Shown here in pieces: positions 1-64,000 of a stretch of DNA of 64,000 bases; the stretch's first letter is position 1, and each line of letters begins with the position of its first letter. The DNA comes from a bacterium SCSIO 12643. Lineage in GTDB: Bacteria > Bacteroidota > Bacteroidia > Flavobacteriales_G > Salibacteraceae. The notes below the pieces were generated by a model, which did no database searches, was not told the origin of the DNA, and saw nothing but the letters and a program-made list of their open reading frames with translations. A program made the translations under genes and the position numbers. The DNA lies in assembly GCA_024398135.1 (NCBI GenBank), contig CP073750.1, positions 1 to 64,000 on the forward strand, given 5' to 3'.

Positions 1-1434
1 ATGGGCAAAATTTATGAAGACGTTTGGAGCAAGTGTTTAGACATTATTCGGGACAACGTAAGTCCTCAAAGTTTTAAAACTTGGTTTGAACCTATTAAAG
101 CGGTTAACTTAAAAGGCGACACATTAACAATTCAAGTTCCTAGTCCCTTTTTCTATGAGTGGCTGGAGGAGCATTATATTACTTTATTAAAGAAGACCAT
201 TAAAAAGGAGTTAGGTCCTCGTGGTACTTTAGATTATAGTATTATAATGGAGAACTCTGTGTCTTCCAGTAAGAAGCCAACTCAGGTAACCGTTCCTGCC
301 AGTAACAGGTCAGCTGCACGCAATCCAGCGATCTCAGTTCCTATGGAAATAGGCGCACGTGGAATAAAAAATCCGTTTATTATTCCAGGTTTGAAAAAAG
401 TAGTTGTGGATTCTCAATTAAATCACAATCTTTCTTTTGAGAATTACGTGGAAGGCGAGTGTAACCGTTTAGCACGTTCTGCAGGTTTTGCTGTAGCAAA
501 TAAACCGGGAGGAACTTCATTCAATCCATTATTTATATATGGTGGTGTTGGATTAGGTAAAACGCACCTGGCGCAGGCTATTGGTTTGGAGATTAAACAC
601 AATCATCCTGAAAAAACTGTACTGTATGTTTCTTCTGAGAAATTTACACAACAGTTTATCGAATCTGTAAGAAACAATACACACAATGATTTCATCCACT
701 TCTATCAAATGATTGATGTGTTAATCATTGATGATGTACAGTTCTTTGCTGGTAAGGAAAAAACACAGGATGTATTCTTCCATATCTTCAACCACTTGCA
801 CCAATCAGGTAAACAATTGGTATTAACAGCGGATAAACCACCAATTGAAATGCAAGGTGTAGAGCAACGTTTATTATCTCGTTTTAAATGGGGATTAAAT
901 GCGGATTTACAATCTCCGGATTTAGAAACACGTATCGCAATTCTTCAAAAGAAAATGTATACCGAAGGTATTGAATTGCCAAAAGAAGTTGTGGAATACC
1001 TGGCTTACTCTATCAACACGAATGTTCGTGAGTTGGAAGGTGCTTTGATTTCTTTGATTGCGCAGTCTTCATTGAACAAAAAGTCAATCACATTAGATTT
1101 AGCTAAGCAAATGATTGACAAATTTGTGAAGAATACGGCACGTGAGGTTTCTATTGAGTATATCCAAAAAGTAGTTTGTGATTATTTCAATCTACCAATG
1201 GAATTATTGAAATCTAAAACCAGAAAACGTGAAGTTGTTCAGGCAAGACAAATTGCCATGTTCTTCTCTAAACAAATGACTAAAGCTTCTTTAGCAAGTA
1301 TTGGAGCACATACCGGAGGAAAAGATCACGCAACAGTATTACATGCTTGTAAAACAGTAAACAACCTGATTGATACGGATAAACGTTTTAGAGGTTATAT
1401 TGATGACTTACAAAAGAAAATTACTTTACAGTAA
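1..1434 (+). CDS. dnaA: Chromosomal replication initiator DnaA
   Basis: Initiates chromosome replication by binding DnaA boxes at oriC and opening the duplex. The 477-aa protein has the usual order: N-terminal domain I (about residues 5-70), a variable linker, an AAA+ core with Walker A GGVGLGKT at 181-188 and Walker B IDDVQFF near 243, and C-terminal DNA-binding domain IV with the DnaA signature GGKDHATVLHA near 439. Length is normal for Bacteroidota. Its ATG is the first base of the window, which fits a chromosome numbered from dnaA. Any upstream origin lies outside the window. A strong terminator follows at 1456. Identification is secure. Confidence 0.99.
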   Translation: MGKIYEDVWSKCLDIIRDNVSPQSFKTWFEPIKAVNLKGDTLTIQVPSPFFYEWLEEHYITLLKKTIKKELGPRGTLDYSIIMENSVSSSKKPTQVTVPASNRSAARNPAISVPMEIGARGIKNPFIIPGLKKVVVDSQLNHNLSFENYVEGECNRLARSAGFAVANKPGGTSFNPLFIYGGVGLGKTHLAQAIGLEIKHNHPEKTVLYVSSEKFTQQFIESVRNNTHNDFIHFYQMIDVLIIDDVQFFAGKEKTQDVFFHIFNHLHQSGKQLVLTADKPPIEMQGVEQRLLSRFKWGLNADLQSPDLETRIAILQKKMYTEGIELPKEVVEYLAYSINTNVRELEGALISLIAQSSLNKKSITLDLAKQMIDKFVKNTAREVSIEYIQKVVCDYFNLPMELLKSKTRKREVVQARQIAMFFSKQMTKASLASIGAHTGGKDHATVLHACKTVNNLIDTDKRFRGYIDDLQKKITLQ

Positions 1435-1455
1435 TTTCTCTTCAAGATAAAAGAA

Positions 1456-1485
1456 AAGCCCGACCAAAATGGTCGGGCTTTTTTA
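1456..1485 (+). terminator. Rho-independent terminator of dnaA
   Basis: A perfect 10-bp stem (AAGCCCGACC / GGTCGGGCTT) with a 5-nt loop at 1456-1480 is followed by a T run, 22 bp after the dnaA stop codon. The A-rich left flank means it could also serve the minus-strand metal operon that ends at 1506. Confidence 0.93.
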
Positions 1486-1505
1486 GTTTATAACAATATG
1501 GATTA

Positions 1506-1817
1506 CTACTCTACTTCTTCCAATATTTTATACGGAGTTTGATTTATTGCCGCTTTTATTTGTTCTTCTGTGCATTTACTTTCATCATAGAATACTGTAA
1601 CCTGCTGATGTTTTAACTTGATATATCCTTCTACTTCTTCTAACGAGAAATTGATGATTCCTGAACAACAGGATTGTTTAAACCCTTGTAGACGATAGGT
1701 CTTTTGGACTATCTTATTTGAGACTTCTGTTTTTTCTTGAGTTTGGCTCATTCCTATTTCAGGAAATATACACCACATGGCTGTGGCCATAAAAGCTATT
1801 GTCTTTAAATTTTTCAT
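1506..1817 (-). CDS. MerP/HMA-like periplasmic metal-binding protein
   Basis: About 103 aa from the ATG at 1817, which is preferred because it places a signal peptide (MKNLKTIAFMATAMWCIF) at the N-terminus; an upstream in-frame ATG at 1841 would overlap the preceding gene. The mature part looks like a heavy-metal-associated ferredoxin fold: a metal-site loop with vicinal cysteines (GFKQSCCSG) in place of the usual CxxC, then a V-x-V-x-Y/D-x strand and helix (KCTEEQIKAAI). It is the last gene of the minus-strand metal operon, just after the MerT-like protein, so a MerP-like role handing soft metal or metalloid to the transporter is likely. The substrate is not known. Confidence 0.72.
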   Translation of the reverse strand: MKNLKTIAFMATAMWCIFPEIGMSQTQEKTEVSNKIVQKTYRLQGFKQSCCSGIINFSLEEVEGYIKLKHQQVTVFYDESKCTEEQIKAAINQTPYKILEEVE

Positions 1818-1827
1818 TGATTTTAAA

Positions 1828-2190
1828 TTAATTGAATACATATGGAAATATTAAGATGAGAATGGTGAGCACTGCTATACTCCACAAAAAGGCTTTTGAC
1901 TGAAAAAATGACACAGTTTTTCTTTCAGTTTTATTGAGTTTGGAAAACTCTTCGTATGCATCCAACTCACAACACTCATTTTGTTTTTGAGGGAAATATG
2001 CCCGGTACAGGTTATAACTAATGGATAGTAAACTAAATGCTATTAAGTAGTTTTTTATACTCGATAACCATATCAATTGTGAGGCGGTTACACCTAACAT
2101 TCCTGCCAAAGACATCAATGGCCCAATACAACAGGTACAAGCTGTGAGTGCTACAAAAACTGCACTCACAGATGATATAAATGATTTCAT
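1828..2190 (-). CDS. MerT-like metal transport membrane protein
   Basis: 120 aa with about three membrane segments. The first helix carries a cysteine cluster, TACTCCIGP, matching the vicinal Cys pair of MerT-type mercuric transporters; a second pair (ECC, residues 73-74) lies in the loop between helices 2 and 3. The family takes soft metal ions from a periplasmic MerP partner across the inner membrane. The gene sits 9 bp after the permease and 10 bp before the HMA protein, clearly in one operon. No mercuric reductase (merA) is in the window, so mercury detoxification in the classic sense is not supported; another thiophilic metal or metalloid is possible. Confidence 0.72.
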   Translation of the reverse strand: MKSFISSVSAVFVALTACTCCIGPLMSLAGMLGVTASQLIWLSSIKNYLIAFSLLSISYNLYRAYFPQKQNECCELDAYEEFSKLNKTERKTVSFFQSKAFLWSIAVLTILILIFPYVFN

Positions 2191-2199
2191 AATTGGGAT

Positions 2200-3174
2200 T
2201 TAAAAAATGAGATTAAAGAAAAAACCGGATAAGATCATTCCTATACCGATCGTAGAAAAGAAGGCGATAATCAACTTTTTCTGCATGACCTTTTTAAGTA
2301 ATAGTGCCTCAGGAAAAGACAAGCCAATGGATGCCATCATAAAAGCAATGGCAGTACCTAAAGGCACTCCCTTATCAACCAAAGATTCTATAATTGGTAA
2401 CACGCCCACAGCATCAATGTATAAAGGGATTGCCAGTAAAACAGCTAGTGGAACCGCCAATGGATTTGACTTGGATATATAAGTTTCAAAAAACGACTCC
2501 GGAACATATCCATGAATAAAAGATCCAATTGCTAAACCAATAAAAATATATGGAACCAACTTTTTTAGTGTGGTTTTGGCTTCAGCATGAATTTCAGGTA
2601 CATGTTCCACAAAAGATCTTTTGTCTTCAATATTCTCTACTTTATTTTCTCCCAATTGCTTAATCCATTCCGCTACATATTTGGACATTCCTAATTTTTC
2701 AAGAACAATTCCTCCTACCACACCTAACACAATTCCTGAAGTGACATATATGACTGTAATTTTCCAACCATATGATACCCAAAAGATCGCAATCGCAATT
2801 TCATTTACCAATGGTGAAGTAATCAAATACGATAAGGCAATCCCCAATGGAATTCTTGCCTGCATCATTCCTACAAAAAGAGGAATAGACGAACAAGAAC
2901 AAAATGGTGTGACTGCCCCCAACAAAGCAGCTAAAACATTACCAAACCCAGATTTTTTGTTTCGCTCCAAATACAAACGAATCCTGTCCATCGGTAAATA
3001 GCTCGTTACTATTCCCATAAAATAGGTAACCAAAATGACCAGTACAATAATCTCAGTAAACCCCATTATAAAATAATGAAGTGCATTCCCAAACAAGCTC
3101 TGTTCTACAATTCCCAGTAAATCATAAACCAAATAATCAGCCATTTGAGAAAGTAACTCTGTGAACCTTTCCAT
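2200..3174 (-). CDS. YraQ/ArsP-type permease (DUF318)
   Basis: 324-aa polytopic membrane protein with about eight hydrophobic segments. The family hallmark TPFCSCSSIPLF lies near residues 90-101 and is followed by the conserved TSPLVNE segment. The family includes ArsP, which exports trivalent organoarsenicals through vicinal cysteines, and the SO_0444 group linked to Cu/Zn efflux; length fits the ArsP branch better. It lies 9 bp after the small thioredoxin gene and 9 bp before the MerT-like gene on the same strand. A metal or metalloid export function is inferred from family and context; the substrate cannot be read from the sequence. Confidence 0.82.
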   Translation of the reverse strand: MERFTELLSQMADYLVYDLLGIVEQSLFGNALHYFIMGFTEIIVLVILVTYFMGIVTSYLPMDRIRLYLERNKKSGFGNVLAALLGAVTPFCSCSSIPLFVGMMQARIPLGIALSYLITSPLVNEIAIAIFWVSYGWKITVIYVTSGIVLGVVGGIVLEKLGMSKYVAEWIKQLGENKVENIEDKRSFVEHVPEIHAEAKTTLKKLVPYIFIGLAIGSFIHGYVPESFFETYISKSNPLAVPLAVLLAIPLYIDAVGVLPIIESLVDKGVPLGTAIAFMMASIGLSFPEALLLKKVMQKKLIIAFFSTIGIGMILSGFFFNLIF

Positions 3175-3183
3175 AGATTTTGA

Positions 3184-3423
3184 TTATATGATAGATAATA
3201 ATTTTTCTTCTGTCCAGTACTTCTTATAGTCGTATACTTTACCGTTTACCACTATGGAAGGGAATATCATGGTACCATACACCATAGTATCTTCCAACTC
3301 AGACAATTCTTCAATTTTAACTTCTAAATTGTTCTTCTTTGCTATTCTCTCAATTTGAGATTTAATCGGAGATCCAACTGCGCAACAAGATGAGTGCAAT
3401 ATTTTTATTTCTGTTGTTTTCAT
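3184..3423 (-). CDS. Small thioredoxin-family (redox-active disulfide) protein
   Basis: 79 aa, a minimal thioredoxin fold of the thioredoxin_3 group: strand IKILHSSCCAVG with the active-site cysteines at 13-14, then helix, strand and the conserved cis-Pro segment MIFPSIVVNGKV. The usual CxxC is replaced by adjacent cysteines (CC), a change shared with the HMA protein of the same operon and suggestive of metal or metalloid handling. Members of this family are often encoded beside DUF318 permeases, as here (9 bp spacing). It probably supplies or removes electrons on the permease cysteines or passes metal to it; this is inference. Confidence 0.8.
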   Translation of the reverse strand: MKTTEIKILHSSCCAVGSPIKSQIERIAKKNNLEVKIEELSELEDTMVYGTMIFPSIVVNGKVYDYKKYWTEEKLLSII

Positions 3424-3519
3424 GACTTTAAGATTTTCATTTGTAATGAAGTCTTAAATCAGACACAAAAGACACAGAATTTTAGAGTTATTTTTTCACC
3501 AGATACATAAGTGCATGTA

Positions 3520-4104
3520 TCACAATGAATTATTTTTTATTTCTTTTGAGATTTTTTGAAGAGGTTCGCACGAATGTTTAATGGTACATCTGATAAAGTT
3601 TCCATTTTTATCGTATTCAATATCGCAACATTCAATAAATAAATTATGAAGTTTTTTTCGACCACGTTGTACACGCATTTTGGTTGCAGAAACGCCTAAT
3701 CCTAACCGCTCAGCTATTTCTTTCTGTGGCACGCTATCAATATCGCTTAACATTAAAGGAGTTCCATATTCAGCGGGTAATAATTTTATCATTGGAATGA
3801 TATAATCTGATACCATAATTTTTGAAAAAGCATCATCAACAGCCTCTAATGCATCATCGACTTCTACCACTATTCTACTCTTTTTATAATGATCGTATAT
3901 GGTATTTCGGCTTACCTGAAAAAGCCATGCTTTGATATTTTCAATCTCAATAGACTTTTCATGAGACTCTACCAATTTTAGCATTACGTCCTGAACGATA
4001 TCTTCCGCAACATGTTCATCGCCTACTTTCTTCAATACATACGCTTTCAAATAAGTATAGAACTCTTGGACCACATCACCAATATTGCAGCACTCCTCTT
4101 TCAT
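3520..4104 (-). CDS. sigZ: SigZ-type ECF sigma factor with cysteine-rich ends
   Basis: 194-aa sigma-70 family regulator. Region 2 covers about residues 12-78 (EDIVQDVMLKL, IKAWLFQVSRNTIYDHYK); region 4 HTH covers about 105-155 (VPQKEIAERLGLGVSATKMRVQRGRKKL). The SigZ-like C-terminal tail carries Cys159, Cys160, Cys173 and Cys179, and the N-terminus has Cys5-Cys6. No anti-sigma gene lies nearby. The gene stands about 100 bp upstream of the thioredoxin-permease-MerT-HMA genes and 17 bp after the DUF5686 gene. The likely role is switching on this operon; the cysteine clusters could make it a direct thiol or metal sensor, by analogy with CorE-type ECF factors. Confidence 0.85.
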   Translation of the reverse strand: MKEECCNIGDVVQEFYTYLKAYVLKKVGDEHVAEDIVQDVMLKLVESHEKSIEIENIKAWLFQVSRNTIYDHYKKSRIVVEVDDALEAVDDAFSKIMVSDYIIPMIKLLPAEYGTPLMLSDIDSVPQKEIAERLGLGVSATKMRVQRGRKKLHNLFIECCDIEYDKNGNFIRCTIKHSCEPLQKISKEIKNNSL

Positions 4105-4121
4105 ACTACAAACTTAAGTAA

Positions 4122-6770
4122 TCAATCAAAAGCAAAATTGGTCGTAATTCCAAATCGTACCGCCCAATTGGTAAACGGATCATCCAATGTATTAGTCACT
4201 ACCTCTACCCTAAAGATTCTAAATAGATTGTTTAATGTATACCCAAACTCAGCATAATGCAGATCATTGTAATGCGTATAGAGATAGTTGGCAAATAGAT
4301 TTTCTTTTAATCCGGTCATTCGCACAAAAAAGAGCTGAGTGAGTAATAACTTTCTAAACTCATAATTCAATAATACCGAAGCATATGCATCAGCTGTGCT
4401 GTTTCCATAATAAGATAACATTCTATACTGTGTAGCTGGATTTGAATTCACAAATGGTGACTCATTCCCCATAAAATGTACGAAATCAACAAAATCAACA
4501 TGAGTGGTATCCCCCCTAAAATCTCGAATTCCTCCGTAAGCATTTATACGTAACCTTCTGGCTCCTCTCACTTTCATGTAATGCGTAATTCCTAAACTAT
4601 AGTCGGAAAATCCACCTAAATCATTTTCGGAACGAATACCGTGCTGATATCTCAACCATAAAGTCGGTGAAGAATGATCTCTTAATCTCTTTTTACCGTT
4701 TCTTACATAGATTTTTTGCCAGGGCCTAAATTCCGTTTTAAAGTCCAGATTTAACAATTCCGATTTAGTCACATGGGTATAACCATTATATTCTTCGTTT
4801 TGAGGAATATTTGAAGTATATCCTCTATTATGATACTTGATAAAAGTAAAGTCAGTAGTATTTTCTAATTGTTGTCGTTCAGCATATTGAACAGATGCTT
4901 CTAGTTTCCATTTGGTTGTGAGGTTTTGCGCCCATCTAAACTTCACATACTGCTTCTGATACAGTTTCATAAAGTTATCTTGCATAAACAAAGAAGTAAA
5001 TGAATTCAACAACGGACTAATTGGTTCATCACCGTTAATCTGCACATCCATTTTACCACCGCTCAATTCAAAAGAACCTCTCCTCAATCGCTCTCCGTAT
5101 ATGTATCTTAAATGCATTTGTCCCAATAACGTTGTTCTGGAAAAGCCATAATGCGTTTCTCCTGTTACTTGAAGCAAACTGGAATCCTGAAATTTATATC
5201 TATACCTTAGATTCGCTCCAACTAAAAAACCATCTACAGTGTTAAAACTTACAGGCACAGAGACATTTAAACTACTGGAATCATTAAATCTAAAAGTATG
5301 TCCTCCAAAAAACAGTTCCAAAGGGGAAAAAGTAGCTTTCTTGATCGAATCATTTTTTGCTTCTTCTATATCTGCAATCATGATACTATCTAGCTTTTGA
5401 TAACCTCTTACTTCATGAGAATCTAATGGAACAGAACGCACTTGCGCCCAATAAGCAGAATCTTTTTTGTTGGCCATCGAATCAATAGTGAAATTATAAT
5501 CAATGACTACATCTTTCTCTTCTTCAAATTCTTCATCTACCTGTTCTTCATACTCTTTCAGCATTTTCTTGAGCTGCTTCCGGGTCACCTTTGCACTTTT
5601 TTTAGTTGATCGTGTTGAATCTGATCCATTTTGCGCATTGGCTTGCGCATCCATTTCCTTATCCAGGCGTTCGATTTCTTTAGCTAAATCCTTGTCTATT
5701 TTTTCGTCTATAATCTCAATATCCCAATTCAAATCCGGATTTACTTCTACTACATAATCCCCTACCGTTGCCAAATAATTGTATTCAAAGTCCACTCCGA
5801 AATAAGACCCCGTGACGTCAAATTTCAATGTGACCGGAAGCCAAATTTTGGGTTTTATTGGCGCATAAACCCCTCGAATCCACACTTTAATACCTTCCTC
5901 ATACGTCACGAAATTGATCCTGTAAATATTCCAGTCATTCTCAACCAGATACAGATATCCTTCCACCACGTTGTCTCCACTAGAACGAGGAATCACCTGA
6001 ATTTTATTAATCGTATAACCACGATCTTCGAATGACTCGATATACTTAAATCGATAATAGCTAAAAGCTTTTTTAGAAAATGGAGATATCATTCCCGCTA
6101 TCTCAGGTTGATAGAATGAACTGAATATAAAACTATTCTGTGCTGAGTTATTACTGGAGCCACTTGTTCTTGTAGAGATCACCTCTTGCTTGTAGGTGTT
6201 CGGTCTTTCGTATCTCACATTAGTTACTGTTTCAGAAATATATGCAGTAGTAGAATCAAATCCTTCTTCCGCTAATTTTTTACGAATAAAAAAAGGTGCA
6301 TCTATGACTCTACCTGAGCCTTTCATATACACCTGAGCTGTATACCAGTTTAATTCTTGTAAATGTACGGGAGCTTTTGCTATGGCTTTTCGCATCAATG
6401 TATACGCAGGATCTTCCTTTCCAGCATATACCGTGGCTGATCTTAATTCCACACTCTTATCCTGCAATATCACATCCAGAGAAACAAATTCACTTCCAAC
6501 GGTAACACGCTTAGAAATCGTTTGATACCCCAAATATTGAAACACCATATTATATGTTCCTGGAGCTAAAATAATTTCAAAGTATCCACTTTGATTGGTT
6601 GTTGTTCCTGACTGAATTTCGTTAATATAAATGGTTGCATAAGGTAATACTTCTCCTCTCGAATTTGATAAAGTTCCGTTGATACCTCCCGCAAACAAAG
6701 AGATAGAGCAGCAACATAAGATTGCAGTAAGCAGGATTTTGGTTTGTTTCAGGTAATGTACTTTTTCCAA
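4122..6770 (-). CDS. DUF5686/carboxypeptidase-regulatory-like outer-membrane protein
   Basis: 882 aa from a TTG start, the only reasonable initiator before a signal peptide (hydrophobic stretch ILLTAILCCCSISLF); the frame closes upstream at about 6816 and no in-frame ATG exists for some 70 residues. After the signal comes a CarboxypepD_reg-like beta-sandwich (about 28-115: GTLSNSRGEVLPYATIYIN), then a long DUF5686 region, an acidic/lysine-rich stretch around 365-420, and a C-terminal half rich in alternating hydrophobic strands, ending NFAFD as outer-membrane barrels do. Function of the family is unknown. It precedes the sigma factor by 17 bp and may be cotranscribed with it. Confidence 0.85.
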   Translation of the reverse strand: MEKVHYLKQTKILLTAILCCCSISLFAGGINGTLSNSRGEVLPYATIYINEIQSGTTTNQSGYFEIILAPGTYNMVFQYLGYQTISKRVTVGSEFVSLDVILQDKSVELRSATVYAGKEDPAYTLMRKAIAKAPVHLQELNWYTAQVYMKGSGRVIDAPFFIRKKLAEEGFDSTTAYISETVTNVRYERPNTYKQEVISTRTSGSSNNSAQNSFIFSSFYQPEIAGMISPFSKKAFSYYRFKYIESFEDRGYTINKIQVIPRSSGDNVVEGYLYLVENDWNIYRINFVTYEEGIKVWIRGVYAPIKPKIWLPVTLKFDVTGSYFGVDFEYNYLATVGDYVVEVNPDLNWDIEIIDEKIDKDLAKEIERLDKEMDAQANAQNGSDSTRSTKKSAKVTRKQLKKMLKEYEEQVDEEFEEEKDVVIDYNFTIDSMANKKDSAYWAQVRSVPLDSHEVRGYQKLDSIMIADIEEAKNDSIKKATFSPLELFFGGHTFRFNDSSSLNVSVPVSFNTVDGFLVGANLRYRYKFQDSSLLQVTGETHYGFSRTTLLGQMHLRYIYGERLRRGSFELSGGKMDVQINGDEPISPLLNSFTSLFMQDNFMKLYQKQYVKFRWAQNLTTKWKLEASVQYAERQQLENTTDFTFIKYHNRGYTSNIPQNEEYNGYTHVTKSELLNLDFKTEFRPWQKIYVRNGKKRLRDHSSPTLWLRYQHGIRSENDLGGFSDYSLGITHYMKVRGARRLRINAYGGIRDFRGDTTHVDFVDFVHFMGNESPFVNSNPATQYRMLSYYGNSTADAYASVLLNYEFRKLLLTQLFFVRMTGLKENLFANYLYTHYNDLHYAEFGYTLNNLFRIFRVEVVTNTLDDPFTNWAVRFGITTNFAFD

Positions 6771-6865
6771 TGAATATTGATTGTGAATTGAATACGCAAT
6801 GTACTTAAAAATGAATTATGTAAAAGCCATCTAGAATGCTATATTTACCGTTCAAAACAAAATCT

Positions 6866-9424
6866 ATGCTACGATATATTTTACTATTTATTACCGGACT
6901 TTCAATTTTATCTGTGAATGCACAGGAAAAAGAAAAATCGGGTGATTTAACTATGGTTAAGGGGCAATACCTCGGGATTGCAAAACCTGATCAGATTTCG
7001 GTTCCTGAAAGCCATGTTCCTACTCCACAAGAATATTATGAAATTGAAAACTTTAAAGATAGAAATCGGGTAAGCCCGGTTGAACGTAATATGTATCCTA
7101 AGATTGATCCATTATGGAATCCGAATCAGGGAATTTCTACGCAAAGAGTTCCTACTTCATCATTGTTACAATCTTTTAATGGGATAGGTTATACCAATGT
7201 CAATCCACCTGATCCTTGTGTAGCAGCAGGAAATCAATATGTGATTCAAATGGTAAATGGTTCCGGTGGCGCAATCTATAATGTGTATGATAAATCAGGA
7301 AACTCTGTAACAGGAAACTTAAGCTTTGACAATATGTTCACTGGTTTTTCAGGTTTAGGTGATCCTATCGTAATGTATGATCAACTGGCAGAAAGATGGT
7401 TTTTAAGTGAATTCTCAGCTTCTGGTAATCGACTATTGGTTGCAATTTCGGTAACGAATGATCCCATGGGAAATTTCCATACGTATGTTTTCCAGGCAAC
7501 CAACTTTCCTGATTATCCAAAGTATTCAGTATGGCCTGATGGATATTACTGTACTTCTAACGAAAATACCAGTGCCATTTATGCTTTCCAAAGAGACTCT
7601 ATGTTGGTAGGAGCACCAGCAAATATGATTCGTCAATCGGTTGCGGATTTATCGGGTTTTGGATTCCAGACATTAACTCCAGTAACTTTTGATGGAGCAT
7701 CTATGCCTGCTTCAGTAAGTCCTGCTACATTTTGGAGACATGTAGACGATGAAGCACATTATCCCGGAAATGCAGACCCATTCTCAGATTATCTGGAATA
7801 TTGGGAGTTTACTCCAGATTTTGACAATATAAATAACTCTGTATTTGCAGGTACTAAAACCATTTCGGTCACCGATTTTGATTCTGATTTAAATGGTTAT
7901 TTCTCTTTCTCTGCCATTACACAAAAAGGTTCTTCTGTTCAATTAGATCCTTTAAGAGAAGTTTTAATGAATCGAATGAATTACAGAAACTTTGGACTTT
8001 ACGAAGCTATGGTGGCATGTCATGTTACTGATGTTGATGGTAATGACAGAGCGGGAATCAGATGGTATGAATTTAGAAAAACACCAACAACCGATTGGTC
8101 CTTGTATCAAGAAGGGACCTACTCTCCTACTTCTGAAAGTCGTTGGATGGCATCCATAGAAATCAACTCCAACGGATCTATTTGTTTAGCTTATTCTGTA
8201 GCTGGTACCAACACCTTTCCTTCATTGAGGTATACAGGTCGAAATGTTTCTGATTCCTCAGGCGTCATGACCTTACCGGAACAAACTATTGTGGATGGAA
8301 CGGCTGCAAATCTGAGCAATCGTTATGGAGATTATGCCGCTATGACGATCGATCCTGCGGATGATTCTACATTTTGGTTTACCGGAGAATACAATGCTGC
8401 TTCCAGCTGGAGCACAAGAATTGCGCATATTCAACTATCGGATACTTGTTCCGGACTTACAGGAACTACTGTTCTTACCGGGGCCTTTACTTGCCCGGAT
8501 GATGCTACTGGACAGGTTATGGTGCAAGCCATTGGTGGAAACACCCCAAATTACAGCTACAAATTAGATCAGGGAGTGTATCAAAACTCAAACATGTTTT
8601 CTCAACTAACACCAGGAAACCATTCGGTTTTTATTAAGAATGGCTCCTGCATCGCTGAGGTTCCGTTTAATTTGGTTGGTCCGGATACATTTGCTTTTCA
8701 AGAAACCATAATTCCGGTAACCTGTAATGGGAATACGGATGGGATTATTACTCTTACCGCTTCAGGTGGATCTGGGAACTTATTATTGAGTTCTGATAGT
8801 ATCAATTGGGGTACCAGTAATATTTTCTCATCACTGGATACAGGATATTACACATTCTATGTAAGAGATGATAGCAATTGTATAGGTACTTCTCAACCCA
8901 TTTATGTATCTGCTCCGGGTGATATCTCCATTGTTGATTCTATTGTTCCAACAACCACAAATGTGTCAAATGATGGCTCAATTGTCTTAAACGTTTCAGG
9001 AGGAAATCCGCCTTATGAATACAGTCTGGACAATATCACCTATCAAACGAGTAATATTTATACCGGACTAATTTCCGGTATTTATACGGTTTACGTGAAA
9101 GATACAAAGGGTTGTAAAGGGACTTCTCAAGTCAATCTAAAAGTGACATCAGTGAATACCATTACAATCAAAAAGGATATCTCCATTTATCCTAATCCTT
9201 CATCCGGAATCGTAAATGTGGTATTTACCAATATCACTACGGGACATCCTGTTCAATTTAGAATTACAGACGTATCCGGAAAAACGATTGCCGAAAAAAC
9301 TATTCGTGCAACCAGATCCAGAACAAATGTTCCTTTTGATTTAAGCCAACATGCTAAAGGCGTTTATATTTTAAATATTTCTGATCAGAATAGCACACAA
9401 ACCTTTAAAATTGTATTGGAATAA
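6866..9424 (+). CDS. T9SS-secreted protein with SprB-like repeats
   Basis: About 852 aa from the ATG at 6866 (signal peptide MLRYILLFITGLSILSVNA); a longer in-frame start at 6836 would put charged residues before the signal. The first ~520 residues form a large extracellular domain without a motif I can name. They are followed by three SprB-like repeats, each ending in a glycine-rich turn (ITLTASGGSGN, IVLNVSGGNPPYEYS), as in adhesins of gliding Bacteroidota. The last ~85 residues are a T9SS type A sorting domain (ISIYPNPSSGIVNVVF ... GVYILNI ... TFKIVLE). It is divergent from the DUF5686 gene. Surface adhesion is plausible, not shown. Confidence 0.87.
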   Translation: MLRYILLFITGLSILSVNAQEKEKSGDLTMVKGQYLGIAKPDQISVPESHVPTPQEYYEIENFKDRNRVSPVERNMYPKIDPLWNPNQGISTQRVPTSSLLQSFNGIGYTNVNPPDPCVAAGNQYVIQMVNGSGGAIYNVYDKSGNSVTGNLSFDNMFTGFSGLGDPIVMYDQLAERWFLSEFSASGNRLLVAISVTNDPMGNFHTYVFQATNFPDYPKYSVWPDGYYCTSNENTSAIYAFQRDSMLVGAPANMIRQSVADLSGFGFQTLTPVTFDGASMPASVSPATFWRHVDDEAHYPGNADPFSDYLEYWEFTPDFDNINNSVFAGTKTISVTDFDSDLNGYFSFSAITQKGSSVQLDPLREVLMNRMNYRNFGLYEAMVACHVTDVDGNDRAGIRWYEFRKTPTTDWSLYQEGTYSPTSESRWMASIEINSNGSICLAYSVAGTNTFPSLRYTGRNVSDSSGVMTLPEQTIVDGTAANLSNRYGDYAAMTIDPADDSTFWFTGEYNAASSWSTRIAHIQLSDTCSGLTGTTVLTGAFTCPDDATGQVMVQAIGGNTPNYSYKLDQGVYQNSNMFSQLTPGNHSVFIKNGSCIAEVPFNLVGPDTFAFQETIIPVTCNGNTDGIITLTASGGSGNLLLSSDSINWGTSNIFSSLDTGYYTFYVRDDSNCIGTSQPIYVSAPGDISIVDSIVPTTTNVSNDGSIVLNVSGGNPPYEYSLDNITYQTSNIYTGLISGIYTVYVKDTKGCKGTSQVNLKVTSVNTITIKKDISIYPNPSSGIVNVVFTNITTGHPVQFRITDVSGKTIAEKTIRATRSRTNVPFDLSQHAKGVYILNISDQNSTQTFKIVLE

Positions 9425-9442
9425 TACATTGAAGGTTTACGC

Positions 9443-11314
9443 ATGATAGATAAAGCACGGGAAGTACTTCAGAAATACTGGAATTACCCGGATTTTAGAC
9501 CAGATCAAAATAGAGTCATCACGAGTATTTTAAGTGCTCGTGATACTATTGCTTTGCTTCCAACCGGAGGCGGTAAATCCATATGTTATCAAGTTCCTGG
9601 GATGACTCTAGATGGCGTCACCATTGTTATCTCTCCTTTGATTGCTTTGATGAATGATCAGGTAAGCCATCTCAAAAAAAACGGAATTTCGGCTATTGCA
9701 ATCACTTCCGGAATGAGTTATCGAGAAGTAGATATTGCACTGGAAAATGCGGTATATCACAAATACAAGTTTGTTTATGTTTCTCCTGAACGTGTAAATA
9801 CGGAATTATTCCAACAGCGATTAAAAGTCATGAAAGTCGCTTTATTTGCTATTGATGAAGCGCATTGTATTTCGCAATGGGGCTTTGACTTTCGTCCGAA
9901 TTATCTCAAATTGTCAAAGCTTCGGGAATTACAACCCAAAGTTCCCATTTTAGCTTTAACTGCGAGTGCTCCACCACAAGTCGTAAAAGATATTGGCACA
10001 TTTCTACAGCTTTCTGATCATCAGCTTATTCAAGGTAACTTTTCTCGACCAAATCTTTCGTATTACTTTATTAAAACGGATAATAAAACAGATAGAATTC
10101 AAAAGATTCTTCGAAAAACTGAAGGTGCAGGAATTGTATATTCACATACCAGAAAAGACACCAAAAAGCTCTCTGATTGGTTACAATCTCAGTCCATTCC
10201 TTCTACATTTTATCATGGTGGTCTTTCATATCAAGATCGCGAAAACGCACGTCTATTGTGGATGAAAAACGAAAAACCTTATATATGTGCCACAAATGCC
10301 TTTGGAATGGGGATCGACAAACCCGATGTACGTGTTGTCGCACATTATCATCTCCCCCTCTCTATAGAAGCCTATTATCAGGAAGCTGGTAGAGCAGGAC
10401 GCGATGGTGAAAAAGCCTGGTCAATTGTACTATTCAACAATGCTGATCTAACCGAAATCCGCAACAGATTGGAGCGTTCTTTCCCGGAACTCAAAACAAT
10501 TAAACATATTTACAAAGTCCTTACGAACTTTTATCTTTTACCTCCCGGAACCGGTGGTGGATCTTCTTTGCCTTTTCAAATTACGGAAATTTGTCAACGC
10601 TATAATTTAAAACCTGGTGTGGTTTACAATTCGATAAAATTCCTGGAGAAAGAAGGTTATATTTCTTTAAGCGATGCTGCGCGTACACCTTCCAGAATCA
10701 TGATTACAGCTTCTCAAAAGACATTGTATAACTATAGATTAAAAGATCGAATTGTCGGAGAAACCATAGAAGTTCTACTCCGCTCATACACTGGTCTATT
10801 TGATGATTTTCAAGTAATCAACGAAACCTTATTAGGTCAACGTACCCAACAAAATCGGAGAACTATTGTGCAACATTTCAGACAACTGAAAAAACTGAAT
10901 TTGATTGATTATCGTGAACAAACGGAAGTTCCCTGGCTGACTTTTACTGAGAATGCGGTTATGGAACAAAATCTACGGATTAGTCCTGAAAACTACCATC
11001 TACTCAAAAAAATGGCACATCAACGTTTAGATACTTTTATAGAACTCTTAACCTCAAAAAATGAATGCCGAAACAAAATTATCCTGAGATACTTTGGTAT
11101 TGATGAGCCAGATGATTGTGGAATTTGTGATGTCTGTATCAAACGTCAAAAAAAACCTATTCCTCAATCTAAAGAAGCAAAAATTGAGCGTATTCTAAAT
11201 CTAAAATCTAAGGGACAGAAAGATCTTGAAATTATTGATACTTTTCCAGTATCGGATAAAAAAGAGATTATACAACTCATACAATTCCTTAAAGATGAAG
11301 GGCGTATAATTTAA
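9443..11314 (+). CDS. recQ: RecQ-family ATP-dependent DNA helicase
   Basis: 623-aa superfamily 2 3'-5' helicase used in recombination and fork repair. Walker A PTGGGKS is at residues 40-46, DEAH at 138-141 followed by CISQWGFDFRPNY (aromatic-rich loop), and motif VI is QEAGRAGRDG. The C-terminal part has a winged helix (about 440-530) and then a cysteine cluster (ECRNKIILRYFG ... CGICDVC near 555-577). In E. coli RecQ the zinc module precedes the winged helix, so the order here is that of the shorter Bacteroidota RecQ paralogue. No HRDC domain is evident. It starts 18 bp after the T9SS gene. Confidence 0.93.
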   Translation: MIDKAREVLQKYWNYPDFRPDQNRVITSILSARDTIALLPTGGGKSICYQVPGMTLDGVTIVISPLIALMNDQVSHLKKNGISAIAITSGMSYREVDIALENAVYHKYKFVYVSPERVNTELFQQRLKVMKVALFAIDEAHCISQWGFDFRPNYLKLSKLRELQPKVPILALTASAPPQVVKDIGTFLQLSDHQLIQGNFSRPNLSYYFIKTDNKTDRIQKILRKTEGAGIVYSHTRKDTKKLSDWLQSQSIPSTFYHGGLSYQDRENARLLWMKNEKPYICATNAFGMGIDKPDVRVVAHYHLPLSIEAYYQEAGRAGRDGEKAWSIVLFNNADLTEIRNRLERSFPELKTIKHIYKVLTNFYLLPPGTGGGSSLPFQITEICQRYNLKPGVVYNSIKFLEKEGYISLSDAARTPSRIMITASQKTLYNYRLKDRIVGETIEVLLRSYTGLFDDFQVINETLLGQRTQQNRRTIVQHFRQLKKLNLIDYREQTEVPWLTFTENAVMEQNLRISPENYHLLKKMAHQRLDTFIELLTSKNECRNKIILRYFGIDEPDDCGICDVCIKRQKKPIPQSKEAKIERILNLKSKGQKDLEIIDTFPVSDKKEIIQLIQFLKDEGRII

Positions 11315-11381
11315 CTTTAGTCGCATATAATACGTCTACTAATTTGAACGTTTAAACGTCAACTAAAATTATTACAACCTT

Positions 11382-11846
11382 ATGAAACGCTTTGCTTTAA
11401 TAATTACCGGACTTTTATCCACCCTTTTAATTACCTCTAGTTGCTGCAGAAAAGTAGATTGCTTTGTTCAAAATACTCCAATGCTAGAGATTCATTTTAC
11501 GAACTTTGAACCTACAGATAAATCATTTGTAAACATTGTAGATTCTAACTCAACAGTTTTGGAACAATATTATCCTGTTACCGGTGATGGAACATTAAAT
11601 GTTAACCTGGACAAAATCATCAACAATTATTACGGTGAAAACAACCCCGTATTTATAAACATAAAAACAACTAATCGTGAGGATGTTATATCTCAGGTAC
11701 AAATCTCACAAATTCAGAGTACCATAAACTGTAAGAGTTGTATGTTTTCCACGCATACCCAAGAGGTTACTTTATACGAAAATTGGAAATTTCGCTTAAA
11801 TGGTGATTTAAAAACGGATACGAAAGAGGTCTTTATAAAAAAATAA
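11382..11846 (+). CDS. Hypothetical lipoprotein
   Basis: 154 aa with a short lipoprotein signal ending in SSCC (lipobox-like ITSSC near residue 21), so it is probably anchored in the outer or inner membrane. The mature part has several cysteines (CCRKVDC, CKSC) and beta-rich character. I do not recognise a family. It follows recQ by 67 bp and its stop codon is one base away from the convergent end of moaA. Confidence 0.6.
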   Translation: MKRFALIITGLLSTLLITSSCCRKVDCFVQNTPMLEIHFTNFEPTDKSFVNIVDSNSTVLEQYYPVTGDGTLNVNLDKIINNYYGENNPVFINIKTTNREDVISQVQISQIQSTINCKSCMFSTHTQEVTLYENWKFRLNGDLKTDTKEVFIKK

Positions 11847-11847
11847 A

Positions 11848-12840
11848 CTATCCCCCTATTCGAATCATACTACGGTTCTCCTGATTTTGAACAGGATCGG
11901 CAAAATCTTCGAATTGGGTCATACCGCCTCTGGCCTGCTTTTTATTCCAAACGCCATTCAAAATGACTTCCTTTAAGGGTTGACCACTTCGATAGGCCCC
12001 AAGAATATCTGTTTCAGAATTTGAAAACAAGCAGTTTTTCATTTTTCCATCTGCGGTTAAACGAATTCGATTACATGTATCACAAAATGGATTGGACACT
12101 GTACTAATAACTGCAAACTTTCCAATAGAATCTTTTATTCGATAATTTTTAGAGGTATCATTTGGTGCGTCTGATACACGTTCTACGTTCTCTTCTCCAA
12201 AATAATTTTCTGCTTTATGAAGAACATCCTTTAGCGTGATTCCATCTTTATTCCAGTCCCATTTATTCCCGCTAAATGGCATAAACTCAATGAATCTAAC
12301 GGTTATCGGTAAATTTCTACCCCATTCTATGAAATCAACTATTTCATCATCATTGGTTCCCTTCAGCAATACTACATTGATCTTGACATCAAAACCTCTT
12401 CGTATGGTTTCATGGATATTATCCATGATGATCTCAAATTTATTCCGTCTGGAAAGTTGATTCATTTTTTCAGCCTGAAGCGAATCCAAACTGATATTTA
12501 ACGCAGTACACCCTGTACGTTTTAAAAGGTCCCAATGTTGATTCAATAAAATAGCGTTAGTGGTCATCCCTAAATCTACATTTAAGCTCTGCAATCCTTC
12601 CAGAATAAAGTCTAATCCTTTACGCATCAAAGGTTCCCCTCCAGTCAAACGAATCTTACGCACACCTAAATTCACGAATTCACGAGCAATGTCAATGATC
12701 TCCTCATTACGCATAATATGCGACTTTGGAAGTAGAGGTATTCCTTCTTCCGGCATACAATATGTACAACGTAAATTACAGCGTTCTATCAGAGAGATCC
12801 GCAAATAACTATGAACCCTATCGTATTGATCAATTATCAT
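11848..12840 (-). CDS. moaA: GTP 3',8-cyclase MoaA
   Basis: 330-aa radical SAM enzyme. With MoaC it converts GTP to cyclic pyranopterin monophosphate, the first step of molybdenum cofactor synthesis. The SAM-binding cluster CNLRCTYC gives Cys21, Cys25, Cys28; the second C-terminal cluster is CDTCNRIRLTADGKMKNC. The usual C-terminal GG is present (the protein ends RIGG). The ATG at 12840 is preferred over an in-frame GTG at 12849; either overlaps the end of the fused moaC-mogA gene, so translational coupling is likely. It is the last gene of the minus-strand Moco cluster. Confidence 0.97.
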   Translation of the reverse strand: MIIDQYDRVHSYLRISLIERCNLRCTYCMPEEGIPLLPKSHIMRNEEIIDIAREFVNLGVRKIRLTGGEPLMRKGLDFILEGLQSLNVDLGMTTNAILLNQHWDLLKRTGCTALNISLDSLQAEKMNQLSRRNKFEIIMDNIHETIRRGFDVKINVVLLKGTNDDEIVDFIEWGRNLPITVRFIEFMPFSGNKWDWNKDGITLKDVLHKAENYFGEENVERVSDAPNDTSKNYRIKDSIGKFAVISTVSNPFCDTCNRIRLTADGKMKNCLFSNSETDILGAYRSGQPLKEVILNGVWNKKQARGGMTQFEDFADPVQNQENRSMIRIGG

Positions 12841-13744
12841 GTCTGGCACCCTTCATGATTCTAAACAGGTGTAATACAAATGGAAATACCGCATCTACTG
12901 ATTCCTGAGCTCCTCTGGTAGAACCTGGTAAAGCCATTACCAAAGTCTGTTCTTTTACACCTACCAAACTTCTGGAAAGCATAGCAAATGGCATTCGCTC
13001 CTGACCATAACTTCTGATCGCCTCAGCAATTCCCGGAATTTCCATATCCAATAATGGTTGAATAGATTCTGGGGTTACATCTCTTTTTGATAATCCGGTT
13101 CCACCGGTATAAATTACCAAATCCAGATTCTGATCCACATATGTATTTAGTCTATCCTGAATGTCTTCTTTTTCATCCGGAATGATCACATAATCTTTAA
13201 CCTCTACCTGAGAATCTTCCAATTTGGCTATGATCGCTTTTCCTGCTTTATCCTCTTTTTGCCCTGCAGAAATGGTGTCTGAACATACAATCACCGCTGC
13301 TGTTAAATCCGTTCTAAAACGGTCTTTAAAATCAGATTTACCACCTTTTTTCTTCAGTAATCTGATGTCTCGAATCTCCACCCCTTTATCAATTGGCTTT
13401 AACATATCATACATGGTTAGCGCCACCACACTTGCCCCATGCATCGCCTCTACTTCCACTCCCGTTTTATAGATGGTTTTTACGGTCATCCTGATACGAA
13501 TTTGCAATCCGTCAATTTCATAATCAATACCAGTATACTCAATAGGTAGCGGATGACAATCAGGCAAAATTAGAGGCGTATTTTTCACCCCTAATAATCC
13601 AGCTGCTTTTGCCATTTCAAATACATTCCCCTTAGGCACGGTATTATTCTGAACAGCTGTAATAGTATCTTCTGAACTCACGGTAACTGTGGCCTGTGCT
13701 GTTGCTTCTCTTAAAGTATTTATCTTGTGTGTTATATCAACCAT
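12830..13744 (-). CDS. moaCB: Bifunctional MoaC-MogA (MoaCB) fusion
   Basis: 304 aa from ATG 13744 (MVDITHK, the typical MoaC start); a longer frame back to 13810 would overlap the GNAT gene. Residues 1-150 are MoaC, cyclic pyranopterin monophosphate synthase (NTLREATAQATVTVS, KTGVEVEAMHGASVVALTMYD). Residues about 158-304 are MogA/MoaB, molybdopterin adenylyltransferase (VIYTGGTGLSKRDVTPE). The fusion joins an early and a late step of Moco synthesis and is common in Bacteroidota. It overlaps moaA by about 11 bp and begins 11 bp after the GNAT gene. Confidence 0.95.
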   Translation of the reverse strand: MVDITHKINTLREATAQATVTVSSEDTITAVQNNTVPKGNVFEMAKAAGLLGVKNTPLILPDCHPLPIEYTGIDYEIDGLQIRIRMTVKTIYKTGVEVEAMHGASVVALTMYDMLKPIDKGVEIRDIRLLKKKGGKSDFKDRFRTDLTAAVIVCSDTISAGQKEDKAGKAIIAKLEDSQVEVKDYVIIPDEKEDIQDRLNTYVDQNLDLVIYTGGTGLSKRDVTPESIQPLLDMEIPGIAEAIRSYGQERMPFAMLSRSLVGVKEQTLVMALPGSTRGAQESVDAVFPFVLHLFRIMKGARHDN

Positions 13745-13755
13745 TTTCGTCTTTT

Positions 13756-14160
13756 CTATGCTTCGCATTTCATCACCACAGGATCTCCGTAGCCATGCCA
13801 TAACTCGCATTGATTGTACTTGGATTCTAATTCTTTGGGAATTTCATTAGATACTTCAAATCCCAGTTTTTTAAAATATTCGGGGATTACTGTAACTAAA
13901 TATAATTGAGGATATAATTCGCGTAATTTCTCAACAAGCAACATACTCAATCCTTGTCCACGATAAGTTTTAACGACTCCCAATGTAGCCAATTCGTATA
14001 ACGTCCCTTTCGGAAATATTCTGGCAAAAGCCGCTACATAATTTGAATCTTTGACAATAATAAACTGTTCTCGACTGGCATCGGTCACATCTAATTTCAT
14101 TGAATTTGCCAATTGAATGACTTGCTCAAATTCCGCCTCAGAAGGCTTTCCTATTTCCAT
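13756..14160 (-). CDS. GNAT family N-acetyltransferase
   Basis: 134 aa. The acetyl-CoA binding motif A is visible as VVKTYRGQGLSMLLVEKLRE, preceded by strand ELATLG. The substrate cannot be predicted. It is embedded in the Moco cluster between moaE and moaC-mogA, 11 bp from the latter, on the same strand. Whether it acts in cofactor metabolism or is only a passenger is unclear. Confidence 0.85.
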   Translation of the reverse strand: MEIGKPSEAEFEQVIQLANSMKLDVTDASREQFIIVKDSNYVAAFARIFPKGTLYELATLGVVKTYRGQGLSMLLVEKLRELYPQLYLVTVIPEYFKKLGFEVSNEIPKELESKYNQCELWHGYGDPVVMKCEA

Positions 14161-14231
14161 GGTGTTGTTATTTTAAATTCTACATCGGCCCCATCCTTAT
14201 ATCATTCCCTATTTCTAATTTTTATTTCCTA

Positions 14232-14678
14232 CTAATTATTTACTTTCCATTGATGACTCTCGTCTTCAAAGATTTCTTTTCCAAAAATTGGCGCTTTTTG
14301 CTTAATCTCTTCTACCAAAAATGCTAAAGCCTCTCGTGACGGCAATCGGTGTGCTGAAGATACAAAAACAAACAAGCAAATTTCTCCAGTTTTTACTTCT
14401 CCCAGACTATGGTAGATGTGCATACAACTCAAATCAAACTTTTCAAAAGCTGCTTCTCTAATATCATGCATGATTTGATTGGCCATCTCCTCATGTGCGG
14501 TATATTCAATGGCTTTTACTGTTTTATCTTCAATCTGATCTGCACGCACCTGCCCCAGAAAGATTTCATGTGCACCAATTTGTGTTTTTGATTGATGAGC
14601 CGCTATCGACTTCGCAATCATATCAGGTGTTATAGCACCTTCTCTAAATACATTTTTAATTTTTTTCGTCTTCTCCAT
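14232..14678 (-). CDS. moaE: Molybdopterin synthase large subunit MoaE
   Basis: 148 aa. MoaE binds thiocarboxylated MoaD and inserts two sulfurs into cyclic pyranopterin monophosphate to give molybdopterin. The family features FLGQVRAD, the YTAHEEMA segment, HSLGEVKTGE and the catalytic-region SSAHR are present, with the conserved lysines EIKQKAPIFGKE near the C-terminus. Length is normal. It follows moaD by 17 bp on the minus strand. Confidence 0.96.
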   Translation of the reverse strand: MEKTKKIKNVFREGAITPDMIAKSIAAHQSKTQIGAHEIFLGQVRADQIEDKTVKAIEYTAHEEMANQIMHDIREAAFEKFDLSCMHIYHSLGEVKTGEICLFVFVSSAHRLPSREALAFLVEEIKQKAPIFGKEIFEDESHQWKVNN

Positions 14679-14695
14679 TCTTATATTCTTAAAAA

Positions 14696-14935
14696 TCAGC
14701 CTCCGGCAAATGGCGGAAAAAAAGCGATTTCATCCCCATTTTGTAGTTCTATATTCTGCTGAGTCATTTTTTGATTTACCGCTAAAGCAAAATTCATCTC
14801 CTTCAACTTCTTGTTAAAAGATTCTAGTTTGTCTTTGAGTTCATACAAATAGGTCTTTTTACCTACTTCCAGCTCTTCAGCTGTTTTTTGCATGATTTCC
14901 GCTATTGCTCCGAAGTATAAAATCTTAATTTTCAT
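14696..14935 (-). CDS. moaD: Molybdopterin synthase sulfur carrier MoaD
   Basis: 79 aa, ubiquitin-like fold. The C-terminus PPFAGG ends in the Gly-Gly that is adenylated and thiocarboxylated, with the family's NGDEIAFFPP just before. It lies between mobA (4 bp upstream) and moaE (17 bp downstream), consistent with one transcript. The activating enzyme MoeB is not in the window. Confidence 0.95.
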   Translation of the reverse strand: MKIKILYFGAIAEIMQKTAEELEVGKKTYLYELKDKLESFNKKLKEMNFALAVNQKMTQQNIELQNGDEIAFFPPFAGG

Positions 14936-14939
14936 ATTT

Positions 14940-15515
14940 CTAACTTCTTAAAACTTCTTTATAATCTTTAGGTGTATTGATATTTCTAAGTTGTTTGGTT
15001 TGTTCCGCATTTGCTACAACCGTTTTATACTTCATTTGATACACCAATTCTGTAATCTTTAACCTGTTCTCATTCAAAGCCAACCTCCAGGTTTGCTTAG
15101 TACTCTTATGATACAACGCTATTAATGGATGGATTTTCCCTTCAGTTTCAAAAACCACTGCTTCATAACCTTCCTTCGTATTCCAAAGCATCTTTAAAAC
15201 CTCTTCAGTCACCAATGGTGCATCTACTGAAATCACATAAAACCAATCTGTTTGAATGTGATCTAAAACAGAAGTGATTCCGCCCAGAGGACCTAAGTCC
15301 ACATATTCATCTATGACTAATTGAGACGCATACTTTTTATAATTCACCCTATTGTGTTTTGCAACAGATATCCATATTTGGGATGAAACGCTTTTTAAAG
15401 TATGCATTAACTGATCAATGAATGAACGTCCATGCATATTCAAAAGCCCCTTATCTTCACCCATTCGAGAGCTTTTTCCTCCCGCCAAAATCACTATGGA
15501 AACATCTTGAATCAT
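14940..15515 (-). CDS. mobA: Molybdenum cofactor guanylyltransferase MobA
   Basis: 191 aa. It transfers GMP from GTP to Mo-molybdopterin to form the bis-MGD cofactor used by DMSO-reductase family enzymes such as NapA, encoded 7 kb away. The nucleotide-binding signature LAGGKSSRMGEDKG is at residues 10-23; DAPLVT near 98 is the metal-binding aspartate region. Its ATG overlaps the stop codon of the ModE-like gene (TAATG), so translation is coupled. Confidence 0.95.
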   Translation of the reverse strand: MIQDVSIVILAGGKSSRMGEDKGLLNMHGRSFIDQLMHTLKSVSSQIWISVAKHNRVNYKKYASQLVIDEYVDLGPLGGITSVLDHIQTDWFYVISVDAPLVTEEVLKMLWNTKEGYEAVVFETEGKIHPLIALYHKSTKQTWRLALNENRLKITELVYQMKYKTVVANAEQTKQLRNINTPKDYKEVLRS

Positions 15516-15862
15516 TAATCGTTAAAATCCATTTCGGCAAATGCCTGATCCATAAAAGCATTACATTTTTCTTTTAATACCAAATAAGAAGCAATTGCTT
15601 TCTTTCCTTCTTTGGTTACTACGGTTCCTCCTCCTTTTTTCCCTCCGGTTTGTCGTTCAACCAATGGAGACTTAGCCTGAGAATTCATTATATCAATCAT
15701 CTTCCATGCTTTTCTATAAGAGATATTCAACTCCTTTGAAGCCGCACTAATAGAACCATTTTTATCAATCGCTTGAAGCAGTCTTACCCTACCCTCACCC
15801 AGATAAGTTCCTTCTTTGGAAGAAATCCAAAATCGTGATTTAATATGATACGTATTCTCCAT
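15515..15862 (-). CDS. ModE N-terminal-like winged-helix regulator
   Basis: About 115 aa from ATG 15862. It is a LysR-type winged helix of the ModE N-terminal kind: VRLLQAIDKNGSISAASKEL, then SYRKAWKMIDIMN and the basic wing GGKKGGGTVVTKEG. ModE normally adds TOBE/MOP molybdate-binding domains after this; they are absent, so molybdate sensing must be indirect or lost. As first gene of the Moco operon it is the natural local regulator. Confidence 0.88.
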   Translation of the reverse strand: MENTYHIKSRFWISSKEGTYLGEGRVRLLQAIDKNGSISAASKELNISYRKAWKMIDIMNSQAKSPLVERQTGGKKGGGTVVTKEGKKAIASYLVLKEKCNAFMDQAFAEMDFND

Positions 15863-15941
15863 ATTCGTTATGCACACAAATATATAACGATAAATAGGAT
15901 TAAAAACATGACTTTCATCGTATTCCTGAAAAATTGGTCAC

Positions 15942-15970
15942 AAAAAAAGCCGCTGGAATTATCCAGCGGC
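15942..15970 (-). terminator. Rho-independent terminator of the outer-membrane protein gene
   Basis: A 9-bp perfect stem GCCGCTGGA / TCCAGCGGC at 15949-15970 is followed, reading the minus strand, by seven T's. It lies 26 bp beyond the stop codon of the gene at 15996 and separates it from the Moco operon. Confidence 0.92.
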
Positions 15971-15995
15971 CTTCTTTATCAATTTTATTAGGTTC

Positions 15996-16601
15996 TTATA
16001 ATTTAATCGCTAATCCTCCATGGATTAAAGCTCCTCCACCTAATCCGAACTCTAAACCTAATCCGATGTTATCCGTGAAGAAGTATCTTCCACCAAGTGC
16101 CAATCTAAATGCAATTGGAATTGGGTTTGATAAAGATGAATCATCTACATAGCTTGGGTCATTTGTGGTTACATTCATTTTCCAACTACTATATCCTGCA
16201 CCTACTGCAGTATATGCATCAAACACATCACTTTGTGCGAAGTGGAAATTAAATTTACCCATTGCTCTGAATCTTGGTACGCTTACTTCATAGTTGTAAG
16301 AAGTACTTAGCGTATCTGTCCATTTTGCGGTTGTATTGGTATAATTAATATCCAATCCAAAACCAATTTTATCGGTCAACATATACTCTCCTCGAATTCC
16401 AATTGGGCCTGTACCTGTAACTGATACACTTGGTTCGTTGTTGTAAGCAGATTTTAATACTGTGGTATATAGATTAGGGAATCCATAATACACATCGAAA
16501 ATAGCGGTTCCTTGTTCTACCACCTGGGCATTTAAGTTTGTTTGAGCTGTTCCAAATAGGATTACGGTCAATGCCATTGTTTTTAATACTAGTTTTTTCA
16601 T
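15996..16601 (-). CDS. Outer-membrane beta-barrel protein
   Basis: 201 aa with an N-terminal signal peptide (LVLKTMALTVILFGTAQ) and strands of alternating polarity typical of an OmpA/OmpW-like eight-stranded barrel (GFGLDINYTNTTAKW, YTAVGAGYSSWKMNV, LALGGRYFFTDNIGLGLEFG). No specific substrate motif. It stands alone between the NDH-2 gene and the Moco operon with its own terminator. Function unknown. Confidence 0.8.
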   Translation of the reverse strand: MKKLVLKTMALTVILFGTAQTNLNAQVVEQGTAIFDVYYGFPNLYTTVLKSAYNNEPSVSVTGTGPIGIRGEYMLTDKIGFGLDINYTNTTAKWTDTLSTSYNYEVSVPRFRAMGKFNFHFAQSDVFDAYTAVGAGYSSWKMNVTTNDPSYVDDSSLSNPIPIAFRLALGGRYFFTDNIGLGLEFGLGGGALIHGGLAIKL

Positions 16602-16812
16602 ATGTCTTAGTTTAATTAGTAATTATTTCGATACGAATTAAAATATCCTATACCTAATAACCATGAAAAAAAAAGACTAATTTTGTTAAAAATTAACAAA
16701 CACAAAAACCTAAAAAACAATTAGTTAAACCCAAAAAACCAAAACGGCACACTATTTGTTTTTCGCCCCGAACTTTCTCATTAAAATTGAAAAAATGGAC
16801 GCGTAAAATGTC

Positions 16813-18114
16813 CTATTTGAGATTTTTTCCTTTAAATTTTCGAATAATCAAACGGGTTCCTTTGTCGTAAAAAATGTAACTCCAAACCCAATTGATAAAC
16901 ACTACCAAGCGGCTTCTGAAATCGACCAGTAACATCAAATGGACAAACATCCACGTAAGCCAACCAAACAACCCTCCGAACTTAATAAACGAAAGATCCA
17001 CCACAGCTTTATTTCGACCGATGGTAGCCATAGTCCCCTTATCATTGTACACAAAAGGTATCATCTCCTTCCCTCTCGCTTTCAGATTAAAGTTTTTAGC
17101 TAAATGTGCTCCCTGTTGCTCAGCAACTGAAGCCAACATAGCATTACCTTTAGGGTATAGATCTGTTTCTATCTGTGCGATATCTCCGATGGCATAAACA
17201 TCTTCAACGCCCTTCACATCATTACACTCACCAACTACAATACGCTGTCCCCTGGTTTTCTCAATTTTCAACCCCTCAGGAGAGCTTCCCATAATCCCGG
17301 CAGCCCAAATTAAGGTTCGCGCTTCAAAGTTCTGTTTATTGGAAATAACTGTCCGTCCATCGTAATCTTTTACCATCGTATTCAACCAAATGTGAATACC
17401 ACGTTGTTTCAGATACTTTTCAGATTTTGCTGAAGATTCGGCACTCATATTTGCCAGTACCCGATCATTGGCCTCCAAAATATGAATCTGCATTCTCCGA
17501 ATGTCCAAATCCGGATAATCATTAGGTAAAACCTGCTCTTTAAGTTCCGCCAATGCGCCTGCCAGCTCTATCCCGGTAGCTCCAGCACCAACGATTACAA
17601 AATTCATCAGACTTTCGCGCTCAACCAAATCAGTCGTATTCAAAGCTTCCTCAAAATTCTGAATGATCAAACTCCTGAGGTTTAATGCTTCCACCAGACT
17701 TTTCATGGGCATGGAATATTTCTCAATATTCTTCATACCAAAATAATTGGAAGTTGCTCCTGTCGCAATGATCAACTGATCATACTTGATCTTCCCAATT
17801 GAAGTTTCGATAAATTTACCTTCTGCATCTACACGATGAGTTTCTGCCATCCTAAAAAAGAAATTCTTCTTTCCTTTGAAGATTTTTCGAATCGGATATA
17901 CAATAGAATCCGGTTCCAAACCACTACTGGCTACTTGATATAATAAAGGTTGAAATGTGTGATAATTATTCTTGTCCAATAATACCACTTGATATTTGGA
18001 AGTATCAATTTTTTTACAAAATCGAAGACCTGCAAAACCACTACCAACTACAACGATTCGTGGTAGATCAATGTCAGGGATATTCATATCTGAAACGTTA
18101 TTAAAACGATTCAA
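16813..18114 (-). CDS. Type II NADH dehydrogenase (NDH-2) family oxidoreductase
   Basis: 433 aa. FAD-binding motif VVVGSGFAGLRF is near residue 21, the second dinucleotide motif FVIVGAGATGIELAGAL near 168, and the late FAD motif DVYAIGD near 310. A hydrophobic segment near 370-405 (LTWMFVHLMLLVDF, FINWVWSYIFYD) fits membrane attachment. NDH-2 enzymes oxidise NADH and reduce quinone without pumping protons. It lies just downstream (about 100 bp) of the nitrate reductase operon on the same strand, and could supply the quinol used by NrfD; that link is inference. Confidence 0.9.
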   Translation of the reverse strand: MNRFNNVSDMNIPDIDLPRIVVVGSGFAGLRFCKKIDTSKYQVVLLDKNNYHTFQPLLYQVASSGLEPDSIVYPIRKIFKGKKNFFFRMAETHRVDAEGKFIETSIGKIKYDQLIIATGATSNYFGMKNIEKYSMPMKSLVEALNLRSLIIQNFEEALNTTDLVERESLMNFVIVGAGATGIELAGALAELKEQVLPNDYPDLDIRRMQIHILEANDRVLANMSAESSAKSEKYLKQRGIHIWLNTMVKDYDGRTVISNKQNFEARTLIWAAGIMGSSPEGLKIEKTRGQRIVVGECNDVKGVEDVYAIGDIAQIETDLYPKGNAMLASVAEQQGAHLAKNFNLKARGKEMIPFVYNDKGTMATIGRNKAVVDLSFIKFGGLFGWLTWMFVHLMLLVDFRSRLVVFINWVWSYIFYDKGTRLIIRKFKGKNLK

Positions 18115-18220
18115 ATTTAGGCTTTTTTGACTACTATTTGATTTCTGAAATTACTTTTTTAGATAGTTCTAAATTCATTTTATTGATAGTGGAATAAGTT
18201 TAAGCAATCTTAAACAAATA

Positions 18221-19432
18221 CTACTTTTTCAACTTAATATGTCCTAATTCAATCCCAATTCCAACTCTGGCTAAAATGGTAAATACGAATGCGCCCATTG
18301 CCCAGATGGCTATGGTAATTGCAATTTCAATAATACTTGGAGTGTACTCTACGATTTTGCCCCATTGTCCAGGAATAAATCCAGGTACTATCAACCCAAA
18401 TCCTTTTTCTACCCAAATTCCGGCAAAAAGCATTAAACATGCGATGTTTAAGAATCTACCACGCCATTGTTTTACGGTTAGAATTGCAGTAGCTACCACA
18501 TTCAATAAAATTCCGGTCCAAATCCATGGAACTAATGCATTGTGTCCTTCTAGTCCAAAGAATAGATACTGTGCACTGATACTATGATGAGTAGGGAAAT
18601 AGAATTCTTTAAACAACTCTGAAATCAACATGATTAAGTTAATCTGAGCTGCTACTGTTACTACCATTGAGATTTTATCAATGGTTTTTTGAGTAATCTC
18701 ATAAGCTGTCCATCTTCTAATCAATTCTAAAATGATGATGATCAAAGCTGGTCCAGCTGCAAAAGCAGATGCTAAGAATCGAGGCCCTAATAATGCGTTG
18801 TTCCAGAATGGACGTGCCATAAGTCCTTGATATAAGAATGCTGTTACCATGTGGATTCCTACCGCCCAAAATACTGATAGAATTACTCCGGGAACATATA
18901 TGGATTTCTTTGGCGTTTTTCCTTGATATCTACAATATAGGATATATGCAGGAATCGTAAGGTTAATGGTTAAATATCCCAATAATACGATCACATCCCA
19001 ACTCAACATAGAATTGGGCCAATTCAATGAGCCAATCCCAGGAATCATATGCCACAGATTAGCAGGCCCACCCATATCCACGGTTACAAAAGCCATACAC
19101 ATGATCAAAGCAGCTACAGCCAATCCTTCTCCAATCAATACCGCATTGGCGAAATCAATATCTTTTAAAATATAGGTTGGTAAAACCAGCATCACAGCCG
19201 CTGCCGCAACTCCAACCAAGAATGTAAAATTGGAGATATAAAGTCCCCACCCTACATTATCGCTCATTCCTGTTACGATCAAGCCCTGATCGATTTGAAC
19301 ATAATATGCCCAGGTTCCAATAAGCATTACTGCACTGAGCACACTCATCCATATATGATAAGTAGCACTACCTGAAGTAATGAATTTAAAACTATCTTTT
19401 ATTAACGATGAGGATACCTTTAAAAATTGCAT
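18221..19432 (-). CDS. nrfD: NrfD/PsrC-type quinol-oxidising membrane subunit
   Basis: 403 aa with about ten transmembrane helices, matching the polysulfide reductase NrfD family. Such subunits exchange electrons between quinol and a periplasmic four-cluster ferredoxin. Recognisable segments are ADMGGPAN-like VDMGGPANLWHM and SWDVIVLLGYL. It starts 25 bp after the ferredoxin gene. In this operon it stands where NapC or NapH would be in Proteobacteria, so it is the likely quinol entry point of the nitrate reductase. Confidence 0.9.
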   Translation of the reverse strand: MQFLKVSSSLIKDSFKFITSGSATYHIWMSVLSAVMLIGTWAYYVQIDQGLIVTGMSDNVGWGLYISNFTFLVGVAAAAVMLVLPTYILKDIDFANAVLIGEGLAVAALIMCMAFVTVDMGGPANLWHMIPGIGSLNWPNSMLSWDVIVLLGYLTINLTIPAYILYCRYQGKTPKKSIYVPGVILSVFWAVGIHMVTAFLYQGLMARPFWNNALLGPRFLASAFAAGPALIIIILELIRRWTAYEITQKTIDKISMVVTVAAQINLIMLISELFKEFYFPTHHSISAQYLFFGLEGHNALVPWIWTGILLNVVATAILTVKQWRGRFLNIACLMLFAGIWVEKGFGLIVPGFIPGQWGKIVEYTPSIIEIAITIAIWAMGAFVFTILARVGIGIELGHIKLKK

Positions 19433-19457
19433 TTTGAATGTTTTACGCGTTATTGAA

Positions 19458-20441
19458 TTAGTCCATGTAATACCAAAACTTAGGTTCCGTACCTAAATCT
19501 TCTTTTAAACGAAAAACCTTTTTATTTTCCAGGATATATCTGATTTCACTTTCAGGGTCTAGAATATTACCAAAGGTTCTGGCTCCGGTCGGGCATGCTT
19601 CTACACAAGCCGGATTTTTACCATTTCTGGAACGTTGCACACAGAACGTGCATTTCTCCATCACTCCTTTTTTACGTAACCTATTTCCTAAATAGTGCTG
19701 TTCTTTGTTCACTTCTTCTTCCGGAACATTAGGTTGTTTCCAGTTAAATCTACGCCCATCATATGGACAAGCTGCCAAACAATATCTACAGCCCACACAC
19801 CAGTCATAATCAATCACCACGATTCCATCTTCTTCCTGCCAGGTTGCTTCTACCGGACATACCTTAACACATGGTGGGTTTTCACAATGGAAACACTGAG
19901 TTCCAATATAGAAATGGCCTTCTGCTGGAACTTCATGCGAAAAGGTATCATCCGCCATTTCAAAATTGATCCCATTTTTTTTATCCATTTCATGGATTCG
20001 GATATACTGCATTTGCGTATCCCGATCCTGATTATTCTCTTCTACACAAGCACTAATACAATCACCATATCCCTGACATTTACTCACATTAAAGGCATAG
20101 CCAAACAAAGTCCCGGGAATCGCTTTTTTATCACTCAAATTGATTTTATTTCCTGTACGTTGACTATACATTTTGGTTAATCGTTCAATAGTCGCATGAC
20201 GCTCTTCATCGGTCATCAGCTTGTAATTTCCTTTGAAGTACTCTTGCCACTTGTTATCCGAACAACTGGTTCCAGTTAATGCCGTAGTTGCCAATGCACC
20301 TCCAACCAGCGCTTTTAAACTCGATCTTCGGTCTACTTTTTTCTCAAATACCTGACCTATACCATCACTTCCTTCAGAAGCAGGATGTTCAATCCCGTTG
20401 TTAAACAATTTCTGAAGCTTCTTTAAATTATCTATTATCAT
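19458..20441 (-). CDS. Four-cluster 4Fe-4S ferredoxin subunit (NrfC/PsrB-like)
   Basis: 327 aa. Four cysteine groups suited to [4Fe-4S] clusters are seen: CQGYGDCISAC, CFHCENPPCVKVCP, CVGCRYCLAACP and CTFCVQ...CVEACP. The N-terminal KKVDRRSSLKALVGGALATTAL segment, about 35 residues in, resembles a twin-arginine signal, implying periplasmic location after folding. It is encoded between the tetrahaem cytochrome and NrfD and should pass electrons between NrfD and the cytochromes. Confidence 0.92.
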   Translation of the reverse strand: MIIDNLKKLQKLFNNGIEHPASEGSDGIGQVFEKKVDRRSSLKALVGGALATTALTGTSCSDNKWQEYFKGNYKLMTDEERHATIERLTKMYSQRTGNKINLSDKKAIPGTLFGYAFNVSKCQGYGDCISACVEENNQDRDTQMQYIRIHEMDKKNGINFEMADDTFSHEVPAEGHFYIGTQCFHCENPPCVKVCPVEATWQEEDGIVVIDYDWCVGCRYCLAACPYDGRRFNWKQPNVPEEEVNKEQHYLGNRLRKKGVMEKCTFCVQRSRNGKNPACVEACPTGARTFGNILDPESEIRYILENKKVFRLKEDLGTEPKFWYYMD

Positions 20442-20450
20442 AATACAAGT

Positions 20451-21098
20451 CTATTTTTTAGCACGTTGCTCCATCATTCTGGTGTTGATTCTACTTGGTT
20501 GTTTGTGCGGAAACCCAGGTTCATGTGGGTTATGACAATTTACACAAGTATTCTTCACCACCGGTTTTGCCCATCCGCCAATGCGTTTTCCATGCGCTCC
20601 GCCTACCCAATCTTCATATTCCATTTGATGGCATTGTGCACATAATTTATAACTCTCATTAAACGAAATTTTCTGATTGGTAATAGAATGCAATTCATCC
20701 ATGTTTTCATTGCCATGACAACTGGTACAGTTCATCACCTCATCAGATGCGTGCTTTAATTGAATATTCCAGTGAGATTTTTCTCCAATTTTAGGTTGTA
20801 TCGCTTTCAAATCAGCCAATGGCTCATTGTGACACTCTGAGCATTTATACGAAGTAATTTCACCAGTACGTTCAGGAATTGCAAAATGTCTTCCATCTAA
20901 GTTTACACTTACCGTGTCTAAAGAAGCCAAATGTCTTATAGAACTTACATTTGCTGAATCGTTAAATGCAGTATGCTCAATTTTTTCAAATACTCCATGA
21001 TGTCCACCATGATGATTATTCATAATAATGGAACTCAGCATAGAACCTGCGACCAATACTACTACGACTATTACGATTGAATATATCCAGGTTTTCAT
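20451..21098 (-). CDS. Membrane-anchored tetrahaem cytochrome c
   Basis: 215 aa. One N-terminal membrane helix (IYSIVIVVVVLVAGSMLSSII) anchors a periplasmic part with four CxxCH haem sites: CSECH, CTSCH, CAQCH and CVNCH. Extra histidines (HHGGHHG, HWNIQLKH, HGKRIGG) can serve as distal ligands. It resembles cytochrome c3/NapC-NirT-like proteins. It is 2 bp from the NapB-like gene and should relay electrons from the NrfD/ferredoxin module. Confidence 0.88.
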   Translation of the reverse strand: MKTWIYSIVIVVVVLVAGSMLSSIIMNNHHGGHHGVFEKIEHTAFNDSANVSSIRHLASLDTVSVNLDGRHFAIPERTGEITSYKCSECHNEPLADLKAIQPKIGEKSHWNIQLKHASDEVMNCTSCHGNENMDELHSITNQKISFNESYKLCAQCHQMEYEDWVGGAHGKRIGGWAKPVVKNTCVNCHNPHEPGFPHKQPSRINTRMMEQRAKK

Positions 21099-21100
21099 AA

Positions 21101-21781
21101 TTATTTAAGTTCTTTATAAAAGTCTTTAATTTCTTTTGACTGCTCGTTTAATGCGTGACACTGACGACAGTTTACACGATCAGGGTGTGATACTCTGATC
21201 TCTTCTGAAGCTGCTGGTCCTGCATGACAAGACAAACAATCTCTACGCATATCCAATTCATGTGGAATAGTTGGAGGACTTCCTTCTAAAGCATGGTTAT
21301 GGATGCTCACAGGTCTTCTTTTATCCTGATCCCAATTGGTCTCTTTAAATAGTCCATCAGCCAAAACTGCAGCATGACATTGGCGACAATTTACTTTCTC
21401 GGGATGCGGAACTACTGGTGCAAATGCATCGTAGGTATTCACATATCCTCCATTTTCATGGCATTTCAGACAGTCTTTCCCGCCCATGGTCATTTCGTTA
21501 GAAACAGGATGTGGAATATGAGGAGGTGCTCCATAATATGCTCTATGTGCATAGTAATCATCCAGTTTTTTCTCAGGAACCCATTCTTCAAATGTGTTTT
21601 GATAGTATCCGGCTGCATTCCAGGTCTCACTACTCCACTTCTCGGTAGGCACCGGAATAGACTTAAACTCTGTTGACGTTACTTTTGCAAATGAACCGGC
21701 ACTATCAATAGATTTAGATACAATCATCAATCCACCAGACAATAAAAGCACAAACAACAATAATATTACGACCCTTTTCAT
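21101..21781 (-). CDS. napB: NapB-like tetrahaem cytochrome c, internally duplicated
   Basis: 226 aa with an N-terminal signal anchor. Four CxxCH sites occur as two similar pairs. Module 1 is PPHIPHPVSNEM...CLKCH...VPHPEKVNCRQCH; module 2 is SPPTIPHELDM...CLSCH...VSHPDRVNCRQCH. Each pair matches the dihaem layout of NapB, in which two c-haems pass electrons to NapA. NapB normally has about 150 residues and two haems, so this looks like a tandem duplication. It is 10 bp downstream of napA in the operon. Confidence 0.85.
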   Translation of the reverse strand: MKRVVILLLFVLLLSGGLMIVSKSIDSAGSFAKVTSTEFKSIPVPTEKWSSETWNAAGYYQNTFEEWVPEKKLDDYYAHRAYYGAPPHIPHPVSNEMTMGGKDCLKCHENGGYVNTYDAFAPVVPHPEKVNCRQCHAAVLADGLFKETNWDQDKRRPVSIHNHALEGSPPTIPHELDMRRDCLSCHAGPAASEEIRVSHPDRVNCRQCHALNEQSKEIKDFYKELK

Positions 21782-21791
21782 AGTTTACAGT

Positions 21792-24110
21792 TTAAGCTTT
21801 TTCAACCTTAATGGCACATTTCTTATAGTCCGGTTGTTTTGAAATCGGACAATACGCATCAATAGTCAGTTCATTGATTTTTAGATCTTCATCGAAGAAA
21901 GGAACGAATACCATTCCTTCCGGTGGATTACCTCGACCATTAATCATGGCATCGATCACAATTGAACCTCTTCTGGATGTTAATTTCACCTGATCACCAT
22001 CCAAAATGTTTAAACGCTTCGCATCCGCAGGATTAATTTCTGCATATGCTTTTGGCATTGCTTTATGTAATACAGGAATTCTTCGAGTCATTGATCCTGT
22101 ATGCCAGTGTTCTACTACTCTACCCGTATTTAACCAGAATGGATATTCCTGATCCGGCTCTTCTGGAGCAGGCTCATAAGGACGTTGCCAAATAATTGCG
22201 CGCCCTTCAGGTTTTCCATAAAAATCGAAACCCTCTTTAGAACAAGCTGGATCATATTTAGAATTATATCTCCATTTAGTCTCTTTTCCATCCACAAACG
22301 GCCACATCGCACCGGGTTGATTCTTTAAGACTTCCAATGGTGCCATATTATGTTTCTTCCCTTCGTGGTGTTTACGATATTCATTGTAAATCTCCTCGAT
22401 GTGGGTTTCATCTTTATACGCAAATTGTTTCTCGAATCCCATTCTACGCGCTACTTCCATAATTTGAACAGTATCACTCATAGACTCTCCGGGAGCATCA
22501 ACCATTTTCTCAAAATATTGGGTTCTACGCTCTGAGTTTCCATATAATCCTTCACGCTCCACCCACATTGCTGATGGTAAAATCACATCTGCAATTTCAG
22601 TAGTTGGGGTTGGGTAAATATCAGATACCACTACAAAACGATCTTCTTTTAATGCGCCATCTCTATAGCGATTTAATTTAGGCATGGTCACCATAGGATT
22701 GGTTACCTGAATCCACATAAATCTAATATCGCCTCGATCTAAAGCTCTAAACATATCCACTGTATGATTCGATGGCTTAGGGTCAATATTAGTTACTGGT
22801 ACCCCCCAAATCTTCGCAGCAAATTCGCGATGTTCTTCTTTCATCACCACACCATGTGGCAACTTATGTGTTAATGTACCAACTTCTCTTACTGTACCAC
22901 ATGCACTAGGTTGACCCGTAAGCGAGAAAGGCCCATTTCCCGGACTCGAAATCTTACCTACTAATAAGTGTACATTATATACCAAATTATTGATCCAGGT
23001 ACCACGTGTATGCTGGTTCATACCCATACACCATAATGACATCACTTTCTTATTGGCATCACCATACAACGCTGCCATGTATTTTATGTCTTTAACAGAT
23101 ACACCTGATATCTTAGATACTTTTTCAGGAGTATAGTCTTTTAAGAATTCTTTATACTGTTCAAAATCAATTTTGGTAGCCTCATCCTTAAACTTGTAAT
23201 TTTCTTCCAGTCCGTAACCCATATTGGTTTTACCGCTCATGAAATTCACATGCTGAGCCACAAACTCGGTATTCATCCATCCATTATTAATAATCTCATA
23301 ACAAATGGCATTTGCAACCGCTAAATCTGTATTTGGTCTGAATAAAATCGAACGATCCGAAGCTCTACTGGTTCTTGTGGTTCTAGTTGCAAAATCAACG
23401 ATAGTTGCACCATCTTTGATTTTACGGTCCAATAATCTGGAGAACAATACCGGGTGCATTTCTGCCATATTATTTCCCCACAATACAAATACATCAGCAT
23501 AATCAATATCTTCATAACAGCCCATTGGTTCGTCCAAACCAAATGAGGTTAAAAATCCGGTTACCGCACTGGCCATACATAAACGTGCATTGGCTTCCAG
23601 ATTATTGGTACCAATACATCCTTTCATAAATTTAGAAGCCACATATCCATCTGGAATAGTCCATTGACCAGATCCATACATAGATACCGCATCTTTACCA
23701 TGATTCTTAATCGTCTCCTGCATTTTAGAAGCCACTAAATCCAAAGCATCTTCCATGGAAGTTTCTACCAGCTTTCCATTCTTACGTACCCAGGCACTTT
23801 TTAAACGGTCCTTTCCATACATAGATATAATGGAGTGATATCCTTTCATACAACAAAGACCTTTATTTACCGAAGATCTTGGATCACCTTTTACAGCAAC
23901 TGCTTTACCATTTTGTGTTCCTACTAATACACCACACCCTACACCACAGAATCTACACGGTGCTTTTTTCCATTCAATATCACCTTGTAAATCAGAAATC
24001 AAATTCTCTTGTTCATAGGCAAACATAATGCCCGGAATCATCGTTGAAGCAGCCATCATTGCCGATGCTGCCGCCATTTTCTTTATAAAACTTCTTCTAT
24101 CCATTTTCAT
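21792..24110 (-). CDS. napA: Periplasmic nitrate reductase catalytic subunit NapA
   Basis: 772 aa from ATG 24110 (an in-frame GTG at 24116 is less likely). The twin-arginine signal MDRRSFIKKMAAASAM exports the folded enzyme. [4Fe-4S] ligands are APCRFCGVGC and NKGLCC (about residues 52, 55, 59, 87). The segment NARLCMASAVTGF contains Cys near 178, the molybdenum ligand in NapA, followed by DEPMGCYEDI. It binds bis-MGD and reduces nitrate to nitrite in the periplasm. The Moco genes are nearby. The gene follows napD by 15 bp. Confidence 0.96.
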   Translation of the reverse strand: MKMDRRSFIKKMAAASAMMAASTMIPGIMFAYEQENLISDLQGDIEWKKAPCRFCGVGCGVLVGTQNGKAVAVKGDPRSSVNKGLCCMKGYHSIISMYGKDRLKSAWVRKNGKLVETSMEDALDLVASKMQETIKNHGKDAVSMYGSGQWTIPDGYVASKFMKGCIGTNNLEANARLCMASAVTGFLTSFGLDEPMGCYEDIDYADVFVLWGNNMAEMHPVLFSRLLDRKIKDGATIVDFATRTTRTSRASDRSILFRPNTDLAVANAICYEIINNGWMNTEFVAQHVNFMSGKTNMGYGLEENYKFKDEATKIDFEQYKEFLKDYTPEKVSKISGVSVKDIKYMAALYGDANKKVMSLWCMGMNQHTRGTWINNLVYNVHLLVGKISSPGNGPFSLTGQPSACGTVREVGTLTHKLPHGVVMKEEHREFAAKIWGVPVTNIDPKPSNHTVDMFRALDRGDIRFMWIQVTNPMVTMPKLNRYRDGALKEDRFVVVSDIYPTPTTEIADVILPSAMWVEREGLYGNSERRTQYFEKMVDAPGESMSDTVQIMEVARRMGFEKQFAYKDETHIEEIYNEYRKHHEGKKHNMAPLEVLKNQPGAMWPFVDGKETKWRYNSKYDPACSKEGFDFYGKPEGRAIIWQRPYEPAPEEPDQEYPFWLNTGRVVEHWHTGSMTRRIPVLHKAMPKAYAEINPADAKRLNILDGDQVKLTSRRGSIVIDAMINGRGNPPEGMVFVPFFDEDLKINELTIDAYCPISKQPDYKKCAIKVEKA

Positions 24111-24125
24111 GATCACAGAATTTAT

Positions 24126-24353
24126 TTAGATGTCAAAACCCGATACCAGGGCCATATTTTTTATTTCAGAAATTGCCTCAAACTTTTGTTCTAATTCTTT
24201 CTCTTCAGCAATAGAAGATGTATCTGTTACCAGCACTATAATGTCTTCGTTGGTAGAGGGATTTAATTCGCAAAAAGGAATCTTTTCTAGCTTTTGAATC
24301 AGTTGTTCTTTTTGTCCATCCATAGGATGCACCAAGTAGCTTTTAATCGGCAT
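24126..24353 (-). CDS. napD: NapA maturation chaperone NapD
   Basis: 75 aa, ferredoxin-like fold. NapD binds the NapA twin-arginine signal and delays export until the cofactor is inserted. The N-terminal IKSYLVHPM strand, central VLVTDTSS and C-terminal NMALVSGFD match the family. It is the first gene of the nap operon; an FNR-like palindrome lies 80 bp upstream. Confidence 0.9.
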   Translation of the reverse strand: MPIKSYLVHPMDGQKEQLIQKLEKIPFCELNPSTNEDIIVLVTDTSSIAEEKELEQKFEAISEIKNMALVSGFDI

Positions 24354-24432
24354 AATCCAATTTTTTTAATTGTCTCTTTCCAAACTTAGCAGGTCATATC
24401 TGACGAAAAGATGATATAAATATCCTTTATTA

Positions 24433-24446
24433 ATGATTTAGATCAA
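24433..24446 (-). promoter_or_regulatory. FNR-like operator upstream of nap operon
   Basis: Reads TTGATctaaATCAT on the minus strand, nine of ten positions of the FNR consensus TTGAT-N4-ATCAA. It is 80 bp before the napD start codon, suitable for oxygen-dependent activation of nitrate respiration. Confidence 0.65.
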
Positions 24447-24559
24447 CCCCTTTCAAATTTAGAAAATCATACACTCTTAAAAAACAGCCAGTTATAAAAA
24501 CAGGTTAATTTATACCTAAAAATCGGTAATTTTTGTCACGGAAAATTTTGTATAGCAGA

Positions 24560-24575
24560 TGTGACTTTTCTCACA
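24560..24575. promoter_or_regulatory. HcpR/CRP-like palindrome TGTGA-N6-TCACA
   Basis: A perfect TGTGACTTTTCTCACA palindrome, about 207 bp upstream of napD and 236 bp upstream of the divergent lipoprotein gene. The form fits the GTGA-N6-TCAC operators of Crp/Fnr-family regulators; HcpR, which controls nitrosative-stress and nitrogen-oxide genes in Bacteroidota, uses such a site. Confidence 0.55.
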
Positions 24576-24810
24576 AAACTCATCATATAAAACACCTAAA
24601 AATTATCATTATATGATGTCATTAATTTAGCTGTTAGGCATCATATTTCTTAGATTTTGTTCGATTTTGAGTTCCGGATTTTTATAAATTTTAAAGGGGC
24701 TTTTGTTGGTCCTTCCATTGTCTGAAAAATGTCATATAAATTATCCCTGATCAATGTCATGAATTCACTTTTTGAACCACCCTAATTTAGACCCGTTCTA
24801 AATAAAACAC

Positions 24811-25251
24811 ATGAAAAATATATTTGTACTTACACTATCCGGTCTTCTATTCTTAGCTGCTTGTAAAAAAGAAGACCCTGTGCCCACTCCTACTCCTAAA
24901 GCTACTATCCCATTTACCGGAATCTGGGAAAGAAGTTTTCAAGCCGGACCAGGAAATATGCAAACTGTGACATATTCAGTCTATCAAGATAGTATAAGAT
25001 ATGTATTAGATGGTCCAATTGGTCAAGCTAACTATGTGCTTCATAGAGACACATTTTTATTAGAAGACAATCGATTTATTGGTCACACCAATGCCAACTT
25101 GTATTATCTCATATTCGTTAAAAGCATCACTGCAGACTCTATACATTTATATAAGGAATTAGTGACTAGTGTAAATAATGGCATGACCGTAAACATTCCA
25201 AGCGATACCACTACCCAGAATCACGGTTGGGGAACATATTCAAGAAAGTAA
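24811..25251 (+). CDS. Hypothetical lipoprotein
   Basis: 146 aa with a clear lipoprotein signal (LSGLLFLAACKKEDPVP, lipid-bearing Cys near 18), then a proline/threonine linker and a small beta-rich domain starting GIWERSFQ. This resembles the short lipocalin-like lipoproteins common in Bacteroidota, but I cannot assign a family. It is divergent from the nap operon across a shared regulatory region. Confidence 0.65.
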   Translation: MKNIFVLTLSGLLFLAACKKEDPVPTPTPKATIPFTGIWERSFQAGPGNMQTVTYSVYQDSIRYVLDGPIGQANYVLHRDTFLLEDNRFIGHTNANLYYLIFVKSITADSIHLYKELVTSVNNGMTVNIPSDTTTQNHGWGTYSRK

Positions 25252-25284
25252 TCTTTTAAAGTTTAATTCACTAAGTATCTGAAG

Positions 25285-25659
25285 ATGCCAGAGATTGTTT
25301 TATACGCCATCATCTATTTCACATTAGCCTTGATTTTCTATAGTATTGGTGTTTGGAGCGAACGTCTTCAAAAAACATTAAAACCCTGGCATCTTCTTTT
25401 CTTCTGGCTTGGACTCATTGCTGACACCCTGGGAACCATTTATGTAAAACAACAGGTAGGAATCCTTATTTTCAATCTACATACACTTACAGGGATGCTC
25501 GGCCTGATGTTCATGATCATTCATGCCATCTGGGCCACCACAATTATCATTAAAAAAGACCCTAATAAGTTATATACATTTCATAAATTCAGCCTATTGG
25601 TATGGTTTATTTGGTTAATTCCGTATTTCACCGGATTAATCAGCGGAATGACTCGTTAA
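25285..25659 (+). CDS. HsmA-family small membrane protein (TIGR03987-like)
   Basis: 124 aa, four predicted membrane helices. The N-terminal YFTLALIFYSIGVWSER and the segment WLGLIADTLGTIYV match the TIGR03987/HsmA family of unknown function; histidines in helices 3 and 4 (HTLTGMLGL, HAIW, FHKFS) may bind a cofactor. It starts 33 bp after the lipoprotein gene and is probably cotranscribed with it. Confidence 0.78.
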   Translation: MPEIVLYAIIYFTLALIFYSIGVWSERLQKTLKPWHLLFFWLGLIADTLGTIYVKQQVGILIFNLHTLTGMLGLMFMIIHAIWATTIIIKKDPNKLYTFHKFSLLVWFIWLIPYFTGLISGMTR

Positions 25660-25833
25660 CAAAACTTTACACTCCAACCTACTCTTATTTTAACCGACAG
25701 CAAACGTTTACAAATGACTAGTAAACGACTAAATACCGAATAAGATTTTGTTCGCATTTCATATTTGCATCATCAAATTATTTCAACAACAACTGGCGAA
25801 ATACAATTATTAATCTTTTAATCTCAATACGTT

Positions 25834-26169
25834 ATGAATACGCTTAGAAACAAAGTACAATTAATCGGACGCTTAGGTCAGGATCCGGAAGTAAAAACTT
25901 TAGAAAATGGAAACAAATTAGCCCGTTTTTCAATGGCTACTAATGAGTCTTACAAAAACAAAAACGGTGAAAAGGTAGATAAAACACAATGGCATCATGT
26001 AGTTGCATGGGGAAATACTGCTACAATCATTGAAAAGTATGTCACCAAAGGACAAGAAGTGGCTATTGAGGGTAAGTTAAACAACAAATCATACGATGAT
26101 AAAAACGGTACCACACACTACATTACGGAAATCATTGCCAATGAAATTCAAATGTTATCCAAACCCTAA
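25834..26169 (+). CDS. ssb: Single-stranded DNA-binding protein
   Basis: 111-aa OB-fold protein: NKVQLIGRLGQDPEVKTLE, FSMATNESY, TQWHHVVAWGN and the G-x-x-V-A-I-E-G-K-L strand are classic SSB. It ends EIQMLSKP and lacks the acidic C-terminal tail (DDDIPF type) by which the main SSB recruits repair proteins. It is therefore probably the short second SSB of Bacteroidota, and another ssb is expected elsewhere. A terminator follows at 26213. Confidence 0.95.
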   Translation: MNTLRNKVQLIGRLGQDPEVKTLENGNKLARFSMATNESYKNKNGEKVDKTQWHHVVAWGNTATIIEKYVTKGQEVAIEGKLNNKSYDDKNGTTHYITEIIANEIQMLSKP

Positions 26170-26212
26170 ATAACACCCCTTAGTATACTTAACCCAACAT
26201 CTACTTCACCCG

Positions 26213-26249
26213 ACAAGGTCTCTGAAACCCTCAGAGACCTTGTATTGTT
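26213..26249 (+). terminator. Probable terminator of ssb
   Basis: A perfect 13-bp stem ACAAGGTCTCTGA / TCAGAGACCTTGT with a 5-nt loop at 26213-26243, 44 bp after the ssb stop. The following ATTGTTC is only weakly T-rich, so termination may be incomplete. Confidence 0.75.
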
Positions 26250-26349
26250 CTAGATCGCACGAACTATAAAACAACATAATAATTTAAACATCACTCTTTT
26301 TTTTCGTTTGGTTTTATTTATAGTTTTACGAACCTATTATTTGCTATAC

Positions 26350-28212
26350 ATGAAAAAATACTTGCCGTATATTATCCTGATTGTTGCCGGTTTAGTTCTT
26401 TATGGAAATACACTGCAACATGGCTTTGTTTTAGATGATCATGCGATTATTCTTCAGCATAAACATGTTCAAAACGGGTTTGCAGGAATTTCGGATATTT
26501 TATCTTCAAACTATTTAAACGGTGTTCAGGAATTCAATGATGGTTTGTACCGTCCTTTGAGTCCTTTAATTTTTGCATTTCAAAATGAGTTTTGGCCCAA
26601 CTCTCCTTTTCCGGGCCATTTCTTTAATGTCGTCTACGCGATTATTACCTCCATTTTGATTTTCAGAGTTTTTATTGAAGTTTTTAAAAGTTCCATAAAC
26701 ATAGCCTTATTATTCGGAGTATTATTTCTGGCTATACCCATTCATACTGAAGTCGTTGCCAATATTAAAGGAAGCGATGAAATGTTGGCTTTGATCTTTT
26801 TATTAGCCAGTATGCTGTTCTTTAATCGATACTTATTACAATCTCAAATCAAAAACCTAATCATTGGGAGTTTACTCTTCTTTGTTGGCTTATTTGCTAA
26901 AGAGAGTACATTTCCTTTTGTTGTAATCATTCCACTTACGTTGTTTTTATTACATCCGGATCAAAAGAAACACCTGATGACTATACAGGGAATCACTGGT
27001 GTTTTAGGTGGTGTTTTTTTACTAATTCGAAAATTGGTTTTAGATAACATGCCTAATCCTGTGGATGAAGGAAGTCTTTCTGGACTAAACAACTCTATAC
27101 TTGCAACAGATGATCTTATTGAAAAATTGGGTACCGCTTTGTCGTTGCAAGTTTTATACCTTTTTAAAACGATTGTTCCCTACTCTTTACAACACGATTA
27201 CTCATTTAACCAAATTCCAATTGTTCCGATTTGGAGTGTATCTGCACTAATCGGATTGATTCTACTTATTGGAATGCTCTTTTTAATGTGGAAGTACCGA
27301 ACTACAGCTCCTGTTATTAGCATTGGTTTTATCTGGTATCTGGGTGGATTGATTATCGTATCTAATCTTCTATTCCCAATTGGAGCCACATTTGCAGAAC
27401 GTTTCTTATATACCCCTTCCCTGGGTTTGTGTGTGGCCGCATTTGGTTTTATTCAATATTATAAGCCCAATCTATTCTCGCACAAGAACTTTTGGATTGC
27501 TTCTTCGGTTGTGGTTGCGATTTATGCTTTTATAACGATCAATAGAAACAAAGACTGGAAAGACAATTTCACTTTATACACACAGGATTATCCTAAACTG
27601 CAAAACAGTGCACGTGGTAATTATAATTACGGTACTGTTTGTCGTGAAGCTAGTTTAGCGGCCACCAATGTTCCTGAAAAGAACAGATTGTTTAATGAAT
27701 CGGTAACCGCATTGAAACAAGCTATAAAAATATACCCGGAATACTATGATGCCTATAACAATCTAGGTATCGGATTCAATGAGCAAAAAAGATATAAAGA
27801 AGCCACGATAATATTGGAACAATTGGTTAAAATGAATCCAACCTACCGCAAAGGGTGGTTTAATTTGGGAGCCAGTTATTATGAAGCTCAAGATTATGCC
27901 AATGCTTTAAGAGCATTCGACTCCTACTCCGCTTTAACTACAGCTAATGCGGATGTATGGTACTTTAAAGGAATGTGTTATGGCTTTATGAATGATTTTG
28001 AATCGGCCATAGGGAATTTAAATCAGAGTATTCAACTCAATCCCAATCATGTGGATGCTTTGCTGATGCTGGGAAAAGCACATGGGATTCGAAAAAACTA
28101 CGATCTTTCAGAACAGTACTTTAATCGTGTATTAAGTATTCAGCCAAACAATCAAGAAGCGTTACAAAACTTACAGATGACACAACAAATCAAAGCGATG
28201 TCATCTAATTAA
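26350..28212 (+). CDS. TMTC-like polytopic membrane protein with C-terminal TPRs (copy 1)
   Basis: About 620 aa from ATG 26350 (an in-frame TTG at 26308 opens the frame). The N-terminal ~400 residues hold about ten membrane helices with GT-C-like features: an acidic loop after helix 1 (HGFVLDDHAI) and the conserved IHTEVVANIKGSDE segment, as in the DUF1736/TMTC family. The C-terminal ~200 residues are tetratricopeptide repeats (YDAYNNLGIGFNEQKRYKEA and similar). Animal TMTC proteins are O-mannosyltransferases; sugar transfer to secreted proteins is a possible role here. It lies 10 bp upstream of a paralogue. Confidence 0.83.
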   Translation: MKKYLPYIILIVAGLVLYGNTLQHGFVLDDHAIILQHKHVQNGFAGISDILSSNYLNGVQEFNDGLYRPLSPLIFAFQNEFWPNSPFPGHFFNVVYAIITSILIFRVFIEVFKSSINIALLFGVLFLAIPIHTEVVANIKGSDEMLALIFLLASMLFFNRYLLQSQIKNLIIGSLLFFVGLFAKESTFPFVVIIPLTLFLLHPDQKKHLMTIQGITGVLGGVFLLIRKLVLDNMPNPVDEGSLSGLNNSILATDDLIEKLGTALSLQVLYLFKTIVPYSLQHDYSFNQIPIVPIWSVSALIGLILLIGMLFLMWKYRTTAPVISIGFIWYLGGLIIVSNLLFPIGATFAERFLYTPSLGLCVAAFGFIQYYKPNLFSHKNFWIASSVVVAIYAFITINRNKDWKDNFTLYTQDYPKLQNSARGNYNYGTVCREASLAATNVPEKNRLFNESVTALKQAIKIYPEYYDAYNNLGIGFNEQKRYKEATIILEQLVKMNPTYRKGWFNLGASYYEAQDYANALRAFDSYSALTTANADVWYFKGMCYGFMNDFESAIGNLNQSIQLNPNHVDALLMLGKAHGIRKNYDLSEQYFNRVLSIQPNNQEALQNLQMTQQIKAMSSN

Positions 28213-28222
28213 GTTCTTAATT

Positions 28223-30016
28223 ATGAAAGGATACTGGAAAGAACTCGTCATTATAATTTCTGCCTTTATTTTGTATGGAAATACACTACAAAATGGCTTT
28301 GTATTGGATGATTATTCTGCAATTGTAGAAAATAGATTTGTACAAAGTGGTACAGATGGTATTTCGGATATTTTCAGCACACATTATCGCAAAGGTTATT
28401 GGAGTAGTCCTGGAGACCTATATCGTCCTTTAGTTCTATCCAGTTTTGCCATAGAACATCAATATACACAGGGCGATCCTTTCCTACACCATTTGATTAA
28501 TATTCTATTCTATGCCGGTATTGGAATCATTTTGTTTCATCTCATTTCAAACTGGTTCCCAAATCAACATTCTCTTTTTCCATTATTGGTTGCTTTGCTG
28601 TTTCTGGCACATCCTATTCATACCGAAGTAGTCGCAAATATTAAAAGTAGAGATGAAATCATGAGTTTGTTTTTTGCGCTCTCTGGTTTATTGGCGTTGG
28701 ATAAATACTTCCGTTCTCAAAAGATCAGCTGGCTCATTGTGATGGGAATCGTTTTTCTTCTTGCTTTGTTATCTAAAGAAAGTAGTTTGGTTTATTTGCT
28801 CTTAATTCCGTTAACTGCTGCATTCTTCTATGAACCAAAAAAATCAGACTTTTATAGGATCATTGGTATTTTGGTTGTACCTGCGCTATTGTTCTTAAAT
28901 CTACGTCATAAAGCATTATCCGAGCAAGCTGAAACTTTGCCCATTAAATTATCACTAACTACAGAAGATCCAATTGCACAGCTGTTGCTATCCGGATATC
29001 ATCTCATTTTGTATGTATACAAACTTGTTTTTCCTTTTTCATTAGCCAGTCAATATCCAGAGTATACACAAGGTCCTTCCTCCTTTGTTTCGGTTATAGG
29101 TATCATAGGACTTATTTTCCATGCAGGCCTGCTCTACTATGGATTTAAATGGTTTAAGAATAAAGACATTAAGGGATATCTCATTCTATTTTATTTAATT
29201 ACTCACTTTTTACATTCTAACCTGATTTTGGTGATTGGAACTTATTTTGGTGAGCGTCTTTTATTTACTCCGTCAGTAGCATTTAGTATGGCTTCCGGAT
29301 TGTTTATCGTATATCTCATTTCTAAATTCAACTTTAAAACCGCTCGAATTGTTTCGATCGTCATCTTACTTCTTTATTCTGGTATCACCATCAAGAGAAA
29401 TAAAGAATGGTTTTCAAATACGACTCTGTATGCGGCTGATGTGGTTAAACAACCCGAAAGTGCTTTGTTAAACTACTGGCAATCTTTAGAACTCACAGAA
29501 ACAGATTATCTGGCTACACTTTCGGAAGCAGAAAGAAAACAAAATTTAAATGAAGGATTAAAGCACTTAGAAAAAGCACTTGAACTCAATCCCAATTACG
29601 GTGAGGCCCTTGCCCAGATTGCATTGGTGTATTACAAATCGGGAGATCATGCAAAAGCATTAGTTGCGTATGAAAAAGCACTGGAAGACGGTAAAGGAAG
29701 TGTCAATGCTTTAAACAATGTCGCTGCGATTTACTTTGGACAAGGTGATTTTAACAAAGCCAAATCGTATTACGAACAAACAGTAAAGATCAATCCATAT
29801 CACAAAGATGCATGGGGAAATTTAGGGATTACTTATGCACAAATTGGTGAATTTAATCAAGCGGAAAATGCTTTCCGAAAGGCTATTGAGATTAATCCCA
29901 ATAATGCGCAATTGTATTTCTATCTGGGGATGACATTAAATCAACTTGGAAAAACAAACGATGCCACAACCTACTTTGAAAAGGCATTTGAACTTGATCC
30001 AAGCCTGAGACGCTAA
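28223..30016 (+). CDS. TMTC-like polytopic membrane protein with C-terminal TPRs (copy 2)
   Basis: 597 aa and the same architecture as the gene just upstream. The first-helix loop is NGFVLDDYSAIVENRFVQSG and the second loop is HTEVVANIKSRDEIM; about ten membrane helices are followed by four or more TPRs (EALAQIALVYYKSGDHAKAL, DAWGNLGITYAQIGEFNQA). The two are clearly tandem paralogues, diverged along most of their length. The stop codon overlaps the convergent BtuG-like gene's stop by 4 bp. Confidence 0.83.
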   Translation: MKGYWKELVIIISAFILYGNTLQNGFVLDDYSAIVENRFVQSGTDGISDIFSTHYRKGYWSSPGDLYRPLVLSSFAIEHQYTQGDPFLHHLINILFYAGIGIILFHLISNWFPNQHSLFPLLVALLFLAHPIHTEVVANIKSRDEIMSLFFALSGLLALDKYFRSQKISWLIVMGIVFLLALLSKESSLVYLLLIPLTAAFFYEPKKSDFYRIIGILVVPALLFLNLRHKALSEQAETLPIKLSLTTEDPIAQLLLSGYHLILYVYKLVFPFSLASQYPEYTQGPSSFVSVIGIIGLIFHAGLLYYGFKWFKNKDIKGYLILFYLITHFLHSNLILVIGTYFGERLLFTPSVAFSMASGLFIVYLISKFNFKTARIVSIVILLLYSGITIKRNKEWFSNTTLYAADVVKQPESALLNYWQSLELTETDYLATLSEAERKQNLNEGLKHLEKALELNPNYGEALAQIALVYYKSGDHAKALVAYEKALEDGKGSVNALNNVAAIYFGQGDFNKAKSYYEQTVKINPYHKDAWGNLGITYAQIGEFNQAENAFRKAIEINPNNAQLYFYLGMTLNQLGKTNDATTYFEKAFELDPSLRR

Positions 30017-31056
30017 TACAACTCTATATGTTGTGGATTCACCCCTACACTATATACGATTGAATCACTAAAATCTGCATGGTAACGGGTAACTTCTCCA
30101 GGCTGCACATAATCTTTTGCATCGGTTAGAAATATCTCTCCAGTTTGCGGGTGTGCCAAAATTCCGTAAAAATTGGATCCTGCCTGTACTTTTACTTTCT
30201 CATCAATCTTCTTAGAAGTAAAATCATATTGGAATACATCTTTATCAATAAAGTACATTCTGTTATTCATAAGGTCCAATGTCATTTTTAATGGATTTCT
30301 TTCCGGAACAAAATCCACCACTTTTTGCGTTTGATAATTTTGAAGGTTAATTTCCTGAATCCCTTCAGGTAAAATGGTTATCAAAGTATTGTTATCATAC
30401 AATCCGAAATCCACAACACCTGTAGCAAAATCAAATGTTTGTACCGCATTTTCATTTTGAATATCGATGATTCTAACCACACTATCAGACTTTCTTAATA
30501 CAATGACCTGATTATTCCATTTCATTATATTCTCGTGCCAACCTGTTGCTGGAATCTCTCCGATGATTTTACCTTCATCCAGATTCACCTTCCATATTTT
30601 ATCTGCATATAAATCGGTCACCCAGGCAATCAATGGATTTTCGCTTACCACAGTCATATATCTTGGTGAATTGAATCCGGTAATCGTTTTTACCGATGAA
30701 AAATCTCTCAAACGAACCACTTCAATTTTTGAAGAATTATTCACGATGATATATCCTAAACTATCGTGAATAAACATGGACTGGGGCACATCGCCTAATG
30801 GGAAACCATTTTTGGATTTAAACACTTTCTGAGCCACTTCATCAGTAGTAGAATTTAAAATCGAAATAGAACCATTCCCAAACATAAAATTCCCTTCATT
30901 CAAAATCAAAACCTGATTCTTCTGCGGAATTTCTCCTCCCCCACCAGGAGTCTGTGGCCCAAAGTCATCGTAGTTTTTAGTACAACTCATGGAGCCGACC
31001 AGCAGAAAGGCAAGTAAACCCACCCTCAAAAACCTGTATGTATGAATCCCAAACAT
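30013..31056 (-). CDS. BtuG-like/YncE-type beta-propeller lipoprotein (DUF5074-like)
   Basis: 347 aa. A lipoprotein signal ends LLVGSMSCTKN (Cys near 25). The mature protein consists of repeated four-stranded blades (ILNEGNFMFGNGSISILNS, GYIIVNNSSKIEVVRL, IAWVTDLYADKIWKVNL and so on), a YncE-like beta-propeller. In Bacteroides, the surface lipoprotein BtuG is such a propeller and captures vitamin B12 for its TonB receptor. Here the gene overlaps the receptor stop codon by one base (TAATG) and belongs to a cobalamin-riboswitch locus, so a BtuG role is the best guess. Confidence 0.8.
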   Translation of the reverse strand: MFGIHTYRFLRVGLLAFLLVGSMSCTKNYDDFGPQTPGGGGEIPQKNQVLILNEGNFMFGNGSISILNSTTDEVAQKVFKSKNGFPLGDVPQSMFIHDSLGYIIVNNSSKIEVVRLRDFSSVKTITGFNSPRYMTVVSENPLIAWVTDLYADKIWKVNLDEGKIIGEIPATGWHENIMKWNNQVIVLRKSDSVVRIIDIQNENAVQTFDFATGVVDFGLYDNNTLITILPEGIQEINLQNYQTQKVVDFVPERNPLKMTLDLMNNRMYFIDKDVFQYDFTSKKIDEKVKVQAGSNFYGILAHPQTGEIFLTDAKDYVQPGEVTRYHADFSDSIVYSVGVNPQHIELY

Positions 31057-32993
31057 TAATTCAAAATATATCTAATCGTAAATTGTCCATTTACACCCGG
31101 CATTGGCCTCCAGGCTACAGACATATATTCTTTGTTGAGAATATTATTGATATCCAATTGGAAATCAAAATTCGGCCATTTGTCTTTTCTAAGCTGATAG
31201 GTAAACGTTACATCCACCAAATCATACTCCGGTAAATAAGATGAATTTGAAGTCGTAATGTATCTTCTCCCTACAAAATTATAATTTACAAATGCACCCC
31301 AATTCTTATATCCACTGCTTAACAACCAATTAGCTGAATGTTCCGGAGTATAAATTAACTGTTTATCCAAAGAAGCATCGTTCACATCCTTATTGATGGA
31401 TTTCACATATTGATAGCTTGTAGTAAATCCTAACTTCAATTTTGAAACATCCATAGTCACACCTAACTTAGCTTCCCCTCCATAATGCTCCACCGATTTT
31501 AAATTTTGCGCACTCCAATATCCTTTATCCGTAGGTTGCCATAAAATCCAGTTCTCTACATTTCCATAATACCCCGAACCATCTACCTTCCAATTCCATG
31601 TATTTTGCTTCTGCCCTTCTACATGAACATTCAATTCCAAATTAGACGCCTGTTCAGGCTTTAAATCCGGATTTCCTCCAGGAACCCAAAACAAATCATT
31701 TAATGTAGGATAATGTATGTTTTGTGCGGCATTTAACCCTATCACAAAAGTTTTATTTCCTTTAGGTAAGTAGGCTAAACTGAACATGGGTAAAACATCC
31801 ATATTCCCCGATTCTGATTCGGTTTGATTCCATGACGGTTGGACAAATGCGCCTACTTCCCAATGAGACGATAAATGTCCGTTAATCCCTACTAAAACAG
31901 ATGAGATCATCTGTTGGTTATTCCCTGAATAGTTCACATTCTCCGCAGTAGCCCAACTCAAATTTGCAGTGGTATTTAACGCCCAATGCTTTGACAGTTC
32001 ATAATCATAATCTTCTCGGATCTGGAACTTTTTATTAATGGTAGTAGAATTGATTTGCGCTGATGGATCTTTATATTCCAAAACAGAATAATTATAGCCT
32101 AAAACCAAATTCGATTGGCTTCTTTTTCCGTAATTCTTCCACCCTATTTGTAAAATCAAATTTTCATCATCTTGCTTTTGTTCCGATGGTGAGACGTCCG
32201 TCATCAAGCCTGGAATTTCACGATTAACAATGGATAAAACTCCATTGAATGAAACCGTATTTTTAGAATTTAAATGGTACTTTAAACTTTGCCTAACTCC
32301 ATGCGAATTCCATTGGGAATTGGTTTGAGATACTTCCGGATAATTAGGCTGTGCTATATTTCTATAACTGAAATCATTCGCCCCATTTTGGAATACATAT
32401 TTTGTTACTGATTCCCATTTATTGGTTTTGTAGCCATATTTAAATTGAAGCGATTGATTCCCAAAACTACCAAATGAACCTCCTAGTACCAGACTACTTC
32501 CTAGCGGAGTTGATTTGGTATCTGATTTTAACATCACACCCCCGCCAATCGCGCCAACACCTTCGGTAAAAGCGGCATTGCCATACTTCACACCAATTTC
32601 ATCAAAAAGAAAACCGGGTAAAATACTTAAATCACTTTGTCCTAAACTAGAAGGGCTAATGTCTAATCCATTCAGATATATCTTAGTATGCGATGCTCCC
32701 ATACCTCTAAATGTTGGAGTTTGAATACCCGGAGAACCGTAGGTCTTAATAGAAATCGCACTGAAGTTTTCTAAAACGTTCCCCAGGCTTCTGGTTTGGG
32801 CTAAACTTAAAACCGTAGAATCTAACTCAATGGTTTTTAATGCCGGAATTCCTGTGTTGGTTTCGGCTGAAATAATGATCACTTTTAGATCAAGCGAATC
32901 TGCTACCTGACTTTTAAGCTGGTAAGGGATCAAAGCCAATGAAATCAACCACAGTGTGAACCCATAAAAAATCGAATTACCTCCCCTTCTCAT
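31056..32993 (-). CDS. TonB-dependent receptor, probable cobalamin transporter
   Basis: About 645 aa from ATG 32993 (a TTG precedes it). A signal peptide is followed by the plug domain (NVLENFSAISIKTYG, RGMGASHTKIYLNGLD, GAIGGGVMLKSD) and a 22-strand-type barrel ending FTIRYILN. No carboxypeptidase-like N-terminal domain is present, which fits the short BtuB-like class rather than SusC. Its place between a BtuG-like protein and riboswitch-controlled surface proteins indicates uptake of vitamin B12 or related corrinoids. Confidence 0.87.
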   Translation of the reverse strand: MRRGGNSIFYGFTLWLISLALIPYQLKSQVADSLDLKVIIISAETNTGIPALKTIELDSTVLSLAQTRSLGNVLENFSAISIKTYGSPGIQTPTFRGMGASHTKIYLNGLDISPSSLGQSDLSILPGFLFDEIGVKYGNAAFTEGVGAIGGGVMLKSDTKSTPLGSSLVLGGSFGSFGNQSLQFKYGYKTNKWESVTKYVFQNGANDFSYRNIAQPNYPEVSQTNSQWNSHGVRQSLKYHLNSKNTVSFNGVLSIVNREIPGLMTDVSPSEQKQDDENLILQIGWKNYGKRSQSNLVLGYNYSVLEYKDPSAQINSTTINKKFQIREDYDYELSKHWALNTTANLSWATAENVNYSGNNQQMISSVLVGINGHLSSHWEVGAFVQPSWNQTESESGNMDVLPMFSLAYLPKGNKTFVIGLNAAQNIHYPTLNDLFWVPGGNPDLKPEQASNLELNVHVEGQKQNTWNWKVDGSGYYGNVENWILWQPTDKGYWSAQNLKSVEHYGGEAKLGVTMDVSKLKLGFTTSYQYVKSINKDVNDASLDKQLIYTPEHSANWLLSSGYKNWGAFVNYNFVGRRYITTSNSSYLPEYDLVDVTFTYQLRKDKWPNFDFQLDINNILNKEYMSVAWRPMPGVNGQFTIRYILN

Positions 32994-33002
32994 CAAAGCC
33001 GT

Positions 33003-34004
33003 TTACAGTTTAATGAATCTGGACTGATATCTTTGAGAGGACGTACTTAATGTTACAAAATAAACGCCTTTTGGAAATTCAGATACATCAATTCTATTCT
33101 GTCCAAGTGATTGACTCAAAACCACCTGACCTTGCATGTTCACGATTTGAATCTCTATATCCTGTACCAATAATGAAGGATCGATTAAAACCTCATTTAC
33201 AGCTGGGTTCGGGTATACATTAAACGACAACGGTTCGATAGCATTCACACCAGTAGCTATAGCAGTGTCCATTAAAGCTATGGCATCTAAATCAAATCCT
33301 CCTGAACCAAAATCCGTTGGAAAAGGATCATTTATTTTTCTTCCATCACTATCATAGGTTACATAACTATTGTTTAATGAACCTACCACATCAATAATTT
33401 TGATATGTGTAATTTGGGTAATATCCAGTCCTAAAACGGTATCCATTATACTTAAATCAAACGGAGTTCCATAATTCAGAGCATACTTACCAGCCAAACC
33501 ATCAATGTTTGTTGGCTCTAGTGTTTCAAATGTTTGTACCTGATTATCCACGGGAGTCAATGATTGATTCGGAAACCTGTAAAAATTCACACCATCAGAA
33601 CTTACTTCTACAAAAGCCAGTTCTAAAAAATATCCGGTTCCATTAACAGCTGCAAAACCATTTTCGAAAATCGCAAAATCATCGCCTGGATGGTCTTTTA
33701 AAGGACTATCCAAAATAATCGTTGCACTTCCACCATCACCCAAACTTAAGACATCTCCATCTGCTTTCCCATAAGCACTTTGCTCAGTTCCCACATTGGC
33801 CAACGGCCCAAATGAATTTCCAATATACTGTAGTCCTCTATCTACCGTACAATTGCTAATCCACCCTACAATAGCTGTAGAATCTTTATGAACTGCTGTC
33901 GTACCAATTGAATCTGCTGCTGGTGCAAAAGGTCCCTGTGCCCATACTTCCAACGAAATGCTGATCACTAAAACACTGAGTAATATTTTAAAAACAACTT
34001 TCAT
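33003..34004 (-). CDS. T9SS-secreted protein of the cobalamin locus
   Basis: About 333 aa from ATG 34004, placing the signal peptide MKVVFKILLSVLVISISLEV first. The central ~220-residue domain is beta-rich (VLSLGDGGSATIILDSP, DFAIFENGF, FVEVSSDGVNFYRFP, FDLDAIALMD) and I cannot name a function for it. The C-terminal ~75 residues are a T9SS sorting domain (SFNVYPNPAVNEVLI ... GVYFVTL ... RFIKL). It lies 10 bp upstream of the receptor gene, so a cell-surface corrinoid-binding role is likely. Confidence 0.83.
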   Translation of the reverse strand: MKVVFKILLSVLVISISLEVWAQGPFAPAADSIGTTAVHKDSTAIVGWISNCTVDRGLQYIGNSFGPLANVGTEQSAYGKADGDVLSLGDGGSATIILDSPLKDHPGDDFAIFENGFAAVNGTGYFLELAFVEVSSDGVNFYRFPNQSLTPVDNQVQTFETLEPTNIDGLAGKYALNYGTPFDLSIMDTVLGLDITQITHIKIIDVVGSLNNSYVTYDSDGRKINDPFPTDFGSGGFDLDAIALMDTAIATGVNAIEPLSFNVYPNPAVNEVLIDPSLLVQDIEIQIVNMQGQVVLSQSLGQNRIDVSEFPKGVYFVTLSTSSQRYQSRFIKL

Positions 34005-34055
34005 ATAACTTAAAATAAAGCAGCCCATTCGAAACGAATGGGCTGCAAAAATAAC

Positions 34056-35753
34056 TTATTGGATGATTACTCTTTGAGTATGTAATTTACCGCTTACGTT
34101 ATAACGTACAACATACACACCAGATCTTAAATCAGTCACATCAATTTGCTGTTGATTCGCTCTATTTGTTACTGATTTTACCAATCCACCACTTAAATCA
34201 AAAATTTGAACTTCGCTCACTTCTGAGCTTGAAGCTATATTCAATACATTTTTAGCCGGATTTGGATATACACTTACAAAATCATCTGATCCGAATGGAT
34301 CCTCAGTAGATAATACGATTCCATTGAAGTCATCCATTGCAAAAAACGCTGGAGTATACATTCCAGCACTTCCTACATCAGAAGAGTTCAATTGAAAACT
34401 TACGCTATCAATCGTTCCCAGACTGGTTAAATTTACCCATTCCCATGTCGTTACAATGTAATCTTGAGAATTGTCTGTAAATCTAAAATCTGCTAAATAA
34501 AAATCTACACTATCCGCAACCATTACACCATCGTTATATCCTCTAATAGTCAATCTGAACCAATCCGGATCATCTCCGGTAGCCCCACCAAATTTCTTTG
34601 CAATAGCATCACCATTAGCCATACTCAATGCCGCAAAAGTGGTATTGGTTACAAACACACCTCTAAGTTCTTTATCTTCCGCATCACCAGTAAGTTTTAC
34701 ACCAGTAAAGTTTTGAGATACCACATAATTTGAAGAACCTTTCACACCAGTAGCTGGTCTTGCACTATATAAGTTACCTGCTCCAGCAGTTGTAGAGTCC
34801 GTCATATTAGAATATGCAAATCCATCAGACCAATATCCGCCCCACTGGGTATTCCATACATTTTTAAATTCCGCATCACCATCTACAAATACACTTCTAA
34901 AAAGTAAATCATCCGGTGTTCCTGAATAATCATTTCCATTCCATACAGAATCAGCTGTAGTGAATCCTAAATCTTCAAAATCGATTAATGCTGCTCCTGT
35001 AGATTTTAAGTCATCAATACAGAAGAATGCCGGAGTATTCATTCCCCAACTTCCTACATCTGATGAAGTTAATTTAAAAGTTAAATCCTTTACACTTCCT
35101 AAAGACGTTAAATCTACAAACTCCCATGAGTCTACGATATAATCCTGAGTATTGTCAGAGAACCTATAGTCCGCTAAATAAAAGTTTACAGAATCTGTAG
35201 TTAAATTACCTGCTGCATCAACCCCTTTAATTGTTAATAAAAACCAATCCGGATCATTTCCTGTAGCTCCTCCGAATTTCTTTGCAATAGCATCTCCATC
35301 TCTCATGCTATTCGCTGCATAAGTCCCATTGGTTACATAAATTCCTGTTACCACAGCATTCTCTGCTCCGTTTTTTAACGCAATCTTAGAGTTGTTTTGC
35401 GCGGCCAAGTAAGTCAATGAACCATTGTTTCCACTAGCTGCTTTGGCACTATACAAGTTTCCTGGACCTGATGTTACCGAATCAGTTTGTGTAGATTGTG
35501 CAAAACCTGATGTCCAATATCCAGGTCCTCCATAGGTTGTATCCCAAACATTAGTAAATTCAGCATCTCCACTAGTGAATTTTGTGGTGAATTTTTTAGG
35601 AGTATTTACTCCTGATAAGTCAGACCCATTCCAAAATGAATTTGGCGCTAAAGTCAAAGACTCAAAGTCAGATACTGCCTGAGCCTCAACAGATGTTGTA
35701 CTTAACAACATTCCAGATAATAATACACCTGCTAATTTGTAAATTTTCTTCAT
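34056..35753 (-). CDS. T9SS-secreted protein with two DUF4465 domains
   Basis: 565 aa. Signal peptide, then two homologous ~220-residue domains (about 27-255 and 256-480). Each begins with an FE(S/D)L...WNG motif and contains GDAEF.NVW, GNLYSA, and AIAKKFGGATG.DPDWF; this is DUF4465. A C-terminal T9SS sorting domain (VSVYPNPAKNVLNIAS ... GVYVVRY ... HTQRVIIQ) follows. It is the first gene after the cobalamin riboswitch. DUF4465-type proteins accompany B12 receptors in Bacteroidota, so surface corrinoid binding is inferred; the internal duplication may give two sites. Confidence 0.86.
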   Translation of the reverse strand: MKKIYKLAGVLLSGMLLSTTSVEAQAVSDFESLTLAPNSFWNGSDLSGVNTPKKFTTKFTSGDAEFTNVWDTTYGGPGYWTSGFAQSTQTDSVTSGPGNLYSAKAASGNNGSLTYLAAQNNSKIALKNGAENAVVTGIYVTNGTYAANSMRDGDAIAKKFGGATGNDPDWFLLTIKGVDAAGNLTTDSVNFYLADYRFSDNTQDYIVDSWEFVDLTSLGSVKDLTFKLTSSDVGSWGMNTPAFFCIDDLKSTGAALIDFEDLGFTTADSVWNGNDYSGTPDDLLFRSVFVDGDAEFKNVWNTQWGGYWSDGFAYSNMTDSTTAGAGNLYSARPATGVKGSSNYVVSQNFTGVKLTGDAEDKELRGVFVTNTTFAALSMANGDAIAKKFGGATGDDPDWFRLTIRGYNDGVMVADSVDFYLADFRFTDNSQDYIVTTWEWVNLTSLGTIDSVSFQLNSSDVGSAGMYTPAFFAMDDFNGIVLSTEDPFGSDDFVSVYPNPAKNVLNIASSSEVSEVQIFDLSGGLVKSVTNRANQQQIDVTDLRSGVYVVRYNVSGKLHTQRVIIQ

Positions 35754-35949
35754 GTGTAAACGTTTGTCTTTTAGGTCACATGATCACTTGATATAAAAAT
35801 TGAAATTGAACTCATTTTTTATATCGTCTCATCCTAAAAATTTTAAATAATTAATTAATAAAATATTTAGGGATGCCAGAAGGAAACAAGAATTTGGTAG
35901 AACACCTATAGAACTTGCACCCTTGCTTTTATCCCGAAAGCAATAAATG

Positions 35950-36126
35950 TTCGCTACTGGCAGGTCTTCTGACTTATTTCATTTTTCAACACCTTCCCAT
36001 CCTTATCAGACAGTGGTTTTGCGTGAAAAAACTAAACGTAAACGTCTATTGAAACTTACAGCTGCGGGAACAGTCTCCGATTTACACGGAATTCCCTTTT
36101 AATTCTCATTTGAGAAACCAAAAGCG
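35950..36126 (-). promoter_or_regulatory. Cobalamin (adenosylcobalamin-type) riboswitch
   Basis: Reading the minus strand, the conserved core elements occur in order: AAAGGGAATTCCGTGTAAAT, CGGAGACTGTTCCCGCAGC, CACTGTCTGATAAGGATGGG and AAGG, then AGTCAGAAGACCTGCC. These are the B12-box and the four-way-junction elements of class I cobalamin riboswitches. It lies about 200 nt upstream of the DUF4465 gene and should repress the whole locus when cobalamin is plentiful. I see no clear T-tailed terminator in the 35760-35950 leader, so the expression platform is unclear. Confidence 0.95.
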
Positions 36127-36192
36127 CTGCAAATGTAATTCAACTTTCGGAATAATATGCATATCTAATAAAAATATGATTTTCAACTTACT

Positions 36193-36220
36193 ATGCGTAT
36201 CTTATCAAAATAATACGCAT
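36193..36220. repeat. Inverted repeat near the riboswitch leader
   Basis: ATGCGTAT at 36193-36200 and ATACGCAT at 36213-36220 form 8-bp arms around 12 nt. It lies between the riboswitch 5' end and the outer-membrane gene terminator, where the promoter of the B12 locus is expected; it may be an operator. Confidence 0.45.
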
Positions 36221-36247
36221 AAAAAAAGCACTGCAAATGCAGTGCTT
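36221..36247 (-). terminator. Terminator of the outer-membrane protein gene
   Basis: A perfect stem AGCACTGC / GCAGTGCT at 36227-36246 followed on the minus strand by a run of T's, about 25 bp past the stop codon at 36272. Confidence 0.92.
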
Positions 36248-36271
36248 CCCATAGTATTATTTAGCCTTAGC

Positions 36272-37024
36272 TTAGAAGTTCCATCCTAAACGTAAGTTCG
36301 CTCCAGCTGCTGGTTGGAAAAATACGTTAGAACCAGTTTTAGTCTCTACCTCATCAGCACCTGCTTGTTTAGTTTTAACTGCTGCTCTTTTGTTATATGC
36401 AAAAGAATAACCTAACTCAAGACCTAAGTATAAATCTTTTGCTACATAGTAATCAAAACCTGCTAATAAACCGATACCTGCAGTAAATCCGTTTACGTAA
36501 GTCCAAGGTAAGTTGTTACCCACAAAATCCTGTGTTCCGTTTTTCACATAAGATTCTACAATTGCATCAGAAGCATCTAAAGATTCGGTAGTGTACTTGT
36601 TAGAACCGTAACCTAAGATCAATTCAGCACCCATGTATGGAGATAATCTATCAGTTCCAGCGAAGTGACGCTCAATACCTGGCTTGATTTGAACCGCCCA
36701 TTCAAAATAAGATGTATTCGCATCTACATTCTCACCCGCAGAATTTACTAATACAATTGGATTAGAAATGTTTCTAAAACCTAATAAAAAGGTTCCTCTT
36801 GTAGCGACATTGCTACTCATCCAGTTTCTGTATTTTAAACCTTGATTTAAGTTGTAAATTGACGGTAAAGCGAAAGTAGGTCCTCCGTTGTTTGCATTAA
36901 AGATAGAAGAAGGATCGAATGTCACCTCTAAAGAACTCATACCTGCAGTAGGCTTATAATCTTGAGAAAAACCAGAAGCAGTAAGTCCGGCAATGGCAGT
37001 TAAAGTTAATAGTATCTTTTTCAT
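36272..37024 (-). CDS. Outer-membrane beta-barrel protein
   Basis: 250 aa with a signal peptide (ILLTLTAIAGLTASGFS) and amphipathic strands of an OmpA-like porin barrel (GFDYYVAKDLYLGLELG, NVFFQPAAGANLRLGWNF at the C-terminus, ending in Phe as outer-membrane barrels do). No specific motif for a substrate. It is transcribed toward, but terminated before, the cobalamin locus. Function unknown. Confidence 0.8.
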   Translation of the reverse strand: MKKILLTLTAIAGLTASGFSQDYKPTAGMSSLEVTFDPSSIFNANNGGPTFALPSIYNLNQGLKYRNWMSSNVATRGTFLLGFRNISNPIVLVNSAGENVDANTSYFEWAVQIKPGIERHFAGTDRLSPYMGAELILGYGSNKYTTESLDASDAIVESYVKNGTQDFVGNNLPWTYVNGFTAGIGLLAGFDYYVAKDLYLGLELGYSFAYNKRAAVKTKQAGADEVETKTGSNVFFQPAAGANLRLGWNF

Positions 37025-37240
37025 TTTTGTTTAATTTAATTGGTTATTAGAAAACAAAATTAAAAGCCGCTTCCTAAGTTTAGTTCATAAAGTTAAAGTA
37101 TTATTCAAATACCGGGTGTTGATAAAATCGAACTCCAATCATTCTTGGAGTTCCTAATAATTGTATTATTCCATAAATTCTTGTTAACCTTTTTTAGATT
37201 CATGAATGACTCTTCTTGAATCATTTAAATTTGAACTGCT

Positions 37241-37945
37241 ATGTGTACATTGACTTATATTCCCAATGAAAATGATGTCATTATTACTTCTAATCGTGAT
37301 GAACACTTTAGTCGTGGAAATAGTGTTTTTCCAGTAGATGTAGAACGTAATGGTCTTTCTATCTTCTTTCCACAGGATCCACAAGCTGGAGGTTCCTGGA
37401 TCGCTGCAGATGAGGATAGAAGAATAACGGTGTTGCTGAATGGCGCTTTCAAAAAACACCAACATCAACCTCCATACAGAATGAGTCGCGGAATTGTTCT
37501 ATTAGACTCGTTTGAATACTCTGATTTACTGCATTTCTCTAAAGAATACTCTTTAGACAATATTGAACCTTTTACGATGGTGCAATTTCAAATTGGTGAA
37601 AACAAAGTAGCTGAAATGAGATGGGATGGACAAAAAGCACATCATCAAAATATGGATCCCTCTACCCCACATATTTGGTCGTCTACCTCATTATATAGCA
37701 CCGAGGTGAGATGGGAACGTAGACACTGGTTTAGTGAATGGATTCAAAACCCGCCATTAACGCCTGAATTGATGCTGGAATTCCACAAATTTGGAGGTCA
37801 GGGAAACGAACGAAATGGGATTACCATGCACAGATCAAACGGAGTACAAACGGTAAGCATGACTCAACTTCATGGAAATTCAAACAGCCTGGACTTCACA
37901 CATTTCAATCTGATGCAACACGAAACACAGACCATAAAAATCTAG
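37241..37945 (+). CDS. NRDE/TANGO2-family protein
   Basis: 234 aa. The N-terminal MCTLTYIP with Cys2 and the TSNRDEHF motif (about residues 17-24) define the NRDE (TANGO2) family, whose Cys2 resembles the nucleophile of Ntn hydrolases. GGSWIAADEDRR and the mid-part LLNGAFKKH are also typical. Animal TANGO2 has been linked to haem and lipid handling; the bacterial role is unknown. It is transcribed divergently from the outer-membrane protein gene. Confidence 0.88.
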   Translation: MCTLTYIPNENDVIITSNRDEHFSRGNSVFPVDVERNGLSIFFPQDPQAGGSWIAADEDRRITVLLNGAFKKHQHQPPYRMSRGIVLLDSFEYSDLLHFSKEYSLDNIEPFTMVQFQIGENKVAEMRWDGQKAHHQNMDPSTPHIWSSTSLYSTEVRWERRHWFSEWIQNPPLTPELMLEFHKFGGQGNERNGITMHRSNGVQTVSMTQLHGNSNSLDFTHFNLMQHETQTIKI

Positions 37946-38037
37946 CGATTTTTAGAATGAGAATTTATTCTTATTTAATCCCCATTATATCTTAATAAAT
38001 AACCTATAATTAAAACCTTCTGTTTGCATTTGCCGTT

Positions 38038-38046
38038 TATTTTTGC
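38038..38046 (+). promoter_or_regulatory. Bacteroidota -7 promoter element for ftcD
   Basis: TATTTTTGC matches the Bacteroidota -7 consensus TAnnTTTGC and lies about 20 bp before the ftcD ATG, implying a very short leader. No well-spaced -33 TTTG is obvious. Confidence 0.55.
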
Positions 38047-38066
38047 GAGACTCAATTCAAAATAAA

Positions 38067-39761
38067 ATGACAAAACAACTGATAGAATGCGTTCCAAATA
38101 TTAGTGAGGGACGTGATATGGATAAGATTAATGAGATTGCACATATTGTTGAAACCGTTGAAGGTGTTAAGCTTTTAGATATTGATCCTGGAGCTGCAAC
38201 CAATAGAACGGTAATTACGTTCGTTGGAGAACCTCAACCGGTTATTGATGCTGCATTCTTATTGATCCAAAAAGCGGCTGAGCTGATTGATATGAGTCAA
38301 CACTCCGGAGAACACCCTAGATTTGGAGCTACAGATGTTTGTCCTTTGGTACCTATTTCCGGAATTACTTTAGAAGAAACTGCTGAATATGCTCATAAAC
38401 TTGGTGCAAGAGTAGGTTCTGAACTTGGAATTCCAGGGTATTTCTATGAGAAAGCCGCTAAAACTGAAGTAAGACAAAACTTAGCTAATTGTCGTTCCGG
38501 AGAATATGAAGGTTTAAAAGAAAAATTAGTGAATCCGGAATGGACTCCTGATTTTGGTCCTTCTGAATTCAATGACCGTGTGAAAGGTTCAGGAGCAACT
38601 GCTATCTCCGCCAGAGATTTCTTAGTGGCATACAACATCAACTTAAATAGTACTTCTACGCGAAGAGCGAATGCCATCGCATTTGATATTCGCGAAGCTG
38701 GACGTGTAAAAAGAGAAGGCAACAAAATCACGGGAAAAATCATCAAAGATGCAGATGGAAATCCGGAAAAAGTACCTGGATTACTTAAAGCGGTAAAAGG
38801 TATCGGTTGGTATATTGAGGAGTATGGAATTGCACAGATTTCTTACAACTTAACCAATATTAGTATTACCTCAGTTCATGAAGCATTTGACCAAACGGTA
38901 ATTGCTGCGCATAAAAGAGGTATCAGAGTAACCGGTTCTGAGTTGATTGGTTTGATTCCTCTACAGGCGATGTTAGATGCTGCAGATTACTTCTTAAAAA
39001 AACAACAACGTTCTTTAGGGATTTCGGAAGAGGAAAAAATCAAAATCGCAGTAAAATCATTGGGCTTAGATGACCTAAAGCCTTTTCATCCAAATGAAAA
39101 AATTATTGAGTATGTATTAAGAGACAAAACCTCTACTCCATTACTTAATATGAATTTGAGAGAATTTGCTAACGAAACTGCTGGTGAGTCTCCAGCTCCG
39201 GGTGGAGGTTCTATTTCTGCTTATGTAGGTGCTCTTGGAGTTTCATTAGGGACTATGGTCGCAAATTTATCTGCACATAAACGTGGATGGGATGATCGTT
39301 GGGAAGAATACTCTGAATGGGCAGTTAAAGGTGATTACTTCAAAGAAAGATTATTGGCATTGGTTGATGAAGATACCAACGCATTTAATAAAATCATGGA
39401 TGCTTTTAAACTTCCAAAAGATACGGATGAAGAAAAAGCTTTACGCCAACAAGCCATTCAAGATGCTACAAAATATGCGATTGAAGTTCCAATTCATGTG
39501 ATGGAAAATGCTTTAGCTTCTATGGAAGTAATGAATGCGATGGTTGATATGGGATTACAATCATCTTTATCAGATGGCGCGGTAGGTGCATTATGTGCGC
39601 GTACGGCAGTAATGGGTGCTTACTTAAACGTAAAAATCAATGCTGCAGATTTGAAGGATGAGACTTTTAAAGCAGAAATGCTCCAAAAAGGTGCAGAAAT
39701 GGAAAAAACTGCCCTAAATTTGGAACAAGAAATTTTGAATAAAGTCAATAATAAACTTTAA
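38067..39761 (+). CDS. ftcD: Bifunctional glutamate formimidoyltransferase-cyclodeaminase
   Basis: 564 aa from ATG 38067 (MTKQLIECVPNISEGRD, the classic family start). Residues 1-~330 are the formiminotransferase, which moves the formimino group of formiminoglutamate (histidine degradation) to tetrahydrofolate; SGEHPRFGATDVCPLVPI holds the catalytic-site histidine region. Residues ~350-560 are the cyclodeaminase (FANETAGESPAPGGGSISAY), which releases ammonia to give methenyl-THF. No other hut gene is in the window. Confidence 0.96.
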   Translation: MTKQLIECVPNISEGRDMDKINEIAHIVETVEGVKLLDIDPGAATNRTVITFVGEPQPVIDAAFLLIQKAAELIDMSQHSGEHPRFGATDVCPLVPISGITLEETAEYAHKLGARVGSELGIPGYFYEKAAKTEVRQNLANCRSGEYEGLKEKLVNPEWTPDFGPSEFNDRVKGSGATAISARDFLVAYNINLNSTSTRRANAIAFDIREAGRVKREGNKITGKIIKDADGNPEKVPGLLKAVKGIGWYIEEYGIAQISYNLTNISITSVHEAFDQTVIAAHKRGIRVTGSELIGLIPLQAMLDAADYFLKKQQRSLGISEEEKIKIAVKSLGLDDLKPFHPNEKIIEYVLRDKTSTPLLNMNLREFANETAGESPAPGGGSISAYVGALGVSLGTMVANLSAHKRGWDDRWEEYSEWAVKGDYFKERLLALVDEDTNAFNKIMDAFKLPKDTDEEKALRQQAIQDATKYAIEVPIHVMENALASMEVMNAMVDMGLQSSLSDGAVGALCARTAVMGAYLNVKINAADLKDETFKAEMLQKGAEMEKTALNLEQEILNKVNNKL

Positions 39762-39789
39762 CACTTTTATTCACAACCAATTTATAACT

Positions 39790-40377
39790 ATGAAAAAATT
39801 AATGTTTTACATGGTGGCCGGGATCCTACTTATAGGTGCTGCCTGTTCAAGTTCTATCACTATTACCACGGATTATGACCGTGAAGTGGATTTTACCAAA
39901 TACAAAACTTTTGGCTTCCTCGAATGGAATAAAGAAAGTAAACAATTGGTAAATGATATTGATAGAAAACGTTTGGAAGATGCTGTGGCTGCCGAATTAG
40001 AAGCCAGAGGTTTAAAACGCGTAGATGGAATTGGTGACAGTATGATTGGATTTCATGTGGTTGTAGAAACTAAAACCGGAACCACTTCTTATACCAATCA
40101 CTATGGTGGTATGGGATACTATGGCTACGGAGGTTTTGGCTATGGGTATGGTTACCCTTATGGTGGAGCCAGTACGACCACCACATCAACGTACAGCTAT
40201 AACGTAGGTACCGTGATTATTGACCAATACGATTCCAGTTCTAAAAAACTAGTTTGGGAAGGTGTAGCACAGGGTGAGGTTAATCAGGATCGTAAAAACC
40301 GTGAAGAATACATTAAAAAGGATATCCAACGCATGTTTGCAGAATATCCGGTCCCTCTTCCGGAACCAACGAAATAA
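39790..40377 (+). CDS. DUF4136 lipoprotein
   Basis: 195 aa. The lipobox ILLIGAACSSS marks an outer- or inner-membrane lipoprotein. The mature part is DUF4136: TDYDREVDFTKYKTFGF at its start, followed by an amphipathic helix (RLEDAVAAELEARGLKRV), a glycine/tyrosine-rich loop (about 105-130), and the DQYDSSSKKLVWEGVAQGEV strand pair. Function unknown. It is 28 bp after ftcD and followed by a terminator. Confidence 0.87.
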   Translation: MKKLMFYMVAGILLIGAACSSSITITTDYDREVDFTKYKTFGFLEWNKESKQLVNDIDRKRLEDAVAAELEARGLKRVDGIGDSMIGFHVVVETKTGTTSYTNHYGGMGYYGYGGFGYGYGYPYGGASTTTTSTYSYNVGTVIIDQYDSSSKKLVWEGVAQGEVNQDRKNREEYIKKDIQRMFAEYPVPLPEPTK

Positions 40378-40390
40378 AATTTCAAACAAA

Positions 40391-40421
40391 AAGGTGTGGC
40401 TTTCGCTACACCTTTTTTTAT
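40391..40421 (+). terminator. Terminator between the DUF4136 and DUF4251 genes
   Basis: Stem AAGGTGTGGC / GCTACACCTT around a TTTC loop (one G-T pair) at 40391-40414 and a T run, 13 bp past the stop. The next gene starts at 40432. Confidence 0.9.
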
Positions 40422-40431
40422 TTTTAGACCT

Positions 40432-40992
40432 ATGAAAAAGATTGCTACGATATTATTTGTTTCGTTCTTAGCTTTTGGAATTCAAGCGCAGGAGACGAAT
40501 GATAAAAAGTTAACACGTAAGGAGAAAAAAGAAATTCAAAAGAAAGAGAATAACGAAAAGCTTAAAATGCTTTATACGCTCATGGAAGGGCGTATCTGGG
40601 TCATTCGTGCGAATGATGTCAGATCGATCAATGGAAACTCTGTAAACGTATCTCCGGATTTAAATTTCGTATATGCAACCAATACTACAGGCGTGGTACA
40701 ATTGGCTTTTCAGGAATTGATCGGAATGGGCAATAATAATGTTGGTGGTATTACCATAGAAGGTGAAATTACCCGATATGACCTCAAACAATTCAGGGAT
40801 AACCAACAAATCGAGTGTAATGTTCAGATCAATAATGTGAATGGAGGTTTTGTTGTACTTAATATTAGCATTATGTCCACAGGAAGTACCACAGTTATGG
40901 TATCAACTGATGATGGTGCAAACTTCACATTTTCAGGCTTTATCGAAAAACAAGGCGGAGATTCCATAATTAAAGGAAGTTCAGCCAAATAA
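40432..40992 (+). CDS. DUF4251 protein
   Basis: 186 aa from ATG 40432; the frame is open upstream through the terminator but a signal peptide (KKIATILFVSFLAFGIQAQ) begins here. A lysine/glutamate-rich helix (KLTRKEKKEIQKKENNEKLK) precedes the DUF4251 beta domain (INGNSVNVSPDLNFVYA, GGITIEGEITRYDLKQF). Periplasmic or surface protein of unknown function, common in Bacteroidota. Confidence 0.8.
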   Translation: MKKIATILFVSFLAFGIQAQETNDKKLTRKEKKEIQKKENNEKLKMLYTLMEGRIWVIRANDVRSINGNSVNVSPDLNFVYATNTTGVVQLAFQELIGMGNNNVGGITIEGEITRYDLKQFRDNQQIECNVQINNVNGGFVVLNISIMSTGSTTVMVSTDDGANFTFSGFIEKQGGDSIIKGSSAK

Positions 40993-41030
40993 TTTTTTAA
41001 TAAAAAGGTTTCTGATTTAAATTATAATAT

Positions 41031-41038
41031 TACTTTTG
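41031..41038 (+). promoter_or_regulatory. -7 element of tRNA-Asp copy A
   Basis: TACTTTTG fits TAnnTTTG and lies about 46 bp before the tRNA. The identical element precedes the second tRNA-Asp at 55102-55109, inside the duplicated 127-bp segment. Confidence 0.6.
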
Positions 41039-41084
41039 GCGCACCAAATCGGAAACGATTAGGGGAACAGTCGAAAGACATGTT

Positions 41085-41158
41085 GGTCCGGTAGTTCAGT
41101 TGGTTAGAATATCTGCCTGTCACGCAGGGGGTCGCGGGTTCGAGTCCCGTCCGGACCG
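41085..41158 (+). tRNA. tRNA-Asp (GTC), copy A
   Basis: 74 nt without encoded CCA. Acceptor strands GGTCCGG and CCGGACC pair, with discriminator G. D-arm GTTCAGTTGGTTAGAAT; anticodon stem CTGCC/GGCAG-type around loop TGTCACG with anticodon GTC; T-arm GCGGGTTCGAGTCCCGT. It heads GIY-YIG array A. A 127-bp segment including it and its upstream region (41032-41158) recurs at 55103-55229 with one mismatch. Confidence 0.97.
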
Positions 41159-41162
41159 CTTA

Positions 41163-41191
41163 AAGGTTTACAATTTTGTAAGCCTTTTTTT
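41163..41191 (+). terminator. Type I terminator after tRNA-Asp A, before GIY-YIG A1
   Basis: Stem AAGGTTTAC / GTAAGCCTT at 41163-41186 with a T run, immediately after the tRNA and 14 bp before the GIY-YIG ATG. The same hairpin occurs before GIY-YIG A2 (about 41634-41662) and B3 (about 55948-55977). Confidence 0.85.
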
Positions 41192-41204
41192 ATACCCTAA
41201 TATC

Positions 41205-41462
41205 ATGAATTATTACGTTTATATCATTCGAAGTATTTCGACAGGAAAGTTTTATAAAGGTTATTCCTTATCCCCTTATAATCGTCTTAAACAACATAAT
41301 AATGGAGAAAGTAGATATACTCAACATTTTTGTCCTTGGGAACTGGTTTTTATTCAGTCTTTTGATTCTAAAACTGAAGCTTTGAAAAGAGAAAAAGTTC
41401 TTAAGAAATATTCAAAGAAACAAATTGATAATCTTATTAAATCTCCTCTAAACGAGATCTAG
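41205..41462 (+). CDS. GIY-YIG nuclease, unit A1
   Basis: 85 aa. The GIY-YIG fold is shown by YVYIIRS (GIY-equivalent) and FYKGYS (YIG-equivalent), Arg in YNRLKQHN, and the catalytic Glu in TEALKREKVLKKYSKKQ; RYTQHFCPWELVF is the middle segment of the small UPF0213/YhbQ-like group. Such nucleases cut DNA; the exact role of this clade is unknown. The frame is open back through the tRNA, but that part (ISACHAGGRGFESRPDR) is just translated tRNA; the ATG after the terminator is the real start. The stop TAG belongs to the copied tRNA D-arm sequence. Confidence 0.9.
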   Translation: MNYYVYIIRSISTGKFYKGYSLSPYNRLKQHNNGESRYTQHFCPWELVFIQSFDSKTEALKREKVLKKYSKKQIDNLIKSPLNEI

Positions 41463-41519
41463 AATATCTGCCTGTCATCCCCAAAGCTTTGGGGACGGGT
41501 TCGAGTCCCGTCCGGACCG
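41460..41519 (+). repeat. tRNA-Asp 3'-half copy with palindrome (A1 tail)
   Basis: Begins TAGAATATCTGCCTGTC as in the tRNA (41105-41121), then has the perfect palindrome TCCCCAAAGCTTTGGGGA in place of the anticodon 3' stem and variable loop, then the intact T-arm and 3' acceptor strand. It cannot form a tRNA because the 5' acceptor and D stem are missing. Confidence 0.9.
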
Positions 41520-41530
41520 CTTAAAATTAG

Positions 41531-41563
41531 AAGAGTTTCATTAATAAATGAGACTCTTTTTTT
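41531..41563 (+). terminator. Type III terminator downstream of GIY-YIG unit A1
   Basis: Stem AAGAGTTTCATT / AAATGAGACTCTT with a T run. The same hairpin follows the tRNA tails at about 42005, 43468, 56317 and 56787. Confidence 0.85.
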
Positions 41564-41595
41564 ATGCCATAAACTTTGATAGGACGAGAAGTATA

Positions 41596-41632
41596 TGCTG
41601 AGCGAAGTCGAAGCAAGTCCCGTCCGGACCGC
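41596..41632 (+). repeat. REP-like palindrome fused to tRNA-Asp 3' tail (A, first)
   Basis: Imperfect palindrome TGCTGAGCGAAGTCGAAGCA (41596-41615) followed directly by the last 17 nt of the tRNA copy, AGTCCCGTCCGGACCGC. Other copies are at 43532, 56382 and 56851. Confidence 0.85.
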
Positions 41633-41678
41633 TTAAAGGTTTACAGTTTTGTAAGCCTTTTTTTATGCCCTAAAAATC

Positions 41679-41936
41679 ATGAAACATTACGTTTATATTA
41701 TTCGAAGTATCTCAACAGGAAAGTTCTATAAAGGCTATTCCTTATCCCCTTATGATCGTCTTAAACAGCATAATAATGGAGAAAGTAGATATACTCAACA
41801 TTTTTGCCCCTGGGAACTTTTATATCTCCAGTCTTTCACTTCTAAAACTGAAGCCTTGAAAAGAGAAAAAGTTCTTAAAAAATATTCAAAGGAACAAATT
41901 GTAAATCTGATTAAATCTCCACTAAACGAAATCTAG
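41679..41936 (+). CDS. GIY-YIG nuclease, unit A2
   Basis: 85 aa, close paralogue of unit A1 with the same catalytic features (YVYIIRS, FYKGYS, YDRLKQHN, TEALKREKVLKKYSKEQ). It differs mainly in ELLYLQSFTSKTEAL. It is preceded by the type I terminator hairpin and followed by a tRNA-Asp 3' half that supplies its TAG stop. Upstream lie the type III terminator and a REP-like palindrome. Like the others it has no obvious promoter of its own. Confidence 0.9.
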   Translation: MKHYVYIIRSISTGKFYKGYSLSPYDRLKQHNNGESRYTQHFCPWELLYLQSFTSKTEALKREKVLKKYSKEQIVNLIKSPLNEI

Positions 41937-41994
41937 AATACCTGCCTGTCATCCCCAAAGCTTTGGGGACGGGTTCGAGTCCCGTCCGGAACGC
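41934..41994 (+). repeat. tRNA-Asp 3'-half copy with palindrome (A2 tail)
   Basis: Same structure as the A1 tail, with palindrome TCCCCAAAGCTTTGGGGA, but slightly decayed: ATACCTGCC in the anticodon stem and GGAACGC at the acceptor end. It is followed by the type III hairpin and a damaged REP tail (42058-42083, GTATAGTCTGTCCGGACCGC). Confidence 0.88.
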
Positions 41995-42127
41995 TTAAAA
42001 TTAGAAGAGTTTCATTAATAAATGAGACTCTTTTTTTATGCCATAAACTTTGATAGGACGAGAAGTATAGTCTGTCCGGACCGCAAAGCTCAGCATAACG
42101 TTGGGCTTTTTTTTATGCCCTAAATTC

Positions 42128-42247
42128 ATGAATCATTACGTTTACATCATTCAAAGCATCTCAACCGGGAAGTTTTATAACGGTTATTCATTATCCTCCT
42201 TATTTTGGTATCAAAAACTTCCCTACTTCACTGATCCAAATCAATAA
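42128..42247 (+). pseudogene. GIY-YIG unit A3, truncated 5' part
   Basis: Starts after a type II terminator with MNHYVYIIQSISTGKFYNGYSLS, as in the intact copies, then homology stops near 42208 and an unrelated sequence leads to a stop at 42245. The YIG-region lysine is changed (FYNGYS). The missing 3' part of a GIY-YIG gene reappears at 43280, so this gene was interrupted, with loss of its middle. Confidence 0.85.
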
Positions 42248-42264
42248 TTTATAAATTCGCTTCA

Positions 42265-42768
42265 ATGAAAACCAAGTTAAAGTCTAACATATCCAATTTA
42301 ATTGCTAGAAGCATTGTTTCACTATTTATCTACGGTCTAACTGTTTTAATCATATTAGATTCGAAAATGCTAATGTCTCAAGACGTGAGCTCCATTTCTA
42401 TGTATGTCTTCTTATTTGGCGCAAATGCTCTAATCTATTGGTATGGGTACAAAGAACCTAACATAATCAAATTTAAAAATGAGAGTCTAATCTTTTATAG
42501 TATTCCACTTATTATTCCCAGAACAATTCACAAAACTGAGATTTCGGGTTTTTCGCTATCCACAAGAACTTATCGTACCGGAAAAGCCAAATCATATATT
42601 CTGTATTTAAAATCAGGAAAAAAAATATTCATCGTAGATTACCACTTTAACAATTTTGACTTAATTCAAAGAACTTTTAAAAAACATGGAGTTAGATTCT
42701 TCGGAAAAGAGCAGGAAAGATATCGTTGGTTATTAAAAAGGAAGTTTAAATACGATATATCGGAATAA
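42265..42768 (+). CDS. Hypothetical membrane protein with PH-like domain
   Basis: 167 aa. Two N-terminal membrane helices (IVSLFIYGLTVLIILDS, MYVFLFGANALIYWYGY) are followed by a soluble beta-rich part (SLIFYSIPLIIPRTIHKTEI, AKSYILYLKSGKKIFIVDY) that resembles bacterial PH domains. I do not recognise a specific family. It lies in the DNA that interrupts GIY-YIG gene A3. The origin of this gene is unknown; no second copy is in the window. Confidence 0.6.
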   Translation: MKTKLKSNISNLIARSIVSLFIYGLTVLIILDSKMLMSQDVSSISMYVFLFGANALIYWYGYKEPNIIKFKNESLIFYSIPLIIPRTIHKTEISGFSLSTRTYRTGKAKSYILYLKSGKKIFIVDYHFNNFDLIQRTFKKHGVRFFGKEQERYRWLLKRKFKYDISE

Positions 42769-42907
42769 ATCTATACTAAGTAAACAGTGAAAAACTATCA
42801 AAGACATATCTCTAGTTTTTTAATCAGTTTGATTTTCGCTGTATTGGCAGGTAAATCATAAGCCTGGTCATCTAATAATAGAACTAACAAATAAATAAGA
42901 AGACCAA

Positions 42908-43222
42908 ATGAAAATCAAATGTGCGTGTGACAACCTGATCATAGATCAAACCGATTATCTCAGTAATAAAGGGTATTTAATATCAGATCTTGATTGGTTT
43001 AACTTTTGGGATTCTATCGATGAAGCTATTGAAAATACAGATAAAACACCTAAAGAAAGAGAAGCGATGTGCATGCAGCTAAGAAAACAACGCATTTTCA
43101 AAACTCTTTGGGAATGTGATCGTTGTGGAAATTTATTTGTGAATGGAGATGATGGTAACCTGGTAATTTATATTCCTGATAATAAAAACTATAATCAAGT
43201 TCTAAATAAACCATCAAAATAA
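42908..43222 (+). CDS. Hypothetical zinc-ribbon-like protein (intact copy)
   Basis: 104 aa. A CAC motif at 5-7 and WECDRCGNLF near 71-80 suggest a CxC...CxxC zinc ribbon. A nearly identical but frameshifted copy is at 46152. Over the first ~145 nt the two copies differ by only five substitutions and one inserted A; the second half is more diverged. The ~18 bp before the ATG also match. Beyond the stop, the copy continues into the last codons of the hxlR gene that follows the other copy. This one therefore appears to be a captured duplicate inside GIY-YIG array A. Function unknown. Confidence 0.7.
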   Translation: MKIKCACDNLIIDQTDYLSNKGYLISDLDWFNFWDSIDEAIENTDKTPKEREAMCMQLRKQRIFKTLWECDRCGNLFVNGDDGNLVIYIPDNKNYNQVLNKPSK

Positions 43223-43236
43223 CCTGCTAACAACTT

Positions 43237-43279
43237 TCCCTACTCTTTTAAAGCCATCAACAACTCCGAATAATATTTT
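43237..43279 (-). pseudogene. 3'-terminal fragment of an hxlR gene
   Basis: Matches the end of the HxlR regulator gene at 46477 (reverse-strand codons for SESLMALK). The stop codon is lost (GAG instead of TAG). The fragment ends exactly where the GIY-YIG 3' piece begins. Confidence 0.75.
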
Positions 43280-43399
43280 TCCTGGGAACTTTTTCTTTTG
43301 ACTCTTAAACAAAAGCTTTGAAAAGAGAAAAAGTTCTTAAAAAATATTCAAAAGCAACAAATTACAAACCTGATTAAATCTCCACTAAACGAAATCTAG
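43280..43399 (+). pseudogene. GIY-YIG unit A3, 3' part
   Basis: Begins at the codons for PWEL and runs to the TAG stop in the tRNA tail, with homology to the last ~40 codons of intact copies. Small indels break the frame (CCTGGGAACTTTTTCTTTTG). With the 5' part at 42128 it marks an interrupted nuclease gene. Confidence 0.82.
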
Positions 43400-43457
43400 A
43401 ATATCTGCCTGTCATCCTCAAGGCTTTGGGGACGGGTTCGAGTCCCGTCCGGACCGC
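43397..43457 (+). repeat. tRNA-Asp 3'-half copy with palindrome (A3 tail)
   Basis: Same as the A1 tail except that the palindrome reads TCCTCAAGGCTTTGGGGA, with two changes that weaken the stem. T-arm and acceptor strand are intact. Confidence 0.88.
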
Positions 43458-43531
43458 TTAAAATTAGAAGAGTTTCATTAATAAATGAGACTCTTTTTTT
43501 TGCCATAAACTTTGATAGGACGAGAAGTATA

Positions 43532-43567
43532 TGCTGAGCGAAGTCGAAGCAAGTCTATCCGGACCGC
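43532..43567 (+). repeat. REP-like palindrome fused to decayed tRNA tail (A, last)
   Basis: TGCTGAGCGAAGTCGAAGCA at 43532-43551, then AGTCTATCCGGACCGC, a slightly altered tRNA 3' end. A type II hairpin (about 43568-43592) follows, but no GIY-YIG gene; the array ends here at about 43605. Confidence 0.85.
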
Positions 43568-43694
43568 AAAGCTCAGCATAACGTTGGGCTTTTTTTATGC
43601 CCTAAATTCATTAGATAAAAAATGTTATTTAAATAAATCGAAGTACTACCAAAGTACTAAATTTGATAGCTATAATCGTAAAATTGCAATAGTT

Positions 43695-44294
43695 ATGACT
43701 ATTCCCCAAAAAATATCTAAAACACAAATTAACCAAATCAAAAACAAGCCAAATGAAAGCGGTTTAGTTTTTGACAAGTACGGAAAATCCCAAAACATAA
43801 ATGATTATTCGGATAGAGAGATTTCTGAAATGGCACTTGGAATTTATAAGTATTCAAAAAATATTTTGGTAGACGGAGATTATTTTGTTGATTTAAATAA
43901 AGTGATAAATACGAAATGTCAATTAGAGGAAGTAACTTACTATAAAAAACCTACACTAGAGGATTTTAAAACCAATGCTCACAATAGTATAGGTAATATA
44001 AGAACCTTTTATATTAAAGACTATTTTCTAATAACCGAAGACGAGATTTTTGGGTTAAAAGAACACAGAATTACAAAATACCTATTTAAAATAGGGTTCC
44101 TCAAAAATGGACGGAATAAATTTCGTGGGCTTTACAGCATCTCTAATGATTATAAAACTTTAATACTGGAGAAATATCCAAAGGACTTATTTCATCCCAT
44201 AAAAAAATACATCAACGGACTTTTTTTCCTCGATGAGTATTACATTTCTAATTTTGTTGTTGAAAGTAAAATAAACATTCACAAAGGAAAATAG
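43695..44294 (+). CDS. Hypothetical protein
   Basis: 199 aa from ATG 43695 (TIPQKISKTQINQIKNK). The frame is open from 43512, but that part translates the REP palindrome and terminator and is not real coding sequence. Soluble, lysine/tyrosine-rich, no membrane segment and no motif that I recognise. It lies immediately outside array A, so it may be accessory. Confidence 0.55.
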   Translation: MTIPQKISKTQINQIKNKPNESGLVFDKYGKSQNINDYSDREISEMALGIYKYSKNILVDGDYFVDLNKVINTKCQLEEVTYYKKPTLEDFKTNAHNSIGNIRTFYIKDYFLITEDEIFGLKEHRITKYLFKIGFLKNGRNKFRGLYSISNDYKTLILEKYPKDLFHPIKKYINGLFFLDEYYISNFVVESKINIHKGK

Positions 44295-44411
44295 AACTGT
44301 TAATTTGTTTTATTCATTTCTCTAATAATTTTTATTGTTGATAAAAATGCCTTGAACTCTTTAATAATAAGCCTTAAACCAACCTTTAACTAACACAATA
44401 ATTAAAATTAT

Positions 44412-44723
44412 ATGATTCTTAGTGAAGGAGTATTTTTAGTCAGCCTATTGGGCATTCAATTCATTTTATATTTTCTCTTAACTTTTAAAATTATTAATTG
44501 GGCTGTCGGGAAAAAGACCATATTTATTATTGCAGTTACTCTTTGCATAATTGCTCCTTGGTTATATCCCGGTCAAGGAGGCTTAAATGAAGAAACAGGA
44601 GAATATATCTGCGGGCTAGCTAGTTTCTTACCAGTTTTAATCTTCTGGTTTATAGGAAATATTGTAAATGTGATTCTTATTTTATTTTTTTCTGGAATAG
44701 ATTGGTTTAGGAATTATAAATGA
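44412..44723 (+). CDS. Small hypothetical membrane protein
   Basis: 103 aa, about three membrane helices (VFLVSLLGIQFILYFLL, FIIAVTLCIIAPWLYPG, FLPVLIFWFIGNIVNVIL) with a GGLNEETGEYICG loop between helices 2 and 3. Its stop overlaps the start of the next gene (ATGA). I do not recognise a family. Confidence 0.6.
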   Translation: MILSEGVFLVSLLGIQFILYFLLTFKIINWAVGKKTIFIIAVTLCIIAPWLYPGQGGLNEETGEYICGLASFLPVLIFWFIGNIVNVILILFFSGIDWFRNYK

Positions 44724-45106
44724 AAATTCAATTTAAAATAGTTTTATTGGGGTTAATCAATTCTATTTTGAGTTGGATCATTGCCTCTATAATAAACGCC
44801 CATGATCATGCGGGTATTCACAGCACCGGAATGGTTTCTCTAATAGCAATGCTTACTGCTATTGCTATTTTTATTCTAAACGTATCTTACCTGATTGGTT
44901 GGATAGTGAAGAATAGAATTATTATTTTTATTGCTTGCCTCCTACCCTCTACTATAGTTATGATTATGCTTTTAAAAATTTATTACGCTGATCCATCTGA
45001 TGAAGTTATTAGAATTGTTCTATCAACTGTAGTTATAAATCTCTTATTAAGTCTTTGGCCAGCATATTGGATGGTAAAACTTAAATTCAATGATTCAACT
45101 TTATGA
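44720..45106 (+). CDS. Small hypothetical membrane protein
   Basis: 128 aa, four hydrophobic segments (VLLGLINSILSWIIASI, MVSLIAMLTAIAIFILNV, IIIFIACLLPSTIVMIM, VINLLLSLWPAYWMVKL) and a histidine-containing first loop (NAHDHAGIHSTG). Starts within the previous stop codon, so translation is probably coupled. No family recognised. Confidence 0.6.
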   Translation: MKIQFKIVLLGLINSILSWIIASIINAHDHAGIHSTGMVSLIAMLTAIAIFILNVSYLIGWIVKNRIIIFIACLLPSTIVMIMLLKIYYADPSDEVIRIVLSTVVINLLLSLWPAYWMVKLKFNDSTL

Positions 45107-45136
45107 TAATTCTATTAACATAATTCAGAAAATAAA

Positions 45137-45589
45137 ATGATAATATTAAACGTAAGTTTCGGAATTTATGCTTTTCTTCCTCAAGGTTGGATATTCATGA
45201 CTTCAATTATTCTAATAGAATGTTTAGGTTTCAGCTATCTCTTGACAGGAAAATGGATAAACGATAAGGCTTATCTGACAATTATTATTTCGAATTTAAT
45301 CAGTGGTATTATCGGAATAATTAGCTCAATGATATTAAACGGAGGATGGTGGTTAACCATATGGTTTCCATGGGTAGGCTCCAATGAAGTTAAAGGAATA
45401 GAAGGATTTAAATGGTTTACTATATACTATGTTATTGCGTTTGTTTTGACTATAATTATTGAAGGTGTTATTAATTATTTGATGTTAAAAAAGAGACATA
45501 CCAAATCACAAATTCTAAAAAAAACATTTGTAGTGAATAGTATTAGCTACTTATTGGGGAGTTTCGTAATGTATTCTTATAGTTTCTAA
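45137..45589 (+). CDS. Hypothetical membrane protein
   Basis: 150 aa, four predicted helices; the first loop-helix (FGIYAFLPQGWIFMTSIIL) and the GGWWLTIWFPWVGSNE stretch are notable for aromatic residues. The general layout resembles other small polytopic proteins of Bacteroidota, but I cannot name a family. It follows the two small membrane genes by 30 bp and precedes the GNAT gene by 10 bp. Confidence 0.6.
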   Translation: MIILNVSFGIYAFLPQGWIFMTSIILIECLGFSYLLTGKWINDKAYLTIIISNLISGIIGIISSMILNGGWWLTIWFPWVGSNEVKGIEGFKWFTIYYVIAFVLTIIIEGVINYLMLKKRHTKSQILKKTFVVNSISYLLGSFVMYSYSF

Positions 45590-45599
45590 AACAAGGTAT

Positions 45600-46091
45600 A
45601 TGATTCAGTTAAGAACAGCCTCAATAGATGATCTAGAACTCTTAAAGTACTGGGATACTAAGCAACACGTGATAGATTGTGATCCGGATGATGACTGGAA
45701 CTGGGAAACTGAATTGAATAGAAATCCTGAATGGAGACAACAATATGTAGCTGAACTCAATAACCGACCAATTGGATTTATTCAAATCATTGATCCATAT
45801 CTCGAAGAAACAAAATATTGGGATAACGTATCTCCCAATAAAAGAGTTATTGATATTTGGATTGGTGAGGAATCAGACTTAAACAAAGGTTATGGAACTG
45901 AAATAATGCGTTTAACAATCGAAAAGTGCTTTTCAGAATCTAACGTATCCGGTATATTAATTGATCCATTAAAAACAAATACAAAAGCGCATAGATTCTA
46001 TAAAAGACTAGGATTTGAATTTATCGAAGAACGACAGTTTGACGGAGTTGATTGTTACGTTTTTGAGTTAAAAAAATTGTATAGACTTTAA
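45600..46091 (+). CDS. GNAT family acetyltransferase (AAC(6')-like group)
   Basis: 163 aa. IQLRTASIDDLELLKYWD at the start, GFIQIIDPY in the core, the acetyl-CoA site DLNKGYGTEIMRLTIEKCF, and the C-terminal NTKAHRFYKRLGFEFIEERQF are typical of the GNAT branch that includes aminoglycoside 6'-acetyltransferases and RimJ/RimL-like enzymes. A resistance role is possible but not supported by anything specific. It is in the accessory region between the two tRNA-Asp arrays. Confidence 0.85.
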   Translation: MIQLRTASIDDLELLKYWDTKQHVIDCDPDDDWNWETELNRNPEWRQQYVAELNNRPIGFIQIIDPYLEETKYWDNVSPNKRVIDIWIGEESDLNKGYGTEIMRLTIEKCFSESNVSGILIDPLKTNTKAHRFYKRLGFEFIEERQFDGVDCYVFELKKLYRL

Positions 46092-46151
46092 GTCGGGAGC
46101 ACTGGCTCTAATATTAATAAAATAGAAATAGCTTATAAATAAGAAGACCAA

Positions 46152-46467
46152 ATGAAAATCAAATGTGTGTGTGACAACCTGATCATTGATCAAACCGATT
46201 ATCTCAGTAATAAAGGGTATTTAATATCAGATCTTGATTGGTTTAACTTTTGGGATTCCATCGATGAAGCTATTGAAAGTACAAATAAAAACACCTAAAG
46301 AAAGAGAAGCTATTTGTATGCAGTTAAGAAAGCAACGCTTTTTCAAAACTATTTGGGAATGTGATCATTATGGAAATTTATTTGTGAATGGAGATAATGA
46401 TGATTTGGCACTATACATTCCTAATAATAGAAATTATAATCAAATTCTAAATAAACCATCGAAATAA
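46152..46467 (+). pseudogene. Frameshifted copy of the zinc-ribbon-like gene
   Basis: Copy of the gene at 42908. An extra A in the run at 46287-46291 shifts the frame and gives a stop at 46296. The second cysteine of the CxxC pair is also lost (WECDHYGNLF instead of WECDRCGNLF). It lies directly beside hxlR, the likely original location. Confidence 0.85.
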
Positions 46468-46476
46468 CTTTCCCCA

Positions 46477-46821
46477 CTACTTTAAGGCCATCAACGACTC
46501 TGAATAATATTTCCCCCAGTTGGATATACTTTCTATAACCGGGTTTAGACTTTTACCCACCTCGGTTAATGAATATTCCACTTTTGGAGGAACCGTGGCA
46601 TAGGCTTTTCGAGTAATAATTTTCTTTTCTTCCAGATGCTTTAATTCCTTCACCAACATTCGGGTAGAAATATCAGGAATGGCGCGTTCTAACTCTTTGA
46701 AACGTAACGTTCCTTTATCCAAAAGCACATACAATATGGCAAACTTCCACTTCCCTTCCAGAGTATTCATTGCCAAGTGAAAAGGACAGTTTAAATATTC
46801 TTCTAAAGTTTTTTCTCTCAT
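46477..46821 (-). CDS. HxlR-family transcriptional regulator
   Basis: 114 aa, single winged-helix: NCPFHLAMNTLEGKWKFAIL, FKELERAIPDISTRMLVKEL (recognition helix) and the wing VPPKVEYSLTEVGKSL. The Cys at the start of the domain is often a redox or electrophile sensor in this family. It is divergent from the SnoaL/SDR pair, a very common arrangement, and probably represses it. Confidence 0.93.
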   Translation of the reverse strand: MREKTLEEYLNCPFHLAMNTLEGKWKFAILYVLLDKGTLRFKELERAIPDISTRMLVKELKHLEEKKIITRKAYATVPPKVEYSLTEVGKSLNPVIESISNWGKYYSESLMALK

Positions 46822-46939
46822 AGTCTATTGATTATCAACAATACTCACAAAAATGTTATTACTTCCCATTCATGTAACTACTTTCAAAAGTAAAGTTAAG
46901 CATCTAGGTTTGCGGTATAAATCTTAAAAAAAACTCATC

Positions 46940-47467
46940 ATGAACATTCAGAAAATATTCAAATCCTCATTTATTGGAATTCTATTTATTTCCACCGTTT
47001 CAAGCTGTAATCAAACTACTCACAAAGAAGCAAATACTACAACACCAAATACACCAACTCCACTTGAAGTAAACATCGAAACGAATAAAAAAGTTGTTGC
47101 TGAATTTGTTGAAGCCATGAGAACTTCAAACGTAGCCAAATTAAAAACGATGATTACTGATGATTTTAGTTGGTGGATCATCGGAAAACCCGAATATTTA
47201 GCTACAGCCGGAGAACACGACTCTAAATACTTCCTGGGATTTTTCAAAGGAACCGAATTATTTCCTGAGGGTGCAGATTTTAAAACGACTTCAATGATTG
47301 CTGAAGGAAATACAGTAGCTGCTGAAGCAGAATTCAAAGCCAAAACCGCCATGGGTTCCTATTACGAAAATTACTATCATTTTATTTTTGTAGTTGAAGA
47401 TGGAAAAATCAAAAGGATGAAAGAATATATGGACACCTACCACGCAAAAATGACATTTGGACTCTAA
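46940..47467 (+). CDS. SnoaL/NTF2-like lipoprotein
   Basis: 175 aa. Lipobox FISTVSSCNQT, a threonine/proline linker, then a cone-shaped NTF2-like domain (KKVVAEFVEAMRTSNVAKLK, DFSWWIIG, YYENYYHFIFVVEDGKIKRMKEYMDT). Such domains bind or convert small molecules. It is divergent from hxlR and 10 bp from the SDR gene, suggesting a small-molecule defence or modification pair. Substrate unknown. Confidence 0.82.
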   Translation: MNIQKIFKSSFIGILFISTVSSCNQTTHKEANTTTPNTPTPLEVNIETNKKVVAEFVEAMRTSNVAKLKTMITDDFSWWIIGKPEYLATAGEHDSKYFLGFFKGTELFPEGADFKTTSMIAEGNTVAAEAEFKAKTAMGSYYENYYHFIFVVEDGKIKRMKEYMDTYHAKMTFGL

Positions 47468-47477
47468 TAATCTTATC

Positions 47478-48362
47478 ATGAACTGGACACCACAAGACAT
47501 AAAAGATCTAGACGGAAAAACAATTCTGGTCACCGGAGCCAATACCGGACTGGGATATGAAACTGCATTAGAATTGGCCAGAAAGAATGCTTTGGTCATA
47601 TTGGCCGGACGAAATACCGATAAAATTAATCAAGCAATATCTAATATTAAGTCAGAGATTCCACACGCAAACCTCGAAGCCGGAGTCGTTGATCTGGCTG
47701 ATTTAGACTCTGTCTCCACATTCGCTGAATCGATTGTGAAAAAACATAACCGCCTGGATGTTTTAATTAATAATGCTGGAATTATGTTTCCACCTCCAGG
47801 ACGCACCAAACAAGGATTTGAATCTCAATTTGGAGTAAACTACATTGCCACTTTCCTACTCACTTATAAACTCATGGAATTACTTCAAAAAACACCACAA
47901 AGTCGCGTGGTTACCTTAAGTAGTATTGCCCATAGAAATGGAACGATTGACTTTGCTAATCTAAAATTGGAAAAGCCATTTGATAAGTTTAGAGAATATG
48001 GACAAAGCAAAGTAGCGGATTTAATATTCACATTAGAATTACAAAGAAGACTGGTTAAAAACAATATCGACTGCATTTCAGTTGGGTGTCATCCCGGAAT
48101 TAGTAAAACCGAATTATTAAGAACGGATAAACCGGAAATGATCAATGAATTTCCTCATATGAGTGCGAATCAGGGAGCCTACTCTAGTTTATATGCCGCC
48201 ACAGAAAATATTAAAGGCGGAAATTATATCGGTCCGGACGGAGATGGAGAAATTACCGGTTATCCGGCTCCTGCTGCAATTTCAGAATATGCACAAAACG
48301 AAGAAATTGCGACTCAACTTTGGATTTATACAGAAAAGGAGCTCAATATTAAGTTCTTATAA
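47478..48362 (+). CDS. Short-chain dehydrogenase/reductase
   Basis: 294 aa from ATG 47478 (MNWTPQDIKDLDGKT). Rossmann motif LVTGANTGLG near residues 19-27, LINNAGIMFPPPG, and the catalytic pair in YGQSK. It uses NAD(P)H on small carbonyl or hydroxyl substrates and resembles the retinol-dehydrogenase-like/oxidoreductase group. HxlR regulators adjacent to such SDRs usually control them. The substrate is unknown. Confidence 0.92.
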   Translation: MNWTPQDIKDLDGKTILVTGANTGLGYETALELARKNALVILAGRNTDKINQAISNIKSEIPHANLEAGVVDLADLDSVSTFAESIVKKHNRLDVLINNAGIMFPPPGRTKQGFESQFGVNYIATFLLTYKLMELLQKTPQSRVVTLSSIAHRNGTIDFANLKLEKPFDKFREYGQSKVADLIFTLELQRRLVKNNIDCISVGCHPGISKTELLRTDKPEMINEFPHMSANQGAYSSLYAATENIKGGNYIGPDGDGEITGYPAPAAISEYAQNEEIATQLWIYTEKELNIKFL

Positions 48363-48566
48363 AATATTACGGGTTTGATTTTATTTATCTTTGGGTCAAA
48401 AAGGTTACCTTGACTTTTTATCTATGAATAAAATCAAATCCATATAAGAATTGTAGGATAATTTATTTAAAAGACCAATGCCCACACCTAATAACCAACT
48501 CTTCACCCACCTTTCAGTTGCCCACTTATCTTTTATTCCAACTTTTAAAATGTACTTTTAGACTCT

Positions 48567-48980
48567 ATGATTAAAAGGCATATGACAATCAAAGAAGCGC
48601 AATCATTTGCACATAAATGGCTACCCACTTGGACTGGGAATCAACCTAAGCTATTGGTTGACTTTTATTCAGATGATGTGTTTTATTCTGATCCGGGAAT
48701 ACCAAATGGAGTCAATGGAAAGAACAATTTACTATTATACTTTGAAAAACTACTTGGGCAAAATCCTAAATGGATTTGGGAACAAATTGAAGCCATTCCC
48801 ATGGAAGGTGGTTTTGTCAACAAATGGAAAGCTCAAATTCCGGTAGGGTTGAAAACCATTACGTGTATTGGAGTTTGCTTCTTACAATTTAACACAGAAG
48901 GAAAAATTAAACGTAACGAAGTGTACTTTGATCGAACCGAACTTGTGCAGGAAATTTATCAACTCAAAAAGAGAGATTAA
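48567..48980 (+). CDS. SnoaL/NTF2-like protein
   Basis: 137 aa, soluble, a single NTF2-like fold: EAQSFAHKWLPTWTGNQPKLL, FYSDDVFYSDPGIP, and GKIKRNEVYFDRTEL at the end. No signal peptide. It follows the SDR gene by about 200 bp without obvious operon linkage. An in-frame ATG at 48582 is an alternative start. Function unknown. Confidence 0.82.
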   Translation: MIKRHMTIKEAQSFAHKWLPTWTGNQPKLLVDFYSDDVFYSDPGIPNGVNGKNNLLLYFEKLLGQNPKWIWEQIEAIPMEGGFVNKWKAQIPVGLKTITCIGVCFLQFNTEGKIKRNEVYFDRTELVQEIYQLKKRD

Positions 48981-49111
48981 CACTCATTTTTACTGATAAA
49001 GATCAGATTACCAGCTACTATTGATTAAAAAAAGTATTGAACCTTTAACAAATAACAGATAAACCTGTTGATTACTACTATTACACTACTCTCAGCACAC
49101 AATTCACTTAT

Positions 49112-51142
49112 CTATCTAGATATAAACACTTTGAAAATTTTATTTTTCTGATTTCCTTTCACTTCTAACATATAAACCCCATTAGGCAAGTCACTTACAT
49201 CAAACGAAAAACTACCATTACTCTTCTGAGATCTAACGACCATTCCATTAATTGATACCAGATTATACTCAATACTTTCAGTATCATTCTTATTAACTTT
49301 TATTTTCAATTGATTCTTAGTAGGGTTTGGATAAACATAAATTTCATGACCAATATCCTCGTGCTCTATTCCGACTGAAGTGAATGTATAACATGATGAA
49401 GTATCAATACATCCATTATCTATTATTTCTAATGCATAATTTCCACTTTGAGTGACTAAAAAAGTATCATTTGTTGCTCCATTAATAGGCTGCATTGTAT
49501 TACAATCAATCCATTGAAATGAACCAGTACTAGATTGTGCAATCATCGTATGACCAATTACAGTTACACCAGAATCAATTGTATTAAATGATAAATCTAA
49601 AGTTACTACACTATCACACCCTAATGCATTTGGCAATACATATTCTACTCCATTTGTATCTGAATAATATGTTATTCCATCAATCCATAAAAATGGAAAA
49701 CAAGTCGTGTGAACATCGGTATAAGTGGTTCTACATGATTCCGCAGCACCAACATCTCTTATCCCATGAATCTGAACATTTTGGGCTGACGAAGTATCTA
49801 ATGGATTTCCCTGATTAATAGATACTGAAGGAAATAGAGGCTCTTTAGAATATGTTAAGCCTCCGTTATATGCTAAATCTCCTAAATTCAAACTTATAGA
49901 ATCCACGTTCATTTGATCGGTTAATACAGCCCCGTATAAAATTGAATCTTCAAAAATATTATAGCCATCAGATAATATCATTGTCGAATCCACCGTTCTA
50001 ATATCCTTTCCAAACTCCTGAGAAACTATACTACTACTTACTTCAACTTTTGAAGGCGTTCCCCAATTGGGGCCTGCAGTAACTGCATTTGCGAAACTAT
50101 TAGTGCTTATATTTTCTACAGTATTATCTACTATGGTAGAGTTTTTAATCTTAATCTTAGATGCACCAACAGCTGCACCTCCATATCCTGTTGGATTTAA
50201 AGCAACGTTCTCTATAATTGAAGATTTTTCAATTTTTATTTTTGATGTAATAGCAGCACCACAACATATGCCACTACATGAATTTGCCTTGTTTCTTGTT
50301 ATACTTGAGTTTAAAATATTAGCTTCACAATGAGCAACATGACTCCAACCGTGTTGACTATGTAAAGAAATTGCCCCAGCAATCTGACCTTCATTATTAT
50401 CAAAGATCGAGTTCTCAACGTTTAAAACAAGCTTCGCTCCGCTTGAGGATTGCATAAATAATCCACCTCCTGTATGAGGGACTCCTGGATTATTGCTATG
50501 CTCAGACACATTTGACCGAATAATACTATTGGTAATATTACATACTACATTTCTAATGACACTTTGATGAATAAATATCATTATTCCGCCTCCATTCCGT
50601 TTGGCTCTATTTTCAGATATGATAGAGTTATTTATATCAATCCTACAATTAGTTTGCTTAAACTTATGCCTAATAAATAATCCCCCTCCATTTCCATCTG
50701 TTCTACTATTTCTTATAATACAATTCTCTATTTTGATGCTATCCACATCATCAATTACAACCGCTCCACCAGTTGTTAACCAAATACTTGGATAATATCC
50801 ATTAACCATTACTAAGGAATCTAAAACCAAATAATTAGTATAATTTGCCACAAAAATCTGATTCAGCCCCCCACCAGATATATATAACGTATCAGTGGTA
50901 TTCTGTAAACCTATGATGGTTAGATCAACACCTATATAAATCTCAGAATTTAATACAATACTATCACTCCCATTCGCTATCAGACTTTGAGCAAACATGA
51001 CGGTATCCCCATCAGTTGCCTGTCCAACCTTATGTCTTAGTGATCCCAACCCAGTATTATTGGTATTAGTAACTGTTAATATATTACCTCTTAATATGGA
51101 TACAGTTAATAAAGCAAAAATTAGTATAAGTAGTTTTTTCAT
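49112..51142 (-). CDS. T9SS-secreted right-handed beta-helix protein
   Basis: 676 aa. Signal peptide, then a CSLREA-like start (TNTNNTGLGSLRHKVGQA) and a long parallel beta-helix (about 50-460) with recurring IENCIIRNS, INNSIISEN, ITNSIIRSN, ILNSSITRN strands. A C-terminal module (FLWIDGITYYSD ... LGCDSVVTLDL ... FQWIDCNTMQ ... GNYALEIIDNGCIDTS) is shared with the propeller protein at 57044. A T9SS sorting domain ends the protein (IYVYPNPTKNQLKIKV ... GVYMLEV). Surface carbohydrate or adhesion role possible. Confidence 0.87.
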   Translation of the reverse strand: MKKLLILIFALLTVSILRGNILTVTNTNNTGLGSLRHKVGQATDGDTVMFAQSLIANGSDSIVLNSEIYIGVDLTIIGLQNTTDTLYISGGGLNQIFVANYTNYLVLDSLVMVNGYYPSIWLTTGGAVVIDDVDSIKIENCIIRNSRTDGNGGGLFIRHKFKQTNCRIDINNSIISENRAKRNGGGIMIFIHQSVIRNVVCNITNSIIRSNVSEHSNNPGVPHTGGGLFMQSSSGAKLVLNVENSIFDNNEGQIAGAISLHSQHGWSHVAHCEANILNSSITRNKANSCSGICCGAAITSKIKIEKSSIIENVALNPTGYGGAAVGASKIKIKNSTIVDNTVENISTNSFANAVTAGPNWGTPSKVEVSSSIVSQEFGKDIRTVDSTMILSDGYNIFEDSILYGAVLTDQMNVDSISLNLGDLAYNGGLTYSKEPLFPSVSINQGNPLDTSSAQNVQIHGIRDVGAAESCRTTYTDVHTTCFPFLWIDGITYYSDTNGVEYVLPNALGCDSVVTLDLSFNTIDSGVTVIGHTMIAQSSTGSFQWIDCNTMQPINGATNDTFLVTQSGNYALEIIDNGCIDTSSCYTFTSVGIEHEDIGHEIYVYPNPTKNQLKIKVNKNDTESIEYNLVSINGMVVRSQKSNGSFSFDVSDLPNGVYMLEVKGNQKNKIFKVFISR

Positions 51143-51351
51143 AGAGTTTTATTTTTTGACGCATCTTTTAAAAAATTGGTTGTATCAATTATCTAACTTT
51201 ACGAATTGTGATGCTTCTCAATACTACAACTGTTTTAATAATTTCGCAATAAATTATTCCATGGCATTACATATAATTAGACATTACGCTTTAAATCTCC
51301 TTGTCAGATTTCAAGGGATATCTTTTATTTGGAGGTAAATTACCAGAATAA

Positions 51352-52089
51352 ATGCCGGCACCTGAACACACCGATAATTGTAACCACTGTCAAAACAAAC
51401 TCATCGGTGATTTTTGTTCTAATTGCGGACGTCCAAGAGAACTTCAACGTATAGATCATCAATACGTCCTAACTGAAATTGGGAGCATTTTAAACTTCGA
51501 TAAAGGGATTTTATTTACTATTCGCGAACTTCTACTCCGACCTGGATCAAATATCAGAAAATTCCTTCGGGAAGATCGAAATCGTTTGGTTAAACCCATT
51601 ATATTTCTAATTATTTCCTCATTGATTTATAGTATTAGCATCAAATTAACGGGAATTAAAGATGGGTACATTAATTTTAACTCTTACGATTGGGAAGACT
51701 CTGTTTTAGTGGTAATATTTCAATGGATATCAAACAATTATGGCTATGCCAATATCCTAATTGCAGTGTTCATTGCACTTTGGATTAAGATCCTCTTTAA
51801 GAAGTATGCTTATAATTTCTACGAAATCTTTATCCTCCTCATCTTTATCATGGGGATGGTAATGCTTTTTTACAGTTTTTTTAGTATTCTCGAAGGACTT
51901 ACCGGTATAAAAATATTGCAAATTGGTGTGGATTTAGCTTTTCTATATGGTGCCTGGGCCATTGGACAGTTTTTTGACTCATCCAAACATATCAATTACC
52001 TCAAAGCACTCATATCTTACATGCTGGGCTTTATTTCATTCGTCATCGCCATATTAATTGTAGGAATAACTATCGATTTGTTTATCTAA
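51352..52089 (+). CDS. DUF3667 membrane protein
   Basis: 245 aa. N-terminal zinc ribbon CNHCQNKLIGDFCSNCGRP, then the conserved DUF3667 stretch (DHQYVLTEIGSILNFDKGIL, RELLLRPGSNIRKFL, NRLVKPIIFLIISSL) and about five membrane helices. Family function is unknown; it is widespread in Bacteroidota. Transcribed divergently from the beta-helix protein gene. Confidence 0.88.
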   Translation: MPAPEHTDNCNHCQNKLIGDFCSNCGRPRELQRIDHQYVLTEIGSILNFDKGILFTIRELLLRPGSNIRKFLREDRNRLVKPIIFLIISSLIYSISIKLTGIKDGYINFNSYDWEDSVLVVIFQWISNNYGYANILIAVFIALWIKILFKKYAYNFYEIFILLIFIMGMVMLFYSFFSILEGLTGIKILQIGVDLAFLYGAWAIGQFFDSSKHINYLKALISYMLGFISFVIAILIVGITIDLFI

Positions 52090-52166
52090 TCGGTCTAAAT
52101 CCCCTGGCTGGACCTCCCTTTTATTTATTTCAAAAAGTATTACTTTCAGCGCCTCTATAGAACCAA

Positions 52167-53213
52167 ATGAACATAGCAATAATAAATGATATCGGTAAAA
52201 TCACAGTCTTTTTGCTTGTGTTGCTTTCGGGCTTCTTAATCACGGCAAAATCCAAACGAAAACTACCCAATTATCTGTTTGCAGCTTTTCTTTTGGTGAC
52301 CTCCATAGATTTAACCGGGCTGTTCATGCCTCTTGCAGAAAACAACTACATTCGAGGGTTTAAAGTTGCGAGTGTTTTACTTCAGATGCCTCTATATTTC
52401 TTATATGTCCGCGCTGTATGTTATTACAATTTCAAGCTTCATAAAAAGCATATTTTACACACTGTTTTATTCTTTGGATTTCTTTTACTTTTTATCATTG
52501 AAAATGAAATTGAAGCGTATTTTGAAACATTCCAAACCATCTCTAAGCTACAATACTATGGTTATATTATAGGCATTTTTTATACACTTTATAATTTCAA
52601 AAAGGTCTACCAGGAAAACTATTCTAATAACTATAATCTCATATACAAATGGCTATTACAAACGACTATTCTATTTTTAATAGGAAACAGTTTCGTAACG
52701 ATCAGAGAATTGATATCAGAAAACTCTCCCTTTTTGATCAACCTAAACTTTTTTATTAGTCTATTCGCTTTAGGTGTTATCAGTTGGTTTGTACTCAAAG
52801 CACTGTATCAGCCTGTATTGTTTGTTGGAATTGATATGGAAATCAATCCAACTAGACCTGCACCATCCACATCTCAAAACGAACCTGAGGAGCTTCAACA
52901 ACTTTTGGTTTATATGCAAACAGAAAAGCCTTATTTGGATGATCAACTGACTTTACGAAAACTGGCGCTCGGTGTTGATTTCTCCGAAAAAGAATTATCT
53001 CAGTTGATTAACCAACATACCGGTAAACACTTTTTTGATTACGTCAATGCATTTAGAATCCAGGAAGCACAAAAACTTTTAGTGGAATCTTCCAAACTTA
53101 CAGTACTCGAAATCTTATATCAGGTAGGTTTTAATTCAAAATCATCCTTCTATACAGCATTTAAAAAAGAAACCGGACAGACTCCTACAGAATTCAGAAA
53201 ATCAAACATTTAA
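52167..53213 (+). CDS. AraC-family regulator with membrane sensor domain
   Basis: 348 aa. About seven N-terminal membrane helices (residues 8-215) are followed by a cytoplasmic linker and a C-terminal AraC DNA-binding domain (TLRKLALGVDFSEKELSQLI, FDYVNAFRIQEAQKLL, LYQVGFNSKSSFYTAFKKET). Regulators with this design sense signals in or through the membrane. It is 118 bp upstream of the serine hydrolase gene, a plausible target. Confidence 0.9.
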   Translation: MNIAIINDIGKITVFLLVLLSGFLITAKSKRKLPNYLFAAFLLVTSIDLTGLFMPLAENNYIRGFKVASVLLQMPLYFLYVRAVCYYNFKLHKKHILHTVLFFGFLLLFIIENEIEAYFETFQTISKLQYYGYIIGIFYTLYNFKKVYQENYSNNYNLIYKWLLQTTILFLIGNSFVTIRELISENSPFLINLNFFISLFALGVISWFVLKALYQPVLFVGIDMEINPTRPAPSTSQNEPEELQQLLVYMQTEKPYLDDQLTLRKLALGVDFSEKELSQLINQHTGKHFFDYVNAFRIQEAQKLLVESSKLTVLEILYQVGFNSKSSFYTAFKKETGQTPTEFRKSNI

Positions 53214-53331
53214 ACTGAGTCCGACTAAAAATCGAACTCAAATCCCACCATGAATCAGTTCGATTTTCGATAGTCGGACGTTTAACACCCGCTCTCCTTT
53301 CACATTTGCGTCAAACCAAATTTTGATACAA

Positions 53332-54981
53332 ATGAAATACTACATTCAAATGGCATGGACCCTTTTACTAGTTAGTCTTACCATCACAGGTCAATCTCAA
53401 AAAACTTTACAACAACAAGCAGATAGTTTGTTTTATCTCGAACAACAACATCAAGGTCCGGGAGTAGCAATATCCGTAAATCAAAACGGAAAAATGCTTT
53501 ACGAAAACCAAATGGGTTATGCGCATCTCGAACACCGAATTCCCATTTCTGATTCCTCCGTTTTTTTGGTAGGATCTATTTCCAAACAATTCACCACTTT
53601 CAGTATTCTACTTCTTGAAAGCGAAGGTAAACTCTCTGTTGACGATCCCATTATCAAATATCTCCCTGAACTTTCTGCTATAGAAAGTAAGATGACCATT
53701 CGACATCTGGCCAATCATACCAGTGGGTTTAGGAACAACTATGATCTGAACTATCTGAGAGGTTTTTCGGATGAAGACTTAATGAGTCAGTCGAAAATGG
53801 TGGTCCTTTTACTTCAACAAACAGGAGTCAATTTCACACCTGGAGAAAGATTCCAATATTGCAATGCAGGTTATACATTGCTTGCTGAAATTGTCAGTAG
53901 AGTTTCCGGAGTATCCTTTTCTGACTTTGTACAAACTAATATATTTCAACCCTTAGAAATGCATAATAGTCAGTTTCTGGAAGACCCAACACATTTGATT
54001 ATGAATAAAGTAAATTCATATTATTTAAGCGAAGACGGTTATCATTATTACCCAATGAATAGAACAGTTGTTGGTTCTACCGGATTATATACCACTACAG
54101 AGGATTTAATAAAGTGGCACAGAAATTTTTCTCACTTCAAAGTTGGTGATCCTAACATGTTTTCCAAAATGATCGCTCCCGGTAAGTTAAACTCCGGAAA
54201 ACAAATTCCATACGGTTTAGGGTTAGAAACAAAAACATATCGGGGCGTACAAGTCATTTTTCATGGCGGTGGTGATGCCGGATTCAGAGCCTTTCTCCTA
54301 TCTGTTCCACAATATAATTTCACAGTAGCAATCACTGGTAATTTTGAATCCTTTAATCCTTTAAACATAGCTTATGGAATGATCGATATTTTTTTAAATA
54401 ATGAACTTATTCCTACTCCACCTTCAGCTCCTCCGGTTATTCCTAAGAAACAACTTCAGAAATTTAGTGGTACATATCAGATCTTTCCGGGATTCTATAT
54501 CCGGATTATAGCTAAAAATGATTCTCTTTATTTCCAACCCTATGGAGCAACAACCGAACTTGCCTTACCCGTTATTTCTTCAAATGAATTTCTTTTTCCG
54601 GATCGACCACATAGCAAGATCGTATTTACGTCTGAAGGTCTTAGATGGCATTTTTCGGACTTCTCCTACCCCGGTAAAAAAGTACGTCTCGATCCTCCCA
54701 AATATCATGACATCGAGATAAATCAGTTTCTGGGTTCTTTTTACAGTGCTGAATTAGAAACGATCTACACCTTCGTCCAGCAAAATGGAAAAATTATCGC
54801 AACACATCCAATCAATGATGATATTGAACTTCATCCTATTGATGAAGATGCATTTATCACCAACACTTCTTTTTTAGGGCGTGTTACATTTATTCGAGAT
54901 CAAAGTAAAAGGATTATTGGTTGCAAAATCAGTGGGCAAACCGCATATAACATCTACTTTAAAAAGCTAAATTGCGACTAA
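53332..54981 (+). CDS. Serine hydrolase of the beta-lactamase/PBP fold
   Basis: About 549 aa from ATG 53332 with a signal peptide (MAWTLLLVSLTITGQS). The catalytic SxxK is SISK in LVGSISKQFT, YxN is YCNAG, and HGGGDAGF stands for the KTG/HxG box of class C-like enzymes. A C-terminal ~200-residue beta domain follows (FSGTYQIFPGFYIRII, FLGSFYSAELETIYTF). Family members are esterases, peptidases or D-aminopeptidases; the substrate is not predictable. An upstream TTG is in frame but less likely. Confidence 0.9.
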   Translation: MKYYIQMAWTLLLVSLTITGQSQKTLQQQADSLFYLEQQHQGPGVAISVNQNGKMLYENQMGYAHLEHRIPISDSSVFLVGSISKQFTTFSILLLESEGKLSVDDPIIKYLPELSAIESKMTIRHLANHTSGFRNNYDLNYLRGFSDEDLMSQSKMVVLLLQQTGVNFTPGERFQYCNAGYTLLAEIVSRVSGVSFSDFVQTNIFQPLEMHNSQFLEDPTHLIMNKVNSYYLSEDGYHYYPMNRTVVGSTGLYTTTEDLIKWHRNFSHFKVGDPNMFSKMIAPGKLNSGKQIPYGLGLETKTYRGVQVIFHGGGDAGFRAFLLSVPQYNFTVAITGNFESFNPLNIAYGMIDIFLNNELIPTPPSAPPVIPKKQLQKFSGTYQIFPGFYIRIIAKNDSLYFQPYGATTELALPVISSNEFLFPDRPHSKIVFTSEGLRWHFSDFSYPGKKVRLDPPKYHDIEINQFLGSFYSAELETIYTFVQQNGKIIATHPINDDIELHPIDEDAFITNTSFLGRVTFIRDQSKRIIGCKISGQTAYNIYFKKLNCD

Positions 54982-55101
54982 ATCTATCTAAATTCATATC
55001 GCTCTCATTTTTATTTAATTTTTCACAATCTGATAATAAAGAGGTTATGTTTTTATTCTAAAATATTTGATTTTTCTAGCTTTCAGATTAAAAATTAATA
55101 C

Positions 55102-55109
55102 TACTTTTG
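55102..55109 (+). promoter_or_regulatory. -7 element of tRNA-Asp copy B
   Basis: TACTTTTG, the same element as before copy A (41031), and same distance from the tRNA. Confidence 0.6.
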
Positions 55110-55155
55110 GCGCACCAAATCGGAAACGATTAAGGGAACAGTCGAAAGACATGTT

Positions 55156-55229
55156 GGTCCGGTAGTTCAGTTGGTTAGAATATCTGCCTGTCACGCAGGG
55201 GGTCGCGGGTTCGAGTCCCGTCCGGACCG
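55156..55229 (+). tRNA. tRNA-Asp (GTC), copy B
   Basis: Identical to copy A over the full 74 nt: acceptor GGTCCGG/CCGGACC, anticodon loop TGTCACG with GTC, T-arm GCGGGTTCGAGTCCCGT, discriminator G, no encoded CCA. It heads GIY-YIG array B and marks the right direct repeat of a 14-kb interval. Confidence 0.97.
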
Positions 55230-55231
55230 CA

Positions 55232-55259
55232 AAGCTCAACATAACGTTGGGCTTTTTTT
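55232..55259 (+). terminator. Type II terminator after tRNA-Asp B, before GIY-YIG B1
   Basis: Stem AAGCTCAAC / GTTGGGCTT (one U-G pair) with a T run, directly after the tRNA and 13 bp before the GIY-YIG ATG. Copies precede A3 (42084), B2 (55590) and B4 (56419), and stand at the ends of both arrays (about 43568 and 56888). Confidence 0.85.
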
Positions 55260-55272
55260 ATGCCCTAAATTC

Positions 55273-55530
55273 ATGAATCATTACGTTTACATCATTCAAA
55301 GTATCTTAACTGGGAAGTTTTATAAAGGCTATTCATTATCCCCTTATGATCGTCTTAAACAACATAATAATGGAGAAAGTAGATATACTCAACATTTTTG
55401 TCCCTGGGAACTTGTGTTTATTCAATCTTTTGATTCTAAAACAAAAGCCTTGATAAGAGAAAAAGTTCTTAAAAAATATTCAAAGCAACAAATTGCAAAT
55501 CTTATTAAATCTCCTCTAAACGAAATCTAG
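55273..55530 (+). CDS. GIY-YIG nuclease, unit B1
   Basis: 85 aa, same family as the array A copies: YVYIIQS, FYKGYS, YDRLKQHN, RYTQHFCPWELVF. The motif that carries the catalytic Glu in other copies reads KALIREKVLKKYSKQQ, so the first of the two acidic residues (TEALKRE) is Lys, but RE is kept. Identical to B2. The TAG stop belongs to the copied tRNA segment. The reading frame extends back through the tRNA but that part is not coding. Confidence 0.9.
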   Translation: MNHYVYIIQSILTGKFYKGYSLSPYDRLKQHNNGESRYTQHFCPWELVFIQSFDSKTKALIREKVLKKYSKQQIANLIKSPLNEI

Positions 55531-55588
55531 AATATCCGCCTGTCATCCCCAAAGCTTTGGGGACGGGTTCGAGTCCCGTCCGGACCGC
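55528..55588 (+). repeat. tRNA-Asp 3'-half copy with palindrome (B1 tail)
   Basis: TAGAATATCCGCCTGTCA, palindrome TCCCCAAAGCTTTGGGGA, then T-arm and acceptor strand. ATCCGCC differs from the tRNA's ATCTGCC by one base, shared only with B2. Confidence 0.9.
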
Positions 55589-55630
55589 AAAGCTCAACAT
55601 AACGTTGGGCTTTTTTTATGCCCTAAATTC

Positions 55631-55888
55631 ATGAATCATTACGTTTACATCATTCAAAGTATCTTAACTGGGAAGTTTTATAAAGGCTATTCATTATCCC
55701 CTTATGATCGTCTTAAACAACATAATAATGGAGAAAGTAGATATACTCAACATTTTTGTCCCTGGGAACTTGTGTTTATTCAATCTTTTGATTCTAAAAC
55801 AAAAGCCTTGATAAGAGAAAAAGTTCTTAAAAAATATTCAAAGCAACAAATTGCAAATCTTATTAAATCTCCTCTAAACGAAATCTAG
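55631..55888 (+). CDS. GIY-YIG nuclease, unit B2
   Basis: 85 aa, identical to B1 at protein level and, as far as I can align by eye, identical over the whole 358-bp unit including the upstream hairpin and downstream tRNA half. This is a recent exact tandem duplication. Catalytic features as in B1. Confidence 0.9.
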   Translation: MNHYVYIIQSILTGKFYKGYSLSPYDRLKQHNNGESRYTQHFCPWELVFIQSFDSKTKALIREKVLKKYSKQQIANLIKSPLNEI

Positions 55889-55946
55889 AATATCCGCCTG
55901 TCATCCCCAAAGCTTTGGGGACGGGTTCGAGTCCCGTCCGGACCGC
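55886..55946 (+). repeat. tRNA-Asp 3'-half copy with palindrome (B2 tail)
   Basis: Identical to the B1 tail, but followed by the type I hairpin instead of type II. Confidence 0.9.
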
Positions 55947-55991
55947 TTAAAGGTTTACAGTTTTGTAAGCCTTTTTTTATGCCCTAAAATC

Positions 55992-56330
55992 ATGAGACAT
56001 TACGTTTATATCATTCAAAGTATCTCAACCGGAAAGTTTTATAAAGGTTATTCCTTATCTCCATATGATCGTCTTAAACAACACAATAATGAAGAAAGTA
56101 GATATACTCAACATTTTTGTCCATGGGAACTGGTATATATTCAGTCTTTTGATTCTAAAACTGAAGCTTTGAAAAGAGAAAAAGCTCTTAAGAAATATTC
56201 AAAAAAACAAATTGCTAATCTTATGAAATCTTCATTAACGAGATTTAGAATATCTGCCTGTCATCCCCAAGGCTTTGGGGACGGGTTCGAGTTCCGTCCG
56301 GACCGCTTAAAATTAAAAGAGTTTCATTAA
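55992..56330 (+). CDS. GIY-YIG nuclease, unit B3, C-terminal frameshift
   Basis: Residues 1-~80 match the family (YVYIIQS, FYKGYS, YDRLKQHNNEESRYT, TEALKREKALKKYSKKQ). A one-base deletion in the last codons (TCATTAACGAG versus TCTAAACGAG-type in the others) moves the TAG of the tRNA segment out of frame. The protein then reads through the tRNA half and ends 112 residues long with RISACHPQGFGDG, translated tRNA sequence. The catalytic core is intact, so it could still be active. Confidence 0.82.
   Translation: MRHYVYIIQSISTGKFYKGYSLSPYDRLKQHNNEESRYTQHFCPWELVYIQSFDSKTEALKREKALKKYSKKQIANLMKSSLTRFRISACHPQGFGDGFEFRPDRLKLKEFH
56246..56306 (+). repeat. tRNA-Asp 3'-half copy with palindrome (B3 tail)
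   Basis: Palindrome reads TCCCCAAGGCTTTGGGGA (one change), T-arm has GAGTTCCGT (one change). Followed by the type III hairpin. Confidence 0.88.
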
Positions 56331-56381
56331 TAAATGAGACTCTTTTTTTTTGCAATAAACTTTAATAGAACGAGAAGTATA

Positions 56382-56418
56382 TGCTGAGCGAAGTCGAAGC
56401 AAGTCCCGTCCGGACCGC
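56382..56418 (+). repeat. REP-like palindrome fused to tRNA tail (B, first)
   Basis: TGCTGAGCGAAGTCGAAGCA at 56382-56401 followed by AGTCCCGTCCGGACCGC, the exact tRNA 3' end, then a type II hairpin leading into unit B4. Confidence 0.87.
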
Positions 56419-56460
56419 AAAGCTCAACACAGTGTTGGGCTTTTTTTATGCCCTAAATTC

Positions 56461-56718
56461 ATGAATCATTACGTTTACATCATTCAAAGCATTTCAACAG
56501 GAAAGTTTTATAAAGGCTATTCATTAGCCCCTTATGATCGTCTAAAACAGCATAATAATGGAGAAAGTAGATATACTCAACATTTTTGTCCTTGGGAACT
56601 TGTATTTATTCAATCTTTTGATTCTAAAACAAAAGCCTTGATAAGAGAAAAAGTTCTTAAAAAATATTCAAAGCAACAAATTGCAAATCTGATTAAATCT
56701 CCACTAAACGAAATCTAG
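56461..56718 (+). CDS. GIY-YIG nuclease, unit B4
   Basis: 85 aa, like B1/B2 except SISTGKF and SLAPYDRLKQHN. Intact catalytic features (YVYIIQS, FYKGYS, Arg of YDRLKQHN, REKVLKKYSKQQ). Type II hairpin upstream, tRNA 3' half downstream supplying its TAG stop. Confidence 0.9.
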   Translation: MNHYVYIIQSISTGKFYKGYSLAPYDRLKQHNNGESRYTQHFCPWELVFIQSFDSKTKALIREKVLKKYSKQQIANLIKSPLNEI

Positions 56719-56776
56719 AATATCTACCTGTCATCCCCAAAGCTTTGGGGACGGGTTCGAGTCCCGTCCGGACCGC
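56716..56776 (+). repeat. tRNA-Asp 3'-half copy with palindrome (B4 tail)
   Basis: TAGAATATCTACCTGTCA, then palindrome TCCCCAAAGCTTTGGGGA, T-arm and acceptor strand intact. Confidence 0.9.
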
Positions 56777-56850
56777 TTAAAATTAAAAGAGTTTCATTAA
56801 TAAATGAGACTCTTTTTTTTGCAATAAACTTTAATAGGACGAGAAGTATA

Positions 56851-56887
56851 TGCTGAGCGAAGTCGAAGCAAGTCCCGTCCGGACCGC
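56851..56887 (+). repeat. REP-like palindrome fused to tRNA tail (B, last)
   Basis: TGCTGAGCGAAGTCGAAGCA at 56851-56870 followed by AGTCCCGTCCGGACCGC and a final type II hairpin. No nuclease gene follows. Confidence 0.87.
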
Positions 56888-57043
56888 AAAGCTCATCATA
56901 ACGTTGGGCTTTTTTCACCTTAATCCAACCACTTTTCATATTTGCTCCTATCTCCCTAAATTCATATATTAGTTACTGATTTTCAACACCAAAAACTACT
57001 ATATTAATTTCTGGGTCTTTGATCTGATTTTATTACCTATACC

Positions 57044-59104
57044 ATGAAAAGAAAAACTTTACTATTAGCCTTCGTTTTATTTAGTCTATATCAAATTCAT
57101 CCTATATACGCTCAAAATATAGTTTTTAGCTGGGCCAAAAGTGTTGGAGGGACACACAATGATTTCGGTTTTTCGATGGCCGTTGACCATCAAGATAATA
57201 TGTATATTACAGGTTCTTTCAATGATACTGTTGATTTCGACCCAGGTCCAGCTGTTGCTAATGCTTCAAGTTTTGGTCATCTGGATATTTTTATTCAAAA
57301 GCTAGATCCGAATGGTAATCTCATTTGGTTTAGAAATTTAGGTGGAGCAACTGACGATTTTAGCCACTCAATTGCCGTAGATGATTTAGGATTCATTTAT
57401 ATTACCGGAAGTTTCAGCGGAGTTGTTGATTTTGACCCAGGATCTGGAACTTCAAATTTAACGTCAAACGGATTTAACGATATTTTTATTTTAAAACTAG
57501 ACCAAAACGGAGATTTCTTATGGGCCAGACAAATAGGTTCCACGCAATCAGATGATGGATTATCTATAGACGTAGATAGTTTTGGAAATGTCTATACTAC
57601 AGGAAGCTTTCAGGGTATGGTTGATTTTGACCCTGGAGTCGGAACTACCAATCTGACTGCAAATCAAGCCCGGGATATATTCATCCAAAAATTAGACCCC
57701 AGCGGAAACTTCCTATGGGCCAAACACATGGGAGATTTCGGAACCGATCGAGGTTTCGATATAGAGGTAGATCCTAGTGGTAATCTATATACCACAGGAA
57801 TATTTGCAGGAACTATTGACTTTGATCCCGGGAATGGAACAAGCAATCTTACCTCAAATGGTAATGCGGATATTTTTATCCAAAAATTGGACGCAAATGG
57901 CGATTTCATTTGGGCAAAAAGTTTTGGAGGAATATATGGTGATTTTAGTACATCTCTAGCCATAGATCATAATGGAAATATTTATACGACCGGAGCTTTT
58001 GTCGATCTGGTCGATTTTGATCCTGGAGTTGGTATTACTAATCTCAATTCCAATGGTGATTATGATATTTTTATTCAGAAACTGGACGTAAATGGTAATT
58101 TTATTTGGGTTAAAAGTATGGGCGGAATAGATAAAGAATATGGGTATTCTATTTCTGTCGACCAGATGGGTAATATCTATAATTCTGGATTTTTCGAAGC
58201 TACTGTTGATTTTGACCCTGGATCTGGGATTAACAACCTTACCTCTAATGGATTTCAAGACATTTTCATTCAAAAGTTAGATAGTAACGGTGACTTTATA
58301 TGGGTTGAACAAATTGGTGGGTGGGGAATTGACGGATGCCGGTCGATTGACGTAAGTGATTCTGGTAATATTTATGCGGTAGGTTATTTCTGGGATACCG
58401 TAGATTTTGATCCGGGGATAGACTCAAACTATCTCACCTCAAATGGTATGATGGATATTTTTATGCTCAAATTAGGTTCTTCTTGTTTTAACTCTTATAG
58501 CACTGATGTACAAGTGGCGTGTGATAGTTATACCTGGATGGATGGAATTACATACACCTCCTCAAATAATAATGCCACGTACACACTCACAAATGCTTCC
58601 GGATGTGACTCTATTATTTCATTAGATTTAACCATTAATGCTGTATCTGATATTTCGGTTTCTCAAAACCAAAATACCCTTACCGCTAATAATACCAATG
58701 CGACTTATCAATGGTTAGATTGTAATAATAACTATACCCCAATAACAAATGAAACTTCGATAAGTTTTACGGCAACGGCAAGTGGAAACTACGCTGTAGA
58801 GCTCACAGAGTTTGGATGTGTAGATACCTCGGCCTGTATGCTTATCAACAATGTAGGAATAAATGAATCAAATCCAAATCAGGGGTTTGAGTTATACCCT
58901 ACTCCAGCTACAAACTTTCTCAATATATCTATTTATTCAATATCACAAGCTGTTCATGATGTGACCATTTTTGATACAAAAGGTTCCAGATTAATCGATT
59001 TAAAACTAAAAAACGGAGATCAAACAATTGATATTAGCAGTTTAAAACTTGGAATATTTATTATTCAGATCGATAATCAATACGCTAAGTTTATTAAGGA
59101 ATAG
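57044..59104 (+). CDS. T9SS-secreted seven-repeat SBBP-type beta-propeller protein
   Basis: 686 aa. Signal peptide, then seven ~63-residue repeats, each with a (V/I)DFDPG motif followed by NLTSNG.DIFIQKLD.NGDFIWAK and a GN(I/L)Y.TG strand; this is the SBBP repeat, likely a seven-bladed propeller with DxD-type calcium loops. A C-terminal module (YTWMDGITYTSS ... GCDSIISLDL ... YQWLDCNNNY) is shared with the protein at 49112. A T9SS sorting domain ends it (FELYPTPATNFLNISI ... GIFIIQI). Surface or secreted; ligand unknown. Confidence 0.88.
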   Translation: MKRKTLLLAFVLFSLYQIHPIYAQNIVFSWAKSVGGTHNDFGFSMAVDHQDNMYITGSFNDTVDFDPGPAVANASSFGHLDIFIQKLDPNGNLIWFRNLGGATDDFSHSIAVDDLGFIYITGSFSGVVDFDPGSGTSNLTSNGFNDIFILKLDQNGDFLWARQIGSTQSDDGLSIDVDSFGNVYTTGSFQGMVDFDPGVGTTNLTANQARDIFIQKLDPSGNFLWAKHMGDFGTDRGFDIEVDPSGNLYTTGIFAGTIDFDPGNGTSNLTSNGNADIFIQKLDANGDFIWAKSFGGIYGDFSTSLAIDHNGNIYTTGAFVDLVDFDPGVGITNLNSNGDYDIFIQKLDVNGNFIWVKSMGGIDKEYGYSISVDQMGNIYNSGFFEATVDFDPGSGINNLTSNGFQDIFIQKLDSNGDFIWVEQIGGWGIDGCRSIDVSDSGNIYAVGYFWDTVDFDPGIDSNYLTSNGMMDIFMLKLGSSCFNSYSTDVQVACDSYTWMDGITYTSSNNNATYTLTNASGCDSIISLDLTINAVSDISVSQNQNTLTANNTNATYQWLDCNNNYTPITNETSISFTATASGNYAVELTEFGCVDTSACMLINNVGINESNPNQGFELYPTPATNFLNISIYSISQAVHDVTIFDTKGSRLIDLKLKNGDQTIDISSLKLGIFIIQIDNQYAKFIKE

Positions 59105-59253
59105 TTCAATTCACCATATACATCTTATGTACGAATATTAACTCAAAAATTGAAGTGATTGATCTTTTACAATTAGGTCCTAAAACCTAGTTTTACCGAC
59201 CAAATTCAATCAATAAACAATCACTACAAACCAAATAGTTACGTATTTACCAT

Positions 59254-60057
59254 ATGGATCATATTGCACACATCGAAAACGAAATTTCCGATTTACGTAC
59301 CGAATTAAGAACGCACAAACTATATACTGCTTTAAACAGCATTGAGGATATCAAAACATTTATGGAGAATCATGTGTATGCGGTATGGGACTTTATGTCT
59401 TTGCTCAAAGCACTTCAAATGAAGCTTACATATGTAAACACTCCCTGGTTGCCTCCTCAAAATGCGACATTGGCCAGATTCATTAATGAGATTGTACATG
59501 GAGAAGAAAGTGATCTCAATGAATTGGGCGAACCACAAAGTCATTTCGAAATGTATTTGGAAGCCATGCATCAAATTGGAGCAAACACCAATGAAATAGA
59601 CGGACTTATTCAGGCAATAACTTCAAGTCAATCCATTGATTACGCTTTAAACGAAATTGATATTGACCGTAAGGTTGCGAATTTTGTGAAGTTCACTTTT
59701 CAAATCATTGGGACTCAAAAACCACATTTAATTGCCAGTGCATTTACATTTGGACGTGAAGATGTGATTCCTGATATGTTTCTGGAAATATTAAAAAGTG
59801 CCGATCAAAAAAACCAGTATTACAATAAGCTTCGATATTATCTGGAAAGACATATTGAACTGGATGGAGATGAACATGGTCCATTATCATTGCAAATGAT
59901 CACAGAGCTTTGTCAGGGTGATGATTCCAAATGGAGCGAAACACTCGAAGTTGCAAAACAATCTTTAAGTCAAAGAATAGCTCTTTGGGATGCCATTCAT
60001 AATTTAATTGTAAATAATCAGCATATATCTGAGACAACAGCCCATTTAGAATCATAA
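59254..60057 (+). CDS. DUF3050 (haem-oxygenase-like fold) protein
   Basis: 267 aa, helical. [17 protein letters not shown] contains the histidine expected at the metal-binding site, with [10 protein letters not shown] and [12 protein letters not shown] supplying further His/Glu. This is the pattern of DUF3050, related to haem-oxygenase-like di-iron proteins. Function is unknown; an oxidase acting on small molecules is possible. It stands alone, about 70 bp before tspO. Confidence 0.87.
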
Positions 60058-60127
60058 TTTTCTTCCGGATCTAAGACCATATTCTATCGGAATACCATAA
60101 TTTTATAGGTATCTGACAATTAATAAT

Positions 60128-60586
60128 ATGATCGGTAGAGTCTTAATATTCTTAGTACTCAATTTCGCAGCACTCGCTTTGGGTAGTTTATTTACTGCCA
60201 AAGGTGTTCCTTCTGATTGGTACGTTGGCTTAAACAAAGCTCCCTGGACACCTCCGGGCTGGATGTTTGGATTTGCCTGGACATCCATCATGATTTGTTT
60301 TGCGCTGTATATGTCATATTTATGGCCGCAAATGGCTAACAAAAAACTGCTTATCCTATTGTTTGCCGGACAATGGATCCTAAACGTATCGTGGAATCCT
60401 GCATTTTTTCATTTCCACCAGGTATCAATAGCCCTAATAATTATAGTCTCACTGACCATTCTAATAGGTTATCTACTACTCAGTTTCTGGCCTATACTAA
60501 AATTAAAATCAACTCTCTTATTCCCCTATTTTATCTGGTTACTCATTGCCACGTCTTTAAATGGATATATTTTGTTGAAGAATTAA
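60128..60586 (+). CDS. TspO/MBR family protein
   Basis: 152 aa, five membrane helices. WYVGLNKAPWTPPGWMFGFAWTS is the classic TspO stretch (W-x-P-P and PPGW.F...W). TspO binds porphyrins and is linked to light/oxidative stress and tetrapyrrole handling. It lies near the DUF3050 gene, but functional linkage is only speculative. Confidence 0.93.
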   Translation: MIGRVLIFLVLNFAALALGSLFTAKGVPSDWYVGLNKAPWTPPGWMFGFAWTSIMICFALYMSYLWPQMANKKLLILLFAGQWILNVSWNPAFFHFHQVSIALIIIVSLTILIGYLLLSFWPILKLKSTLLFPYFIWLLIATSLNGYILLKN

Positions 60587-60611
60587 ACTCACTAAAGTAT
60601 AATGATTTATT

Positions 60612-60893
60612 ATGCCTGTTATAATCCATAGTAACAAACATGTTTATGTAAGAATTCCATTGCTTTTGATTTCATTGATAGCATTTGCGATAAGTCCTAT
60701 TCTTATAAGCATGATTGGTGCTTTGATCTCAGAATCAATATCAGGTCAGCCATGTAACGAAGCTAATTGTATATGGGGTGCATTTGGATGGTTGTTTATG
60801 TTAACTTTCCCAATCGCAATTTTAACTGCTATAATTTTAATGATTATTGTTATTTCTGATATCCTCAAACTTGATAATAAGAATAAACCATAA
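60612..60893 (+). CDS. Small hypothetical membrane protein
   Basis: 93 aa, two hydrophobic helices (IPLLLISLIAFAISPILISMIG, FGWLFMLTFPIAILTAIILM) around a cysteine-containing loop (QPCNEANCIWG). It starts 26 bp after tspO. No family recognised. Confidence 0.55.
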   Translation: MPVIIHSNKHVYVRIPLLLISLIAFAISPILISMIGALISESISGQPCNEANCIWGAFGWLFMLTFPIAILTAIILMIIVISDILKLDNKNKP

Positions 60894-60926
60894 AACTATT
60901 ATTTTAATAACCTAAATTTCAATTCC

Positions 60927-61415
60927 ATGGAAAACTACTCCTTTCTTAAAACCAACGACCCGTATGTACTCACCCCTAAAAAACTTGTCAGATATAAACT
61001 GGAACTTCTGGAACTTCAAGATGGAGATATACTGATCGATATGGGTGTAGGTGATGCCAGGAGTTTGATTATGGCTTGTGAAATGGCTGATGTAAAAGGA
61101 ATTGGGTATGAAATATCTTCAGAGATTACCGAAATTGCCAGAAAAAATGTTGCTGATGCTGAATTAAGTAATCGTATAGAAATCATAAACAAAAGTATGT
61201 ACGATGCGGATTTATCTAAAGCCAATACGGTAATTATTTATTTAACCAGAACCATGTTAGGCGCGATCTCTGAAAAGCTGGAGAACGAACTCCCTCATGG
61301 TGCGCGTATTGTGACCCATCAATTTGATTTGCCCGGATGGACTGCTGAAAAAGAATTGGAAGTCACATATGAGGGATGCCAGGCCGAAATGGTTTATTTA
61401 TATCGTAAAGACTAA
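60927..61415 (+). CDS. Class I SAM-dependent methyltransferase-like protein
   Basis: 162 aa. LIDMGVGDARSLIMACEM is motif I for SAM binding, GIGYEISSEITEIARKN motif II, and NTVIIYLTRTML the later strand; the type resembles small Rossmann methyltransferases related to the DOT1-like/class I group. It begins 33 bp after the small membrane gene. Substrate unknown. Confidence 0.85.
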   Translation: MENYSFLKTNDPYVLTPKKLVRYKLELLELQDGDILIDMGVGDARSLIMACEMADVKGIGYEISSEITEIARKNVADAELSNRIEIINKSMYDADLSKANTVIIYLTRTMLGAISEKLENELPHGARIVTHQFDLPGWTAEKELEVTYEGCQAEMVYLYRKD

Positions 61416-61514
61416 AACTTCCTGAAAACCCATATACTGAATTACTTAAATACGACTTATAAACAGCGGCAAAAAGCCTTTCAATTTATGGTTTCATTCA
61501 CTTTGGTTTTAACC

Positions 61515-61522
61515 TACTTTTG
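61515..61522 (+). promoter_or_regulatory. -7 promoter element before the helicase gene
   Basis: TACTTTTG matches TAnnTTTG and lies 21 bp before the ATG at 61543. Confidence 0.5.
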
Positions 61523-61542
61523 AAACTTCAATTTCATCACAT

Positions 61543-63225
61543 ATGAAGCAATCGCAGGCACTGGACATACTTAAATCAGGAGAAAACGTATTTCTTACCG
61601 GATCTGCCGGAGCTGGAAAAACCTATGTTTTAAATCAGTATATTGAATATCTGAAATCCAGAAAAGTACGTGTGGCAGTAACAGCCTCTACCGGTATTGC
61701 AGCTACACATATGAATGGAAATACCATACATTCCTGGAGTGGTATTGGGATCAAAGATCATTTAAGTCCTGCTGATCTAAGAAACATGGATACTAAAAAG
61801 TATCTAAAAAAGAATCTGGAAAAAGTAAAAGTGCTCATCATTGATGAAATTTCTATGTTACACAGAAATCAGCTCGATATGGTGAATATGGTCCTCAAAC
61901 ACTTTAAAAACACACAAAGTGCTTTTGGTGATATTCAGGTAATTTTTGCCGGAGATTTTTTTCAGCTCCCTCCTATTGGAGATACACCAATCCGTGAGCG
62001 CTTTGCATTTATGTCGGCTGCATGGGTAGAAGCCGATTTAAAGGTTTGCTACCTTACAGAGCAATATAGACAAAGCAATAACTCTTTGAATAGCATCTTA
62101 AATGAGATTCGGTCCGGTGAGGTTTCTCGAAATTCGATCCTACACTTAGAAAATGCAGCACATACTGTGTTAAAAGACAATTGGGAACCCACCAAGCTTT
62201 ATACCCATAATGTGGATGTAGATAGAATCAATAAAGCTGAACTAAGCCAGCTTACAGGGAAAACCAAAATATTCAAAGCCAAAACACAGGGGAATCCTAA
62301 AATACTGGAAACGTTCAAAAAATCAGTTCAGGCTTCAGAAGTGATTGATCTAAAAATTGGAGCTAAGGTGATGTTTGTCAAAAACAATCCGGATTTAGGG
62401 TATATCAATGGTTCTTTAGGAGAAGTGGTTGATTTTGATTCTGAAATTGGTTTCCCAATCGTTCGATTGCTTAATGGGAAAAAAATAACAGCAGTACATG
62501 ATTCATGGAGCATTGATGACGATGGTGGAAAATCACTAGCCAAATACGAACAAGTTCCTTTAAGATTAGCCTGGGCCATTACCGTACATAAAAGTCAGGG
62601 AATGACCTTGGATGCGGCAGAAATAGATTTGAGTAAAACCTTTGAAAAAGGTCAGGGTTATGTGGCTTTATCTCGATTAAAAGAGCTGGACAATCTAAAA
62701 CTATTAGGGTTTAATCCCACAGCAATCGAAGTAGAACCTCTGGCACTTAAAGCGGATAAACGCTTTTTGGAATTATCTGGTGAAAATGAAATTCGTTTTA
62801 TTGAGTCTTCCAAACTGGAACAAAACGCTAAAGAATTCATGGAATGGTGTGGTGGACTAACCGATCCAAAGGAAATTGAACGAGAAGCCAGAAAGCAAAA
62901 ACAAAAAGCTTTTAAGAAGTCTACTTATGAGCAAACCAAAGAATTGGTTGAAAAGGGCTTAAATATCCTTGAAATTGCTGAAGAAAGAGGTTTGGGTGTG
63001 AGTTCGATTATCACACATCTGATTAAGTTAAAAGCTGAATATCCGAAGCTGGATTTAAGTCAATTTAAACCCAATGCGAAAGATTTAAAAGTGATTAAAG
63101 AAGCTCATCAAAAAGTAATGAAAAACAAAAAACCGGATGAGCCTTTAAAACTCGGAGTTCTGTATAATACGCTTAAAGGCGCTTATGAATATTCCGACAT
63201 TAAATTGGCACTTCTCTTTATATAA
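61543..63225 (+). CDS. PIF1-type helicase with C-terminal helix-turn-helix
   Basis: 560 aa, superfamily 1B. Walker A GSAGAGKT at residues 20-27, motif Ia VTASTGIAATHMNG, DEISM at 101-105, GDFFQLPPI, and the SH3-like insert plus terminal motif AITVHKSQGMTLD. Residues ~430-560 contain an HTH_40-like domain (STYEQTKELVEKGLNILEIA) as in Bacteroidota PIF1/RecQ C-termini. 5'-3' DNA unwinding in replication or repair is expected. It is not in an obvious operon. Confidence 0.92.
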   Translation: MKQSQALDILKSGENVFLTGSAGAGKTYVLNQYIEYLKSRKVRVAVTASTGIAATHMNGNTIHSWSGIGIKDHLSPADLRNMDTKKYLKKNLEKVKVLIIDEISMLHRNQLDMVNMVLKHFKNTQSAFGDIQVIFAGDFFQLPPIGDTPIRERFAFMSAAWVEADLKVCYLTEQYRQSNNSLNSILNEIRSGEVSRNSILHLENAAHTVLKDNWEPTKLYTHNVDVDRINKAELSQLTGKTKIFKAKTQGNPKILETFKKSVQASEVIDLKIGAKVMFVKNNPDLGYINGSLGEVVDFDSEIGFPIVRLLNGKKITAVHDSWSIDDDGGKSLAKYEQVPLRLAWAITVHKSQGMTLDAAEIDLSKTFEKGQGYVALSRLKELDNLKLLGFNPTAIEVEPLALKADKRFLELSGENEIRFIESSKLEQNAKEFMEWCGGLTDPKEIEREARKQKQKAFKKSTYEQTKELVEKGLNILEIAEERGLGVSSIITHLIKLKAEYPKLDLSQFKPNAKDLKVIKEAHQKVMKNKKPDEPLKLGVLYNTLKGAYEYSDIKLALLFI

Positions 63226-63435
63226 CGCGGCATTTATTTGGCTGATCACCTACCAATCCAATTATTATTTTAACTTATTTTCAATTTAAGGCAACTATTT
63301 TAACCGCTTTTACGTTTAGTAAGTAGTTTATTTATTGTATTTTAAAATAGATAAACTAGACGAAGAACTTAATACTCGATACGAAATTTTATTTCATAGT
63401 TAGTTAATAGTTTTAAGTTAATCAGGGCTCAAGAA

Positions 63436-63468
63436 AAGATCGCTAAAACCTGGCGATCTTTTTTGTTT
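63436..63468. terminator. Bidirectional terminator
   Basis: AAGATCGC / GCGATCTT stem at 63436-63460 with T run on the plus side and A-rich left flank. It lies between the convergent helicase gene and ABC gene. The remaining part of 63226-63435 shows no feature. Confidence 0.85.
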
Positions 63469-63477
63469 TAAGTCCTT

Positions 63478-64000
63478 TTATATTCTTGCTTGATACGTGA
63501 ACAATTTATGATATCTACCTTTTAGTTCGATCAACTCATCATGGGTTCCTCGTTCTTCTATCTTTCCTTGCTCTACAACCAGAATCTGATCTGCCTGACG
63601 AATTGTACTTAATCTGTGTGCAATCACAAATGTGGTTCTCCCCTTCATCAATTCAGTTAAACTATCCTGAATCATGCTTTCACTTTCGGTATCCAAATTT
63701 GAAGTCGCTTCATCCAGAATCAGGATTTTTGGATCAGCCAATACGGCTCTGGCAATAGCAATACGTTGTCTTTGACCACCGGATAATTTCACCCCTCTCT
63801 CTCCGATCACCGTTTCCAGTCCATCTTCGAATCTATTGGTAAATTCACTTACATATGCGGCCTCAACCGCTTTTTGAATTTGCACTTCAGTGGCATGTGG
63901 ACGTGGGAAAATGATATTTTCTCGAATCGTTCCTTCAAAAAGGAAATCATCTTGCAATACAACTCCTAAATTGGCTCGATAACTTGCTAAGGTGACTTTT
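63478..64000 (-). CDS. ABC exporter (MsbA-like), C-terminal part, 5' end outside window
   Basis: Partial: the reading frame is open to the window edge (KVTLASYRANLGVVLQDDFL continues upstream). The visible ATP-binding domain has the Q-loop (VLQDDFLF), the signature LSGGQRQR, Walker B ILILDEATS, D-loop and H-loop (IAHRLST). The form is that of exporters with fused membrane and ATPase domains of the MsbA/LmrA type. The substrate cannot be judged without the membrane domain. Confidence 0.93.
   Translation of the reverse strand, partial: KVTLASYRANLGVVLQDDFLFEGTIRENIIFPRPHATEVQIQKAVEAAYVSEFTNRFEDGLETVIGERGVKLSGGQRQRIAIARAVLADPKILILDEATSNLDTESESMIQDSLTELMKGRTTFVIAHRLSTIRQADQILVVEQGKIEERGTHDELIELKGRYHKLFTYQARI

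Follow-up and report, generated by a model that had tools for sequence, protein, structure and literature searches.

Minimal GIY-YIG nuclease genes paired with dead tRNA copies in Bacteroidota: a candidate family of selfish units in structured-RNA genes

Two tRNA-Asp arrays in SCSIO 12643

The window analyzed here, the first 64,000 nt of contig CP073750.1 from bacterium SCSIO 12643, contains two arrays, each headed by an intact tRNA-Asp(gtc) gene, and no further tRNA-Asp gene was found in the 4.12-Mb genome. The repeated GIY-YIG genes and seven tRNA halves that the original prediction had described behind these heads were borne out, comprising six intact ORFs, two remnants, and seven full dead 3' halves, arranged as follows:

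41085–41159 (+): intact tRNA-Asp(gtc) heading array 1
41160–41192 (+): hairpin terminator between tRNA-Asp and the first ORF (GGTTTACAATTTTGTAAGCC plus a T run), read from the sequence
41205–41462 (+): GIY-YIG ORF, 85 aa; its TAG stop is D-loop T21A22G23 of the dead tRNA-Asp half
41460–41520 (+): dead tRNA-Asp 3' half (positions 21–38, palindrome at 41478–41495, positions 51–75)
41615–41632 (+): shorter second tRNA-Asp 3' tail, after a second hairpin and AGGACGAGAAGT...GCTGAGCGAAGTCGAAGC
41679–41936 (+): GIY-YIG ORF, 85 aa
41934–41994 (+): dead tRNA-Asp 3' half, palindrome at 41952–41969
42128–42199 (+): 5' remnant of a GIY-YIG ORF, interrupted
43268–43396 (+): 3' remnant of a GIY-YIG ORF with internal stops, probably from the same copy as 42128–42199
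43397–43457 (+): dead tRNA-Asp 3' half, palindrome at 43415–43432
55156–55230 (+): intact tRNA-Asp(gtc) heading array 2, with 68 nt upstream also common to array 1
55273–55530 (+): GIY-YIG ORF, 85 aa
55528–55588 (+): dead tRNA-Asp 3' half, palindrome at 55546–55563
55631–55888 (+): GIY-YIG ORF, 85 aa, identical to the copy at 55273
55886–55946 (+): dead tRNA-Asp 3' half, palindrome at 55904–55921
55992–56330 (+): GIY-YIG ORF, 112 aa, the open frame continuing through its own dead half
56246–56306 (+): dead tRNA-Asp 3' half, palindrome at 56264–56281
56461–56718 (+): GIY-YIG ORF, 85 aa
56716–56776 (+): dead tRNA-Asp 3' half, palindrome at 56734–56751
56870–56915 (+): final short tRNA tail and terminator (AAAGCTCATCATAACGTTGGGCTTTTTT)

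Each dead half in the window has tRNA positions 39–50 swapped for TCCCCAAAGCTTTGGGGA or a near variant, an 18-bp palindrome, and several units close with a further hairpin and then another, shorter tRNA tail (AAGTCCCGTCCGGACCGC). The repeats, 300-nt copies with 83–100% identity, cannot be the product of chance given their length and number. The two ORF remnants look like a single copy split by about 1.07 kb, and the identical ORFs at 55273 and 55631 indicate that the arrays derive partly from ordinary tandem duplication. A search of this region against Rfam at up to E = 0.1 returned the two tRNAs only, with no intron or other RNA family, and a group I intron was rejected on this result. Group I introns that carry homing endonucleases in tRNA anticodon loops are likewise nuclease-gene parasites of tRNA genes and harmless on insertion; in the units here, however, there is no intron RNA, the intact tRNA is uninterrupted, and harmlessness would come from duplication rather than splicing. 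The absence of tyrosine integrases held up as well, none being encoded in the units or in the neighboring ORFs scanned.

A single-domain nuclease beside tRNA genes across the phylum

The window protein matches the Pfam GIY-YIG family (E = 8.2e-15) and is modeled by AF2 at a pLDDT of 96.4; its catalytic fold spans the whole 85 aa, a separate DNA-binding domain being absent. Residues Y6, Y17, R27, H31, and N32 are invariant, with G19 and E63 near-invariant, and a catalytic domain with conserved active-site residues is a feature shared with free-standing GIY-YIG homing endonucleases. By sequence profile and fold, the nearest small GIY-YIG proteins, and the closest solved folds, are UPF0213 (YhbQ; profile match to structure 1ywl, E = 7.5e-13) and SLX1. 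The latter is a branched-DNA nuclease, larger and acting with its partner SLX4, that comprises a GIY-YIG and a zinc-binding domain; its profile matches the window protein over the catalytic domain only (E about 1e-6), the second domain being absent. At 0.04–0.21, dN/dS among the window copies points to purifying selection on the ORFs; a PADLOC search with the window protein had no hits.

The units are found across Bacteroidota and relatives, beyond the source genome. A strong match was present in 122 of 297 genomes sampled from the phylum, and an intact same-strand tRNA gene adjoined 27 of the 30 best relatives in this sample (binomial chance about 4e-76), the other three being one array interior and two contig ends. 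Under a strict adjacency rule, 148 of 185 loci were beside a tRNA gene, and the exceptions were mostly contig ends, array interiors, near misses, and the control type. As a control, a sister GIY-YIG subfamily of the same phylum (UPF0213-like) was beside tRNAs at 0 of 25 loci; by score and neighborhood the tRNA-linked family appears to be a separate subfamily, despite its profile match to UPF0213. Copies at other tRNA loci, as expected of a mobile element, include one at a tRNA-Met gene in the same genome (position 1,081,521), and nuclease ORFs are hosted by 12 tRNA isotypes when all sets are combined. The copied part is a tRNA 3' half, as originally proposed, in the class A arrangement of tRNA, ORF, and dead 3' half (130 ORFs), but not in its mirror image, class B (20 ORFs), where a dead 5' half lies upstream of the ORF and the intact tRNA downstream. 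Phage and plasmid records held only distant small GIY-YIG matches, outside Bacteroidota, and the IMG/VR viral contigs no real relative, so a phage vehicle is unsupported.

Dead copies, lineages, and empty sites

While the pairing of an ORF with a tRNA half stands, a plain copy of the half does not: it usually carries a palindrome, and the duplicated piece often takes in the tRNA terminator and resembles the local tRNA. Compared with 52 Met tRNAs, the dead half was fitted by none better than by the local tRNA in 55 of 58 loci, in line with the expectation that the copied half matches its neighbor. Of 78 loci, 46 had a terminator after the tRNA and one after the dead half that matched each other better than 99% of cross-locus pairs; in the other 32 the two fell short of this threshold. 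The position of the palindrome within the dead half is lineage-specific, on a map that records perfect palindromes only and is thus by itself no proof of conserved pairing. The unselected frequency of a hairpin after the stop codon is 31 of 46 ORFs, compared with 7% of shuffles. At Met loci the hairpin arms mostly read TCCGCC; compensated variants (TCCGTC, TCCGTT) are few, and covariation is modest. Palindromes number 0–31 per genome and lie mostly inside units in the source genome and in a second genome (G204); being few, mostly within units, and accompanied by a nuclease of GIY-YIG type, they were rejected as genome-wide REP-type palindromes of the REP/RAYT kind.

The 3' half of the intact tRNA is not detectably foreign, which leaves unproven the idea that a unit brings its own 3' end. 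In the chimeric-tRNA comparison, tRNA-Asp of the window genus differs from that of the sister species in its 5' part as well as its 3' part; a second genus was uninformative, its tRNA-Met copies being nearly all identical.

On the protein tree, isotype changes numbered 24 compared with 55 when shuffled (0 of 200 shuffles were as low), and the Met-associated proteins form a single clade. These isotype-specific lineages suggest that a unit usually keeps to one tRNA and rarely jumps to another isotype, a correction to the original interpretation. Both sister species of the window genus have ORF-free tRNA-Asp sites at the orthologous positions, the empty sites that had been sought, and one tRNA-Met locus in another genus occurs in empty, filled, and scar states with shared flanks. 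Such ORF-less target alleles are also a feature of free-standing GIY-YIG homing endonucleases; for the units here they may stem from gain or from loss. A clean tRNA is also what recombination between direct repeats would produce, so the empty sites could reflect precise loss instead of gain; in the tRNA-Met set, the ORFs have diverged about as much as their flanks, which gives no sign of recent transfer. Units at other loci and empty sites were both found, so the outcome named in advance as refuting the mobile-element idea did not materialize, and the earlier interpretation is partly supported. In one genus, the RNase P RNA gene of 3 of 8 congeners has an ORF of the same nuclease family in its P3 loop, without a tRNA part.

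Origin and significance of the units

These sequences are best read as minimal selfish units forming one family, which occupies tRNA genes and on rare occasions other structured-RNA genes; each unit joins a single-domain GIY-YIG gene to a dead part-copy of its host tRNA, in many cases together with the terminator. We consider it probable that they are chromosomal, homing-endonuclease-like parasites spread by nuclease-stimulated recombination between direct repeats, although both cleavage and mobility are what we infer. The nuclease would break or nick the tRNA gene, or hairpins that tRNA-gene DNA can form; homologous recombination with a copy that bears a unit, using the tRNA end and terminator common to both, would then mend the break. 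Repair would insert the ORF, tRNA part, and terminator as a direct repeat and leave one functional tRNA, rendering the insertion harmless. The hairpin may take the place of a segment that the enzyme would cut, or may itself be the structure that it recognizes, and later unequal crossing-over could produce arrays, scars, and clean excisions. Further points weigh against this explanation: a site-specific homing enzyme lacking a DNA-binding domain would be unusual, and, with an intact target tRNA still beside the nuclease gene, self-cleavage must somehow be avoided.

Strong purifying selection, identical adjacent copies, and long isotype-specific lineages would also suit a small, ancient host gene that is not selfish but serves the cell (in tRNA-gene maintenance, hairpin repair, or tRNA dosage) and whose copies arose through ordinary tandem duplication. 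We regard this as unlikely, as presence is patchy at orthologous loci, the protein tree spans many isotypes and changes isotype label at least 24 times, and duplicating one gene explains neither the mirror-image duplications nor the RNase P site. It is quite unlikely that tyrosine integrases with attachment sites at the same tRNA 3' ends move the units in trans as passenger mini-islands, the dead half being attR. An intact tRNA with a 3' fragment at the other end, as in the class A direct repeat, is the classic signature of such elements, and the clean tRNA-Met 3' halves without 5' halves at three loci (L096, L169, and L170) resemble the attR ends expected of larger islands in that tRNA, a simpler reading for which these loci were rejected as transposed units. 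However, the units span only 0.3–0.5 kb with no integrase found, even in the scanned neighbors, the fragment is broken by a palindrome, the duplication extends through the terminator, class B duplicates a 5' half, and the RNase P insertion has no tRNA part. Amplification of tRNA genes on demand, for example against tRNA-cleaving phage defense or toxins, with arrays as by-products, has a precedent in phage T6, where the GIY-YIG enzyme SegB cuts within tRNA genes and drives tandem tRNA-segB amplification (PMC13096335), and would suit the window's tandem arrays, but is very unlikely, as the arrays read amplify mostly dead halves rather than functional tRNAs and IMG/VR phage contigs hold no relatives.

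The selfish units favored here nonetheless share with T4/T6 SegB and other free-standing GIY-YIG homing endonucleases a nuclease gene adjoining tRNA genes. They differ in being chromosomal, with no phage relatives found, in encoding a protein of 80–90 aa with the catalytic domain only, and in pairing the gene with a dead tRNA part and hairpin in isotype-specific lineages. Fungal mitochondrial mobile ORFs bring a replacement gene end (Allomyces atp6; Glomus atp6, atp9, cox2, and nad3), the endonuclease ORF lying between the working chimeric gene and the displaced native end (PMC3630166). There too, a duplicated gene end flanks the nuclease ORF and keeps the insertion harmless; those hosts, however, are mitochondrial protein genes given a foreign C-terminus, whereas the bacterial tRNA genes here have a duplicate end that is local in sequence and palindrome-altered. 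A more specific proposal, which we advance only tentatively, is a new class of mobile unit in which a minimal SLX1-like nuclease recognizes DNA hairpins of structured-RNA genes (tRNA arms, RNase P P3), with the hairpin-bearing dead tRNA part as recombination module and the host gene protected by duplication, not by splicing or site-specific integration. Our literature search found no description of such nuclease-tRNA units.

This looks like an apparently undescribed family of tiny selfish elements that exploit essential RNA genes without destroying them. If so, very many Bacteroidota genomes would harbor an unrecognized tRNA-gene parasite, which would also be a source of tRNA fragments and arrays now misread by genome annotation. 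Besides splicing and integrase-made restoration, it would represent a third way for a host to survive with a nuclease gene lodged in one of its essential RNA genes, the RNase P case placing a protein gene within the P3 loop of a normally essential ribozyme. It would also offer a testable minimal GIY-YIG enzyme, with tRNA-gene sequence or a DNA hairpin as its candidate target.

Architecture of the tRNA-Asp arrays and related units

A genome-wide tRNA search found two tRNA-Asp genes (41085-41159 and 55156-55230), both within the window, and the arrays that the original prediction placed behind them are real. Each consists of the intact tRNA, a hairpin terminator, and repeats of an 85-aa GIY-YIG ORF, a tRNA-Asp 3' half, and a terminator. 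The ORF terminates on the D-loop TAG of the tRNA, which fuses gene and dead (broken) half, and in all window halves the 18-bp palindrome TCCCCAAAGCTTTGGGGA or a close variant takes the place of tRNA positions 39-50. With up to two mismatches, this palindrome occurs at nine sites genome-wide (seven in the arrays, one forming an ordinary terminator, and one alone). Six ORFs are intact, and selection on the copies, which include an identical pair, is seen in dN/dS values of 0.04-0.21 between them. Two ORF remnants look like a single copy split by ~1.07 kb (42200-43267) containing two ORFs of 167 and 104 aa, neither of known family; a shortened second copy of the 104-aa ORF lies at 46121-46468. 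Both tRNA-Asp loci share 143 nt including upstream sequence (41017-41159 and 55088-55230, 97% identity), and the second locus is therefore a segmental duplication; sister species have one such locus each. In the window's tRNA-Asp units, at 41579-41632, 43510-43567, 56370-56418, and 56836-56887, the motif AGGACGAGAAGT or one close to it precedes a palindromic stretch and then a tRNA 3' tail, and these copies contain GCTGAGCGAAGTCGAAGC. The same arrangement occurs at L215:2062, in a tRNA-Met locus of another genus.

Related units fall into two classes. In class A (130 ORFs), the intact tRNA is followed by a terminator, the ORF, typically 30-70 nt off, and a dead 3' half beginning near tRNA position 16-30. 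In class B (20 ORFs), a dead 5' piece (often positions 1-22) precedes the ORF and the intact tRNA follows it; the ORF often ends on the TAG of tRNA positions 8-10 or within the D-loop. A GC-rich hairpin lies within 75 nt past 31 of 46 class A ORFs, compared with 7% of shuffles; intact tRNAs score in 21 of 77 cases, through their own stems. The tRNA segment exchanged for the hairpin depends on the lineage:

tRNA positions replaced by the hairpin
Met: 38-47
Asn: 24-33
Asp of the window type: 39-50
Other Asp: 52-59
Ala, Val, Pro, and Gly: about 27-45 (the whole anticodon arm)
Phe: 10-25
Arg: pure insertion at 22/23

Hairpin loops in the Met set measure 2 to 4 nt, a variation that would be easier to reconcile with a hairpin than with a rigid two-site operator. 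Tandem ORF-less, hairpin-bearing tRNA-Met copies (positions 1-57 to 1-66, spaced about 100-120 bp) occur upstream of intact tRNA-Met at L154, L160, and L168.

Distribution and isotype lineages

Matches were found in 197 of 297 genomes of the phylum sample at E<=1e-3, and in 122 at E<=1e-18. An intact same-strand tRNA adjoins 27 of the 30 best phylum loci, the remainder being one array interior and two contig ends, and a strict adjacency rule held at 148 of 185 loci, the others being mostly contig ends, array interiors, near misses, or the control subfamily. Of 25 UPF0213/YhbQ-like GIY-YIG genes taken from this phylum as a control, none lies beside a tRNA. Distant relatives in the same GTDB family mostly adjoin tRNA genes of other isotypes, and one in the window's own genome adjoins tRNA-Met; the isotypes adjoined comprise Met, Asn, Asp, Arg, Ser, Pro, Val, Ala, Leu, Phe, Cys, and Gly. 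A scan for the Met type (one genome for each of 84,980 species) gave 143 confirmed matches, the best 80 of which belong to Bacteroidota and relatives (Balneolota, Ignavibacteria, Cloacimonadota, and Marinimicrobia), besides one MAG labelled Rhizobium. The latter's contig (L196) carries a typical, Bacteroidota-like tRNA-Met and GIY-YIG arrangement, and the MAG is probably mislabelled or contaminated. Viral contigs searched for family relatives gave nothing convincing.

On a tree of 78 proteins (85 columns, many open forks), the isotype labels require 24 changes, whereas shuffled labels require 55 and none of 200 shuffles came as low, and the Met proteins form one clade (98, starred) spanning many families; units therefore stay with their isotype, switching rarely but repeatedly. 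A family ORF lies within the RNase P RNA gene of three out of eight congeners (G088, G197, and G099; loci L256, L255, and L254), where it separates P1/P2 sequence from the remainder. Read against the known class A RNase P RNA layout, the site appears to be the P3 arm/loop, which is short in the other five.

Local duplication and turnover

At 55 of 58 loci, the local tRNA matches the dead half at least as well as any of 52 other Met tRNAs (mean score 27.5 local, 11.9 other). The terminators behind the intact tRNA and dead half match beyond the cross-locus 99th percentile at 46 of 78 loci, some of them arrays; several single units lose identity just past the T run. The duplicated module is therefore the local tRNA part plus terminator, a match that may stem either from duplication at insertion or from later homogenisation.

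The tRNA-Asp orthologue in sister species G001 and G002 shares the upstream gene and has no unit. One tRNA-Met locus of a second genus occurs in three states, filled (L200, L210, and L212), empty (e.g., L201-L203 and L207-L209), and scarred (L205 and L213), with an upstream flank common to all states and a downstream gene common to L207, L208, L209, L213, and L210. These states show turnover without its direction (gain or loss), because direct-repeat recombination would erase a unit cleanly. At L200, the first terminator departs from the native type and is similar to the one in unit L212; the second is native.

Integrase islands are the usual explanation for tRNA fragments (PMC9897764). Clean tRNA-Met 3' halves lacking 5' halves (L096, L169, and L170) and GTAGCAAA-type tails behind tRNA-Met (L204, L211, and L214) suggest such islands at the same tRNA-Met.

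A proposed homing-like mechanism

The solved structures nearest to the window protein (AlphaFold model of 85 residues, pLDDT 96.4) are UPF0213 BH0048 and SLX1, a branched-DNA nuclease, with I-TevI more distant; the protein has no space for a DNA-binding domain. The enzyme would break tRNA-gene DNA, and repair from a unit-bearing copy, via the common tRNA end and terminator, would insert the ORF and dead part while the working tRNA stays. The hairpin may either rid the unit of the cut site or be the structure recognised; structure recognition would fit the single-domain SLX1-like form and the RNase P case, and site specificity the lineage-specific hairpin positions. Arrays and scars may come from unequal crossing-over.

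Among known systems, the phage GIY-YIG enzyme SegB cleaves within tRNA genes, causing tandem tRNA-segB amplification (PMC13096335), fungal mitochondrial mobile ORFs make hybrid genes and displace the native end (PMC3630166), and group I introns use tRNA anticodon loops (PMC3984707). A 2006 GIY-YIG survey does not mention such a tRNA-gene association (PMC1564403), and no description of the present family was found in the literature searched; subscription papers and preprints lay outside its scope, and we therefore make no claim of priority. The mobile element proposed in the original prediction is favoured, short of proof, with the units best read as a homing-like family that spares the host gene in a new way.
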